This document shows, in pieces, positions 1 to 64,000 of a stretch of 64,000 nt of DNA. The notes beneath the pieces are model-generated. The model was not told where the DNA came from. It searched no databases and saw only the letters and a program-made list of their open reading frames with translations. A program made the position numbers and the translations under genes. Each line of letters begins with the position of its first letter. Positions within the stretch are counted from its first letter, which is position 1. The stretch comes from Gracilaria domingensis (taxonomy: Eukaryota > Rhodophyta > Florideophyceae > Gracilariales > Gracilariaceae): positions 1-64,000 of the forward strand of contig VCMS01000361.1 in the NCBI GenBank assembly GCA_022539475.1, written 5' to 3'.

Positions 1-2949
1 ACTTCTTCAACATTCTCGCTCTTAACAGTGCTGCTGGAGGCGCTGGTGTCTCGTCGACGATGCTTTGAAATACTGATCGCGTCGGCTTGAAACGGTCTGC
101 AAGCGACCCTGGAAGCCCCCTACGTAAGTGACATGTTCCTTGTCGTTCCTCTTCCTTGGATGCGTCGGGAGGCTCGGCTCTACTTTTTGCGTGTCCTGGG
201 ATTTGGCCACCCCTCTTCGAATCGAATCTACGTGTGCGGCGGGGGGTATCATCTCCATACTCCCAGTTTTCCCGATATAGGTGTGAATTGTGTGAGGAGG
301 ACAGAATCACCTTATGGCGTCAGCCTGATGTATACGATCGATAAATACTGGATCGATGAGGAAGTCTCGGCTGACCATCCGATATCTTCTGTTATTAACA
401 GACAAGCATCGCTCCTTATCGGAATGGATGAGAATCTTTGCTCGTGGTGGAGGTAGACCTTCTCATTGCATTCTTCATTGTCGAGACTGGTCTTCGGTTT
501 TCGTCTGGCTGCTTCAAGTCTCTTTCCGCTTCCTTATTCAATACTTCTGTGTTGAGGCAGCACTGGGTTCCCCTTCTTATTTGGGTGATCGTTCAACTCC
601 TGAAAATTTCCCACAATGATCTCGGATGGATGCGAGCCAACTTGAGGGCTGACGTCCGCCGGTCAATCCTTTGCTTATATGCAATGGCGGACTAGAGCAT
701 AGCCGACGTGTCCGGTTGCCTTCGTGGAAGTATAGAAAGTTAAGGTCTGTCTTCCTCCTGATCATTTCCTCACTTTTCGGTGAGGAGTAAGAGTCGGAGG
801 CTGACTGAAGTCTTTCTATCTGTCCGTAATGTGCATTTTCCTCAACAAAGACTTCATCAGGTGCCGATCGTTAGTCCAGTTGCAATACGGTGCTCGTCAC
901 CATCGACCGCATGGAGAACTTGCCTGAGTCGCCAACGGTCGCAAACAAGCTTGCAAAGATTCAAGCGGTAGGGCACTACAATTATGAGTGAAAGGGGGGG
1001 TTCTCCAACGACCTAAGAAGTCAAAGGTGCTCGCAGAGATGCCGAATACTACTGGTATATCTTGTACTGCGCACCTCGGACGCAAGGATTTTCGTCCCGT
1101 CAGCAACAATGATCCTCCGGCCTGAAGGCCTTAGTTCAAGAGACAACCTTTGGCTAAAAGCGATCGACATCAAATTGGGGATTGCGCCTGAATCCAGCAA
1201 CGCCTGGCACACGTCCCGTATACCGCCACATTAACCACTTTTAGGGATGGAGCAGCGCCGGAGCCTGAGCGAGTGCTACTTTCTTACCACTGAAGCTCCC
1301 GGAAAAGAATCCGACGAAGATCTTTCTTAGCGTTGTCAGCGTCTCCCCGAGCTAACTGACCAAACGTAATCCCAGTTGGGGCTTTAGCAAGCTCTTCATA
1401 AACGTTGTACTTAGCGATATGCTCCTGGATCTTAATCTTCTTAGGCTTGGCCTTCGGCTTGCTAGTTGAAGTCTTTCGCGCTTTCGATGGTGCCTTCGAG
1501 ATTCTTCTTGGTGGCTTAGCCACGGCTCCAGCATCCTGGCTTTGGGGAAACATCACAGGTGAGATGCCTGGAAGGGTAGTGGTGCGGGGCTGCTTTGGCA
1601 GAGGGTTACCGTCTGAGTCTCTTTTCGTCGTAGTCACGACATCATCATCGTCAGAGTCATTGATAACCACTGACACAGGGTTTTCCTCAGACCTGATCCG
1701 CACGTTCTTTTCCTTTAAAGCCCTCTCCACGCCCGACTCGGACTTGACACCTTCAAAGGACACGTTAGAGCCTGGTTCCGCCTTAGGCTTGGACCAACAA
1801 GTCGTTACGGAGTGACCGATCCTTCCGCAGCCACCGCAGCGCGTGTTGCGATGCGGGTTCAGTTCGCAACGGTTTGCAAAGTGACCAGGCTGGTGACAGT
1901 AGGAGCAAGTCTGCTCCTTCTCTTGACGAGGCCCTGCCGCTTGAGTCTTCTTTACGAGGAGGTGAAGCTCCGCCATTTGCTCAGCCAGTCGCTCAACCTT
2001 GTCTTCAAGTGGCGCTGCACTCGGGCGTGCGGCTTTCGTCTTCGAGGTCCTCTGTAACATTTGCTTCGGTGGTGGAAGCGCGCTCAATGCGCCGTAGGAG
2101 CCCAGCGCTTTCCTTCCTGCTACAAAGGATCTCACCAAGCCCTTGAGAGCGTCGTAAGTGTCCGCTCCGCGGAAGATGATAAATTGGGCTAGATCGGCAT
2201 ACTCCATAGCGGCATTACGTAGAAGGCCACACTTCGCCTTCTCGTTGAAGCCTGCTAACTCATAATAAGCACCCATCTTCTTCAATGATCCCAATAGATC
2301 CCCATAATCTAGACGAGCAGTGACAGCGCAACGAATTTGCTCTTCAGGCTCATCAGTGGCCCCAAAGCGCTCAATGAGGGCCTGCTTCACACCAGCGTAT
2401 TCTCGGGCCTCACTCGTAAGCGAACCGTTCATAGCGTAGGTATCGTAATAAAAGTTAAAGGCCTCTCCTTCTAGAAACCCAAGAAGCCTCACTGCGCGCT
2501 CACCATCATCCATACCAACGTTGGCCACGTTCTCGAAATAGAAGAGAAACTTTCGGACATCCATAGAAGTCCCATTGAAAGACATGACTGGTTCACTCGG
2601 AACTGGGCCCTGCTGGGGGTACCATGTGGACGCCATTTTTGTGGACGAATGGCGCGGGTGGTGACAACCCAACTGCAGAAACGAAAACCAGGGGGTACCA
2701 GCCGTCGTGCTGTTGTTGACGGCAACGTAGCGTTCTGTTGTTGCTAGCGTATGGTAGGCAGCAAAGATCAGCAGCCCTGTGACAGCAAACTAGAGTAGTC
2801 CACAGCTGGGCGGGGAGCGAAAGAACGCAAAGGGTGCGCAAACGTCAACCTAAGTTCGTCGGAACTGGGTACTGGTAGTTGCAAGCGACGGCGTAGAAGT
2901 GCAAGCGAGCCCAAGACAGGGCAGCACGACTAGCCGCGTAGAGACGAGT
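1..2949 (-). mobile_element. Ty3/gypsy element, partial internal region (first copy)
   Basis: This is the 5' half, on the minus strand, of the internal region of a Ty3/gypsy LTR element, cut by the window edge. It carries the gag start (about 2,636) with two CCHC zinc knuckles and runs on toward the protease region. From about 1,250 to 2,949 it is almost identical to 9,280-10,979 of the second copy. The first 1.2 kb aligns to about 8,100-9,280 but with many small length differences. It is broken (many breaks in the first 1.2 kb, otherwise near-clean). It is followed directly by the LTR at 2,950, so it shares that LTR with the next element. Confidence 0.85.
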
Positions 2950-4170
2950 TGTGAAGCGGGAGACCAAGCCGCTCACTGTTGGGTTGAATGTAGGAAGGTT
3001 GATGGCAAGGGGGAGCAAACTGCTCTGAAGGGTGGTGGGGGTTTGCCAAAGGAAGTGTGTGTGAGGTCGTCAAGGTGGTCTGCCCCCTCCAGATTTTGGA
3101 GACCATCGCTCTTCGGAGGGGGTTTATATAAAGAAATGAGCCATTGAATAATCTCAAAGAATGCATACTAGTCGTATTTCTAATCTAAGGGTTCACTACT
3201 TACTACTTGTATATTTATGTCTTGTGTGGGTTTCTTGATTGGTTCCTCCCACAACTGCTGTTTCGATGCGGTCATAACCACCTGGCCATAATGAGTCTCT
3301 TGACCGTCTCTTTATAGACGCGAAGCAGCTTCTCATTGAGACAGGTCAGGTCGCGTGTGCCTTCCATTCCACAGAAAAGTTGTCCGAAATTCCATTAGTT
3401 TTGCCCGAATCGATGAGTCGTTTCCATTTGATTGGTGACATGTAAGGTTATCCCCTTGTTGACAAGTAATAATTCCTTTCCATGGGACATGTCACCGACA
3501 TGTCCTCAGCTGTTTTGTTCGTAATGGTTTGTCAACAAGACATTAATTCCTTCCCAACAATTTCTTGTTGAAAATTAATCACTTTCCCTAATTAATTGTC
3601 AGTTCCTTCCCAATGCATTGGTGAACTAATGTCTCAGGTGCACCCAGTAAATTGCCACGTGGCCACCACTCTGTCAACTGCTGAGTGGTGCTGCACATAT
3701 ACCTGCATCACGCCATCCGACTGTCTTCGTCACCTTGCAGACATCCCACCGAGTCGCTGCAGCCACCCTTGCACCTATCGTTCATCCTGCCACCTCCCAT
3801 GCCACCCCGTACCCGCTCAGTCCTCGATGTAGAGGCAGAGGAGGCCTCCATCGTGGACGAGATTCACGAAATTCTCTTCAACGTCACGTACGATTACCGC
3901 ACGGGCTACATTGCTGGCTTCCGCGACGCCGTTTTCAGGATCCGCGCCGCGCTACAGGAGCTAATTCGCGCCGCCGAATCCGTAGGAACTGGAGACGTAC
4001 CGTTGACTCGTATTACCTTGAATGGTGTGCGTCGTATTCAGCGTTGAGTCCGCCGTAATTGCTTGATACTGAGGGCTTCCTGCTGCTTCTAGTAAAAATC
4101 TGCTTTCTTTGCGTAACGGACGCTCCTCTTCAATGCTTCTTCACACGCCCTTCTGCGCTGCATCTTCACA
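2950..4170 (-). repeat. Shared LTR of the tandem Ty3/gypsy pair
   Basis: The sequence from 2,950 to 4,170 recurs at 10,980-12,201 with fewer than about ten differences by eye, so the elements are young. Read on the minus strand the LTR starts TGTGAAG at 4,170 and a CTTCACA ends it at 2,950, giving a 7-bp terminal inverted repeat. The 4,170 edge is firm because similarity stops there and a purine-rich tract precedes it. The 2,950 edge is inferred from the terminal repeat and from a TATA-like TATATAAA (3,123-3,130, minus) about 170 bp inside. No tRNA primer site abuts the 2,950 edge, so that edge could be wrong. Confidence 0.75.
3799..4047 (+). CDS. Small open frame inside the LTR, antisense to the element
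   Basis: An 82-codon frame starting MPPRTRSV lies on the strand opposite to gag-pol, wholly inside the LTR. Its middle (EIHEILFNVTYDYRTGYIA) looks like an ordinary amphipathic alpha-helical protein rather than noise. The same frame is open in the other LTR at 11,830-12,078, but the LTRs are so similar that this is weak evidence of selection. I recognise no family. It may be chance. Confidence 0.25.
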   Translation: MPPRTRSVLDVEAEEASIVDEIHEILFNVTYDYRTGYIAGFRDAVFRIRAALQELIRAAESVGTGDVPLTRITLNGVRRIQR

Positions 4171-4181
4171 CACTCCCCACC
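4171..4181 (-). promoter_or_regulatory. Polypurine tract of the Ty3/gypsy element
   Basis: On the minus strand GGTGGGGAG lies just before the LTR start TGTGAAG at 4,170. This is where LTR elements prime plus-strand DNA synthesis, and it fixes that LTR edge. Confidence 0.6.
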
Positions 4182-4219
4182 TAAGCGGTCGCTTCGCCTG
4201 GGCGGCCGTGAATTAGATC

Positions 4220-7200
4220 TTACATCGTATTTCCCAAAGCTCCGGTGCGCGAAACTTCTTCAGTGGTGTATAGGAACGGATATGGAGGCTCTGGGTAGTC
4301 GGGGTCTGGATTGAAGTCCACAATGAACTCCTCCCGTTGTCCGATAAGTCGGATGTAGTCCACCACTTGTTCTTCATGTGTTGCAGCTGGCGGGAGGTGA
4401 CCATATTTTCCGACCACATAATGATAGAGAAGGAATATGGTTCGATCAGCGCCAAGTCTCGTCATTTGTGGGTGTAGCCTTCGTGCCAACCTTCCCAGCA
4501 TTTCATGAGAACGTCTTGTGATGTACTGACCATATACATGGTGTACGCTAAGGCAGAGATGGAAGCAGTTCCAGACAACCCTGTGCTTCTCCCAATCTTC
4601 ACAATCCAATGGCGCAAGCCAGTCTTCTAGTGTACGACCACCGACTTCCAGAGTTAGATAATCTACTTCTGGGTTGCGAACTTCGTAGTCGACAACAATT
4701 GGCATTGCAACCATGTCAAGTGCATGAATCACTTCTTGTCGCAAGGTCCTTGGTCGCTCGTAATAGGGTTTGAGTCTCCTTGCGTGTATGCCTCTTCGGG
4801 ACATGCGGCGATGCGGAGAGATGAGGTAGTACCGAGGGTGACTTGCACGAATAATATGACAAGGGCCATAGAACTTTGAGATAAACGACGGCCACTTGAT
4901 TCCGGGATTCATAGCTCCTGCTCGCATGACTAGGACCTGGTCTCCCACTGCAAACCTATGGCCATAGCGTCCTTCGTTCCTTCGCGCGGGTTGCCTATCG
5001 ACGCGAGTGGCCCTACCGATTGCGGCTGCTTGAAGTTCTGTAATTCTGTTTGCCGGGGAGGCCGAAGTTATGAACGGAGGAGGATCGGTATGGTGCATGC
5101 GAGGGTAGACCCCGTATAGCAGCTCAAAAGGGGAGTACCCCTCAGTCATTTGACGAGTTCTGTACCCGAATAAAACATCAGGCAATGCTTCATCCCAGCC
5201 AACGCTTTTCTCACGAATGATCTTGCTTAGTGACCTCTTAATGGTTCCCACCATCCTTTCTGCTCGTCCATTTGACATCGGTGCGTACGCTAGAACAGGT
5301 TTGAGCGAGATACCGTGCTCCCACATGTATTCTTGCACCGTAGCCGCTAGAAAAGATGTTGCATTATCAGATATGATGACACGTGGGTAACCGAAGGGGG
5401 CAACAATCTCTTGCTTCACAAATCTTAGGACTTCAGCCGCTGTGGCGTTCTTCGTAGCTAGAGCGACAGGCCATCCTGTTAAATGCTCCACTCCTATCAG
5501 AAGGAACCGATTACCATTGCGAGTGGGGCGGAACGGTCAGGCGAAATCGATAGAAAATGTGTCGAAAACATTTGTAAGTGAGGCCCGCTGACCAGCGCGA
5601 TAAGCTAGAAAGGCGCCCATGAATTGGCATCCGTTACAGCTCCTGACATATTCAGAGACTTCAAAGCGCATAGTGGGCCACCAAAATCTAGTAGAGAGAT
5701 GTTTCATGGTTGCCTTGAAGTCCCAGTGCCCCACATCATCATAGAAGGTTCGAATGATTTGGATCCTTTCGGATACATTGGGGACGAGCCTTAGCCAACC
5801 ACCCATTCTGCGATAAAGGCCTCCATCCCAGACTGTAAACTTCTTTGCGTTGCGTTTGATTGCAGCCCTAATTTTGGGGTCCTCTTCGTCGATCGCCATG
5901 TGGTTCAAGTGCCGTGCGATGTTGGCATAGTAAGGCTCTAAGCCATTGAACGCGTCAGTAACTGGGGCGGCCACGGCAGCTGAGTTCTCATATTTGTTCA
6001 TGGCAAAGCGAGAAAGGTAGTCCGCTGCGTGGTTCTTGTCGCCAGCACGATAGACGATTTCGAACTCATACTCAGCCAAGAAGTCCAACCATCTGGCCAG
6101 CCGACCGTGCATATCTTTCTTTGTGAACGCATATTTTAAAGCCTGGTGGTCCGTGACCAACTGAAAGGGCTGAGAACCAAGTAGGTACATTCTGAACTTC
6201 TTCAACGCAAAGACAACAGCTAAGGCTTCTTGTTCACATACTGAATACCTTTTCTCTGTTGCCGTCATGGTTCTGCTCGCGTATTGTAGCGGATGAAAGT
6301 TCCCATCTGACTTCTTTTGCGCCAGAACAGCACCCAGTGCGACTGAGGAAGCATCTGTTTCAACGCGGAATGGAGAGTCAAAGTCGGGAAAAGCCAAGAC
6401 GGGGGGTGTCGTGAGTTTCTGCTTCAACTCATTGAAAGCCTTGAGCATTTCATCAGTGAACTCTAGTCTTCCCTTACCCGAGGTGGAGGCATGCAGGACC
6501 GACGAGGTCTCGGCAAAATGCGTAATAAATCGTCGGTAGTAGCCCGCAAGGCCCAGGAAGCTTCTTAGCTCGGTAACTGTCCTTGGCACTGGAGCATTTG
6601 GAATGGCCTCGACCTTTCCTGCATCCACAGACACACCAGTCTCTTCCACAACATGCCCTAGCAGCTTGATCTTTGGTTGAGCGAACTCGCACTTGGAAAT
6701 CTTCAGTTTTAGACCATGCGACGAGATAGTTTTCAGCACAGTTCCAACATGTTCGAAGTGCTCCTCAAGGCCTTTGGAAAATATTACCACATCATCAACA
6801 TAGACCCGAGCAAACTCACAGCGATTGAGGATCGAGTCCATCATACGTTGGAACGTGGATGGCGCGTTCATGAGCCCAAACGGCATGACTTCAAACTGGT
6901 ACGTGCCCTGCATACAGACAAAAGTGGTCATCTCTTTGCACTTCTGTGACATGCGGATCTGCCAATATCCTGAGAATAGGTCAAGAGTCGTGAAGAAGGA
7001 GGCTCCCCGAATATCGTCAAATATCTGTTCCATGCGAGGCAACGGCCACCGATCGGCTTTCATGACCCTGTTCAACGACCTATAGTCTACGCAGAACCTA
7101 GGCTTCCCGTCCTTCTTAGTAGCTATGACAACGGGAAAAGACCAGGGGGATGTACAAGGCTTGATGATACCTGCTGATAGCATCTTTTCAACCTCTTTCC

Positions 7201-10200
7201 TAACCACTTCATCATGCTTTGGTGGCAGGCGTCTTACTCGAGAGTATATGGGTGTATCGACAGTGAGTGAGAACTCGTGCATCACGGGGACATCGGAGGG
7301 GCGCAGATCATACAAAGACCAGGCTACGACATCCAGGTCGAGCAACGTGGCTAGCAACTTCTGTTGTGCCTCAAGAGGTAAGTGCGATACTCTCTCAAGG
7401 ATAATTGCCCTTTGATCCGCATCCGGATGATAGTCTCTTCTGTCAAAGGTCCTACCATCTCCGTCCCGAGCAATGGGATCCAGTAATGAGAACTCAGCCT
7501 GGGAGGTAAGGCAGTTTGCTTCAACCCTTTTCTCACTATCGTCAACCCCATGTGGACCCTGCTGTTTGCTAGATTGCTCTTCATCGCTCGATGCTTTGGA
7601 GGGATGTCTAGCATTAAGAGGTGGTTGCGAGGGGCCTGGCCGCAACCCGGTGCTTCCCGAGCTGCCAATGGCTTGCGTCTGAAATTCCTCTTGAGGAAGC
7701 TCTTCCTCCAAGGCGATTACAAGAAGGCCCTCGTCATCCTCCTCCAGCTTTCCCATACGATTAAAGGGCATGTTGTGTTGCCCTAAGTGCGGAGGATGTG
7801 CAGGATCGGGAACGGGGTACCGTATTTCAACCCGTACGACCAAAAAGTCGCTAACAAGCTCGCCTTCTTCAAATGGTAACAGCTTGACTTCGTCCTTGAT
7901 GGGGATAGTGAGGACTGGGTCCCGATAGAGAGACGTATCAGCGATCTCAACCTCTTCGGGGGAGGAGTCTTCCTCTTCTGCAATTTCTTCATGATCTTCC
8001 TCATGATCTACTTCATCACCTACTTCATTATTCACTTCATCATCTACTTCTTCATCTGCATCTTCTTCTTCATCTCCTTCGACTTCATCTTCATGGTGTA
8101 CAACTTCTTCAACATTCTCGCTCTTATCAGGCTGCTGGACGCTGGTGTCCGTCGACGAGCTTTGGAAAGACGATGGATTCGGATGACGGTCGTCAACAGA
8201 CCCCTGGAGCCCCACGTAAGTGACATGTTCTTGTCGTTCCTCTCCTTGGGATGCGTCGGGAGGGTCTCGCTCACTTTGCGTGTCTGGGATTGGCCACCCC
8301 TCTTCGAATCGAACTACGTGTGCGGCGAGGGGATCCACCTCCAGTACTCCCATGTTCCCATAAGGTAGTTGAGATGTGTGAGGATGGACAGAATCACCAG
8401 GCGCCAGCTGAGGGTAACGACGATAAAATCGGACGATGAGGTAGTCCGGCTGACCATCCGGATCTTCCGGTATTAACAAGACAACATCGCTCCTTATCGG
8501 AAGGACGAGACCTTGCTCGGGTGGAGGAGAACCTTCTTCATCATTCTCACTCGAACTGTCTTCGTTTTCGTCTGCTGCTTCAAGTCTTTCGCGCTCCTTA
8601 TCCAATACTTGTGGTTGAGGCAGCACGGGTTCCCCTTCTTCTTGGGTGACGTTCAACTCCTGAAAATCTTCCACATAATCTCGATGGAGCGAGACAACTG
8701 AGGGCTGACGTCCGCTCGGCAATCCTTGCTCATGATGCAAGGCGGACAGAGCATATGCCGACGTGTCCGGTTTGCCTTTCGGGAAGAAGAAAGTAGGTTC
8801 TGCTTCCTCCTGATCATCCTCACTTTCGGAGGAGAACGAGTCGGAGGCCGACGTGAAGTCTTCACTGTCCGTATGTGCCATTTCCTCAACAAAGTCTTCA
8901 TCAGGCCGATCGTAGTCCAGTGGCAAGACGGTGCTGTCACCATCGAACCGCATGGAGACTTGCTGAGTGCCAAGGTCCAAACAAGCTTGCAAAGATTCAA
9001 GCGTAGGGCACCCAATTATGACGTGAAAGGGGGGGTTCTCCACGACTAAGAAGTCCAAAGGTGCTCGCAGAGAGCCGAATACTACTGGTATATCTTGTAC
9101 TCGCCCTCGGACCAAGGATTTCGTCCCGTCAGCAACAATGATCCTCCGGCCTGAAGGCCTTAGTTCAAGAGACAACCTTTGGCTAAAAGCGATCGACATC
9201 AAATTGGGGATTGCGCCTGAATCCAGCAACGCCTGGCACACGGTCCCGTATACCGCCACATTAACCACTTTTAGGGATGGAGGCAGCGCCGGAGCCTGAG
9301 CGAGTGCTACTTTCTTACCACTGAAGCTCCCGGAAAGAATCCGACGAAGATCTTTCTTAGCGTTGTCAGCGTCTCCCCGAGCTAACTGACCAAACGTAAT
9401 CCCAGTTGGGGCTTTAGCAAGCTCTTCATAAACGTTGTACTTAGCGATATGCTCCTGGATCTTAATCTTCTTAGGCTTGGCCTTCGGCTTGCTAGTTGAA
9501 GTCTTTCGCGCTTTCGATGGTGCCTTCGAGATTCTTCTTGGTGGCTTAGCCACGGCTCCAGCATCCTGGCTTTGGGGAAACATCACAGGTGAGATGCCTG
9601 GAAGGGTAGTGGTGCGGGGCTGCTTTGGCAGAGGGTTACCGTCTGAGTCTCTTTTCGTCGTAGTCACGACATCATCATCGTCAGAGTCATTGATAACCAC
9701 TGACACAGGGTTTTCCTCAGACCTGATCCGCACGTTCTTTTCCTTTAAAGCCCTCTCCACGCCCGACTCGGACTTGACACCTTCAAAGGACACGTTAGAG
9801 CCTGGTTCCGCCTTAGGCTTGGACCAACAAGTCGTTACGGAGTGACCGATCCTTCCGCAGCCACCGCAGCGCGTGTTGCGATGCGGGTTCAGTTCGCAAC
9901 GGTTTGCAAAGTGACCAGGCTGGTGACAGTAGGAGCAAGTCTGCTCCTTCTCTTGACGAGGCCCTGCCGCTTGAGTCTTCTTTACGAGGAGGTGAAGCTC
10001 CGCCATTTGCTCAGCCAGTCGCTCAACCTTGTCTTCAAGTGGCGCTGCACTCGGGCGTGCGGCTTTCGTCTTCGAGGTCCTCTGTAACATTTGCTTCGGT
10101 GGTGGAAGCGCGCTCAATGCGCCGTAGGAGCCCAGCGCTTTCCTTCCTGCTACAAAGGATCTCACCAAGCCCTTGAGAGCGTCGTAAGTGTCCGCTCCGC

Positions 10201-10666
10201 GGAAGATGATAAATTGGGCTAGATCGGCATACTCCATAGCGGCATTACGTAGAAGGCCAAACTTCGCCTTCTCGTTGAAGCCTGCTAACTCATAATAAGC
10301 ACCCATCTTCTTCAATGATCCCAATAGATCCCCATAATCTAGACGAGCAGTGACAGCGCAACGAATTTGCTCTTCAGGCTCATCAGTGGCCCCAAAGCGC
10401 TCAATGAGGGCCTGCTTCACACCAGCGTATTCTCGGGCCTCACTCGTAAGCGAACCGTTCATAGCGTAGGTATCGTAATAAAAGTTAAAGGCCTCTCCTT
10501 CTAGAAACCCAAGAAGCCTCACTGCGCGCTCACCATCATCCATACCAACGTTGGCCACGTTCTCGAAATAGAAGAGAAACTTTCGGACATCCATAGAAGT
10601 CCCATTGAAAGACATGACTGGTTCACTCGGAACTGGGCCCTGCTGGGGGTACCATGTGGACGCCAT
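4220..10666 (-). pseudogene. gag-pol polyprotein of the Ty3/gypsy element
   Basis: The frame starts at an ATG at 10,664-10,666 (MASTWYPQQ). The first 430 or so residues are gag, ending in two CCHC knuckles (CSYCHQPGHFANRC and CGGCGRIGHSVTTC). A retropepsin motif (LLDSGA) follows near residue 500. Then comes an unusual spacer of several hundred residues, extremely rich in Glu and Asp. Next are a reverse transcriptase with YVDD, an RNase H (TDASSVALGAVLAQ), an H2C2 integrase finger and an integrase core with a C-terminal extension. gag and pol share one frame, as in many Ty3 elements of fungi and algae. About one break separates the integrase core from the rest. Confidence 0.9.
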
Positions 10667-11153
10667 TTTTGTGGACGAATGGCGCGGGTGGTGACAACCC
10701 AACTGCAGAAACGAAAACCAGGGGGTACCAGCCGTCGTGCTGTTGTTGACGGCAACGTAGCGTTCTGTTGTTGCTAGCGTATGGTAGGCAGCAAAGATCA
10801 GCAGCCCTGTGACAGCAAACTAGAGTAGTCCACAGCTGGGCGGGGAGCGAAAGAACGCAAAGGGTGCGCAAACGTCAACCTAAGTTCGTCGGAACTGGGT
10901 ACTGGTAGTTGCAAGCGACGGCGTAGAAGTGCAAGCGAGCCCAAGACAGGGCAGCACGACTAGCCGCGTAGAGACGAGTTGTGAAGCGGGAGACCAAGCC
11001 GCTCACTGTTGGGTTGAATGTAGGAAGGTTGATGGCAAGGGGGAGCAAACTGCTCTGAAGGGTGGTGGGGGTTTGCCAAAGGAAGTGTGTGTGAGGTCGT
11101 CAAGGTGGTCTGCCCCCTCCAGATTTTGGAGACCATCGCTCTTCGGAGGGGGG

Positions 11154-11161
11154 TTTATATA
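11154..11161 (-). promoter_or_regulatory. TATA box of the LTR promoter
   Basis: TATATAAA on the minus strand lies about 490 bp upstream of the gag start, in a GC-rich setting. It would place transcription start near 11,125, leaving an R-U5 of roughly 145 bp up to the proposed LTR edge at 10,980. Confidence 0.5.
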
Positions 11162-11829
11162 AAAAAATGAGCCATTGAATAATCTCAAAGAATGCATACT
11201 AGTCGTATTTCTAATCTAAGGGTTCACTACTTACTACTTGTATATTTATGTCTTGTGTGGGTTTCTTGATTGGTTCCTCCCACAACTGCTGTTTCGATGC
11301 GGTCATAACCACCTGGCCATAATGAGTCTCTTGACCGTCTCTTTATAGACGCGAAGCAGCTTCTCATTGAGACAGGTCAGGTCGCGTGTGCCTTCCATTC
11401 CACAGAAAAGTTGTCCGAAATTCCATTAGTTTTGCCCGAATCGATGAGTCGTTTCCATTTGATTGGTGACATGTAAGGTTATCCCCTTGTTGACAAGTAA
11501 TAATTCCTTTCCATGGGACATGTCACCGACATGTTCTCAGCTGTTTTGTTCGTAATGGTTTGTCAACAAGACATTAATTCCTTCCCAACAATTTCTTGTT
11601 GAAAATTAATCACTTTCCCTAATTAATTGTCAGTTCCTTCCCAATGCATTGGTGAACTAATGTCTCAGGTGCACCCAGTAAATTGCCACGTGGTCACCAC
11701 TCTGTCAACTGCTGAGTGGTGCTGCACATATACCTGCATCACGCCATCCGACTGTCTTCGTCACCTTGCAGACATCCCACCGAGTCGCTGCAGCCACCCT
11801 TGCACCTATCGTTCATCCTGCCACCTCCC

Positions 11830-12078
11830 ATGCCACCCCGTACCCGCTCAGTCCTCGATGTAGAGGCAGAGGAGGCCTCCATCGTGGACGAGATTCACGA
11901 AATTCTCTTCAACGTCACGTACGATTACCGCACGGGCTACATTGCTGGCTTCCGCGACGCCGTTTTCAGGATCCGCGCCGCGCTACAGGAGCTAATTCGC
12001 GCCGCCGAATCCGTAGGAACTGGAGACGTACCGTTGACTCGTATTACCTTGAATGGTGTGCGTCGTATTCAGCGTTGA
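11830..12078 (+). CDS. Small antisense open frame in the 5' LTR
   Basis: This is the same 82-codon frame as at 3,799-4,047, in the other LTR, on the strand opposite to gag-pol. No family is recognised, and chance is a real possibility. Confidence 0.25.
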   Translation: MPPRTRSVLDVEAEEASIVDEIHEILFNVTYDYRTGYIAGFRDAVFRIRAALQELIRAAESVGTGDVPLTRITLNGVRRIQR

Positions 12079-12201
12079 GTCCGCCGTAATTGCTTGATAC
12101 TGAGGGCTTCCTGCTGCTTCTAGTAAAAATCTGCTTTTTTTGCGTAACGGACGCTCCTCTTCAATGCTTCTCCACACGCTCTTCTGCGCTGCATCTTCAC
12201 A

Positions 12202-15200
12202 ATGCATACTACAAAAACCTATGTTTTGAGAAATATATTGCCGACAGCAATGTCAGGGCACCTTGTATTGTGCACATGGAAGAGGTGCTCTTCCATTTGG
12301 AAGAGTGGCTTTTCCATTGGAAGAGGTGCTTTTCCAAAAAATCAACACAAATTTCCTTCCAAAACGCAGTTGCAGGCCCAAATAGAGTGACGAGTTCTAT
12401 CACACATATCTTTTAAACTACTCGGACTTACTGCGTGCTAGTATGTGCGTTTGAGAGCCATGACTAGGACCTTTAACGTCCACATGATTTGAATCAAATC
12501 GAGGGAATGGAAGAAAAATGGTGCTAAGTTAAACATTGCCATTTACACGATTTTCTTACCTATTCCATGTCCACCTGACAAGGGTTAAAGATGGAGAAAA
12601 AACGATACTAAGCTGCTTTTGTTCCAACTTTGCGACAGTTTTCCGCTATCCAGCTTGCTGGAAAGATATTGGAATTTCCGGGAACCAGGAAGAAAATTTT
12701 ATTGTGTTGCATTGGTTCAGCTCTTAGAGCGATCTTTACTGTTTGGCGGCAGGAAGGTGAACTAGTAAACACTAGAGACACCAGAAAGATTATAGAATAA
12801 TCAATCTGCATGTGTATCTCGAAGATATCACACGTCCAAGGGTATGGGAGGGTGGGTGATGAAAGAAACTAAGACGACTACAAGAAGATTCATAGGTGTG
12901 CGATGGATCGATGCTTGCAAACGGCGTTGCGATGTTTGCCGCCAAGCTGTGTGCTCGCGAAGCACACTTTGTACTGTTTGGCGGCAAACCAGTGCAGCAA
13001 AGATCCAGGTCGCAGCACCCAATTTCCAATAAATCCACTTCCTGGCTCCCGGAAAATCAATATTTGGAACGAAAGTTTGGGCGGGAAGAACGATCTTCAG
13101 GCGCGGACAGTTGCTACGGCCGCAGCCCTGACATAGCGCAGATCTTTTGTCCCTCCCGCTGTTTTTCATCGTCAGCTTTTGCTAACCGTAAGACTTTTGC
13201 TTCTAGTGCCAGCTTGTTAAGCATGTGGTGAACACAAAGTTCGTTCTCATTTTTGTAAGACTGGAGTCAGACTCCCTTCGTCAAAGAGCTTAAGAGCACT
13301 CAACCGCAACAGAATTCAGAATGGAATTAGGGGTTTATTCGGACGGATATTATCCATATAGGCTCTGAAGTACGATGCATAATAAACAACTAGAAACAAG
13401 AATGGCGTGTAGAAATTCCGGACATAATCGGATATGAATTTGAGAAAAACTACAACAAACCAATATGGATCGTAAAGAATGATTTCTGCAGACTTTCAAA
13501 CAGTAACGGATGCCACGGTTTTGATATATGTGTTCTTTCAAAAACTAACAGTATTCGTTTTCGTTAAGTAACCAAATTTTTCTAAACGAGAAATTATATT
13601 CATTGCTAACCAAATAATTCCAAATAACTACACGTAGCTTTCAAAATTGAACTAAGCTATCTCAAAGAACTGTAATTCCTTTTCTGAGTCTTTATAAGTG
13701 TCAACTATATATTTATTGTGAAAACATTGAGTTCTTTTGACAATAAGCCGTTCCTGGGGTATTGGTTTCGGTCTGAACATAAAACCTTTCGTTGCCTGCT
13801 GTGTTTATACAGTGTTCTAGCATATACTTACAAAGAAACTGCATATAAAAAGGCAACAAGAAGTTTTTCATCTTATCAGACTAAATGATTATGAATTTAA
13901 ACGGAGTTCAAATCTTCAAAGCAGTTTTGCAAATAGAAAACATCGGATACAATCCGTTTAGAAATTTTTACTATTTCGGATTATCCATAATCGCAAACGT
14001 ATTGGTTTTTTCCGGAACCGATAAGATCATAAATGTTTGGACTCGGTTGTTTTGCGAAAACAGTTTTTATAATGTGGGCGAAGACGGATAAATTAAAATG
14101 TAGTTTTCGATTTTCCAAATTCGTCCAGGGTAATTTTGGATGGGTTTGCAACGGGTGCATTCAAACGGCTAGCCGTCCGGATAAATGCCTAAATGGAATG
14201 TGACGTACTATAGAGGTGTCGATCCATGGATCACTGGAGGATGTCCGGATTAAAAATATGGTTCTTTTGAGCTTCAAGCAGGTGGTATACATAATCACAA
14301 CCTTTGATGGTATAGTTTTCACCGCTTCCTTTAGGACGACTATGACAATGCTTTTGAGAATGAATTTGGTGCTTAAAAGGAGGACTGCAGCAAGGTGAAA
14401 GTATTGCGGTGTTTTTTTGTCGTCTGTACTTGGCAGCAGGAATCGTTGTGAAGACTATGGAGAAGCTGTACCCATGTATACCCATGTACACTACGAGACG
14501 AATTTGACAGCAGCATAGTGTAGATCGACCTTCCGGCACCGTTCTGTTAATACGGTCTCTTTGAGGTGAAAAGGCAATTCTATTACTAGCGTTCAGGATT
14601 ACGATGCATATACACGTGTGCTCAACGTGCTACATGTTCGCATGAACACGTCGGGTGATCCTTTCATCTAGAACTCGAGAATTGTTTGGTAGTTCCGCTG
14701 GGAAGGAATCGTTCTCAAACACCCATCTTTCATCGATTCGAACTGTTACGAGATTGTTTTGTTAGTGGTGCTTGTATTCTTTAGTACTTGGGAACGCTAT
14801 TACTTCTGAAAATATCAGTTAGGAGCTACTGGATTCGAACACGATAGCAGAGAATATGAAGAAAAGACAGTATGGGCATTATTGGCATTAGTATCTTGTG
14901 AGCTTCAGTCCACTTGACGGGCCTAGTCTTTACCTCGGACTGATATTTTGTCGCCGCGGCCTTCCGTCACAGTGTGACCTTGACCTAGATAACGGATGCA
15001 AACACGGTCCTATCTTCGCATGGAAAGAAAGCAAGTTGATTCGCTGTGTGAAAGCTCAAACTCTACAATCTAAATTTACAACGGAGATCGATGCGTATTC
15101 GCTTCTCGAATTTGGATCTTCCAAACGACTGAAAGCGCGCAACCTTGTGATGGCAGCGATATCATGCAGGACAAACCTAAACCCAAGAAGTTTGGAGAAA

Positions 15201-16610
15201 GCTGACGACTAATTCAGCACGAAATGCATCGTAGACAGCAACAAGTGCGTTTTGCATGAGATAGCACTGATAAGGCCTGGATGACAGCTGCTGTCATTAT
15301 GAAGATACTGCTACTGTGAGTACTGAACTGTCAGTAGCCAACACGCTTTCTATGACAAAAGTGGGTGAAGAGCAGCTCCTTTGTCCATTTCCTCGTCTTC
15401 ACAATCCATGCCTGACCGTCAGGTTGCGTGCCACGACCAATCTATACCCTTCTCTTACTGTCCGTTTGTCCACTGTCCACTTCTCTTCCAGAACCAATGC
15501 ATTGGAAATCTTCATGTTGTATTCAAGTAGAGCACAAAAGAAGATTCTCTTGAGTCTCTGGTGTGCACATTCCACTGTGCTGCAAAAATTCCAACCGCAA
15601 GCGATACCAACGGTACCGACGGTACTGCACGCCCTGTAAAGAGTATTGCAAACTCTATTAGAGCCAAATTCACTTTGCTGAAGAACTTTTGAGGGGCTCT
15701 CCCGAAACAGTCGATACAGAACCTGTATGGATGGAGAGGTTGTGACATATCATCACCTGGTCCGACCCGTCGGTCCACTGAGGTCGTTATGAAGCAGTTC
15801 ATCAGAGTAGGGGGTAATTACTCACGGATGTAACAACCCTTAGGGCCTTTCTACGAAAAGACATGGACAATTTATGATATGTCCATGTCGGGCGTTTTGT
15901 CCTTGCTTCTGGAGCGAAGGCAAGAGAATGACATGTGAAAAATGGTTCTACAAGATTTGTTTTTAATTTTTAGAACTTTCAGCTTATTTTATTTTAAATT
16001 TCTTGTGTTACACGTTTGCAATTTGTACATGTCTTGTCCTTATGTTGAGCCCTTAGGGGGACCACGGGGCAGTTTGTGTCGACATGGCTCAGTTCGATTA
16101 CAGCTGTACCGTCGTACAAGGGAAAGATCTTGCATTGCGGTGGTCACGATTGTCATGACGATGACGCACTGAGTGCTCGCTCTGTTGTAATGGTCCTACG
16201 CGCGTCAAGAGGCTCGAGCACGTGCAATGGCGCACGCGCCGAATCGCGAGGAAACGGTTCCTTCAAAACAGGTTTGTTGATCGTAACAATATCGTATCGT
16301 CTTCTGCAAGAAATATCGTTACTTCCAATGATACCGCTTCGTGGAATACACGCCCGGTCGGCTGGACGAAAGCCCGTTCTGAGTTGTTGTCGCCGACGTG
16401 GACATTTCCGTTTTTGTGTTGCCCCTTCACGCGTGACCTGCGATGCGCGTTTTACCTCCGACTACTTCTTGTCATGGAGATTTAAACCGGAGACCTCGAT
16501 CGATTTCAGCATCTCTGCATCTTTTGCTCATCTTCCCTCTCCACTGCCTCGGTTCTTTTCCGAGATCGTATCCTTCCGTCATCTTTCTGCCTCAACTCTG
16601 TTCCGGGACC
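12202..16610. other. 4.4-kb spacer without a recognised gene
   Basis: Open frames here are short and look random. The AT content is high, especially 13,300-14,150. A 104-codon frame at 14,898-15,212 (plus) has no feature I recognise. The only clear structure is a perfect 10-bp hairpin at 15,860-15,889. Confidence 0.5.
15860..15889. repeat. Perfect 10-bp hairpin
   Basis: GACATGGACA (15,860-15,869) and its exact reverse complement (15,880-15,889) are separated by a 10-base AT-rich loop. It lies about 720 bp upstream of the Cys-rich gene. No poly-T run follows it, and its role is unknown. Confidence 0.6.
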
Positions 16611-17642
16611 ATGTCTAGCTCCCCTTGTGCCTTCGTCCTTATCTTGTTCATCGTATCCGTCATCCACGGAGTACAAAGCTCGGAAGTGCACTCGCATTCG
16701 AGTGGGGACTGCCCTTCAGGTTCTGGCGTGACCGACGACGGTTCATGTGAAGTATGTCCACCTGGCACCGCGGCCGATTACAAGTACTGCTCCCCATGCT
16801 ATCCCGGAAGCTTTTCAACCGAGGCCGGCCAAATGTATTGCGAGCCTTGCCCATCAGGATCCTTTTCACTGGAAGGCGCGACTTCATGCACTACTTGTCC
16901 AGACGGTACAGTACTGTTGCGTGACGGAAGCTGCGGAGTATGCCCCCCCGGAGAGTATATGGCCGACTACTCTCCAACGTGCAACGAATGTGAACCCGGC
17001 TTCTTCAAGGCTGAGGAAGGATTTGGCCCGTGCCTTCCGTGCGATCTGGACTCGTATTCAGCGTCGGGCTCTGCGAGTTGTACCTCATGCCCTGAGAATC
17101 AAGCTTTGCTTTCAAGCGGGAGCTGTGGCTCATGTCCTCCAGGACAGCACTACGACACGTATTCGTTGAATTGCACTGATTGCTATCCTGGCTCGTTTAC
17201 AAACTACCCGAATGTGATGTCCAACTGCTTTTCTTGCGGCGGCAATTCTTTCTCCAGAATGGGGGCGACGGAATGTATTGATTGCCCGCGGGGTACGGTG
17301 TACATCGAGAGCTCGATGAGCTGTGAGACATGCCCGCCGGGCACGACGTACGATAGTCACTTTGGGAACTGTACGAGGTGCTCGTTCAACCAATTCAGTC
17401 GGGGACGCGGGGAGAGCTACTGCAAGTCCTGTGCGGCGAATACGTTTGCTCGGGAAGGCGCCTCAACTTGCTTCACGTGCCCGGGTGAAATGGTTTTCAT
17501 TGCGGACCTTGATGCGTGCGGAACTTGTGACGAGGGCAAGTCGTACCAGTCGTACTCGGCGATGTGCAGCGATTACTATTCGTATGGGTATGGGTTCAGC
17601 TCACCCGAGCCGGAGGCACCGGAGGATCCCATCGCAGGATGA
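16611..17642 (+). CDS. Secreted cysteine-rich repeat protein (ephrin-receptor-like/GCC2-GCC3 type)
   Basis: A 343-residue protein. I chose the ATG at 16,611 because it gives a clean signal peptide (MSSSPCAFVLILFIVSVIHG) directly before the mature part; the frame is open upstream but without that property. The mature chain is four units of about 70 residues plus a fifth partial one. Each opens C-x-x-CPPG, followed by a Tyr-rich stretch, C-x-x-C-x-PGSF and a C-x-x-CP-x-G-T segment. This spacing resembles the TNFR/ephrin-receptor-like (GCC2/GCC3) domain family, which occurs in many copies in algae and oomycetes. No transmembrane segment follows, and the tail is acidic and Pro-rich. It is likely extracellular or in the cell wall, and its ligand is unknown. 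No intron is needed. Confidence 0.8.
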   Translation: MSSSPCAFVLILFIVSVIHGVQSSEVHSHSSGDCPSGSGVTDDGSCEVCPPGTAADYKYCSPCYPGSFSTEAGQMYCEPCPSGSFSLEGATSCTTCPDGTVLLRDGSCGVCPPGEYMADYSPTCNECEPGFFKAEEGFGPCLPCDLDSYSASGSASCTSCPENQALLSSGSCGSCPPGQHYDTYSLNCTDCYPGSFTNYPNVMSNCFSCGGNSFSRMGATECIDCPRGTVYIESSMSCETCPPGTTYDSHFGNCTRCSFNQFSRGRGESYCKSCAANTFAREGASTCFTCPGEMVFIADLDACGTCDEGKSYQSYSAMCSDYYSYGYGFSSPEPEAPEDPIAG

Positions 17643-17860
17643 TTGAGGTGCATGACGGTGGGGTCCCGGGGTAGGGGTGTGTGGTGTTGAAAAACTTTTC
17701 AACTTTTTCTTCTAGAATTCGCTAAGCAAGCATGAGATGTTGTCAGATGTCACTGTGATAGCCTGAGCGTGGTACAGCTGTGCGACGTGCCCAGGACGTT
17801 TTTTCCCTCCAAAATTCGAATCTTAAATTTACCTTGTACCGTACCGCATCTCGCACCGGT

Positions 17861-18340
17861 TCATACGTGTAGCTCCATCTCCTCGCCGAAGCCGCAACTG
17901 GGAGAGCCTCTCCAGCCGCAGCACAGTCTGCTCACGCGGACCGGTTGCCGGTTGTCAGAGCCATCGCGTCGTCCTCTCCGAGACGGCATTGCTGTACATC
18001 TCCTCGATCTGTTGCACCCAGGTGTGAACAGTCTTCCCCCCAGAGCCCTTGCCAAATCCTCCAAAGACTTGTCGAACAAGGTCATCACCATCACGCTGTA
18101 CATACCGTGTCTTGTATGGAGATGAATGCTCGGAAAGTGCTCCTTGGAACGCACTGTACTTCCGAGAAGTTCGTACTTGGAGTACTCGCTTCTCAGAGAG
18201 TCTCTTCCCCTATAAACTTTTGCTCTATATTTCTTGTTACCATCCCCTGTATCCCGTACAAGATACACAGTCCTTTGTACGCCGGAATTTAGCTTTTTGA
18301 TGACCCTATATCTATTGTCAATAAGCCTTGAAGTGCAAAA
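17861..18340 (-). pseudogene. CK1-like protein kinase, N-lobe fragment
   Basis: The reading frame from 18,340 downward gives LIDNRYRVIKKLNSGVQ, VYLVRDTGD and AKVYRG, then EYSKYELLG and MVMTLFDKSLEDLARALGG. This is the order of a casein-kinase-1 N-lobe: a glycine-loop variant, the beta-3 Lys and the hinge with SLEDL. After residue 110 the match stops, and a Q-Q-I-E-E-M-Y helix like the CK1 alpha-E appears in another frame near 18,000. The catalytic loop is absent. There is no ATG ahead of the kinase homology. It is a truncated relic, possibly related to the intact kinase 1.4 kb downstream. Confidence 0.6.
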
Positions 18341-19697
18341 CAACTTTCTTGCTAAATATCAAGAAGGAGAGTGTTTGTTCTCAATGGGCAACTGAAATGT
18401 GAATAGTATCGCTTCTGAGAATGACTAGAATGGCATTTCTGCATCCCTGACCCGCTTACTTGTAGACCAATGCGAAAAATATTTCTAGTACCAAAAGGGT
18501 TTCCCAGACATAGCCAAACTTGCTCTGACTTTGAGCCTTTGTAATTAACCCGTATCAGTTGATTCCTGACTTTTATTGAACTGTTTCCGTCTGATTTATG
18601 AAAAGTGTGAAAGTCTTTGTAATGACACGAAGCGCAGCATTATGAGTTCTCCAAATTGTACTCATTTATTTTTTGACCGCCAATCCCCAACTTCATTTCA
18701 ACTTTTTAGATCAGAGCAAGCAAAAAAATTGAAGATGGATTAGGATTTCCTGCTTACAAATGATCCAGCGCAGAACTTCAAGTTTTCCAGTTGAGACCGT
18801 TCCATCAAAGTTTCGAAGAGAATGTGGCAATCGTCTAACGAGGAGTATGCATTGACTACTCGATAATACTGAGTCGATAGACCCTTAGAACTTCATATTC
18901 GTCGAAAACGCATCCTTCCGCAAAACTTTGCAAACCATGTTCTCCGCAAGACTGAGTCTTCACCTGGATTCTAGTTGAAAGTTTCCATTTTTTTTGCAAA
19001 GGTACAAAATTCAAACCGAATCCCACTTTCAAAAGTTTGAGTGCTCCTTCTCTTCTGGCCTACAGGGGGTAGCTTACATGCACCAATCCAACTGTCTCAT
19101 CTTTATCTCCCGACTCACGAAATCACGGTTACGAGGCTCAAAGTTTTGACACAATGTCGTAAGGAATGTCCAGATTCAGTCAGATTCTGATTTTAGGCAG
19201 CCCTTCACGGAACTGAATCAAAAGTTTGAGTCTAGAATTGAATTATGATTCCGAAATTCACAACGACGACACATGCGTCCATTTAGTACGTATTTAAGTT
19301 TACATATCTTTCTCAATTGTATTCCAAAATGCGCAAATGCAGAGGAGGCGATGCTTTCGGTTTGTGCGGTCGGGTCTGAACCACTTTGAGAGAGATACTT
19401 TCTCCATCTCGGAAATCACATTCACGAGCGGAAGTAAACATAACTTCTATTCCTGATTATGAGATATTTCTGTGGGAACGGTCCTTAATCAATAATCTTG
19501 TAGAAAGAACAGAATTCCATACAGAGCAGAAAAGGTCGTCTTCACCTCGCCTTTCTTCTGCTTAAATTCGGGTACGAGAATTCTCTCAGCTATTTAACGT
19601 CCGTTATCATCTCCCGTCGGAAACGTTTGAGAAAAGCAGTAGAGAAAAGCGTCATCCTATTTACCCGATCAAAAGGAAAAGAGTTGTATGCTGAGGA
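18341..19697. other. Spacer without a recognised gene
   Basis: No open frame of note and no recognisable motif. It is AT-rich DNA between the kinase fragment and the CK1-like kinase, and should hold that gene's promoter. I see no clear TATA box. Confidence 0.45.
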
Positions 19698-20594
19698 ATG
19701 AAACTGGATAAAAAAGATTTTGTCGGGGAGATTTTGAATAACAGATGGGTCGTGGGACCTCAACTTGGGGCTGGTCGCTCCGGATTAGTTTTCCAAGTGA
19801 CGGACAACAGCGATGAACATCTGAACGCTGTAGTAAAAGTTGCTGCAGTTGATGAAACGACAGTTGACAATTCATTTTATGGCCAAGAGGAAGAGCTTCT
19901 GTACCAGGCGCAAAGCGAGATGGTCCATGAGATTATAACATTGCAGAAGTTGGACGATAAAGCTCCCATTCTTCGTGTTCCGAAAGTTTTGGACTTCGGA
20001 ACGCATGGTGAAAATAATTTCTTTATAACGACTAGGTTTGAGGAAACGGTGGAAAAGCTCCACGAAGATGCTGGCTGGAAGTTTTCTAATGCGGAGATTA
20101 TGTTCATCTCTCTGCAAGTCTATCAAACCATGAGCACCCTTCACAGCCTGGGACAAGTTCGTGGTGACATCAAAGAGGGGAACGTCGCGAGAGGTTTGGG
20201 TGCTGACAAGGATAACTTCTACCTCATTGACTTTGGACGGTCGAAGAGCCTAGTAACTGGAGTGAGCACTATTTCCAGTGATAAAGGCGCCTTTCTTGAT
20301 ATGATGGTGAGATTGTTCCGAGGCGGCTCTGCAGGTCTTGTACCAGAACATGACGAGGATGACACTATCTTTTGGAGCAACATCTTGGATGAAGAGGTTC
20401 GGCAGATGAAGAAGAACGTTGACGATGCTGTGGAAGCTCGGAACAAGCAGGGCATGCCCATACCGGATCCGATTAAGGTTTTGTTGCAAGAGTCTATAGA
20501 ACATCTACCGGCTCACCGGCGGATGGCTGCCCTTTTGCGGGAGGCGTATGTGCAAACAGTAGATCCGAACGAAGCCTTGTTCGACAGTTCTTGA
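19698..20594 (+). CDS. CK1-like protein kinase or pseudokinase
   Basis: A 298-residue single-exon frame from the ATG at 19,698. Kinase landmarks appear in order: glycine loop GAGRSGLVFQV (about residue 23), beta-3 AVVKVA, a conserved alpha-C Glu region, a catalytic loop reading V-R-G-D-I-K-E-G-N instead of H-R-D-x-K-x-x-N, and DFG in LIDFGRSK. The catalytic Asp, Lys, Asn and the DFG Asp are all present, so it may be active despite the altered His-Arg. The small size and the loop form point to the casein-kinase-1/VRK group. The C-lobe ends with a helical HLPAHRRMAALLREAY. It is a host gene with no break. Its substrate cannot be told. Confidence 0.75.
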   Translation: MKLDKKDFVGEILNNRWVVGPQLGAGRSGLVFQVTDNSDEHLNAVVKVAAVDETTVDNSFYGQEEELLYQAQSEMVHEIITLQKLDDKAPILRVPKVLDFGTHGENNFFITTRFEETVEKLHEDAGWKFSNAEIMFISLQVYQTMSTLHSLGQVRGDIKEGNVARGLGADKDNFYLIDFGRSKSLVTGVSTISSDKGAFLDMMVRLFRGGSAGLVPEHDEDDTIFWSNILDEEVRQMKKNVDDAVEARNKQGMPIPDPIKVLLQESIEHLPAHRRMAALLREAYVQTVDPNEALFDSS

Positions 20595-21063
20595 ACAAAC
20601 CTCTCATGTACATGGAAGGATATACGCATTCATCATTCTTTGCATTCTACCTGTAGAACTACAGATGTCCTCATTATGCCGCTGACTAACTAATAAAGAG
20701 ATGTGCGCCCTGCGATTGTGTTTTGCAATAGATCTTCGCTACAAATAGTAGATGATTCCGTAAAGAAAACAGAAAGAGCTTCTTGCCGTTCATAGAGCAG
20801 TGGGCATCTCCTGAAATACGAAAACGCATTTACGCATAATAGTGTAAAAGGGGTTTTGCGCTTCAATTCACGTTCTGAAAACCCTTCGCTCGCACACTCG
20901 CCCTATAAACGCAAATTGCTAACGAAGAGCATTCATTGTTATGGCTCGTGAATCTCACGAGTCATATGAATGATTGTCCTTCCCTCTGCCGCAAACGCAA
21001 CGTTCCACCCAGACTTTCAACTTCTCTCGCCCTATTCATACTACAACATCAAGCGCTTTCTCT

Positions 21064-22218
21064 ATGCCCACCTGCCCACCATCTCTTTTATGGTCACTCG
21101 GCCGCAAGCGCGAAAAGCAGTTCAGAGATCTACTCACAAGGCACGAGCAAAGAATAAGGCAAGGGAGAGTCATGCGTAGAGCACTGCAGCTCCCTTCTCT
21201 ATCTTTATTCTTCTTCTTGTTTGGAAGTGGATGTTAATCGTCGTTAGTCATACTAACAGGGTTCAATCATGCCACATTTCAGTACATGCTGGTAACGTTC
21301 AAGCCATTATTTGATGGATACACGCCAAAATCTATAAATGGCTTTGTTAAAGCCAAGACCCAAATATCGAAAAGCAGGTCACGCCTCTTGGATGCGCAAA
21401 CATGTCTTGGTCTGGTTCTTGCTCATACGAGAACTCGGGGATCTATAATGAGCCTTTAGTTGGTCTTTGGATTAACAGCGAGGGTGATTTCGCTATACAT
21501 AAGGTTCGGGAGACAAATACTCATCCGTGTTTTACTGAAAGATGAGAATGCGTCAGTTTGCATACCATCTGCAGAAGACATGAGTATATACAATGGGATA
21601 ATTGAGGCAAAATAGCCCTGCCTAAAAAAGGTTTACAGCTTTGCTGACGGTCTCAAATTTCGTCTTCAAAAGTGTGGAGATCCTATCATACAAAGCAGGT
21701 TGTACAATGGATGGACACACGACCACTATGTTTCTAAAGTGTTCGTTTTCAGCCCAACAGGGATAATATTAGCATGTGGTCTTAACGCGCCGTGGTCAAT
21801 GCATGACTCAACTGTTGCAGAAGCGTCTGGCGTGTATGAAAGATTGGAGAAAGCTCATAGGGAATGGGGTGCACGATGAGTCATTGATTCCGCTTTTGCA
21901 AGAGCTCGTCATCTTTTCCTCGTCAAAAGCAGCCCTAATATCGTGACACTTGCCTCCAATGCTTCCGAGCTGAAGCTTGGAAAGGAGGCGACTTCTCTTA
22001 GACAGAGTGCGGAGTGGGGAATGGAGGCGTTGAAATCCGCGTGCCCTAGAGTTCTGGACCGCATCAAATACGAGGGCTACGGAGAGAAGAAAATGTTTCT
22101 AAAAGCAGTTGTACTTCTCTTTAATCTTCGAACTCGAAGAGTTGGTCTCAATCAAATTCGCACTGTGTTCGTGTCAGCACTGAAGAACGATGTGCACACT
22201 GTATTTTTTCAGTTATGA
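21064..22218 (+). pseudogene. PIF/Harbinger transposase (DDE_Tnp_4 type), decayed
   Basis: One frame reads like the family throughout: LTGFNHATFQYML, KPLFDGYTP, CLGLVLAHTRTRG, LVFGLT with LYIRFGRQIL, FADGLKFRLQ (first catalytic Asp), NGWTHDHYVSKVFVFSPTG, NAPWSMHDS (second Asp), AEWGMEAL and FNLRTRRVGLNQIRTVF at the end. The frame is kept without any frameshift but is cut by four stops: TAA 21,235, TAG 21,457, TAG 21,613 and TGA 21,877. The first in-frame ATG is at 21,064, but in-frame homology-like sequence starts slightly upstream. It is inactive unless stops are read through. Confidence 0.8.
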
Positions 22219-23201
22219 TCTTTGTCGTGAGGGCTTGCGTTGCGCATATTGGCACTGCCGCCGCAATTGTTTGTCATGTTCGCATTGGGCATATTGGCAC
22301 TGCCACCAGGATTATTCGTCATGTTTAACATCATCATGTTCATTATATTCTCGTTGTGACGCAGATGTGCTTCCATCATCCTCTCGAACCTCTCACCCTC
22401 GCGAACAGCCCTCTCACGCTCCCGATCGGCACGCTCGGCTTCCAATTTGCGTCGTTTTTTTCGCTCTTTCTGGTCTTCAATGATAGATAATTTGTACAGT
22501 GTAACGAGATCCTCGTTTTCCTCTTCTTTCTTCCTTCGCGGATGAACGAGACGACGTCTGTTGAATATCGCAGAATTATTATTGGCACCTCGAGTCGTTT
22601 GAATCGCACCCAGTCCTACAGCCTCCTCTATCTCATCGGCATCTTTCTGTAACTCGTCATCAACATCTGTGGTCTTCTCTAGGCCCAGGTCGTTCCCGAT
22701 ATCAAACTCGTCATCGTCCTCAGCATTACCAATTTCAGACTTCTCCTTGATAAGTTTAATTATACGCTTAGCACGCTGAACTTCTGGTGGACAATGTGAA
22801 TTTCCAGTAGGCACCTTTTGCCGGTGAAGACTGGCAAACTTTCGACGTAAGGAATCCACATTTCGTTTGCAGGCTGGATATACGTCCAGGTGGTTTTTGC
22901 CAACCGACTCCCACTCAATGGGTCCAATGGAAAGGATATGCTCAATTAGATCCGGCAAGCAATTGACTTCTTGCCTTGCAAAGCCATACCCTCTCACTTT
23001 GTTAGTTCTCTGCTTCTTCGGTGCCCTCGCAATCGCAGGATTTGAAGTACGCTTCGTTCCAACAGCTGCTTTAATAGGCTGCGTCTTTTCTTCAGAGAGC
23101 AACAGCGTTTCGACATCTAGAGTCTCAGCGATTTCTGCTGCTACAATTTGGATCTCAGTTTCCAAATCCAGAACACCCGTAACAGCCGCAGAGGAAGCCA
23201 T
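22209..23201 (-). CDS. Myb/trihelix-like DNA-binding protein of the Harbinger unit
   Basis: A 330-residue intact frame, with the ATG chosen at 23,199-23,201 (MASSAAV). Residues about 70-150 (RGYGFARQEVNCLPDLIEHI ... IEWESVG ... LRRKFASLHRQKVPTG ... CPPEVQRAKRI) match the SANT/Myb-like domain seen in DUF6818-type proteins, with Trp and Leu positions typical of a three-helix bundle. A basic patch (PKKQR) precedes it. An acidic middle, then a long Lys/Arg/Glu coiled coil (EDQKERKKRRKLEAERADRE) and an Asn/Met/Gly repeat tail follow (MTNNPGGSANMPNA repeated as MTNNCGGSANMRNA). It is the only undamaged part of the unit, so it may still act on related elements or have been co-opted. Confidence 0.75.
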   Translation of the reverse strand: MASSAAVTGVLDLETEIQIVAAEIAETLDVETLLLSEEKTQPIKAAVGTKRTSNPAIARAPKKQRTNKVRGYGFARQEVNCLPDLIEHILSIGPIEWESVGKNHLDVYPACKRNVDSLRRKFASLHRQKVPTGNSHCPPEVQRAKRIIKLIKEKSEIGNAEDDDEFDIGNDLGLEKTTDVDDELQKDADEIEEAVGLGAIQTTRGANNNSAIFNRRRLVHPRRKKEEENEDLVTLYKLSIIEDQKERKKRRKLEAERADRERERAVREGERFERMMEAHLRHNENIMNMMMLNMTNNPGGSANMPNANMTNNCGGSANMRNASPHDKDHN

Positions 23202-25524
23202 AGGCACGCAGCGTTGGTTCCTTGGCGTCGAAGAAATGAGTTACGGAGGTATTGGGAATCGATGGGTTGGAGTGCAAAGGAGCTGTGTTAGAAACGAATG
23301 AAGCAAGAACGAAGAGATAGGAAGAAGGTAACGCATCGAGCACATGTCTGGTAAGAAGCGGGAAGGGCAGGTTTGCGCGCGCGTTTGCTTTCGTTTCCGA
23401 GAATCGGAAGCTTGTCTCTTGTGCTCAAGACGTTCTTGTTCTGGACGGGGAAAATACTGGAGAATTTCAAAGTTTTCGTGGCTTTGAATTCAATTGCGGA
23501 GAGGAATTCAATGAAAGTAGAGCTTTTGTGTGGGAGCCGCAATCGCCTAGCACGTTCGTCTACGTCGTTCGAACGCAGTGAACAACGTCACGGAGATGGG
23601 GCTAAACGTGAGGTTTTGTGTGTGAATAAAAAGTGTTTTTGTATTTTCAGGAGATGCCCAGTAACAAAGCAAATGAGCAATAGTTTGTAGACGAGCACAT
23701 ATAATAATATAAAGCAAATAGCATTTATGTGAGAAGAAGACTTTGAAATCTCTTAAATACTCAAACATTGCGCAATTCATTATATATTTATCGGTTCGAT
23801 GTTTAGATCATCTCTGACCGCTCTAAACTGAGCGTCCATTTTTCGCTACCTTTTTGCGCGATACTTTTACTGGGAAAGTCTGCCTTTTGCTGTGAATTCT
23901 TCCCCAATTGACATTAAACGATTCCTGATTCTATTATAAAATTCTCCATCGGGGGCTCGGGGAATGGTTATAGTCGCCCGGGAAGGTTTTAATAATTATA
24001 GAACCCCGGGAGATGCGGGTGTTGGCGACGGAGCTCAAAAACTAATAATATGACTCGAGTTCGAACGTTTTAGGTAAGTGGGGTTGTGAGGACGGCCATG
24101 TCCAAGCACAATGCAAGTAAGCACAACTTCTTGCACGCAGTACACTCGACAAGAGATGTACTGTTCCCGGGTTGGGTGGGAGGGTGCTCCAAACCGCGGG
24201 CGTGGCGCCAGATGCTCTACCGATCGAGAGAAAATGATCAGATCTATCTTCTCTCGGGAGAAGATAGATCATGATCATTCCGGTGAAGAGCATCTTGCGC
24301 CGCGCCGCCTCTAGAATTTGCTCTGATAAATCAACTTCCGCGTGTTCTCGAAAAATTAGTTTTCACGTATTTGTGTTATTACAGTAGAACATTGTTGCCT
24401 TGACATAGGTTCGTTCCACGACTTTTGTAATTCGGTTCGTGTTTAAATTAAGACGTAGTGTCAGCCTAAAGTATGCACTATGTAGAGCACGATGTATCTT
24501 TTTCCGAGGAAAGATACCGCAAAAAGTACGCCGCATTTACTAAATTAAAGTTGTCATATCTTCTTTACTACACATGATATAGAGACCAAACGTAGCAACA
24601 AAATAGTTCTTTAGACTACAAAACGTTTCCGCAAAGTAAAATGTTAAACCAAACAATAGTTTTTCTATTTTGCAAGCATATTTGTACCACATATACCTTT
24701 TTAGAGAAGATATATCGTTAATTTCTTGCTCAAAAATAAACAAACTAATTGATGTTTAGAAAAAGAAATATGTCTCCTAGAAAGATTTGCTGAACTTCTG
24801 TGGTGCCCATAAAAGAAAGTTTAGAGAAGCAATGAGTTCATGAAGTTATATACAACCTAATCTAAGCAAAAAGCGGAAGTTCGTGCTTGAAAACTGGAAA
24901 AAAGAAAGAAAAGAAAGATCTTTTTCGTCAAACTAGAGCATACGTGGCCTTACCGATTGAGCAGTAAAGCAAACGTTGCTAGAACATGTTTTGAAATATA
25001 TTTGAAATTACAATTTTTAAAACATGTTCCAATAATGCTTTGCTTTTGTCCTCACGCACGTGGAGACGAGTTTCTACATTTCAATAAAGCCCTCGACCGC
25101 CGTCGACTCGCAACCAGCGACGAGCGGTCATCGTTCTTGATCACAGGTTATGAGCCTGCACCGACACTGCAAAACAATCATTTCCACTCGAGACCAGCGG
25201 GAGCACTACCGCAGTACTCGAGATATTTGGCTCGAACTCTGGCACAACGCCGTAATTTCCCATAAGGAGCAGCACGACTGTCGCAAATCAGGCAAGCAAC
25301 ACAACATGGAATCCTCTTTTTCCGCTCCACCTGAGCATGTCCTTATCACCCATCCCTCGTTGCGCTTCACGTAAAAACGTATTGAACTGATAACATCAAA
25401 ATACCATCAATGGATCCAAAACCTACGAGACACTGTCATTGAACATGACTTAAAAAAACTCCACGACACCAACTTCATAACAGAAACCACAAATAACAAA
25501 AAGACCTTCTCCAGCTTTCGTCGA
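23202..25524. other. Spacer without a recognised gene
   Basis: No convincing coding frame. It includes a 98-bp imperfect inverted repeat at 24,204-24,301. The stretch 24,350-25,060 is AT-rich. From about 25,060 the plus strand turns rich in A and C and leads into the gag-like frame. Confidence 0.45.
24204..24301. repeat. 98-bp imperfect hairpin with tRNA-like A-box words
   Basis: The core is a perfect 13-bp stem (24,241-24,253 with 24,258-24,270) closing a TCGG tetraloop. An 8-bp stem follows outside one bulged A, then a gap, then a 14-bp outer stem with one mismatch (around 24,206-24,219 with 24,287-24,300). On the minus strand the left arm contains TCGGTAGAGCATCTGG, close to a tRNA D-arm/A-box. 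No tRNA cloverleaf can be drawn. It could be a folded SINE relic, a foldback element or a structured RNA. Confidence 0.55.
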
Positions 25525-26406
25525 ATGATAACCAAGAGCATCACGCCAAATGTTGTCAACCTCATATCCGATCCTACAATCTTCACAAAATCTCAAGCAA
25601 AAATAGTCGAAAGCATATCAAACATTTTCACCATCAAAAACAAAAAAAAACGCTTTCTCCCTCATGAACAAAGCATTACATCTCTCCGAAAACGAAACAA
25701 TCTCCGAGTACAGTGCAAAACATTTCGCCACTCGCAAGAAACAAATCCTATCAACACACCTGGAGTACAGTCGGAAGCATTCATCGTAAATTTCATACTG
25801 CAAAATCTCACTGCTGATCAACGCTTTGGCACACAAGCAAGCAATATGCTGCTCAACGCCCGCCCCAATACAATCAATGAATGCCAAATCAAACTCGAGA
25901 AATATGAACGCCTCATCCAGCGCCAATCCACAGCCTCAATCCCGTCCTACTCGTCAGCCTCCCGCCCTTCAACCCACCGTCTACGCGGTCGAGGTCGTGG
26001 CCGAGGTCGTGTTCGCAATTTCTATTGCCGTAATCAAGACAACCAAGTCCGGAACATGCTGTCTGAATCTCAGCCAAGCTTGAAGAGCTTCAAGCAGAAT
26101 CCAAGACCAAGAAATCTCGTGGCCAACTATCGCCTCAACACTTTTCCAATTCGAGCCAGTGCTATGGCCCTCAACTCGCAAACATCCACCCAAGCTTTTC
26201 CCACGCGACCCAGTTTATCCGGTCTTCCTGCACCGGACCCACCCTCCCGCCGTCAGCATTATTCTACTCCGCCTTTCTCAAAGCGAAACAACCCTCCAAA
26301 GCATCAATCGCTCTCTCGGCACACCTTTGAACCAAATCAGTTGAGCACTTTATCACATCACCGCAGTCTACAGAAATGGCATCTAATCTTAAACCACATT
26401 CTGTAG
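25525..26406 (+). pseudogene. Gag-like frame of an old retroelement
   Basis: A 293-codon frame, rich in Gln, Ser, Asn and Arg. Residues 80-135 (FIVNFILQNLTADQRFG ... TINECQIKLEKYERLIQRQ) resemble the helical gag core of Ty1/copia-like or Ty3-like elements. An Arg-Gly run (RLRGRGRGRGRVRNFYCR) sits where a nucleic-acid-binding tail is expected, but no CCHC knuckle is present. No pol follows. Treat as a fossil; the assignment is tentative. Confidence 0.35.
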
Positions 26407-26910
26407 AGCAAAACGGCTTCTGTGGAGATACACCGAGGAGTTTTTCATAGTTTGTTGATCCGTTACCGGCTTCCACACCTCATGTTATGAAAGGCTACTG
26501 TAGTAGCGGCCCTTTTTTGGGGTATGCCTAGGAAGGGTAGTGTTTCTGCACACGTGTGCTGAGTTGGCCCGATGCCGAGAGCGCCGTGGCAAGCCCACCA
26601 CGGTTTCACACCTGTAGGATGTTGGCCGGCAGCGCCGGATAGTTAGATATTTCTAGTTGATATTCTCAAATGCCCTATATGGTTAGCGGCACTTGCGCCC
26701 ACTGCTCGGGAAGTAAACATCTACGAGGCTTCTGGTTCTGACTAACTTGCCGCTTGTGAACGGTCTTCGTCCCTAATCAGGCAAGCCACCACAAGTTCGG
26801 GTTATTCATCCGACTTCTACCACTGAGAAGTTCTAGACCGTCGTGACGGCATCTTTTCTGTTATTTTATTGTTATTATTTCCCTCACACGGCTTCTATCG
26901 CTCTGCCCTG

Positions 26911-26988
26911 CTATGCATGTCAACCCACATTGTCTGGGAATATTTCCTGTTATGCATGTCAACCCATATTGTTTGGGAATATTTCTCG
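26911..26988 (+). repeat. 39-bp tandem duplication in the putative LTR
   Basis: Two adjacent 39-bp units (26,911-26,949 and 26,950-26,988), each containing TATGCATGTCAACCCA and a TTTGGGAATATTT-like word, differ at about five positions. They sit upstream of gag, where enhancer repeats of LTR elements often lie. Confidence 0.7.
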
Positions 26989-27497
26989 ATCTCGCGAGTC
27001 AGTGCACCGCTGTGCGGCTTGTTGGTTGCCCGTTTTGCCCAACACCGTTGGTTTCGATATCTCTACTTCTGTGACTCGCCGCAACTATCCTGATTCCATG
27101 CCGATTCTACCCACCCCAACCTCCGGCTGCACGCCCAGAACCGGGCTGCCCGGATTTATACCCGGCCTGTGTCAGCCCTACCGGTGGGTTCTACCACTGA
27201 CCCTACCCTTATAGGGAGCGGGGCTCGAAGACCCTGTAGGTGCGCTTTCCGCGACGCTCTTTTGTTTGCCCACTCGTGGGATTGCACCACAAACTGGTCT
27301 CCCGACTTAGAATCGGCTTTATTGGCCAACATTTGTTGGAGTTGGTTCGTTTGTTTGGAGCCCAGATAGTTGGTAATATCCGTTCTTACGGTTCTTTCTA
27401 TGTCCGTTTTCGGAAGTTGTTTTGGTTGCCAATTGGCCGACTGTGTCGGTGAACGATATCGTCCCGTCCCAGGAGTGGCGCGCCACGTGCCGCTTCT

Positions 27498-30400
27498 GTG
27501 CCCGGCTCGTCCGGCTTGCCGGCAAGTCTGCTTCCGCTGCCGAAGGACACCCTCGAGGTCCCCGGTAATGGCGCTCCGAAACCGGCTTCCCGGGGCCTCC
27601 GTTCTGATAACGGGACCACACCCACTCGTGGACCAACTGAAACCGCACCTGCGGCTGATTCCGCCGCAGCGGTTGACGTTATGTTGTCGCGGTCCGACGA
27701 GTACACCCTCCGTGAATTAGAGGCTCAGGTTCGCATCCTGCAGAACTCCCAAGTGGGCCTCATCCGGAATATTACGAAACTCCGGCAACGGCTCGATGAA
27801 GCCGGTGTCCGGGATGTTTCGAGCAACGTCCGTGTTTTACGGTCTGATGTCAACCAGATTATGGAACACCGACAGGTGTCAGCTGCCCTGCACGAGCAGG
27901 CTTCTGCACGCCTGGACCGGCTGGCTATCCGTCTGGAGACGATCGAGCAAATCATCGTATCTGATGCTGTTGCGCCGGGAGCCCCGGTTTCTGAGGGCTC
28001 TCAGCACTCGCGCCGTTCCCGGGATCGTCCGAAAAGGAAGAAGGTCAAGGTTGAGTCTGACTCGTCTTCTTCGTTCTCTTCAGAAGAGGAAGCCTAAAAT
28101 GTGGGATCTTCATCCGACTCGTCGGACAGCGAGAACGATCGCTCTCGCCAGCGTGCTTCCCGTTCGTGGGCTACTGAAGCCACTTCTGGTGTTGCACGAG
28201 GCCGTACGAAAGGACGGAGATACCTTGGCTTGAAGGAACTGAAGCAGAAAAACCTACTGTATCGGAAGCTGCTATCGTACCGATATTATCGGCTTGATGA
28301 CACGACGCCACAGAGAACCCCACGTGGGACTGGCAAGGTGTGGAATCATCTCCGACAAACGGAGCTCACGCTAAAGCCCCACAAGTTCTCTGGTGAAGAT
28401 CCAATTCTTGTCTTGGATTTTCTTGGCCGCTTCGTGGCGGAAGCCGATGTACTTCAGATGAGTGAGGCACAGGCCTACATTGCGCTGCCGTACTTTTTGA
28501 CGGGCGCACCCGAAGATCAATTCAATTCGGTCCGTGGGTCATCTCGCGCCTCCGAAGGAAAAGTTACACGCTGGCCGGAAGCGGTACAATATCTTCTGCG
28601 CTCTTACGCGACAGGAAATGCGATACAGGGTGCTATACTCGCGCTGCGAGAAACGAAGGAAGGAGCCGATGAGTCGGAAACCGTTTATTCTACCCGCCTC
28701 AACAAGGCTTTCCACAGATGTGGCAATGTGTTCTCCGCAGCTGAGCGGTGTACGATGTTTGTTGATGGACAGGACCGATCAATTCGGACGTTGGTAGCCC
28801 GTTATCGGGAGAACAAACACCGGATTACCTATGTGGAACTCGTACAATTTGCCCAAGCTGAGAGAGATGCAGCTCGCGCACGCGCTGGTATCAAGACTTG
28901 CACGCGCCGCCTCCTTCATGTAGAAGGCCGGGACTCTTCTTAGCCTCTATTGCGAGGTTCGGTTCAAGAGGGTTATGACAACCTACACCTGTTACAGGCT
29001 GATAGTTCAATGCCGACTACGGAGTTGCCGTCAACGACGGAGCCGTCTACTGTTGACGTAGACCCCGCTCTGTACACCGGTCAGCACGTTCCGCCGTTGC
29101 ACGTGCCACACGCTGGTAGATATCGCAGTCAACGCCCTGGTTGGAGGGATCCCTATCCCCCAAGACAAGAGCGGCGTCAGCCGAATCCCGATCTCCTCCG
29201 GCACCTTATTTGCTACACCTGTTACAGGCATGGACACATCGCTCCGAATTGCTTAATGCCCATACGGGATATGGCGAAGATCGTGCCTCAATATGAGTCG
29301 TTGACGCCCGCCGAACGGGAACGTGTTCCCGACAAATCGTACTTTCGTGCGAAGGCAGAGACTCAGCCTGGAAACCAGGAAACGGTGCCATCGAATGGTG
29401 GAGCTGTAGGGGCCCCTGCGGAATCGAAACCCCCGCAGACTGGCGGCGAAGCTCAGAAAAACTGAGCACGGGAGCCTACAGCAATGGAGAGGCGCCCCCA
29501 GCGACGGGGTCTAGCGCGCCTAAGGTTGAGAAGCCTCGCTCCCCGGTCAAAATCCTGTCGAGGAGATGGCCACCACAGACGTGGACTCTGAGCACCTTGG
29601 TGTCTTGCGTCGCCCGTGGATACGGTCTAAGAATAGCCGGTCCCCGGATAGAGTCCTGGTCATGGCGAAACGTAACTACAAAGTGTACGCCCACCTAGGT
29701 GTTTCCGACCAGTATATGGTTCGGCAGTTGTCCGTACTCGATACAGGAGCTGAACCAAGATTTTTGGTTGAGTCTATGATTCCGCCGCACTTGCGGTCTC
29801 GCGTTCGTGCGGCGCCGCATACCCAGAGAGGTGAATTGATGTCCGGATGATATCCCTCAGATAACCCATATTAGAATTACGAAACCTGAAGATGTCCCTT
29901 TGATGTCCTTAAGATGTCCATATGATATACGTAAATGATGCGCAGATGATGCATGAATTATATCCAAATGATAACCACCGGATACGCATATGATGCACGA
30001 AGAGATGTCCATTGGATTTTTTGATGTACAAATGATGCACAGCGGATTTCCGGACATCCATGGGACATATCTTCGTGCATCATATGAATATCTTCCGAAT
30101 AGTTTGTGTACATCCAAAGAACATGTAAAGGGCATCAACTAGGCGCATCCAACGGGGTCCCGCGGCATATCATTCGGAAATCCTGGATGCGGGGAAGATA
30201 TCCAACTGATGCCTCATAGATGTCTCAAGTTTTTATCCGATGGACATCCATTGCGCATCACTTTATCTCACAGGGATATTGATATCGCGGATGCAAATAA
30301 TCCGCCACTCCCTACAGTGGGAGTGATAGACCTGCTTGTCAGGCTTGGCCACTACTGAAGCTCGATTTCCTGGTTTGCCAGCAGCTCGCTGCGCCGGTCA

Positions 30401-30665
30401 TACTCGGATGTGACTTCTGTGACCGTTTCGTCGAATCAATTCGACCGCGGCAAAGAACCATCGAAATGGAGGATGGGACCATTGTACCGATCGTTCGGCC
30501 TCCCCTTCGACGGGCTTTGAAGAAGCAAGTGCCCTTGCCTGCTGAGCAGGAGCCTGCCGCTGATGAACGGAAATCTATGAAGCTCCGAGTTGCTCGGTCT
30601 ATTTGCATCCCGCCCGAATCGCAGGTCTGGGCTACTGTAACATCTCCACAATGTCGTCTGTCTCT
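27498..30665 (+). pseudogene. Gag-protease remains of the Ty3-like fossil
   Basis: The gag portion opens with a coiled-coil stretch (LRELEAQVRILQNSQVGLIR). An acidic Ser run, a helical capsid-like core (LTLKPHKFSGEDPILVLDFL ... APEDQFNSVRG ... YSTRLNKAFHRCGN) and a CCHC knuckle (CYTCYRHGHIAPNC, about 29,210) follow. A retropepsin active site VLDTGAEPRF lies near 29,740, and the protease continues after the inserted foldback element (LDFLVCQQLAAPVILGCDFC, about 30,360). Broken in several places; age unknown, but clearly older than the 1-12,201 pair. Confidence 0.6.
29840..30295. mobile_element. Foldback/MITE-like element inside the retroelement protease
   Basis: A 456-bp non-coding block interrupts the retroelement. 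Its ends read TGTCCGGATGATATCCCT on the left and, in reverse complement, TGCATCCGCGATATCAATAT on the right, continuing to a shared AGATAA: an imperfect terminal inverted repeat. Inside, the words GATGTCC, GATGCAC and GATATCC recur in direct form on the left and inverted on the right. A 24-bp arm (29,987-30,010) pairs with 30,063-30,086 with one mismatch. No clear target duplication is seen. It is a non-autonomous DNA element of unknown family. Confidence 0.65.
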
Positions 30666-31131
30666 TGCAGATGCTAGTTTTTGGCGAGGGTCGTCCAGTA
30701 AATTTTTTGAAAAAATATCGACATCAATTATTTCAAAATTTGAAGATAATTGCTTGGGTCGTCCAGAATCGCTGTGCAGTAAATACTGGTGGGTTTTCCA
30801 CTCGTGCTAGTTCTTTAGTCGAGGGCTACCTGAACGGTATTTCGCGAAGTCTAGGTTCAGTTTCCATTAAGGTGCACATTACACGATACCTTCTGCGGAA
30901 TGATACCCTGCAACGCATGGAATACTGTTGCTAGTACAGATGATGTCCATTATGAAATCATATTGTATTACTCGTATCTATTCTTCTATCGACCGCTTTT
31001 GCTAACCACTACTTCGCTATATTACATGTACCATTTCCCCATGATGAAGCGGGTGTAGGCGCAATCTGCAGCAGATGCCGCAGACTGCACCTCCACCAAA
31101 GTGCGTTATCGGTAGAACAAATACGCACTCC
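30666..31131. other. Spacer without a recognised gene
   Basis: AT-rich DNA following the truncated retroelement. A 270-base frame at 30,665-30,934 has no feature I recognise. Confidence 0.4.
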
Positions 31132-31164
31132 GAGAGGATGAGGCGCGAAGCCCCTCATCCTCTC
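31132..31164. repeat. Perfect 12-bp hairpin (first of a pair)
   Basis: GAGAGGATGAGG (31,132-31,143) pairs exactly with 31,153-31,164 across a 9-base loop. It lies 10 bp before a second perfect hairpin. Confidence 0.7.
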
Positions 31165-31174
31165 CGTTCCTCAT

Positions 31175-31208
31175 GTAGGGAACCATGCCCAGATGCATGG
31201 TTCCCTAC
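31175..31208. repeat. Perfect 14-bp hairpin (second of a pair)
   Basis: GTAGGGAACCATGC (31,175-31,188) pairs exactly with 31,195-31,208 across a 6-base loop. Twin hairpins this close suggest an RNA processing or termination structure, or ends of a small mobile element. Confidence 0.7.
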
Positions 31209-31258
31209 TTGAAGAACCTGCACCTGCAACTCGTGAGCTACGTCCGCATCAAAAGTCA

Positions 31259-31978
31259 TTTACCTGTGTACGCAAGCAGAAAGTATCCATAAGTTAGTCA
31301 ATGATCCGTTGGATACATTTGAAATGCGATGGAACGTACCATTGATAAAACAAAACAGAAACGTTGCTCTAGAAAAGTCGAGGGACCTAGTAACTCGCAA
31401 AAGGAAGAAGAAGCAGGAAAGGGATCGGTTAGATTACCAGCCCACCATCATCGTAAAGCGCGAAAGGTGTCGAAGCGAGAACTCACAAGCAAGGACACCA
31501 AGAATGCCCATGCAGCAAACATACCGCAAGATGCGATAAACGAAAGAGCAGCCTATGTCCCGACCAAGCACCAGAATCGCCTATCCCGAACAGTCAGACA
31601 TCGATCTTGAGAGACGAAATGAAATTGGTCGTTTACCTGTATACGCAAGCAGAAAGTATCCATAAGTCAGTCAATGCTCCGTTGGATACATTTGAAATGC
31701 GATGGAACGTACAATTGATAAAGCAAAACAGAAACGTTGCGCTAGAAAATTCAAGGGACCTAGTAACTCTCAAAAGAAAGAATAAGAAGGAAAGGGATCG
31801 GTTAGATTACCAGCAATCCATTCATCATAAACCGCGAAAGGTCTCGAAGCGAGAACTCACAAGCAACGACACTGAGAATGCCCATGCAGCAAAAATACCC
31901 CAAGATGCGATAAACCAGAGAGCAGCCTATGTCCCAACCAAACCAGAATCGTCTATCCTGAACACTCAGAGATCCAAG
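31259..31978. repeat. 373-bp tandem duplication
   Basis: Unit 1 (31,259-31,631) and unit 2 (31,632 to about 31,978) align with a constant offset of 373 bp, from TTTACCTG through the words for IPQDAIN and AAYVPTK. They differ by scattered substitutions and a few small indels. The unit is coding-like: the same peptide can be read from both copies, though with a frame change in unit 1. Confidence 0.75.
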
Positions 31979-32014
31979 ATCGCCAAGAAACCAACTTGGT
32001 TTGTTGCGCAATAG
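31619..32014 (+). CDS. Hypothetical basic protein in the second tandem unit
   Basis: A 131-codon frame from the ATG at 31,619. It is rich in Lys, Arg, Glu and Gln (RDLVTLKRKNKKERDRLDYQ, RKVSKRELTSNDTENAHAAK) and probably helical and nucleic-acid-binding in character. The homologous stretch in unit 1 is split between two frames, which suggests decay of that copy, or that neither is a gene. No family is recognised. Confidence 0.3.
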   Translation: MKLVVYLYTQAESIHKSVNAPLDTFEMRWNVQLIKQNRNVALENSRDLVTLKRKNKKERDRLDYQQSIHHKPRKVSKRELTSNDTENAHAAKIPQDAINQRAAYVPTKPESSILNTQRSKIAKKPTWFVAQ

Positions 32015-32087
32015 GCTCTAGCTTCTCGCGTCTTGCACTACTTTTGAAAAGTAGCGCAAGAGGCGAAACTAGAGCCTATACTGCAAC
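32003..32087. repeat. Long imperfect hairpin after the tandem duplication
   Basis: ATAGGCTCTAG (32,011-32,021) pairs exactly with 32,069-32,079. Inside are a partly paired TCTTGC/GCAAGA segment and an 8-bp CTACTTTT/AAAAGTAG stem with almost no loop. Outside, GTTGC pairs with GCAAC. The whole is one 85-base stem-loop overlapping the stop of the preceding frame. Confidence 0.65.
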
Positions 32088-32341
32088 GAAATGAGCCATT
32101 GTTCGCCTACTTACAGTCGTCGCTTTGGGTTACCGGGTTCCCGTTTTCACCCTTCAACTCGTTCTATATCTTGAATAAATAGAAGAAGTTGAAGGTGATT
32201 AGCTTATTTCCTGCCGTTTACATGTCCCAGAGCGCGAAGAAACGCGGTGAGGATTGGTTAGTTTAGAGCAAAGATACGTGGAAGGATATGGATAAACGTA
32301 CGAATAGACTGCACGGAATACATCCGTAAGATACGGATGAC

Positions 32342-32414
32342 TCCGTCCTACTTTTTTCCGCCCTCTACTTCAAGGAGCCTCCATAAAGTAGAGGGAGGAA
32401 AAAAGAAGGTCGGA
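32342..32414. repeat. 29-bp-stem hairpin
   Basis: The arms 32,342-32,370 and 32,386-32,414 are complementary with three mismatches over 29 bp around a 15-base spacer. Each arm contains a run of six T or A. It lies 370 bp upstream of the Plavaka-type transposase start and could be a foldback element or part of that element's subterminal region. A short CGG run follows at about 32,485. Confidence 0.65.
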
Positions 32415-32784
32415 GCGGAGTATAACGCGAGGATGTGGATGGCACGGATCACGACGGTAACGGAAGGTCGGACGTCGGAGGCGCGGCGGCGGCGGCGGAG
32501 GGAAGAGATTTATTTTTCTGTGCGAGATTGGACCGGTGTACAGCGTACAACGTTGGAAAACCACAGGTTTATAACCAGTGGTAGATAATACGAGAAGTAC
32601 ACCCTTGTGTTGAGGTCGACGTGTACCTACGTTTCTCTTTGAACGAAAGCACGTGATTTAAACTCAAAATATATTCTCCGTTCTCAGCATGACGTCGGTC
32701 TTGACTGTCGCTTGACCTCCTTCTCCCTTCGGACGACCTTCTCTTGCAGTCTTTATCGTCGTTTCTCGTTCATTTCTTCTTCCC

Positions 32785-35700
32785 ATGGTCTACTACTGTA
32801 CACATAAGAAGCCTGGGTGCCGCTTCGTTACTCGCCGAGGAGTCTTATCTCTTCAACAGCATGTCAACCACTGACCGTTTCGTCTGAAAGCAGCGCTGGA
32901 AGACGACAATAGGCGGCCCATTCGGAGAAGCCAGCGTCTCAAGCTTTCCGCGCCCGCGGCCGCATCTTCCGAAACGGTCCTTGCCCCTTGTCGCCTTCCC
33001 GAGCCTCCGGTGTCCGAGGACAGCGTTGACCCCACTCCATTCGCCCCTCCCATTCCGGAAACTTCGCATTGTGTTTCTCCTTCCCCGGGTCCCGCGTCAT
33101 TAGAGCGAGAATACGGAAGCAGTTCCCGCCCAGTGCCTTCTGAGGAGGCCCTCGGTGATTTGCATATGGATTATCTCACGGTTTGTCTGCCTTCAGTAGC
33201 TTCCAATCTTGGTCATCGTGAGGCAGACGAGCTAATTGGGCTACTTCGGGACCCGCGATTCTCGCAAAAGCGATTCAACGAGACCATAACAAGTTCCAAG
33301 CGCTGTACAGAACTGAAGAACGCCATTTTCGAACGATACGCCTGAAAGGACGGTTTCAATCGAAGAACTGTCTCGCCAGAAGGATGTAAGTTCAGCGCCA
33401 CCCTCTACACGAGAGACCCCGTTCAGACACTTGTGAAAGAGCTCTAGTTGGCTAACAACGAAAACACATTCTTCCACCTTATACCTCAGACCCACTGCAC
33501 GAAAATATCTCACCCCATGCCCGGCTCTCTCGCAAGATACGCCACCTCAAAACTTAAGAAAATGGTCATGGGCTCTTTGGATAGTAGAACAGTGTGGTAC
33601 TCCCAAGAAATAAGTTACAGTGAATCTTTCGTAGGTCTTCTGCAGGTATACACCGATAAGTCTTCAACAACTCTAAAGCAAACATCGGTTACGGCCTATT
33701 CTCTTTACCTCATATTTCTCAACTTCTCCGACGAGCTACGCCGTAAGTGCATCCGTGATGACCTCACAGTAGTGGCATACCTTCCTACTACACTGCTCGA
33801 GGCTTCCCCATCTGAAGCAGACGCAATGCCATTCGTTTCTAGCAAGTCTCTACGCGAGTCCAGGATGCAAATCCTTCAAGAATCTCTTCGTCAAGTCCTG
33901 GAGCTTATTCTAAATCTCACGCAGAAAGGTTTTCAGTTCATCGGCGAAGAAAAACTAAGTCGAGTGTGCCATTCTCTGCTTGCAAGTTATTGTGCGGATA
34001 TTCCTGAGGCTAAGGACATTCTGTCCATTCTTCATGGGACCAAAACGGAAAGCCCGTGTAATAGATGCAAAGCCCCTTGCTCATCTTTATGCAGTCCTAT
34101 TCCCACCTCATTCAACAGACGTTCTCAAAAGCACACGAAAAGCATCCGAAAGACATACACAGCTATCTTGCAACATGCACAAAAAGACGAGGCGGAAAGA
34201 CGTCCACGTCGTGCGAGGGAGAGGAGATCTCAAGAGGATACTCTGATGCGTTCAAATTCCATATCTCTCATTCCTTCGTTGCGCGAAACTTCCGTAAGCC
34301 TTGGAATGATCCCGGGATTGTCTCCATACAGTCTGTTCTCATTCGAACCATTACACAACTTGCATCTCGGCATCTCGAAGCTGATAAAAACGGCCACAAT
34401 CGAGAGACTGCAGTCAGACACCCTGTGCACCACAATAGGAACATCTGCATCGCGTTCATTTCGAACGATACGCACCCAACTCCTCAACCATGCAAACGCA
34501 ATTCTAGCTGCCATAGAACGCGATTCTCCTGCCAAAGGTTTACATATCGATTTCTCCACGCAGGACAAAGCCAAATCTTTGAATGGTATCTTCACGAAAG
34601 ACGGTCTCCGTGGAATGCTGGAGGCCAAAAACTACAAAGCACTTGACATGGTCTTCCCCTTCATAGGAGCATTCTTTGACATATGCTGTGAAGAACAGGA
34701 AGTTGCTCCAATCACAACCGTTTTCTCTCAGTACTCGGACTTGCTTTCGACCTTGTTCAGATTCAATCGTGACCCGTATTGGACTGAAAGCTCTCTCCTG
34801 TGTCTTAGTTCGGAGATTGAAGCCTTCAAGCGTTGCGTAACAAAGAATCTGGCGGATTTTCATCCCTCCAGACTGGGAACTCAGAAGTTTCATCTTCTCG
34901 ATCATCTCGTGGACGATATTCGCCGTCTGGGAAGTATCAAGTACTACGACGCAGGCATATACGAACATGCACACCTGCTATTTAAGAGACACTACAAAAA
35001 GACGTCCAGAAGAACAGCAACGGCTGTGGAGGAGACTATTCGCTCCATTGAGCACGGACATGTTAGAAAGCAATGGAATGGCAATACTCCTTACCAGCGT
35101 AATCCAGGTTTACCAGGAACTTCTACGCAGCTTCCTCGATTTGCAATGAGAGGGCGTTCTTTCACTTTACGTGCTCTTCAACATTGTGTTTCAAGTATGT
35201 CCAGTTCAAAAACATGGACTGCTGTTAGAGAGATGTTCTCAAGTACGGACACAAGGTCGATTCTTGACCAAATTGGTGAACAGGCCCTTCCTCCTTTCCT
35301 CAGTCTCGTGAAAGAAACACTGGATGAGCACTTTATTACATACTTCCCAGAAAAGACAAGGATAACTCTGGTGAATTCGGCCCTCTTGAAAGGCGGTTTC
35401 GTTCCGACTCTTGAACACTTCGATTCGTCTTCTAAGGCACTTAAGCTGGGACGACCAAATACCCCATCATCCAACGAGTCATCGCTTCTCCAGCATTTGG
35501 TCCCAGTAGAAAGCCAAATTTTTCCACTGTATTGGTAAGCGGAGAAGATTCAGAGACTTGGGTTGCCCAGGTAGTCGCTCTGATTCGAATATCTCTCCTT
35601 GATTCTGCACTTACCGCACCAGAGGTGGCATTCGTCCGGTATTTCGAGGTTTTACCCCCCGCAACAAACATCGACCACATATTGAAATGCATATCTTTAC

Positions 35701-35963
35701 GGTGGGCTACAAACGATGAAAAGAACCACACTCTTCCGTTCCCTCGTCATTCCAAAGCGGAGACTATCGTAGAGTTAACTCCTTGGTACGGGATGGTTCC
35801 GGCTTCTGCACTACAGGGAACTGTCCATGTTGTTAGATCAAACTACCCTGCTCCACTTTTTTGTCCTCCACTTCAATGGTTTCAACACCGATTCTACATC
35901 AATCGATTCTATCATGATTCAGATGAAGGACCAACTGAGCACGTTGATTTTGTACAGCCTTAA
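32785..35963 (+). pseudogene. Plavaka-like (CACTA superfamily) transposase, decayed
   Basis: The frame from the ATG at 32,785 opens with a C2H2-type finger (YCTHKKPGCRF ... LSLQQHVNH), as Plavaka transposases do. The main body (33,448-35,538) has a Plavaka-like core: LYTDKSST, LYLIFLNFSDELRRKCIRDD, VAYLP, a C-x-x-C pair, PHNLHLGISK-like wording, then KFHLLDHLVDDIRRLGSIKY and HAHLLFKRHYKKTSRR. The C-terminal segment (35,532-35,963) ends WFQHRFYINRFYHDSDE, typical of this family. Stops: TGA 32,872, TGA 33,343, TAG 33,445, plus one frame change near 35,535. Not functional as it stands. Terminal CACTA repeats were not found by eye. Confidence 0.65.
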
Positions 35964-37632
35964 ACATTAAGGGCTCCATCCTCTACATGTTCATCTTGTG
36001 GTGCCTTTTCTTGTGATCCTGTGCTACTTCCGAAATCGTTCATGTCCATTTCCTTGAACTCCATATCCCCTTCCTCGCATTCACCAACGAAACAATCGCT
36101 AACAGAACCCAATCTTTGGCTCACACTGTCAATAAAAAATTGTTCTTTCACAGTGAGGTAAAGTCTTCCGTTCGACGGCATTCCATATCCAAATATAGCC
36201 TCTCTCATGTCATTACCAAGAACCTTAGTCTAATCTTCCGTTGTCGTTCCAAAATTATGAAACTCGCTGGAATTGGTCCTCAAGACACGTTGCCTAACAT
36301 CCCCCAGAACATTCTTTAAACACAGAGGTAGCAGTTGGGCAAACTTCTTTTTAAACAGTTTCTGTCTCTGGCCACCCCTTGACACACCCGTACTTAGAAG
36401 GCTCACAACCGTCAACACCCAAGCGTCCAAACGTGCGAGCAACAGTATTGTGCCATCTAAAAAGGTGCCCTTATCCTCGTCTTTTACATCATACCCAATA
36501 AACTCCTTCAGTACTTGTACCCCGACACGGTTTCGGAAGAACAAGTCTTGATCTTCCGTCAGCATATCCTCGACATTGTCCGCATTGGATTACTTTAGAC
36601 GAACAAATGGGGCTTTTCTCCACCATCAAGTGTTCGGTACACCATTTTCGTCAAGACGCAGTATGTTCTCCTGCGCTTCCTTCAACTGCATTGTGAGTTC
36701 GTCAGCATTCTCTTCTACCAGCTTTGTTCTTCTCCAAATCAGATGGTACCCCAGGAGCAGAAATAGTTTATCCCTCGTAATTCTCTTCCCAACGCCCACG
36801 ACGTCACTCATGGTCTGCCGCATTCTCTGCCTAAGGCACATATCTGCACAAAGTTCCAGTATACACCTGTCGGTAAGAGATGCTTTTCTAATAGCTTCCC
36901 AACTCAACTCCTTCAACTCGCTTTCAACCATTTTCTTCAGCAAAGCATCTGGCCCCCCCCTCTACCGACGGTGTGAACATGCCAAAACTGCCCAAGAGCT
37001 CCACGGGGTTTTTAGGAACCATGTATGAACCACCTTCCTCGGCCTCAATAAGCCCTTCCCCACTCTCAGTTGCGTCTTCCACCTTCTCGGCACGCATTCC
37101 AATTAGAAAACCCATCGGGCCCTCTATTGATATTTCTTGGGTTACCCCAATTTCGGGTGAGCGACTCACCTTCGAGCCTTAGCTCACTTGTTTCTCTTCT
37201 TGCCCACGTCAGCATGTTGTGCTACACTGCTCGAGCAACCACTCGAAACTCGTCGCACACCTCAATTTTATGCTTCTTTCGACCTGTCTGCCCAGGTTCA
37301 CCAGCACGTGTACTCCTATCTCCCTCCTGTTTCAGTGCCCCCCTTAGCCCTTCAATGACTAGATCCTTCTCTTCAAGCCTCTTTTTTAAAGCCGTACTCT
37401 GCTCTTGGGCGACCTTCACTAGAATAACCCGAACCATCAAGTCCTCTTGTAGCGTCTTAACCTTTTCTTTCAAGCAATTCAGTTCATTTAAAAGATCACG
37501 TCTGTTCATAGAGGTTGAATTCACATCAGTGTGGATATCTTCCGGTATTTCCCTAGCCTCTTCGGCGACAGGCCCCGATAATGCCGCAGGATTCGGTGTT
37601 ATTTCGTTATCGGAACTATCCTCATGTGCCAT
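35960..37632 (-). pseudogene. Broken coiled-coil gene facing the transposase
   Basis: From the ATG at 37,632 (MAHEDSSDNE) successive open segments on the minus strand form one decayed gene. They are an acidic start, a coiled coil (LLNELNCLKEKVKTLQEDL ... LKKRLEEKDLVIEGLRGAL), an acidic linker, a helical part (LKELSWEAIRKASLTDRCIL ... RDKLFLLLGYHLIW), a segment with LDAWVLTVVSLLSTGVSRGG, and an acidic tail. One frame change falls exactly at a run of eight C (36,953-36,960); further stops lie near 36,590-36,630 and 36,220. It overlaps the transposase by 4 bp tail to tail. Family unknown. It could be the transposon's second protein, or the next gene of the methyltransferase-SET cluster, which reads the same way. 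Confidence 0.45.
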
Positions 37633-38633
37633 ACCCTTAGACACGAGAGGCTGCAGGTGTCTGTGTCCACCCTTGGCACGGCTGCGAGCTCCAACTCCCG
37701 TGTCTGTCCTCCTCTATAGCATCGTATATCAGATGAATTGGGCCTCGTACGAGCTGCAACGGCCCCCGTTCTGGAAAGAGGGGAAGGTCGAAAAGTAACT
37801 CGTCTATCAGTTGTCTCTCGATTTCTTATTGTCTTTCTCCCTTGTCCGGACCCATTTCGAGGCATAATACGATTCATAGCGGACCCAGTTCTAGAAGACA
37901 GGGAGGGACGTGACGATCTTAATATACTAGGGCTCTCACGACTTCTCGTCATTGTCCCTTGTTGTCCAGATCCACTGGGCGGCGTAACCCGCGCCCCAGT
38001 AGCTCCGGTCTTCGATATCGGCCGGGGACATGAAGGTTTTGGTGTCATACGAACCTCTTCAGTTCCAGTTGTCATGCCCTCCTGTGCTGACCCGCTGGAC
38101 CGAGTTACCTCATCTTCTTGAGGAGCAGAGAAAGATGCACGATTTGCATTATCGGCAGTTGACGGCACGACATCGTTCGCTGATCCACGAATTTTTGACG
38201 CAATCCCGGAAGACGCTCCGCTGCGAGATGGGCGAGAGAGTACTGCAGAAGGACGCCCACTGACTCTCTCCTTCGTCGAGGACGACTTCTGTTAAGGAAG
38301 TGCGGTGCTTGTAGCCTGATTCGTATCATCCGATGCTCTTCTCTTCTTCTGTCCACTCTTGTTCCGCTGCGTACTATTTCGCTTTCTCGGCGTTATATCC
38401 ACGTTGTGGAGATAAACAGGGTAATGAAACGAAATTTTTTGGGGCGGGGGAGGGGGTGGGGGGGGTGCATGGTTCAGATATTCCGGGACACTCCGCAGTT
38501 CCTGCTTTTTAGGAATTTGAGGTGCCCAATGGGTCGCAAATATCGCCGTTACAAATAGATAAAGAGCTCCAGTGTACATGTACAACGCGTATTGCAGGCA
38601 GCTGCAACATTCACAAGCATATTTACTTTCCAT
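37599..38633 (-). pseudogene. Pro-tract, Ser/Arg-repeat protein (left copy)
   Basis: The frame from the ATG at 38,633 (MESKYACECC) has a hydrophobic segment (ALYLFVTAIFATHW), a run of eight Pro and a basic region (TPRKRNSTQRNKS). It is stopped at 38,292, and homology goes on in the repeats of 38,168-37,700 (SPSILRSSRPSLSSRTG and kin). The right copy at 63,121 is open over the same span. It lies 17 bp downstream of the methyltransferase-SET gene, same strand. Function unknown. Confidence 0.5.
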
Positions 38634-38649
38634 TCGGTACTGAACTCAT

Positions 38650-41600
38650 CTATTGCTCCAATGTCAGAGCCCAGTCCCAGGCGTACTGCTCTCCGTAGTT
38701 GAAATACAACTCTTTGACCCTCTCAATATCTCTTACTGCTCTACAACGGAGTAGAGCATAGTTAGAAAGGTCGGACTTGAACTGTATCACGGACTTCGCT
38801 TCCACCACCTGCACATTGGCACTTCGAGTCCTGTTTGACCGGGGCTGCGATAAATCGGGATCCCCGGCATGATATCCGGCGTCGTTAATGTAGCCCCCGA
38901 TACAAAAAGGCGCCGGGACAATGTACACTTCGCTCTCCTTTCTATCCTGAGCCTGTTCTGGTCTGTTCCTCAGGTGCAGAAACTCCGTACCAGTCCAGTG
39001 ACCATCATAGAAAACAACTTGTACCGCACTGGAGTTGCTCCGAGACAGCCACTTCCATACGTTAAGTGTCTTTCCTTCCGGTTCGTCAGATCCGTGTATA
39101 CCAAAGTTCCATAAAAATGACAGATAGTTTCCCCAGCCAATATCTTATGTTCCGTGAACACCCCCATACCAGCACGGGGATGTCGAATCTTAGAAGATGC
39201 TACATGTAAGCGATAGCGATTGGCTTCAACAGTCAACAGCATATGCATATCCATTAGATTCAGAGCTCCTCGGTACTTCTCCTCCCAAAGATCTACAGTA
39301 TGCTGTCCACACTTGTCGACAAAGTCCCAGTCCTTCCAGTATCTTCCTAGAAACTGAGTAATATGTGCAGGCATCACTTGGTACTGGGGGTATCCAAATC
39401 GAGCCTCCCATTCAAGCCGATCTCGGTCCGGATGTGGAACCCGTTCATAAGTCGTTGAAGCAGCATCCACCACCTCCTGTTCAACCAGGATGTCATTCTT
39501 GCCCCCGCGAAGAACTTCGGCCATAAGAGTCGTTATATGGTGCTTCGCATGGCTGAAACTTGGCCTATTCTTCTCGCACCCCAAGAACTTCCTATGCTTT
39601 GTCAGCGATAGGCACGCCATACCCGTAAAAAAAGTTCCCGCGAACATGTCCATGACAAGATCACCCGATCTTGTGAAGCGACATATCAACTCTTTCATCA
39701 ACTCCCTGGACTTCTTCTCCGGTCTTATGTACTGACCACTTGGTACTGAACTACCTGGCTCATTTACCTTCCATGTCAACCACTCCCCCGCTCTCGGTTT
39801 TGGCACCCGGTCAATTACATTCCTGTTTGCCGGGAAAGTAAAAGGAATGAAATTGTTCTCATCAAATGGAGTAAGACTGGCTTCCTCGGATGGTCGCAAT
39901 CCACGCTTCACCCCATGAACGGCGTACTCCGTTACGGGCTGTATCCTAAACTTCCGTGGATTCCCTCCAACATTACTTCGATCCCGGATGAACACCAGTG
40001 GATTCCCATCCACTTTAAACTAAGGCATGAGTTCTGGCTTACCTTCGCTTCCAGCTTCATCTTTCGTACTCGCCGTTTCCGAAAGTATCCTGTGCCAAAC
40101 ATGAAACTGTGCCATGGCACAGAATATAATGAAGTGCCCACCTGAACGAAGCGCGGAACTTATTAAGTCAGCCGTACTGATCATGTCATCCTCACTGAAG
40201 ACATCGTGAGCACTATTCCGTTTGTTCCTCTTCCTTCGAGTGTTAAAGGGAGGGTCTGTTAGTACAAGCTGTGCCTTACCCCATAAAATCTCACTCTGAT
40301 TCACAAATGTTTCGTGTGTGTGCCTCAGGTCCTTCATGTCACAGTTGTACGCTACAAAGTGTGACTTTCTCATCCCCTTCCACACCTTGTCCATATTCAT
40401 TCGAAGGAGACTGGATATCCCCTTCATGGGCCGCTCAATACCAGTTTTTTGGATTTTGTAACCGGCAACCCGAGATTCATGCTCCGCAAGATTCACCGGC
40501 TTCTCGAAGTCGTCGCTGTCGGAGCTCACGAGGTTCATATACTCTCGACGAGGTGGGGGTGGGGCAGACTTGGTCAAAGAAAGTTCGGCAATACCGGAAG
40601 TTTTAGGGGTTTTCGTCAGTTCAATATCAGGTTTCGCGTGAATGCCGACATGGAACCCTGCCGCATGACGCATATCCTGTATCGGTTTCCATAGCAACTC
40701 CGAAAACTTCTGAAATCGAGCAGGCAACTCACCGGAGTCAGAACCAGATACGGTATCCATCCGTATCTCCGAAAACTCTATCCAGTTCCTCATCTGATCA
40801 GCCCGTAAGCTATAGAGGCTATGGTGGGTGCATATGGTTTCGAGGTCTGTCAAAAATTCCTTAGCCAGTATTCGGAGGTTTGTATCGCATTCATCACTCA
40901 AGGTCTCCACCGATCCACTAGTACTGCTCTGTGGTACATCCTGTGTGTTCAATCGAGTACTCTGGCTCGGCGGGGCATAACCAGACTCCCGTGTCTCTAG
41001 CGCTGTATACTTCAACGTCTGCATATTCATGTACATGTATGGTTTCACCATGTGCTGAACGTTCGTGTATCCAAGATGAGCCGCAAAACAACTCTATGCC
41101 CATACGACCTCACTGATAGCGAATCCCAGTCGATCACAGTTGTCTTTGGAGAACGACGTAAAAGTGGTATGTACACAGATGGTGCATGGTTCACTTTTCG
41201 TTTCTTTTTCGGTTGTTTCTTCTTTATCATTCGGATGTTGTCGTTCTCTCCCATTATGTGGCCGATGTATGATAAGTATATAACGACCTCAAATGGGTTC
41301 ACAGCTGTTGGTGGGATGAACACTGTCGTCTTCAGAACCTGCTTTCTCCTGGTCATGAAATAATCAACCAGGCATCGCACCGGTAGGTATATACCCATAT
41401 CCATAGAGAGAAGGAAAAAATCGCGGAGTCTCTGGTCCTCATCTCCGTCCTTCTTGTCAAGAAGCTTCGTTACAAGATATCGTTGTTCCACAGGTTTGTT
41501 ATTCACAACACTCTTTCGCAGCAGTTGCAGTGTCAAGTTCTGCAGGTTCTTGGAGTTAGTGGCCTCCTCAAACATCTTCCTTTCCTCCGGAATATCCCTA

Positions 41601-41785
41601 TAGTTCTCGGCGCAGAACTCTATTAGCCCTCTAAACCCCACGTCCCGTGGCCAATCGGGGCCTCCATCGCTGTTTGCCAAAGCATCGCGAAGAACCAAGA
41701 AAAGTCTGACATATGCATGGAACGCCGGAGGCGGAGCACTCATGTCGATAGGATGTATCTCCTCTCCATCATCGGTGGAATCCAT
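38650..41785 (-). pseudogene. DNA methyltransferase-SET protein gene (left copy)
   Basis: The gene starts at the ATG at 41,783-41,785 and runs outward. The N-terminal 240 residues are of unknown fold and hold an exact SV40-type nuclear signal PKKKRKV (41,193-41,213). Next comes a beta-class amino-methyltransferase: motif IV LTDPPFN (DPPFN at 40,242-40,256) with GGHFIIFC after it, then motif I LVMDMFAGT (39,633-39,650) with FLGCEKN. The C-terminus is SET-like: RLHVASSKI, AGMGVFTEHKILAGETICHFYG, GGYINDAGY, and ELYFNYGEQYAWDW before the stop at 38,650. This copy keeps the SET end whole but has a frame change near 41,150, a stop near 40,020 and a frame change near 38,980. Confidence 0.7.
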
Positions 41786-41800
41786 CGCTTCAGCGCAAAC

Positions 41801-41890
41801 AACGGAGGCGAGCCTTTAAATGGCGACTTACGCTGGGCACCCCCGCTTTCGGCAGCTCCTCCCAGCGCATTGCCAGTCTCGTCCGTGTCC
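41801..41890 (-). promoter_or_regulatory. 90-bp promoter cassette of the methyltransferase-SET gene (left)
   Basis: Read on the minus strand, about 90 bp ending 16 bp before the ATG at 41,785 are nearly identical to 42,605-42,694 on the plus strand. The cassette ends with CATTTAAAGGCTCGCCTCCG, where ATTTAAA is a TATA-like box. The same sequence stands before the right-arm gene. Confidence 0.65.
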
Positions 41891-42073
41891 GTGTCCGCTC
41901 CCTTCTGAGGTCGGTGTCCGTGCCGCTTCGAGCGGGTGCGATAGCGTCGCGTGTCGGCCACGTCGCCATTTGGAGCTATTGCAAAGGTCGCGTATTGTGC
42001 TAATAGTCGCGGACCAAGTGGGTGTGAAGCGCTAGTTTTCTCTAGTTTGATATATCTGCACGGCGTGTGCAGC

Positions 42074-42394
42074 GAAATCACTGCCGGAAGTGCCGGGAGG
42101 AGTGCTTTGGAAGGTCTCGGGAGGGTACCAGAATGTTGCCGGAACGTGCTCGCGGGCGGGGGGGGTCGGTCGTGTTAGGGTACCTACCCTAACACGACCG
42201 GGGCCCCCCGCCCGCGGGCACGTTTTGGGCGATTTTTGGAAAAATGTGCGATTTTATGCCCGCGGGCGGGGGGATCCGATCGTGTTAGGGTACCTACCCT
42301 AACACGACCGACCTCCCCCGCCCGCGAGCACGTTCTGGCCACATTCCGGCGCCTTCCCGGGACCCCCCAAAACACGCCGCCTCGCAGTGATTTC
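42074..42394. repeat. GC-rich nested palindrome block (left arm)
   Basis: Two 34-bp palindromes have arms CGGTCGTGTTAGGGTA around a CC centre; their centres are at 42,183/42,184 and 42,293/42,294. The second has one mismatch. Each is flanked by GCCCGCGGGC-type runs that extend the pairing to about 40 bp per arm. The outer flanks (GAAATCACTGC on both sides) are also inverted, so the whole 320 bp is one nested inverted repeat. It sits between the divergent methyltransferase-SET and ParB-oxygenase gene clusters. Confidence 0.8.
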
Positions 42395-42604
42395 CCTACA
42401 CCCGGCCGCCGGTACGTTGGCGCCGCTGTCCACGTGTATTGGCGGGAGTAGGTTGTACATGAAAGTGAATGAGTGTACTCTTGACTACTATGCAAAGCAT
42501 TTGAAGAGCACGATTAGAGAGCGCGACCATTGCTCGCGTGAGTCATCATTGCGCGAACTCCACGACTCTAAAGCGTACAATCAGCGTGCGAGCGGCCACG
42601 GACA

Positions 42605-42694
42605 GGACACGGACGACACTGGCAGTGCGCTGGGAGGAGCTGCCGAAAGCGGGGGTGCCCAGCGTAAGTCGCCATTTAAAGGCTCGCCTCCGTT
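42605..42694 (+). promoter_or_regulatory. 90-bp promoter cassette of the ParB-oxygenase gene cluster (left)
   Basis: A copy of the methyltransferase-SET promoter in opposite orientation, including the ATTTAAA box at 42,674-42,680, placed 63 bp before the ATG at 42,757. Only a few bases differ. The right arm lacks this copy: there the gene's start is joined directly to the palindrome block. Confidence 0.65.
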
Positions 42695-42756
42695 CTTGTA
42701 TCGTCCAGAGCGAGCGTATTGTTGATATACACCTTTCACTGCAATAGCTGTTCAAC

Positions 42757-43569
42757 ATGAAGCCAACTCGTGTTCGAAAGCGTACGCAAAGCGTGACTCC
42801 TCGCACTCGGCGGAGCACTCGATCATTGCAAGGTGGAATGCGGGTTTCTCTGCAGATGGATATTGAGAATGAAGGAAAGGTGATAGTCGGGGAAGCGTTG
42901 TTGCATGGAGTTGGAAGTGTTCTACGCCGCGAGTTTAACGGGAAGCAATTGGACCCAGGTCTTGTGGTGGTTCATAATATTCTCATCAGTCGAAGCGGTC
43001 AGACGTTCTACCCTTACCGGGCGGAGGGCCTGGATCTTCCACAATACATCCAGGATCTCTGGATGGCCGCTCCTTGGGATGAGAAAATGATGGAACCGGT
43101 GGCAGCCAGCATTTCGGCGTCCAAGCGACGAACAGTGAGCGCTATGAGTGAGGTGATGACGCCGACAAGCCGCACGGAGCCAATTCGAAGTTCATCAACA
43201 CCGAGAGGTAGCGCATCAGTAGCACCTCCGGGGGAGGTCCGTCGTCTGTTACGAAGCGGTCTATGGAGACGAGATCATCCCCAGCTACGAAGCGGACAGG
43301 TCAAGCAAAGTCTACCTCCGCTACGAAGCCCACTGCGTCGAAAAGGGCATCTCCTGCGATGAATCAGACCGTCGACACAAGGGAATTTCTGCGTCGAAAC
43401 AGACGGTTCAGCACGGGACGGCTGAGCAAGAAGAGGAAGATGAGATAATAAAAGGTCCCCTTCCAGACGCGGATGCGCAATCTGCACAAGGAGCTGGTCC
43501 ATCTGTACCCCAAACTGCACCAGAAACTGCGGAGCAGCAGGACGATGACGTTGTGCTTCTGTGCGCAAG
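42757..43569 (+). pseudogene. Unknown protein ahead of the ParB-oxygenase gene (left copy)
   Basis: The frame starts at ATG 42,757 with a basic N-terminus (MKPTRVRKRTQSVTPRTRRS), then a compact part (ENEGKVIVGEALLHGVGSVL ... KQLDPGLVVVHNILISRSG ... LPQYIQDLWMAAPWDE), then a Ser/Thr/Arg-rich repeat tail (SATKPTASKRASPA-type words). The frame changes at about 43,230, and homology to the right copy goes on to 43,569, where the ParB-oxygenase ATG follows at once. It may be a separate gene or the N-terminal part of the same one. No family recognised. Confidence 0.45.
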
Positions 43570-46500
43570 ATGGCACGTTCAAGTGTTTCTGGTGAGCGGT
43601 CTGGAACACAAGAGACACCTACTCGGAGCAAGACGTACAGACGAATTCGTCAGAAGGTACCAAAGGTGAACCTCAATCACTAGCGGATGGTTGTTGCTAC
43701 TGTTGACATCACTCTGGTAAACACTCCGCCCAATTTACTCCGTGGAGTAAGTAAACGCCACGTTGAAGCCCTTGTGAAGAGTATGGAGTAGCGGGAGATA
43801 TTGCAGTCGATGGGTTATCCAGTGGTGGCCTTACAAGATGCTACTACGGGACAGAGGGATACTGACAAGGGACGCCTAACGAAGAAGTGCTTCATTGTAG
43901 ATGGTTTGCATCGTCTGAAAGCTATACAATATTTGGCAGCGACTGGTGCACCGAAGTGGAAGCGATTAGCCAAGTTTTGGCGTTGCAATCTGCTGATACG
44001 AAGAGATGGGAGGCCCATTGGGATGAAGGAATTGTTATGTGTTGCTTCGTACCTCAATGAGTCGACGAGTACCATGCGAAGGATGATGTTTGCAGACAAG
44101 ATACACTCTATAGTTAGTGTGGTCGCCATTCTAATTGAAGATGTTGAGGGGGTGACGCCGGCAGACGTGGATCCTGCAGAAGTGACGGAAGTGTTGAAGG
44201 AGATCCAACTGATTGGGACTGTGCAAGAGCGTCAGTATCTGAGATATGCCAATGTCGCCCTGCAACTCATGTCTCGTGAGGGAATGCTGGCCCATTTCGA
44301 GGATATATGTGAGAGTGTGAGTGACATAGGTCTCACACATCTGTCCCATACTCCGCTATATGTTTTGGATGCCGAGGAGTTTTCCTTCATTCTTGATTGT
44401 CTTTAGATGTTTCTATTGAAGGGCAAGTCGACGAAGACAAAGCACTTGAAAAGCTTTGAGGAGGTTCGAGGTTTCTTTTATGATAGAGCAGTGTCTCTGT
44501 TCCGCGCGGCTCGAGCAGTGAGGAATGAACTGAACGAGGAAGAGTCCATGGAAGTGTTCTTGAAACGCGAATTCAGTCTTTCTGCTCCATCGAATGAAGA
44601 TGACGTTGAAGACCCTGACAACAATGCAGCTGTGTATCAGTTCCTTTTGGGACAATTTGTGAACTTCAACACATTGCCGCGTGTTCGAGCAGGACGAACT
44701 CAATTAGAACTGCCACGACTTCCGTTCAGAATCGATTGCGGACGATGCTCAAGGTAATTCCCCCCCCGCACCAGTGAAGCAGTCCGTGACGAAGAGGAGG
44801 ACTCCTGCTGCTGCTGCTGCGACATCTGCCAGTCAAGAAGGGATGCCACGAAGAAGTGCACGAGAACGGGCGCAGGTGAGTTATAGGGAAATTGAGCACG
44901 GCCGAAATCGAGGTGCCATAGAAGTTCTGGATAGCTCTGAAGAAGAACAGCGGGCTCCGCCGAGGAAGAAACGGAGAAAAACTTTCACACAACAGATGAG
45001 ATCTACTCTGAACAGCATGACACCGGATGACCTGATGTCTCAACTAAATGAACATGTGCTGAGAGGAAGGTCGATGAAGGTTCAGTTCGTGGCATTGGGA
45101 GAGGGAGCGAATGCAGAGAACGCAGGCAGTTCTGCATTTGTGGATGACGAAGAGCTTCTTGCTGTGATAGTTCCACGTGTTGTCACCGTCGAGAAAGATG
45201 CTGCGCCAGACGATCAGCAAGAGACGGGTCGGGGGTCATTTGATGACGAGTTACATACAGCTCTTCCGGAATCTGAGGAGCACGGACTTGTTCGACGAGA
45301 CCCATATGATCACCCACCGAACCCATCATGGTGCGGGTATATCAGGCTGAGACCGCAGGAATGGAAAGGGAAGAACGTAATTGAGCACAAGGACCCCTGG
45401 CTCAGAGTCATTCACTTGCCGAAGGGACATAGGTCGGAGCTGCTAAGTGTCTCGAATCTCAGAGATGTACACCATCTTGTCTTTTGGCACGCTGCAAGGG
45501 CTGAACATCGCCTACGGGCGGAGACATTTGGTATGCAGTATCCTCGTATTCGGCCGACAGGTATGGATGATGAAGAGGTGCTGTGGGTTGCTGCGAAGGA
45601 GCATGACGAATTTGGGCACATGTTCTTCGCCCGAATGCAAGCTGAGCTAAGGCAGAATGGATATTGCGTGCTTGATGGCTTTGCGACGGATAATGGTGTC
45701 CCTAAATGGGAGGAGTTGGAAGAAGTTCGGGAGTTCGGAGATGTGTCGGGGAAGTTGGTGGACTTCTTCGAGAATGAGTACGGAGCGATGCAGGATATAC
45801 GGAAAAGGGAGGAACAGAAGTCGTTTGTACAAATAATCAACGATGATGAAGGATGGAAGGACGGTAGCGATGGACCATTTGAGAGGAGAGTGATGTCGAC
45901 ACGTTGGGGTACGGTGGAGAAGCCGGATGATAATGAGGAGCTCAGGTGGGTTGTATGGTCGCGTGCTTTACTTGATGTTCGAATGGGTACAATTGCTGCG
46001 GCTTTGGGACTATGGGACAATGAAAGGGAAGCTGTGAAGATGTACACTCCGAAAACTGGTGGTCGATTTCTGGGGACGACAAGAAAGTGCAAGCGCCAGA
46101 CGCTGCACACCGATTTCAGTGGTCTGGTTACGAAGGAAACCATGAATACTGGTAACCGCGGATACTTTGTAATGGCCTCTGGGAAAGAGGGCTTTCCTCT
46201 CTGGGTGAGCGCTGGAAGCCATCAACTGGTGGGGATGAACAACCAACAGTTGCGAGTGATGTCGGAGGTGTATCCAGCGAAGAAGATAATCATCCCACCG
46301 TACTCTGTATTCATGGGCCGTGGTGATGTGACACATGCTGGAGCAAGTGGGAAGGACAAGGTAGATAGGCCCGAGTCTATAGATGTGCTGGTTAGATACC
46401 ACATGTAGATGGTACCAGAGTGCTACGCACTACCTGATGCTGTTCATCAGGTGCGGCATTTCCGACCCACGTTTGTCAATGGTGACGAGGAGGAGTAGGC

Positions 46501-46669
46501 GGAGGATGAACTCTTGTCCGATAAGGAGGATGGGGCGGTTGACATGGAAGAAGACCAAGTGGTCGTGGAGATTGGTGTGGAAGCGGAGGCCGGTAGAACT
46601 GAAGTGCTCGAGAGTAGTAGGGATGACGATTTGCCAATAATGAGGCTGCGAGCGCCTCGAAGTGGATGA
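43570..46669 (+). pseudogene. ParB-like/2OG-Fe(II)-oxygenase-like protein (left copy)
   Basis: This is the counterpart of the intact right-arm gene (54,860-57,961), clearly homologous throughout but interrupted: a stop near 43,790, TAG at 44,404 (CAG in the right copy), a frame change around 44,690, a stop at 46,406 (TAC in the right copy) and one near 46,497. The stretch 44,774-46,408 is open for 544 codons and keeps the oxygenase signature (LHTDFSG ... GDVTHAGAS). The ParB-like signature VDGLHR is kept near 43,905. Confidence 0.8.
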
Positions 46670-46924
46670 GAATGAGATGGTTAGTAAATTATGAGTGTCT
46701 TGCGAGTATTTAGAGTAGTATACTATTGCAAGGCTATACATATGAACATAGAAAAGGTGCGGCAGGCTGGTAATTGAACAAATGTCATATTCTTTGATCT
46801 GTTGCGTCTAATTGGAACATGCTTGGTATCGTTAACATCATTGGTGGCACCATTCAATTCACAATTGAACATGCAGCGTCCTAACACTTCTGAAACTGCA
46901 CTTAAGGTTGCTTTTAAGAGAAGT

Positions 46925-47869
46925 ATGAAACTGAGAAGTCTATGCAGTTCCTGTCTATGCTGTACTTGTGGCAGTATGGTGACTGTATCAGGAAAAATGG
47001 CAGAGGAACAGAGAGACTTGGCGGAAATTTTACCCAATACCTTTCTAAGTTCATATATGCCAATGGTTACGGTATATTAAGTTCCGTTGATGGAACGTTG
47101 AGAAGAGAAGGAGAGTCAATTCCAGAAGAAGTTGTGAAGTGTATGAAGTTCATTGACGAACGTGTTGGTTTCGGACTTGTCACAGGGGGTGATGTGGGCG
47201 ACGTGGATGGAAAATGGAAGGACTCGGAGACTATAAGTTTGGTGTCTCGGCGAATCATGGAGCTTTCCTCCGTTCTCTGACGAGAGGGAAATTAAGGCTG
47301 CATTCAATGATCACACCCTTGACCACACTGTTGACGGACTACTGTTCCTGGCAAGGGATTTGAATAGGAGGCATGGTATTGTAAATGATGATGAGAAGGG
47401 GTTCGTGGAGACCAGAAGTGATAGTGGCCTTCCCAATTTCGTGTACAACAAACTGTGGCAGTGGAGAGAAAAAGTGGATTCTGCTATTGGGGACCTGTTG
47501 CAGAAGATGGATGCGTTTGTTATCTATCCCGGCGATAAAAGTTGCGAAATTGTGGACAAGCGATACACAAAAGGAAGCGGAGGAGTAAATCTTGTGGATA
47601 ATGAGCCGAGATTTATTGATACGGATGACGTCGTGACGTTCGGAAGTGCTTTGAGCGACGGGCCTTTGCATGAGGTAGGCGTGTACGGCGTTCACGTCAA
47701 AGAAGATTGTATCCCGGGTGGAGTACACAACCTGTTCGAAAGCTTGAAGGATGTACATTCGACAATTATGCTGGTGGCCTGTTGTACGGCTACGAGGAAA
47801 AGCAGCTCGATAAAAACCACCATGAATCATAAAAGGGTATTGAGATATATACGACACTTTTATTACTGA
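46925..47869 (+). pseudogene. HAD-type phosphatase paralogue 1 (left copy)
   Basis: Homologous to 54,595-53,684, starting ATG 46,925 (MKLRS). It has the shape of a Cof-type HAD hydrolase: GYGILSSVDGTL (motif I), GFGLVTG, NHGAF-like wording, and TDDVVTFGSALSDGPLHE (motif IV) with VGVYGVHV after it. The motif I nucleophile, normally the first Asp of DxDGT, is Ser here, in both copies. The frame is shifted at about 47,030 and 47,260. It converges on paralogue 2, whose stop lies 12 bp away. Confidence 0.6.
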
Positions 47870-47880
47870 GCTCTCATATC

Positions 47881-48740
47881 CTAGCTAAGTATTACAGGCA
47901 TCGTAGCACTTAAACAAATTCCAAGAGCATTTCTAAACCATTGACACTTGCATTTTCTGTACCCGTACAGTTCTGCCACCCTTCTGATGGTCTCATGCAC
48001 GTCCTCCACCCCATCAACAAGATATGTTACCGTTGCAGGATGGTCGTCTCCCTTCACATGAACTGCCAGGGTTGCCATTTCATATAGAGGGCCATCATTG
48101 GAAGCATTCCCGAAAGCAACGATTAAATGTGTGTCGAACTGGGGGTCGTTTTCAACCAAGGCTAGCGCCCCACTATTTTTCGTGAAACGAATGTCCCCTA
48201 TGTCACAGTTTTCATCCTGAGGGTACGCAACCAGGTTCGGAAAGGATGTCAACACTTTTGAAATACCGGAGTTAACTTCGGTTTTCCACTTCGACAGTCC
48301 ATTGTACGTGAAGTTAGGGAGTCCACTGTGTTTTCTAGTGCTCACAACTGCTTGTTGACGCTCTTCGTGAAGTCCGTGCGATTCATTTAAGGAGAGTGCA
48401 AGTCTCTCAAGTTCGGCTGCACATCTTTCGTAGCCTTCCCTGTCAAGGACCTGATCAATTTCGGTACCATTGGATAATCTCACCCGTGCGCCTTGGTTTC
48501 CAGAGATGCCAAAAGTGTAGCCACCCAGGTGCTCCATGAAACTCTCGGCATCCTCTATATCTCCCCAGTAGCAATTCCGAAACCAACGCGTGCATTGATG
48601 TACTTCATGCATTTGACTGTTTCGGCAGGAATGTTCTCCCCACCTCTTTTCAGGTACCGTCAATATCACTAATCACGGCGTAGCCATTTTCGAATATTTC
48701 GTTAGCCAGCTGCTGAGGAGTTACTTCTTGGGCTCTAACT
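47881..48740 (-). pseudogene. HAD-type phosphatase paralogue 2 (left copy)
   Basis: Paralogous to the gene it faces (shared SGLPNF-Y-N, DGVEDVHETIRRV and others). It keeps the intact motif I ENGYAVISDIDGT near 48,680, then ETVKCMKYINARVGFGIATG in a shifted frame, GGYTFGISGNQGARV, and motif IV LIVAFGNASNDGPLYE. The DxDGT/NDG pair is that of Cof-like sugar-phosphate phosphatases; the substrate cannot be told. Frame changes near 48,660 and 48,570 break it. The inner edge of the inverted duplication (48,510) falls inside this gene, so only this copy has the N-terminus. Confidence 0.6.
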
Positions 48741-49328
48741 TTGAGTTATACATGTTTTGAAAGCTTTCGAAAGGGTTCGTTTTGCAAATGAGTGTGGGTA
48801 TACGAATGAGAAGGATGTGATTGATGTTCACAAGGTGTTTCGTAGTATAAAAAGAGTCTAAGAACGACCATATACGGGTATTGTAGTATGTTTTAAAACG
48901 TTACTACGAAGAGAAGCTTTTGCATCGATTTGCAGTAAAGAAAGGCTGATTTAGTCATAAATTATATGTACGGGTTCAAGTGGGTAAAGAAAACTATGAA
49001 TATCTTCAACATGAGCTTAGAAATCAAGATCAGTAAAACAACCTCCATTAAGGGTTGAAACCCATAAAAGGTTTACCTTACTTTATACGGGTGCCCCAAG
49101 TATTGCAACGGCTTAGTTCTTCAGAAATATCACAATTTTGTACTTGTTTCCTTACTAGTATCGTGCACTTTAATGATGTGGAATGACCCTTTTCCATCTA
49201 GCAAAAACTTAGCCAGGTATTAGTGATAAGGGATGTAGGATTTAAAGGGGCATATTTGAACCACAGAAGGACGAACAATATAAGTAATGTAATAGGAACA
49301 GGTCATTTCGATAAAGTAACTTTTATGT
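48741..49328. other. Spacer without a recognised gene
   Basis: AT-rich, with no open frame or motif of note. It lies between the HAD paralogue 2 start and the end of the reductase-like pseudogene. Confidence 0.45.
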
Positions 49329-50255
49329 TTAACTATCTCTAAAAGGTTTACAACACCGAAAAGTCATGTGTTCTAACCTCAAAGCTGGGGAATGGGGAGG
49401 GGGATAACTTTTCCTTAACAACGTTGACGTATTTGTATGAAAAGGAGCGGGGTCACTGCCTACGATGTTTCTTTCTTGGCGGGAAAAGTCGTAGAAGTAC
49501 GCGTTCCTAAACTGAAAGTCGGAGAAAGAAGTAGGGAAGCCAATGAGAGTTTTCCCATATGCAAGAAGTCGCCCAACGGTCTCTTCCAGGTTGAAAGTAG
49601 TACCTGTCTTAAGCGAAACTATCTTCAACAGCTCTTTCATTATTGTGAGCACAACCGTACTGCACTCCGTAGCGACTACGTCCATAGAATGAAACTCTTG
49701 AGGCCCCGACGATGTGAACGCTGATAGCCACACGAGCTTCTCATAATAGCTTACGAGAAATGTGTCTTCGTCGACAACCCCGCAAGTGAGACCCATAGAC
49801 CTAAACCTGTCTGCAACGTTGGAGGCCCACTTTCCTGTTGCGACAGTGAGACCATCCGGACTTTGAGAGTGACACCATCCTGTGGAGCTGCGTTTCTTGA
49901 GGGACACCAACGTATAGGACAACTTTTGAACATTTGTCCACACCGAGCTTCGAAACCAATGGTATGATGTCTCCATTCTGGAAGAAAACGAGATTCTCTC
50001 TGAGCGAATAAGGGCAAGCCTGAATTACGGTCTCCAGGGTGTTCGTTCTTCCACAAACTAGTATCGGTACATCAGAAAGATGAGAGGTAGCAGCCATGCT
50101 GCAGAATTCGTGTGCGGAAATGACCATATCTTCTTCGTTCGCCAGCATGGTACCTATACGCCCCTTCCAACAATAACGGCCCGAGTCCTTCGGGCGGGAG
50201 ATGAGGCCTGAGGGACGTCAGAGTATCTGGGACTCGGAGGCGGAGTCGGAAGCAT
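49329..50255 (-). pseudogene. Ketopantoate-reductase-like gene, frameshifted
   Basis: From the ATG at 50,255 the minus strand reads TRAVIVGRG, the start of a Rossmann GxGxxG. Other frames then continue with GTMLANEEDM, LSDVPILVCGRTNTLETV, LVFFQNGD and, later, a C-terminal helical domain (FLVSYYEKLVWLSAFTSSGP ... VATECSTVVLTIMKELL). The order matches 2-dehydropantoate 2-reductase-like proteins (ApbA/PanE fold), including the QNG word and the W/K helix. At least two frame changes (near 50,160 and 49,890) interrupt it. It could also be a real gene with tiny introns; I see no good splice sites. Confidence 0.55.
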
Positions 50256-50677
50256 GTCGGACTGGAGTTCATTGCATGTTCGATGTTTTTGTGTGACGAT
50301 AAAAATGGAAGATGGGGCGGAGAACTGCTGGGGTAAAGAGTGATACTTAAGTACAAACGGTTGGGAAGCGCAGAACGGGAACATGGTTCACTTTGTGAAA
50401 GTGAGCGAAATGTATGATATGTGATTGTACTGAATGAATGATAGGGCTTGTATGAGACGACAAGCCACAAAGTGTGATGATGTTTTATGAAAAGTAGGTG
50501 GAAGATAGAAAGTGTACAATGAATGAAACTGATTTCGAACCTAGTTGTAAAGTATTGTAAAGTACGAGTTACGGGGAGCTTGAATACAGGATGAAAGGAG
50601 CCATTTTGGCTTCATAAATGACGTGAACGGGTTCTATAGCTTCACTCGGATTGCCATAATCTTCTTTTTTATTGAGG

Positions 50678-50685
50678 TATAAAAG
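50678..50685 (+). promoter_or_regulatory. TATA box ahead of the epimerase fragment
   Basis: TATAAAAG lies about 70 bp upstream of the epimerase homology, on its strand, and would place the transcription start near 50,710. Confidence 0.45.
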
Positions 50686-50691
50686 GGGAGT

Positions 50692-50980
50692 GTGTCTGGG
50701 AAGGACGGGTTTGGCGTTACTGAAGTTATCGATGTTCAGTATGGATTCTCGTTAATTATAGCGCCATCAATTTTGGCTTCAGACTTTGCTCGCCTTTCAG
50801 ATGAAGCGAGTGCAATGGAAGAGGCTGGAGCGGAGTGGCTGCATATAGATGTAATGGATGGTCATTTTGTGGCGAACCTTACTGTTGGACCGCCTGTTGT
50901 GAAAGCGTTGCGGAGCCATACGAAATTGTTTTTGGACGGTCATCTGATGGTTATCAGAATCTCTGGGCGCTGGATAAAGA
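50692..50980 (+). pseudogene. rpe: Ribulose-phosphate 3-epimerase, N-terminal part
   Basis: The peptide [13 protein letters not shown] ... [20 protein letters not shown] ... [17 protein letters not shown] is unmistakable for ribulose-phosphate 3-epimerase (pentose phosphate and Calvin cycles). It has the metal ligands and catalytic Asp of HIDVMDGHF and the second His of HLMV. No in-frame ATG precedes it (the first ATG downstream of the TATA box reads into a stop), and after HLMV the expected N-P-x-x-W is lost in this frame, just before the run of N. It is either a broken copy, a gene with introns, or a sequence disturbed by poor assembly at the gap. Confidence 0.75.
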
Positions 50981-51091
50981 NNNNNNNNNNNNNNNNNNNN
51001 NNNNNNNNNNNNNNNNNNNNNNNNNNNNNNNNNNNNNNNNNNNNNNNNNNNNNNNNNNNNNNNNNNNNNNNNNNNNNNNNNNNNNNNNNNN
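50981..51091. other. Assembly gap (111 N)
   Basis: A run of N. The epimerase homology does not resume on the far side. Confidence 1.
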
Positions 51092-51099
51092 TCTCTGTA

Positions 51100-51430
51100 T
51101 GACAACCGGGAAAGAATGTGAGAGAACATAAATATATCCCCAGTGGACGCTGAGAGGGAGGATGAACTACTCTACGTGCTATCATTGTTACCCATCCGGT
51201 GTCGAGTGGTGACATATTCTTTTTTTGTCACAACCCACAAAGGATGTGACGGAAGAAGAACATGCCCCCAGTCGAGACAGAGGGTGAGCAACTCTAAGTA
51301 CAATCACTAGTCCCTAGCTTGCCTCCACTGGCAATATCTTCCTGTTTTGCTATAACCATCGAGTGGGGTTATGGTGGAAGAGAAAAATATCGCCGGTCGA
51401 GGCGAGGTGGGTGGGGACTATGTGAAGAGG
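51100..51430. repeat. Three degenerate repeats of about 120 bp
   Basis: Segments starting near 51,100, 51,227 and 51,346 share the order: a small inverted word (GTCACA...TGTGAC or ATAACCAT...ATGGTTAT), GGAAGA, a C-rich CCCCCAGTCGAG-like word, then GAGGGTGAGCAACTCTA-like wording. Similarity between units is low but collinear. No coding frame. Confidence 0.4.
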
Positions 51431-51500
51431 GGACAGAGAGATGGCGCTTAAATAGTGGAAGGTGCGGAGGTGTACAGTGGATGTTTTGGCGGGAAATGGG

Positions 51501-52565
51501 ATGAGGGAAACAGGGACAATCATGGTGCTGGATATAGCCCGTGTGGTTGGACAGTGGGGGTGGACAGCACAGTTTAGCTCGATTGCACTGTATCGCAGCG
51601 GAAACTTCGATCCAACTACTACTTCTTTTCTGAATATGTCGAACGGATACGTGAAGGATGAGGAGCTGTGGGTGCTGTTGGAGGGGAAGGAGGTACCGCA
51701 GACGCCGTCACCAAAGCGGGAAGAGGACGTGATTACGGCGGCTGGTCGGATGTCGCAGAAGAAGGAAGTGGCTGAGGAAGGAAAGAAGTGTGAGGCGAGG
51801 AGAGGGGATGGTGATGAGGTGGAGAAGGGGGTAGAATTGGAGGTGGAGGGGGTCGCAATGGAGAGAAGGGGTGCGGTGCATCTGAGTCAGTTAGAGGTTG
51901 GAGACCAGATAGAGAGTGGGGGCGGAGAGGGTGACAGGGAGATGCGGTTTGTGGGGGAGATGAAGGCGAGGGTGGGGATGTTGGGGTTGGTGATGAAGGA
52001 GCAACTGGACGATGGAATTGTGGAGATTGTAACGGAAATGGGCGGTGTGGTGCTGAGTGGGGGTGGTAGTGGTGTTTCGGTTGAGGCGATTTCGAGCTTG
52101 CGGAATTCGTTGTCGGTATTGGGAGTGGAGATGAGAAATCATGTGTATGGGATAGTGGAGTGTGCGGGAAGGGAGGTTGGAGAGTTGCGGGAGGAGAATA
52201 GGGTTCTGAACGAGAGGTTGGACGTGCTGGAGAAGGAGGTGAAGGAGCTGTGCAAGAGGCAAAGATTGGTGGAAGAGGAGAGGGTGAAAGGAGGTGTGGA
52301 GGGAAAGACGGAGAAGGGAAGTGTGGGAAGGGTGGCGGTGCAGAAGGGGTCTCCTGTGACACCGAAGACAAAGGGTGGTGGGGTTGGGGATGGGAAGAGC
52401 CGTCTGAAGAAGAGGCGTAAGGAGATGAAGAAGGTGGTGGAGGAGGTGCCGCGGGAGGGAGTGGGAGCTCCGGTGGTGACTGGGTTTAGGAGTGCGGCGG
52501 AGGTAGCGCGGACTGCGAAGGGGATTCTGAGGGGACAGGAGGAGAGAAGGATGGGAGGGATTTGA
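51501..52565 (+). CDS. Hypothetical coiled-coil protein in purine-rich DNA
   Basis: A 354-residue frame from ATG 51,501 (MRETGTIM); ATG 51,633 (MSNGYVKDE) is a likely alternative. It is rich in Glu, Gly, Val and Lys. A strong coiled coil (REENRVLNERLDVLEKEVKE) lies near residues 230-270 and a basic tract (SRLKKRRKEMKK) near 305-320. The coding strand is heavily purine-biased (G and A), unlike its neighbours. A TTAAATAG word lies 50 bp upstream of 51,501. No family is recognised. It could be a host gene or a transposon accessory gene; a long frame in skewed DNA may also be partly fortuitous. Confidence 0.45.
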   Translation: MRETGTIMVLDIARVVGQWGWTAQFSSIALYRSGNFDPTTTSFLNMSNGYVKDEELWVLLEGKEVPQTPSPKREEDVITAAGRMSQKKEVAEEGKKCEARRGDGDEVEKGVELEVEGVAMERRGAVHLSQLEVGDQIESGGGEGDREMRFVGEMKARVGMLGLVMKEQLDDGIVEIVTEMGGVVLSGGGSGVSVEAISSLRNSLSVLGVEMRNHVYGIVECAGREVGELREENRVLNERLDVLEKEVKELCKRQRLVEEERVKGGVEGKTEKGSVGRVAVQKGSPVTPKTKGGGVGDGKSRLKKRRKEMKKVVEEVPREGVGAPVVTGFRSAAEVARTAKGILRGQEERRMGGI

Positions 52566-53004
52566 AGCCGTTTTGGGGCGAGGCGGGTATACGAGAAGGG
52601 GGAGAGTTGTGCACCTGACTTCTACAAAATGAACGCGTGATGGGCGAGAAATGGGTAAATAGCGGGGGTGGTGTGGACTGGGAAGAAGTGATGGGATGAT
52701 TGAGATGGGATGAGTTGCGATTGGCATTGCAACATGGGAGAAAATGGAAACGCAAACTAGCACGAGTGCAGTTTTGAGAGAGGGTCGCGGAAAAGAGTGA
52801 ATGGGGTGGTGCGGCGAAGTAGAACCTCTACAAAAACTAGGGGACCCAAGCACTAAACTGCGCGAAATGGAATTTAATATTCCAAAATTTCTTAATTTTT
52901 TGAGTGCCAGCCTCTGCTACCCCCTCGCGCGCCCCAAATAGCCCCAAAACTAGCTTAGTTTCCAAAGCGAACAGACTATATTCCACTTTGCAGAACACAG
53001 ACGT
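52566..53004. other. Spacer without a recognised gene
   Basis: Non-coding, ending exactly at the inner edge of the right arm of the inverted duplication (53,005). Confidence 0.45.
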
Positions 53005-53631
53005 GGCATCTCTGGAAACCAAGGCGCACGGGTGAGATTATCCAATGGTACCGAAATTGATCAGGACCTTGACAGGGAAGGTTACGAAAGATGTGCAGCC
53101 GAACTTGAGAGACTTGCACTCTCCTTAAATGAATCGCACGGACTTCACGAAGAGCGTCAAAAAGCAGTGGTGAGCACTAGAAAAGACAGTGGACTCCCTA
53201 ACTTCACGTACAATGGACTGTCGAAGTGGAAAACAGAAGTTAACTCCGGTATTTCAAAAGTGTTGACATCCTTTCCGAACCTGGTTGCGTACCCTCAAGA
53301 TGAAAACTGTGACATAGGGGACATTCGTTTCACGAAAATTAGTGGGGCGCTAGCCTTGGTTGAAAACGACCCCCAGTTCGACACACATTTAATCGTTGCT
53401 TTCGGAAATGCTTCCAATGATGGCCCTCTATATGAAATGGCAACCCTGGCAGTTCATGTGAAGGGACACGACCCTCCAGCAGCGGTAACATATCTTGTTG
53501 ATGGGGTGGAGGACGTGCATGAGACCATCAGAAGGGTGGCAGAACTGTACGGGTACAGAAAATGCAAGTGTCAATGGTTTAGAAATGCTCTTGGAATTTG
53601 TTTCAAGTGCTACGATGCCTGTAATACTTAG
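53005..53631 (+). pseudogene. HAD-type phosphatase paralogue 2 (right copy, 5'-truncated)
   Basis: The copy lacks motif I because the duplication edge cuts it. From 53,032 it is open for 199 codons, with SGLPNFTYNGLSKW and motif IV LIVAFGNASNDGPLYE, to the stop at 53,631. It differs from the left copy by about ten residues. It cannot encode a working phosphatase. Confidence 0.65.
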
Positions 53632-53683
53632 CTATGATATGAGATCTCAGTAATAAGAGTGTCGTATATATCTCAATACCCTT

Positions 53684-54595
53684 CTATGATTCATGGTGGT
53701 TTTTATCGTGCTGCTTTTCCTCGTAGCCGTACAACAGAGCCACCAGCATAATTTTCGAATGTACATCCTCCACGCTTTCGAACAGGTTGTGTACTCCACC
53801 CGGGATACAATCTTCTTTGACGTGAACGCCGTACACGCCTACCTCATGCAACGGCCCGTCGCTCAAAGCACTTCCGAACGTCACGACGTCATCCGTATCA
53901 ATACATCTCGGTTCATGATCCACAAGATTTGCTCCTCCGCTTCCTTTTGTGTATCGCTTGTCCACAATTTCGCAACTTTTATCGCCGGGATAGATAACAA
54001 ACGCATCTATCTTCTGCAACAGGTCCCCAATAGCAGAATCCGCTTCTTTTCTCCACTGCCACAGTTTGTTGTACACGAAATTGGGAAGGCCACTATCACT
54101 TCTGGTCTCCACGAACCCCTTCTCATCATCATTCACAATACCATGCCTCCTATTCAAATCCCTTGCCAGGAATAGTAGTCCGTCAACAGTGTGGTCAAGG
54201 GTGTGATCATTGAATGCAGCCTTAATTTCCCTCTCGTCAGAGAAACGGAGGAAAGCTCCATGATTAGACGAGACACCAAACGTATAGTCTCCGAGTCCTT
54301 TCATTTTCCCCTCCACGTCGCCCACATCACCCCCTGTGACAAGTCCGAAACCAACACGTTCGTCAATGAACTTCATACACTTCACAACTTCTTCTGGAAT
54401 TTACTCTCCTTCTCTTCTCAACGTTCCATCAACGGAACTTAATATACCGTAACCATTGGCATATATGAACTTAGACAAGGTATTGCGTGAAATTTCCGCC
54501 AAGTCTCTCTGTTCCTCTGCCATTTTTTTTGATACAGTCACCATACTGCCACAAGTACCGGATAGACAGGAACTGTATAGACTTCTCAGTTTCAT
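53684..54595 (-). pseudogene. HAD-type phosphatase paralogue 1 (right copy)
   Basis: One frame of 304 codons from ATG 54,595 with a single stop (TAA at 54,401-54,403, where the left arm has TCA). Motif I reads GILSSVDGTL, with Ser in place of the nucleophilic Asp. Then come CMKFIDERVGFGLVTGGD, LGDYTFGVSSNHGAFLRF and motif IV DDVVTFGSALSDGPLHE. The architecture is that of Cof-type HAD phosphatases. The shared Ser suggests the protein lost or changed phosphatase activity before the duplication. It is tail to tail with paralogue 2. Confidence 0.65.
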
Positions 54596-54859
54596 ACTTC
54601 TCTTAAAAGCAACCTTAAGTGCAGTTTCAGAAATGTTAGGACGCTACATGTTCAATTGCGAATTGACTGGTGCCACCAATGATGTTAACGATACCGAGCA
54701 TTTGGCATGTTGCAATTAGACGCAACTGGACCAAAGACGTATGAAATTTGTTCAATTACCAGCCTGCCGCACCTTTTCTATGTTCATATGTATAGCCTTG
54801 TAATAGTATACTACTCTTAATACTCGCAAGACACACATAATTTACTAATCATCTCATTC

Positions 54860-57800
54860 TCATCCACTTCGAGGCGCTCGCAGCCTCATTATTGGCAAAT
54901 CGTCATCACTACTACTCTCGAGCACTTCGGTTCTACCGGCGTCCGCTTCCACACCAATCTCCACGACCACTCGGTCTTCGTCCATGTCAACCGCCCCAAC
55001 CTCCTTATCGGACAACAGTTCATCCTCCGCCTCCTCCTCCTCGTCACCATTGACAAACGTGGGTCGGAAATCCCGCACCCGATGAACAGCATCAGGTAGT
55101 GCGTAGCCCTCTGGTACCATGTACATGTGGTATCTAACCAGCAAATCCATAGACTCGGGCCTATCCACCTTGTCCTTCCCACTTGCTCCAGCATGTGTCA
55201 CATCACCACGGCCCACGAATACAGAGTACGGTGGGATGATTATCTTCTTCGCTGGATACACCTCCGACATCACTCGCAACTGTTGGTTGTTCATCCCCAC
55301 CAGTTGATGGCTCCCAGCGCTCACCCAGAGAGGAAAGCCCTCTTTCCCAGAGGCCATTACGAAGTATCCGGGGTTACCAGTATTCATTGTTTCCTTCGTA
55401 ACCAAACCACTGAAGTCGGTGTGCAGCGTCTGGCGCTTGCACTTTCTCGTCGTCCCCAGAAATTGACCACCAGTTCTCGGAGTGTACATCTTCACAGCTT
55501 CCCTTTCATTGTCCCATAGTCCCAAAGCCGCAGCAATTGTACCCATTCGAACATCAAGTAAAGCACGCCACCTCACAACCCACCTGAGCTCCTCATTATC
55601 CTCCGGCTTCTCCACCGTACCCCAACGTGTCGACATCACTCTCCCCTCAAATGGTCCATCGCTACCGTCCTTCCATCCTTCATCATCGTTGATTATTTGA
55701 ACAAACGACTTCTGTTCCTCTCCTTTCCGTATATCCGGCATCGCTCCACACTCATTCTCGAAGAAGTACACCAACTTCCCCGACACATCTCCGAACTCCC
55801 GAACTTCTTCCAACTCCTCCCATTTTGGGACACTATTATCCGTCGCAAAGCCATCAAGCACGCAATATCCATTCTGCCTTAGCTCAGCTTGCATTCGGGC
55901 GAAGAACATTTGCCCAAATTCGTCATGCTCCTTCGCAGCAACCCACAGCACCTCTTCATCATCCATACCTGTCGGCCGAGTACGAGGATACTGCATACCA
56001 AATGTCTCCGCCCGTAGGCGATGTTCAGCCCTTGCAGCGTGCCAAAAGACAAGATGGTGTACATCTCTGAGATTCGAAACACTTAGCAGCTCCGACCTAT
56101 GTCCCTTCGGCAAGTGAATGACTCTGAGCCAGGGGTTCTTGTGCTCAATTACGTTCTTCCCTTGCCATTCCTGCGGTCTCAGCCTCACATACCCGCACCA
56201 TGATGGGTTCGGTGGGCCATCATATGGGTCTCCTCGAACAAGTCCGTGCTTCTCAGATTCCGGAAAAGCTGTAGGTAACTCGTCATCAAATGACCCCCCA
56301 CCTGTCTCTTGCTGATCGTCTGACGCAGCATCTTTCTCGATGGTGACAACCCGGAGAACTGTCACAGAAAGAAGCTCTTCGTCATTCACAAATGCAGAAC
56401 TGCCTGGCTTCTCTGCATTCGCTCCCTCTTCCAATGCCACGAACTGAACCTTCATCGACTTTCCTCTCAGCAATTGTTCATTTAGTTGAGACATCAGGTC
56501 ATCCGGTGTCATGCTGTTCAGAGTAGATCTCATCTGTTGTGTGAAAGTCTTTCTCCGTTTCTTCCTCGGCGGAGCCCGCTGTTCTTCTTCAGAGCTATCC
56601 AGAACTTCTATGGCACCTCGATTTCGGCCGTGCTCAATTTCCCAATAACTCACCTGCGCCCGTTCTCGTGCACTTCTTCGCGGCTCCCCTTCTTCACTGG
56701 CAGATGTTGCAGCAGCAGCAGCGGGAGTCCTCCTCTTCGTCACGAACTGCTTCACTGGTGCGGGGGGCGGAATTACCTTGAGCATCGTCCGCAATCGATT
56801 CTGAAGGGAAGTCGTGGCAGTTCTAATTGAGTTCGTCTTGCTCCGAACACGCGGCAATGTGTTGAAGTTCACAACTTGTCCGAAAAGGAACTGATACACA
56901 GCTGCGTTGTTGTCTGGGTCTTCAACGTCATCTTCATTCGATGGAGCAGAAAGACTGATTTCGCGTTTCAGGAACACTTCCATGGACTCTTCCTCGTTCA
57001 GTTCATTCCTCACTGCTCGAGCCGCGCGGAACAGAGACACTGCTCTATCATAAAAGAAACCTCGAACCTCCTCAAAGCTTTTCCATTGCTTTGTCTTCGT
57101 CGACTTGCCCTTCAATAGAAACATCTGCAGATAATCAAGAATGAAGGAAAACTCCTCGGCATCCAAAACATATAGCGGAGTATGGGACAGATGTGTGAGA
57201 CCTATGTCACTCACACTCTCACATATATCCTCGAAATGGGCCATCATTCCGTCATGAGACATGAGTTGCAGGGCGACATTGGCATATCTCAGATACTGAC
57301 GCTCTTGCACAGTCCCAATCAGTTGGCTCTCCTTCAACACTTCTGTCACTTCTGCAGGATCCACGTCTGCCGGCGTCACCCCGTCAACATCTTCAATTAG
57401 AATGGCGACCACACTAACTATAGAGTCTATCTTGTCTGCAAACATCATCCTTCGCATGGTACTCGTCGACTCATTGAGGTACAAAGCAACACACAACAAT
57501 TCCTTCATCCCAATGGGCCTCCCATGTCTTCGTATCAACAGGTTGCAACGCCAAAACTTGGCTAATCGCTTCCACTTCCGTGCACCAGTCGCTGCCAAAT
57601 ATTGTATAGCTTTCACACGATGCAAACCATCTACAATGAAGCACTTCTTCGTTAGGCGTCCCTTGTCAGTATCCCTCTCTCCCGTAGTAGCATCTTGTAA
57701 GGCCACCACTGGAGAACCCATCGACTGCAATATCCCCCGCTCCTCCATACTCTTCACAAGGGCTTCAAAGTGGCGTTTACTTACTCCACGGAGTAAATTG

Positions 57801-57961
57801 GGTGGAGTGTCCACCAGAGTGATGTCAACAGTAACAATAACCATCCGGTACTGATTGAGGTTCACCTTTGGTACCTTCTGACGAATTCGTCTGTACATCT
57901 TGCTGCGAGTAAGTGTCCCTTGTGTTCCAGACCGCTCGCCAGAAACACTTGAACGTGCCAT
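54860..57961 (-). CDS. ParB-like domain fused to a 2OG-Fe(II)-oxygenase-like domain (intact)
   Basis: An uninterrupted protein of 1,033 residues from the ATG at 57,961. Residues about 40-145 resemble the ParB/sulfiredoxin fold (FEALVKSMEERGI ... KKCFIVDGLHRVKAIQYLA), with the D-G-x-H-R signature at 111-115. The middle holds helical parts and a nuclear-type basic patch (PPRKKRRKT). The C-terminal third has the jelly-roll iron triad: H847-x-D849 in LHTDFSG, H923 in GDVTHAGAS, and a candidate 2-oxoglutarate-binding Arg at 943 (LLVRYHMY). The tail is acidic (EEEEAEDELL ... SSSDDDLP). Established: ParB/Srx folds bind or hydrolyse nucleotides and some bind DNA palindromes; HxD...H oxygenases oxidise bases, proteins or small molecules. 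Inferred: a nuclear DNA- or chromatin-acting enzyme. It diverges from the methyltransferase-SET gene. Confidence 0.7.
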   Translation of the reverse strand: MARSSVSGERSGTQGTLTRSKMYRRIRQKVPKVNLNQYRMVIVTVDITLVDTPPNLLRGVSKRHFEALVKSMEERGILQSMGSPVVALQDATTGERDTDKGRLTKKCFIVDGLHRVKAIQYLAATGARKWKRLAKFWRCNLLIRRHGRPIGMKELLCVALYLNESTSTMRRMMFADKIDSIVSVVAILIEDVDGVTPADVDPAEVTEVLKESQLIGTVQERQYLRYANVALQLMSHDGMMAHFEDICESVSDIGLTHLSHTPLYVLDAEEFSFILDYLQMFLLKGKSTKTKQWKSFEEVRGFFYDRAVSLFRAARAVRNELNEEESMEVFLKREISLSAPSNEDDVEDPDNNAAVYQFLFGQVVNFNTLPRVRSKTNSIRTATTSLQNRLRTMLKVIPPPAPVKQFVTKRRTPAAAAATSASEEGEPRRSARERAQVSYWEIEHGRNRGAIEVLDSSEEEQRAPPRKKRRKTFTQQMRSTLNSMTPDDLMSQLNEQLLRGKSMKVQFVALEEGANAEKPGSSAFVNDEELLSVTVLRVVTIEKDAASDDQQETGGGSFDDELPTAFPESEKHGLVRGDPYDGPPNPSWCGYVRLRPQEWQGKNVIEHKNPWLRVIHLPKGHRSELLSVSNLRDVHHLVFWHAARAEHRLRAETFGMQYPRTRPTGMDDEEVLWVAAKEHDEFGQMFFARMQAELRQNGYCVLDGFATDNSVPKWEELEEVREFGDVSGKLVYFFENECGAMPDIRKGEEQKSFVQIINDDEGWKDGSDGPFEGRVMSTRWGTVEKPEDNEELRWVVRWRALLDVRMGTIAAALGLWDNEREAVKMYTPRTGGQFLGTTRKCKRQTLHTDFSGLVTKETMNTGNPGYFVMASGKEGFPLWVSAGSHQLVGMNNQQLRVMSEVYPAKKIIIPPYSVFVGRGDVTHAGASGKDKVDRPESMDLLVRYHMYMVPEGYALPDAVHRVRDFRPTFVNGDEEEEAEDELLSDKEVGAVDMDEDRVVVEIGVEADAGRTEVLESSSDDDLPIMRLRAPRSG

Positions 57962-58566
57962 TCATGCGGACAGAAGCCCAACGTCATCGTCCTGCTGCTC
58001 TGCAGTTTCTGGTGCAGTTTGGGGTACAGATGGACCAGCTCCTTGTGTGGATTGCGCATCCGCGTTTGGAAGGGGACCTTTTGTGATCTCATCTTCCTCT
58101 TCTTGCACAGCCGTCCCGTGCTGAACCGTCTGTTTCGACGCAGAAGTTTCCCTTGTGTCGACGGTCTGATTCATCGCAGGAGATGCCCTTTTCGACGCAG
58201 TGGGCTTCGTAGCGGAGGTAGACTTTGTTTGACCTGTCCGCTTCGTAGCTGGAGATGCTCTCGTCTCCATAGACCGCTTCGTAACAGACGACGGACCTGC
58301 CCGCGGAGGTGCTACTGATGCGCTACCTCTCGGTGTTGATGAACTTCGAATTGGCTTCGTGCGGCTTGTCGGCGTCATCACCTCACTCATAGAGCTCACC
58401 GTTCCTCGCTTGGAGGCCGGAATGCTGGCTGCCACCGGTTCCATTATGAACCACCACAAGACCTGGGTCCAATTGCTTCCCGTGCAACTCGCGGCGTAGA
58501 ACACTTCCAATTCCATGCAACAACGCTTCCGCCACTATCACCTTTCCTTCATTCTCAATATACTCC
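57962..58566 (-). pseudogene. Unknown protein ahead of the ParB-oxygenase gene (right copy, 5'-truncated)
   Basis: Counterpart of 42,757-43,569. It begins within the GKVIV.EALLHG segment (58,566), where it is joined to the palindrome block, so the N-terminus and promoter are lost. About 120 bp are also deleted inside. The Ser/Thr/Arg-rich tail is open and stops at 57,962; the stop TGA is immediately followed by the ATG of the ParB-oxygenase gene (TGAATGG). Confidence 0.5.
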
Positions 58567-58576
58567 CGGCCCTCGG

Positions 58577-58775
58577 GCATAAAATCGCAAATTTTTCAGA
58601 AAATCGCCCAAAACGTGCCCGCGGGCGGGGGGGGGGTCCGGTCGTGTTAGGGTAGCTACCTTAACACGATCGACCCCCCTCCCGCCCGCGGGCACGTTTT
58701 GGGCACATTCTGGCACCTTCCCGGGACCTCCCAAAACACTCCTCCCTGCACTTCCGGCACCCACCGCGTCACCTC
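58577..58775. repeat. GC-rich palindrome block, partial (right arm, inner)
   Basis: One palindrome of the GTGTTAGGGTA family, centred at 58,655/58,656, with two mismatched pairs. It has the GCCCGCGGGC flanks on both sides and one outer flank ending in the GGAAGTGC word near 58,755. Confidence 0.75.
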
Positions 58776-59284
58776 AATGCACCAACGCGTCTTTTCCATC
58801 CTTCAAACGCTCCCTAACTCCCTGGTGTCAGCAGCGGTCGGTGTCGTCGGTTCAGAGTGAGACTGTTGTTTCGCGCGGTCGCTGGCGAGCACAGCGGCGG
58901 CCTTCCGATGGGCTGCATGCGCATAACGAACTTACGGCTCCCGGATGGAACTGCGTCATGTACAGTGGATGACTGGCGTAAAGATTAGTTTACTGAAAGT
59001 TAGAAGTTGTTTCATAGTTTACCACTAGACTACAAAAGAGTGCTATCGATGGCGCTCTTAAGTATTGCTGCGCCAGGGGCGGCCGGCGTGCCATCGGCGG
59101 TGCATCCAGTATATCAGCCCCAGTATATCAGCCCCCGTCGTGGAACACAGAGCAGAATTCATAGAGTCCCCCACATCATTGACTCTCGACACCATCCTCT
59201 CTTCTAGGGTAGGGGTGGTGCGCGTGGAAATTAGGGAGTTTCTGGAGGGTGAAGAAGACGGGATGGTGCACTCAGGTGACGCAA
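58776..59284. other. Right-arm-specific spacer
   Basis: About 500 bp with no counterpart in the left arm, lying between two palindrome blocks. No coding frame is recognised. It has replaced the ParB-oxygenase promoter region found in the left arm. Confidence 0.5.
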
Positions 59285-59625
59285 TGGGTACAGGAAGTGC
59301 CGGGGGGTGTGTTTTGGGAAGTCCCGGGAAGGCGCCAGAATGGGCCCAAAACGTGCCCGCGGGCGGGGGGGAGGGGTCGGTCGTGTTAGGGTAGCTACCC
59401 TAACACGACCGGACCCCCCGGCCCGCGGGCACGTTTTGGGCGATTTTTTGAAAAATGTGCGATTTTATGCCCGCGGGTGGGGGGGGTCCGGTCGTGTTAG
59501 GGTAGCTACCCTAACACGACCGACCGCCTGCCCGCCCGCGGGCACGTACTGGCCACATTCTGACACCCTGCGGAGACCTCCCAAAACACTCCTCCCGGCA
59601 CTTCCGGCAGTGATTTCGCTGCACA
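59285..59625. repeat. GC-rich nested palindrome block (right arm, outer)
   Basis: Two perfect 34-bp palindromes at 59,378-59,411 and 59,489-59,522, 111 bp apart, each with arms CGGTCGTGTTAGGGTAG. They are embedded in GCCCGCGGGC-type runs and outer inverted flanks (GGAAGTGCCGGG). This is the best-preserved block. The left-arm palindromes have CC instead of GC at the centre. Confidence 0.85.
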
Positions 59626-59800
59626 CGCCGTGCACATATATCAAACTGGAGAAAACTAGCCCTTCACACCCACTTGGTCCGCGACTATTAGCACAATACG
59701 CGACCTTTGAAATAGCTCCGAATCGCGACGTGGCCCACACGCGACTTTATCGCACCCGCTCAAAGCGGCACGGACACCGACCTCAGAAGGGAGCGGACAC

Positions 59801-59890
59801 GGACACAGACGAGACTGGCAGTGTGCTGGGAGGAGCTGCCGAAAGCGGGGGTGTCCAGCGTAAGTCGCAAATTAAAGGCTCGCCTCCGTT
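59801..59890 (+). promoter_or_regulatory. 90-bp promoter cassette of the methyltransferase-SET gene (right)
   Basis: The cassette (AGGAGCTGCCGAAAGCGGGG and neighbours) ends 15 bp before the ATG at 59,906. The TATA-like box reads AATTAAAGG here instead of CATTTAAAGG. Confidence 0.6.
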
Positions 59891-59905
59891 GTTTGCGCTG
59901 AAGCG

Positions 59906-62900
59906 ATGGATTCCACCGATGATGGAGAGGAGATACATTCTATCGACATGAGTGCTCCGCCTCCGGCGTTCCATGCATATGTCAGACTTTTCTTGGTTCT
60001 TCGCGATGCTTTAGCAAACAGCGATGGAGGCCCTGATCGGTCACGGGACGTGGGGTTTAGAGGGCTAATAGAGTTCTGCGCCGAGAACTATAAGGATATT
60101 CCGGAGGCAAGGAAGATGTTTGAGGAGGCCACTAACTCCAAGAACCTGCAGAACTTGACACTGCAACAGCTGCGAAAGAGTGTTGTGAATAACAAACCTG
60201 TGGAACAATGATATCTTGTAACGAAGCTTCTTGACAAGAAGGACGGGGATGAGGACCAGAGACTCCGCGATTTTTTCCTTCTCTCTATGGATATGGGTAT
60301 ATACCTACCGGTGCGATGCCTGGTTGGTTACTTCATGACCAGGAGAAAGCAGGTTCTGAAGACGACAGTGTTCATCCCACCAACAGCTGTGAACCCATTT
60401 GAGGTCGTTATATACTTATCATACCTCGGCCACATAATGGGAGAGAACGACAAAATCAGAATGATGAAGAAGAAACAACCGAAAAAGAAACGAAAAGTGA
60501 ACCATGCACCATCTGTGTACATACCCACTTTTACGTCGTTCTCCAAAGACAACTTTGATCGACGGGGATTCGCTATCAGTGAGGTCGTATGGGCATGGAG
60601 TTGTTTTGCGGCTCATCTTGGATACACGAACGTTCAGCACATGGTGAAACCATAAAATTACATGAATATGCAGACGTTGAAGTATACAGCGCTAGAGACA
60701 CGGGAGTCTGGTTATGCCCCGCCGAGCCAGAGTACTCGATTCAACACACAGGATGTGCCACAGAGCAGTACTAGTGGATCGGTGGAGACCTTGAGTGATG
60801 AATGCGATACAAACCTACGAATACTGGCTAAGGAATTTTTGACAGACCTCGAAACCATATGCACCCGGGATAGCCTCTATAGCTTACGGGCTGATCAGAT
60901 GAGGAACTGGATATAGTTTTCGGAGATACGGATGGATACCGTATCTGGTTCTGACTCCGGTGAGTTGCCTGCTCGATTTCAGAAGTTTTCGGAGTTGCTA
61001 TGGAAACCGATACAGGATATGCGTCATGCGGCAGAGTTGCATGTCGGCATTCACGCGAAACCTGATATTGAACTGACGAAACCCCCTAAAACTTCCGGTA
61101 ATGCCGAACCTTCTTCGACCAAGTCTGCCCCACCCCCACCTCGTCGAGAGATATGAACCTCGTGAGCTCCGATAGCGACGAATTCGAGAAGCCGGTGAAT
61201 CTTGCGGAGCATAAATCTCGGGTTGGCGGTTACAGCATCCAAAAGACTGGTATTGAGCCGCCCATGAAGGGGATATCCAGTCTCCTTCGATTGAATATGG
61301 ACAAGGTGTGGAAGGGGATGAGAAAGTCACACTTTGTAGCGTACAACTGTGACATGAAGGACCTGAGGCACACACACAAAACGTTTGTGAATCAGAGTGA
61401 GATTTTATGGGGTGAGGCACAGCTTGTCCTAGCAGACCCTCCCTTTAACATTCGAAGGAAGAAGAACAAACGGAATAGTGCTCACGATGTCTTCAGTGAG
61501 GATGACATGATCCGTACGGCTGACTTAATAAAATAAGTTCCGCGCTTCGGTCAGGTGGGCACTTCATTATATTCTGTGCCATGGCACAGTTTCATGCTTG
61601 GCACAGGATACTTTCGGAAACGGCGAGTACGAAAGATGAAGCTGGAAGCGAAGGTAAACCAGAACTCATGCCTTCGTTTAAAGTGGATGCGAATCCACTG
61701 GTGTTCATCCGGGATCGCAGTAATGTCGGAGGGAATCCACGGAAGTTTGGGATACAGCCCGTAACGGAGTACGCCGTTCATGGGGTGAAGCGTGGATTGC
61801 GACCATCGGAGGAAGCCAGTCTTACTCCATTTGAGGAGAACAATTTCATTCCTTCCACTTTCCCGGCTAACAGGAATGTAATTGACCGGGTGCCCAAACC
61901 GAGGGCGGGGGAGTGGTTGACATGGAAGGTACATGAGCCAGGTAGCTCAGTACCAGGTGGGCAGTACATAAGACCGGAGCAGAAGTCGAGGGAGTTGATG
62001 AAGGAGTTGATATGTCGCTTCACAAGACCGGGTGATCTTGTCATGGACATGTTCGCGGGAACTTTTTCTACGGGTATGGCGTGCCTATCGCTGACAAAGC
62101 ATAGGACGTTCTTGGGGTGCGAGAAGAATAGGCCATGTTTCAGCCATGCGAAGCACCATATAACGGCTCTTATGGCCGAAGTTCTTCGCGGGGGGAAGAA
62201 TGACATCGTGGTTGAACAGGAGGTGGTGGATGCTGCTTCAACGACTTATGAACGGGTTCCACATCGGGACCGAGGTCGGCTTGAATGGGAGGCTCCATTT
62301 GGATACCCCCAGTACCAAGTGATGCCTGCACATATTACTCAGTTCCTAGGAAGATACTGGAAGGACTGGGACTTTGTCGACAAGTGTGGACAGCATACTG
62401 TAGATCTTTGGGAGGAGAAGTACCGAGGAGCTCTGAATCTAATGGATATGCATATGCTGTTGACTGTTGAAGCCAATCGCTATCGCTTACATGTAGCATC
62501 TTCTAAGATTCGACATCCCCGTGCTGGTATGGGGGTGTTCACGGAACATAAGATATTGGCTGGGGAAACTATCTGTCATTTTTATGGAACTTTGGTATAC
62601 ACGGATCTGACGAACCGGAAGGAAAGACACTTAACGTATGGAAGTGGCTGTCTCGGAGCAACTCCAGTGCGGTACAAGTTGTTTTCTATGATGGTCACTG
62701 TTACTGGTACGGAGTTTCTGCATCTGAGGAACAGACCAGGACAGGCTCAGGATAGAAAGGAGAGCGAAGTGTACATTGTCCCGGCGCCTTTTTGTATCGG
62801 GGGCTACATTAACGACGCCGGATATCATGCCGGGGATCCCGATCTATCGGAGCCCCGGTCAAACAGGACTCGAAGTGCCAATATGCAGATGGTGGAAGCG

Positions 62901-63047
62901 AAGTCCGTGATACAGTTTAAGTCCGACCTTTCTAACTATGCTCTACTTCGTTGTAGAGCAGTGAGAGATATTGAGAGGGGCGAATAGTTGTATTTCAACT
63001 ACGGAGAGCAGTACGCCTGGGACTGGTCTCTGATATTGGAGCAATAG
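59906..63047 (+). pseudogene. DNA methyltransferase-SET protein gene (right copy)
   Basis: Starts at ATG 59,906 (MDSTDDGEE). Landmarks: nuclear signal PKKKRKV at 60,479-60,499; motif IV DPPFN at 61,435-61,449; motif I DMFAGT at 62,046-62,063 followed by FLGCEKN; SET words AGMGVFTEHKILAGETICHF, GGYINDAGY and YFNYGEQYAWD. Motif IV before motif I is the beta-class order; DPPF suggests N6-adenine over N4-cytosine. The copy is interrupted about six times, among them TGA 60,209 (CGA in the left arm), stops near 60,654 and 60,914, a frame change near 61,150, a stop near 61,534, and TAG 62,985 inside the SET end. The 468-codon stretch 61,581-62,987 is open and spans motif I and most of the SET part. 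Confidence 0.7.
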
Positions 63048-63120
63048 ATGAGTTCAGTACCGAATAGAAAGTAAATATGCTTGTGAATGTTGCAGCTGCC
63101 TGCAATACGCGTTGTTGTAC

Positions 63121-64000
63121 ATGTACACTGGAGCTCTTCATCTATTTGTAACGGCGATATTTGCGACCCATTGGGCACCTCAAATTCCTGAAAAGCAGGA
63201 ACTGCGGAGTCTCCCGGAATATCTGAACCATGCACCCCCACCCCCTCCCCCCCCCCCAACAATTTCGTTTCATTACCCCGTTTATCTCCACAACATGTGT
63301 ATAACGCCGAGAAAGCGAAATAGTACGCAGCGGAACAAGAGTAAACAGAAGAAGAGAAGAGCATCGGATGATACGAATCAGGCTACAAGCACCGCACTTC
63401 CTAAACGGAAGTCGTCCTCGACGAAGGAGAGAGTTAGTGGGCGTCCTTCTACAGTACTCTCTCGCCCATCTCGCAGCGGAGCGTCTTCCGGGATTGCGTC
63501 AAGAATTCGTGGATCAGCGAACGATGTCGTGCCATCAACTGCCGATAATGCAAATCGTGCATCTGTCTCTGCTCCTCAAGAAGATGAGGTAACTCGGCCC
63601 AGCGGGTCAGGACAGGAGGGCATGACAACTGGAACTGAAGAGGTTCGTATGACACCAAAACCTTCATGTCCCCGGCCGATATCGAAGACCGGAGCTACTG
63701 GGGCGCGGGTTACGCCGCCCAGTGGATCTGGACAACAAAAGACAATGACGAGAAGTCGTGAGAGCCCTAGTATATTAAGATCGTCACGTCCGTCCCTGTC
63801 TTCTAGAACTGGGGCCGCTATGAATCGTATTATGCCTCGCAATGGGTCTGGACAAGGGAGAAAGACAATAGGAAATCAAGAGACAACTGATAGACGAGTT
63901 ACTCCTCGACCCTCCCCTCTTTCCAGAACGGGGGCCGTTGCAGCTCGTACGAGGCCCAATTCATCTGATATACGATGCCATGGAGGAGGACAGACACGAG
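63121..64000 (+). CDS. Pro-tract, Ser/Arg-repeat protein (right copy, runs off the window)
   Basis: Open for 293 codons from the ATG at 63,121 to the window end. N-terminal hydrophobic segment (MYTGALHLFVTAIFATHW), a run of nine Pro in nucleotide C-runs (63,230-63,257), a Lys/Arg-rich stretch (TPRKRNSTQRNKSKQKKRR), then three or four tandem repeats of about 38 residues built on RPS-x-x-SRTGA-x-x-x-R and P-x-SGSGQ-x-x-x-x-T. The ATG at 63,295 is an alternative start; the left copy suggests an even earlier one (ATG there, ATA here at about 63,066). Same strand as the methyltransferase-SET gene and 74 bp after it, so perhaps co-expressed. Probably disordered and nuclear or membrane-anchored; function unknown. 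Confidence 0.55.
   Translation, partial: MYTGALHLFVTAIFATHWAPQIPEKQELRSLPEYLNHAPPPPPPPPTISFHYPVYLHNMCITPRKRNSTQRNKSKQKKRRASDDTNQATSTALPKRKSSSTKERVSGRPSTVLSRPSRSGASSGIASRIRGSANDVVPSTADNANRASVSAPQEDEVTRPSGSGQEGMTTGTEEVRMTPKPSCPRPISKTGATGARVTPPSGSGQQKTMTRSRESPSILRSSRPSLSSRTGAAMNRIMPRNGSGQGRKTIGNQETTDRRVTPRPSPLSRTGAVAARTRPNSSDIRCHGGGQTR

What the first reader, a model, noticed from the sequence alone, without database searches (positions are those of the whole stretch)
37700..64000. Candidate new element: divergent DNA/histone methylation and oxidation module
Both arms carry the same set: a methyltransferase-SET gene reading outward and a ParB-oxygenase gene reading inward, diverging from a palindrome block. 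Enzymes for writing DNA and histone methylation and a possible oxidative eraser, packed in a repeated and decaying unit, look like cargo of a selfish element. Established: fungal KDZ-type transposons carry TET/JBP oxygenases. I know of no element with MTase-SET plus ParB-oxygenase. That this is one mobile unit is inference.
Basis: partly seen in the sequence, partly recalled or inferred. Interest (0 to 1): 0.9.

Follow-up and report, generated by a model that had tools for sequence, protein, structure and literature searches.

The report
Algal repeat with paired epigenetic enzymes
A red alga carries two mirror-image, partly decayed copies of a DNA unit holding two unusual back-to-back genes: one looks able to methylate both DNA and histones, the other looks like a DNA-binding oxidising enzyme, and the unit is probably, though not provably, a mobile element that manipulates its host's chromatin.

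Summary
Two inverted arms (48511→37699 and 53004→63998, about 96% identical) carry the same divergent gene pair around a palindrome block. The right arm runs to the window edge, so the limit at 37699 is an artefact. The source is Gracilaria or a near relative: two ParB-oxygenase copies are annotated on separate G. domingensis contigs.

MTase-SET is a genuine fusion of a beta-class DPP[YF] amino-methyltransferase and a SET domain. Seven relatives at 24-39% identity, organisms not named, form one clade apart from 22 sampled prokaryotic methyltransferases. The partner has DGxHR (ParB-like) and HxD…H…R (2OG-oxygenase) signatures, invariant in 3 of 3 divergent sequences, but no family match or confident model backs these names.

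Both MTase-SET copies are broken; the right ParB-oxygenase frame is open. A decayed Plavaka transposase lies beside the left arm, but no convincing termini were found, and the whole-genome search did not complete.

Most likely: a dispersed mobile repeat with a co-expressed chromatin and DNA-modifying pair. "One mobile unit" remains inference.

The parts
37699..48511 (-). Left arm of the inverted pair (as far as it can be compared; continues left of 37699)
53004..63998 (+). Right arm, about 96% identical to the reversed left arm; cut by the window end
59906..63047 (+). MTase-SET gene, right arm: broken by 4 premature stops and two frame breaks; methyltransferase Pfam match in 61581-62987, DPPF motif upstream in another frame, SET domain at the 3' end
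38650..41785 (-). MTase-SET gene, left arm: broken by stops and frame breaks different from those of the right arm; the 3' limit is placed by alignment to the right arm
54860..57961 (-). ParB-like / 2OG-oxygenase gene, right arm: open frame of 1033 codons, starting about where the distant relatives start
57962..58516 (-). Upstream open frame, matching part of the N-terminal extension of the annotated G. domingensis proteins; one stop separates it from the 1033-codon frame
42757..46669 (+). ParB-like / 2OG-oxygenase gene, left arm: decayed; the 3' limit is placed by alignment to the right arm
41798..42697 (.). Palindromic intergenic block, left arm: 93-nt inverted repeat at its borders (41798-41890 / 42605-42697) and two hairpins (42148-42219, 42258-42329); candidate bidirectional promoter
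58562..59893 (.). Palindromic intergenic block, right arm: three hairpins (58617-58693, 59355-59430, 59469-59543); one 93-nt border repeat kept at 59801-59893
47237..47869 (+). HAD-like gene 1, left arm (R copy 53684-54400 -)
47881..48757 (-). HAD-like gene 2, left arm (upper limit approximate); a DIDGT motif lies past the arm border at 48511, so the right copy (52954-53631 +) is truncated
53684..54400 (-). HAD-like gene 1, right arm
52954..53631 (+). HAD-like gene 2, right arm, truncated at the arm border
35960..38291 (-). Third gene, left arm side: S/R-rich start, then coiled-coil-like segments (by eye), in broken frames; its first part is in the arm
63052..63999 (+). Start of the third gene, right arm, running off the window
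32785..35538 (+). Decayed Plavaka-type transposase (Pfam PF18759, 2.2e-16, in 33448-35538; start placed by eye), tail-to-tail with the third gene; membership in the unit not shown

Best explanation
Two old, inverted, decaying copies of a dispersed repeat in a Gracilaria genome, most likely a large DNA transposon or its cargo segment. Its core is a divergent gene pair read from one palindromic, probably bidirectional promoter. Gene A (MTase-SET) couples a bacterial-type beta-class amino-methyltransferase, with a catalytic motif that suggests N6-adenine, to a SET histone-lysine methyltransferase: a DNA-and-histone writer in one chain. Gene B couples a ParB-like DGxHR domain, presumed to bind DNA, to a 2-oxoglutarate Fe(II) oxygenase, presumed to oxidise methylated bases or histone marks. 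Proposed working: both proteins are made together and act on the element's own DNA and chromatin, replacing the host's silent state by an element-made one and so permitting expression and spread. Shown: anatomy, more than one copy, the fused domains of MTase-SET, conservation of catalytic motifs. Inferred: mobility as one unit, promoter function, substrates, anti-silencing role.
Against: No convincing terminal repeats: one exact 14-nt inverted match (30799-30812 / 52755-52768) is no more than 26 of 400 and 51 of 400 shuffles give, does not extend and has no matching flanks. Linkage of the two genes elsewhere not seen. Arm-to-arm differences are close to neutral in the ParB-oxygenase as a whole (p 0.17) and its N-terminal part (p 0.50), weak in the oxygenase part (p 0.086) and in MTase-SET as a whole (p 0.060). 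The oxygenase and ParB domains have no significant family match, and the model failed (pLDDT 32.8). The annotated G. domingensis proteins skip 185 residues that hold the oxygenase core. No G. domingensis MTase-SET protein was listed.
Confidence: 0.5

Rival explanations
1. A Plavaka-type (CACTA/EnSpm-related) DNA transposon in the strict sense: the transposase at 32785-35538, the third gene, MTase-SET, ParB-oxygenase and perhaps the HAD-like genes all lie between one pair of termini, as in fungal TET-bearing Plavaka elements.
For: Pfam Plavaka 2.2e-16; transposase and third gene about 420 bp apart, tail to tail, and the third gene begins inside the arm; fungal Plavaka families carry TET/JBP (PMC12730594).
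Against: No convincing terminal repeats or target duplication; the matching part of the right arm lies outside the window, so presence of the transposase in both arms is untested; the transposase could be a separate neighbouring element.
Confidence: 0.3
2. Segmental or palindromic duplication of a host locus: the pair are ordinary nuclear genes duplicated in inverted orientation around a host gene (ribulose-phosphate epimerase fragment in the spacer), with HAD-like genes as host neighbours.
For: Host-like epimerase fragment at 50683-50980 (by eye) and HAD-like genes within the arms; long uniform identity of about 96%.
Against: Two ParB-oxygenase copies on two contigs of G. domingensis; four copies at 90.0-96.0% pairwise, although L and P0003 at 96.0% could be orthologues if the window is another species; decay of both MTase-SET copies; retroelement and transposase nearby.
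Confidence: 0.25
3. Remnant of an integrated large DNA virus, which would explain the mixture of DNA methyltransferase, ParB-like, SET and HAD genes.
For: Gene types recall those of large DNA viruses (recalled, not tested).
Against: No relative of MTase-SET or ParB-oxygenase confirmed in IMG/VR: 0 of 33 and 0 of 102 stretches matching two peptide patterns each; no phage match for ParB-oxygenase; no capsid, packaging or DNA polymerase family among the Pfam matches of the ORFs scanned.
Confidence: 0.1
4. A host epigenetic system, in which MTase-SET and ParB-oxygenase silence transposons, as the captured bacterial methyltransferase N4CMT does in bdelloid rotifers; the window copies are pseudogenes of it.
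Against: More than one copy, decay and neighbouring transposable elements fit a mobile element better than a conserved host gene.
Confidence: 0.15

Closest known systems
TET/JBP-bearing fungal DNA transposons (Kyakuja, Zisupton, Plavaka and others; Kojima 2025, PMC12730594)
   Same: Oxygenase of the HxD...H type next to a transposase, one of the lineages being Plavaka; proposed escape from silencing.
   Different: Red alga, not fungus; oxygenase shows no detectable TET/JBP family match and is fused to a ParB-like domain; a DNA-plus-histone writer sits beside it; transposon ends not found here.
HarbingerS and MuDR transposons with SET genes in Phytophthora (cited in PMC12730594)
   Same: A SET histone methyltransferase as transposon cargo.
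   Different: Here SET is fused to a DNA amino-methyltransferase and paired with an oxygenase.
N4CMT of bdelloid rotifers (PMC8885841)
   Same: Eukaryotic beta-class bacterial-type amino-methyltransferase joined to a chromatin domain.
   Different: N4CMT has SPPY (4mC) and a chromodomain and is a host gene; here DPP[YF] and a SET writer domain, in a repeat.
CcrM and M1.HpyAVI beta-class N6-adenine methyltransferases
   Same: Permuted motif order, DPPY, best structural matches of the relative P0007.
   Different: Bacterial; the fusion adds a SET domain and, in P0007, about 430 residues before the methyltransferase part.
CcTET of Coprinopsis (6mA/5mC oxidase; described in PMC12730594)
   Same: Model for an eraser able to act on 6mA that is close to transposon-borne enzymes.
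   Different: No relation to the present oxygenase was detected; the two were not compared directly.

Membership tests
Beta-class DNA amino-methyltransferase | Motif IV (DPPY/F) before motif I (FxGxGT-like) | tested here: met
   D-P-P-[YF] in 7 of 8, DAPY in 1; D-x-F-[AS]-G-T-F in 8 of 8, in that order
Beta-class DNA amino-methyltransferase | Family profile and fold | tested here: met
Beta-class DNA amino-methyltransferase | Methylation of DNA adenine | not testable with these tools
   No assay; DPP[YF] suggests adenine by the rule quoted in PMC8885841
SET histone-lysine methyltransferase | SET profile and catalytic Asn and Tyr | tested here: met
   PF00856 above cut-off in 4 of 5 relatives, below it in P0008 (20.5) and in the truncated window frame (16.7 against 22.4); N971 and Y1034 in 8 of 8. 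The usual NHS (recalled) is ND here.
2OG-Fe(II) oxygenase | HxD...H triad and a downstream Arg | tested here: met
   H847, D849, H923, R943 in 3 of 3 sequences at 27-29% identity to the first
2OG-Fe(II) oxygenase | Family profile or double-stranded beta-helix fold | tested here: inconclusive
   No Pfam family up to E 10, no PDB sequence match; model pLDDT 32.8
TET/JBP | Match to TET/JBP profile | tested here: inconclusive
   No match, but known divergent members also escape sequence profiles (PMC12730594)
ParB-like (ParB/Srx, DGQHR) | DGxHR motif in an alpha-beta N-terminal domain | tested here: inconclusive
   Motif in 3 of 3 (DGQHR in P0006); PHROG ParB-like match E 0.037 and GmrSD_N E 0.31 are not significant, and unrelated families scored as well or better in the same calls (DUF7443 0.027, Lyx_isomer 0.037, Pyr_redox_2 0.14; PHROG 13921 0.0017 for P0005, a tail fibre family 0.0094 for P0006)
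Plavaka DNA transposon | Plavaka transposase | tested here: met
   PF18759 60.4 bits against cut-off 26.3, adjacent to the left arm, with in-frame stops upstream; that it belongs to the unit is not shown
Plavaka DNA transposon | Terminal inverted repeats (TGT..ACA or CATCA..TGATG) and 2-3 bp target duplications | tested here: inconclusive
   One 14-nt inverted match at chance level, without matching flanks; true ends unknown, the right arm leaves the window
Mobile element in general | Many dispersed copies with common ends | tested here: inconclusive
   Two copies in the window and two annotated ParB-oxygenases on separate contigs; ends not compared because the genome search did not complete
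Large DNA virus remnant | Relatives in viral contigs | tested here: not met
   0 confirmed of 33 and 0 of 102 pattern-matching stretches in IMG/VR

The most novel reading that the evidence does not exclude
A previously undescribed class of eukaryotic mobile element, spread beyond red algae, that brings its own complete epigenetic kit: a single-chain DNA-adenine and histone-lysine writer and a DNA-targeted oxidising eraser, co-expressed from a palindromic promoter, so that the element sets and resets its own chromatin state.
Probability: 0.3. Interest if true: 0.88.

Novelty: new variant of a known kind. Interest (0 to 1): 0.68.

Why it matters
Transposons with a single chromatin enzyme are known; a paired writer and candidate eraser in one repeat would make the arms race over silencing directly testable. 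A protein joining a bacterial-type DNA amino-methyltransferase to a SET domain is a ready link between DNA and histone methylation in one chain. It would also be, beside the rotifer N4CMT, another likely eukaryotic capture of the beta-class enzymes, with relatives in public assemblies that can be traced. In the ten literature searches made here, no listed title or abstract start describes this fusion or this pair; the lists were capped and the library holds open-licence papers only.

Tried and rejected
Viral origin: IMG/VR scans with both alignments gave no confirmed relative. Prokaryotic origin of the fusion: genome contigs gave 92 relatives, of which 80 were kept; these match only within residues 464-772 of the query, i.e. 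ordinary prokaryotic methyltransferases, and none of the 80 loci held the SET motif [FY]YGTLV[YF]. In one search, 22 of the 80 loci (21 bacterial, 1 archaeal), picked by me among those with long matches, went into the tree; the other 58 were left out. P0013 is a long branch there.

Alternative-code or intron readings of the MTase-SET breaks: rejected, because the breaks differ between the arms. Fold of ParB-oxygenase: model too poor to search. PDB search with the two domain alignments: nothing for one, two chance matches at E 0.42-0.43 to a 55-kDa erythrocyte membrane protein for the other. HAD-like protein against PDB: nothing. Terminal repeats: one exact 14-nt inverted match, 30799-30812 / 52755-52768. 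It stood within the shuffles of one comparison but above all 20 of another; with 400 shuffles each, 26 and 51 had such a match, and there is no extension and no matching flank, so I treat it as chance. A profile search for ParB-oxygenase with three sequences listed only the two G. domingensis proteins. Phage collection: no match.

Full report
What is there. The last 26 kb of the window hold two inverted arms. Left arm 48511→37699 and right arm 53004→63998 align at 96.0% over 5441 columns and 95.3% over 4701 columns (blocks). The right arm runs to the window edge, so the repeated unit is longer than can be seen. Between the arms lie 4.5 kb of different sequence with a 111-base gap at 50981-51091 and a fragment that reads as ribulose-phosphate epimerase (recognised by eye). 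The left arm goes on past 48511, because a DIDGT motif of a HAD-like gene lies there; the right arm is truncated at that gene.

Source. The closest proteins to the ParB-oxygenase are two Gracilaria domingensis proteins (4 hits among 7988 candidates scored). Their database names (mediator subunit 15-like; SasA) do not fit. Pairwise identities are L-R 92.5% (918 residues), L-P0003 96.0% (727), L-P0004 90.8% (714), R-P0003 93.1% (831), R-P0004 90.1% (825), P0003-P0004 90.0% (1053). The window is therefore Gracilaria or a near relative. G. domingensis has copies on two contigs, of 1,013,300 and 201,579 bp; if the window is from that species there are at least four copies, if not, some may be orthologues of others.

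The ParB-oxygenase gene. The right copy is open for 1033 codons and begins about where two distant relatives begin (P0005, P0006; 27-29% identity in the alignment, 32% over residues 611-959 for P0006). Three sequences share DGxHR near the N-terminus and HxD, GD..H and RYH at the C-terminus. No profile library recognises either part with significance, and AlphaFold with three sequences failed. The names are thus motif-based. Both annotated G. domingensis models skip 185 residues with the oxygenase core, at a GT…AG pair. A wrong intron prediction is the simpler reading, because the stretch is conserved in distant relatives, but splicing is not excluded.

Regulation. The two genes diverge from a block of 72-77 nt hairpins whose centre reads GTGTTAGGGTA[CG]CTACCCTAACAC in four of five, with one change in the fifth. 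In the left arm a 93-nt stretch occurs on both sides in mirror orientation (90 of 93 matched), just upstream of each gene. P0003's predicted N-terminus appears to read through the same block, which would make it part of another copy as well (by inspection). A shared bidirectional promoter is the natural inference; it is not shown.

Selection and decay. Differences between the arms were compared with random placement of the same changes, in eight subsets. MTase core plus SET: 20 synonymous observed, 11.5 expected, p 0.0038. MTase-SET whole: 32 against 24.9, p 0.060. Oxygenase part: 13 against 9.1, p 0.086. ParB-oxygenase whole: 35 against 30.1, p 0.17. The other four subsets (N-terminal parts, linker, middle piece) show no excess (p 0.50-0.72). 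Counting method dN/dS: 0.32 for MTase core plus SET, 0.53 for MTase-SET whole, 0.45 for the oxygenase part, 0.69 for ParB-oxygenase whole. The copies thus seem to have lived partly under constraint and partly as neutral relics; only the first subset is clearly supported.

Neighbours. Each arm also carries two related genes, 43% identical to each other, that I call HAD-like on a Pfam match below its cut-off (Hydrolase_3, 13 bits against 20.9) and a DIDGT motif. Each arm also holds the start of a third gene, with S/R-rich and coiled-coil-like segments, which in the left arm runs on to about 35960. About 420 bp further, tail to tail, ends a Plavaka-type transposase (PF18759, 2.2e-16). In fungi Plavaka and ten other transposon lineages carry TET/JBP oxygenases, and SET genes are cargo of HarbingerS and MuDR (PMC12730594: passages and section 3.2.3 seen). 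That makes a Plavaka element with epigenetic cargo attractive here, but no convincing termini were found, and the matching part of the right arm is out of sight.

Mechanism proposed. Both proteins are expressed together; MTase-SET writes adenine methylation and a histone mark on the element's chromatin; the ParB-like domain places the oxygenase on the same DNA, where it removes or converts methyl marks. The result would be resistance to host silencing, as proposed for fungal TET elements. DNA-adenine specificity follows from DPP[YF] by the rule given in PMC8885841 (passages seen). 6mA in eukaryotes is linked to permissive chromatin in PMC12695648 (title, abstract start and passages seen). All substrate claims are inference.

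Verdict. Observation confirmed; enzyme identity upheld for MTase-SET and plausible for the oxygenase; more than one copy shown; unit mobility not shown. The kind of system, transposon-borne chromatin enzymes, is known; this fusion and this pairing were not seen in the titles, abstract starts and passages that the searches returned.

Noticed in passing
window 979-11448: Gypsy-type retroelement ORF (5537-10702 -, RT, RNase H, integrase zinc-binding and protease domains) with direct-repeat pieces about 8.03 kb apart spanning 979-3417 and 9013-11448 (three pieces 99-100% identical, one 72% without gaps). They overlap coding sequence, so this may be a partial tandem duplication rather than plain LTRs.
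   Followed up: no
window 42148-42329, 58617-58693, 59355-59543: Five GC-rich hairpins whose centres carry TTAGGGTA[CG]CTACC[CT]TAA, resembling a telomere-type motif in mirror form; possible protein-binding site.
   Followed up: partly
P0003 and P0004 (G. domingensis): Database names (mediator subunit 15-like, SasA) do not fit the protein, and both models skip 185 residues that hold the oxygenase core.
   Followed up: partly
window 47237-48757 and 52954-54400: Convergent pair of weakly HAD-like genes, 43% identical to each other, inside both arms; host gene or cargo unknown.
   Followed up: partly
window 50683-50980: Fragment that reads as ribulose-phosphate epimerase (by eye), cut by the assembly gap at 50981-51091, in the spacer between the arms.
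   Followed up: no
window 31255-32415: A 75-nt near-perfect palindrome (32341-32415) upstream of the Plavaka transposase, and two copies of about 313 nt, 91-92% alike, 373 nt apart (31255-31941).
   Followed up: no
window 30799-30812 and 52755-52768: Exact 14-nt inverted match beginning with CAC; chance level by shuffles and without target duplication.
   Followed up: yes
window 16443-17642, 19698-20594 and 22209-23207: A cysteine-rich ephrin-receptor-like protein gene, a protein-kinase-like ORF and a DUF6818 gene.
   Followed up: no
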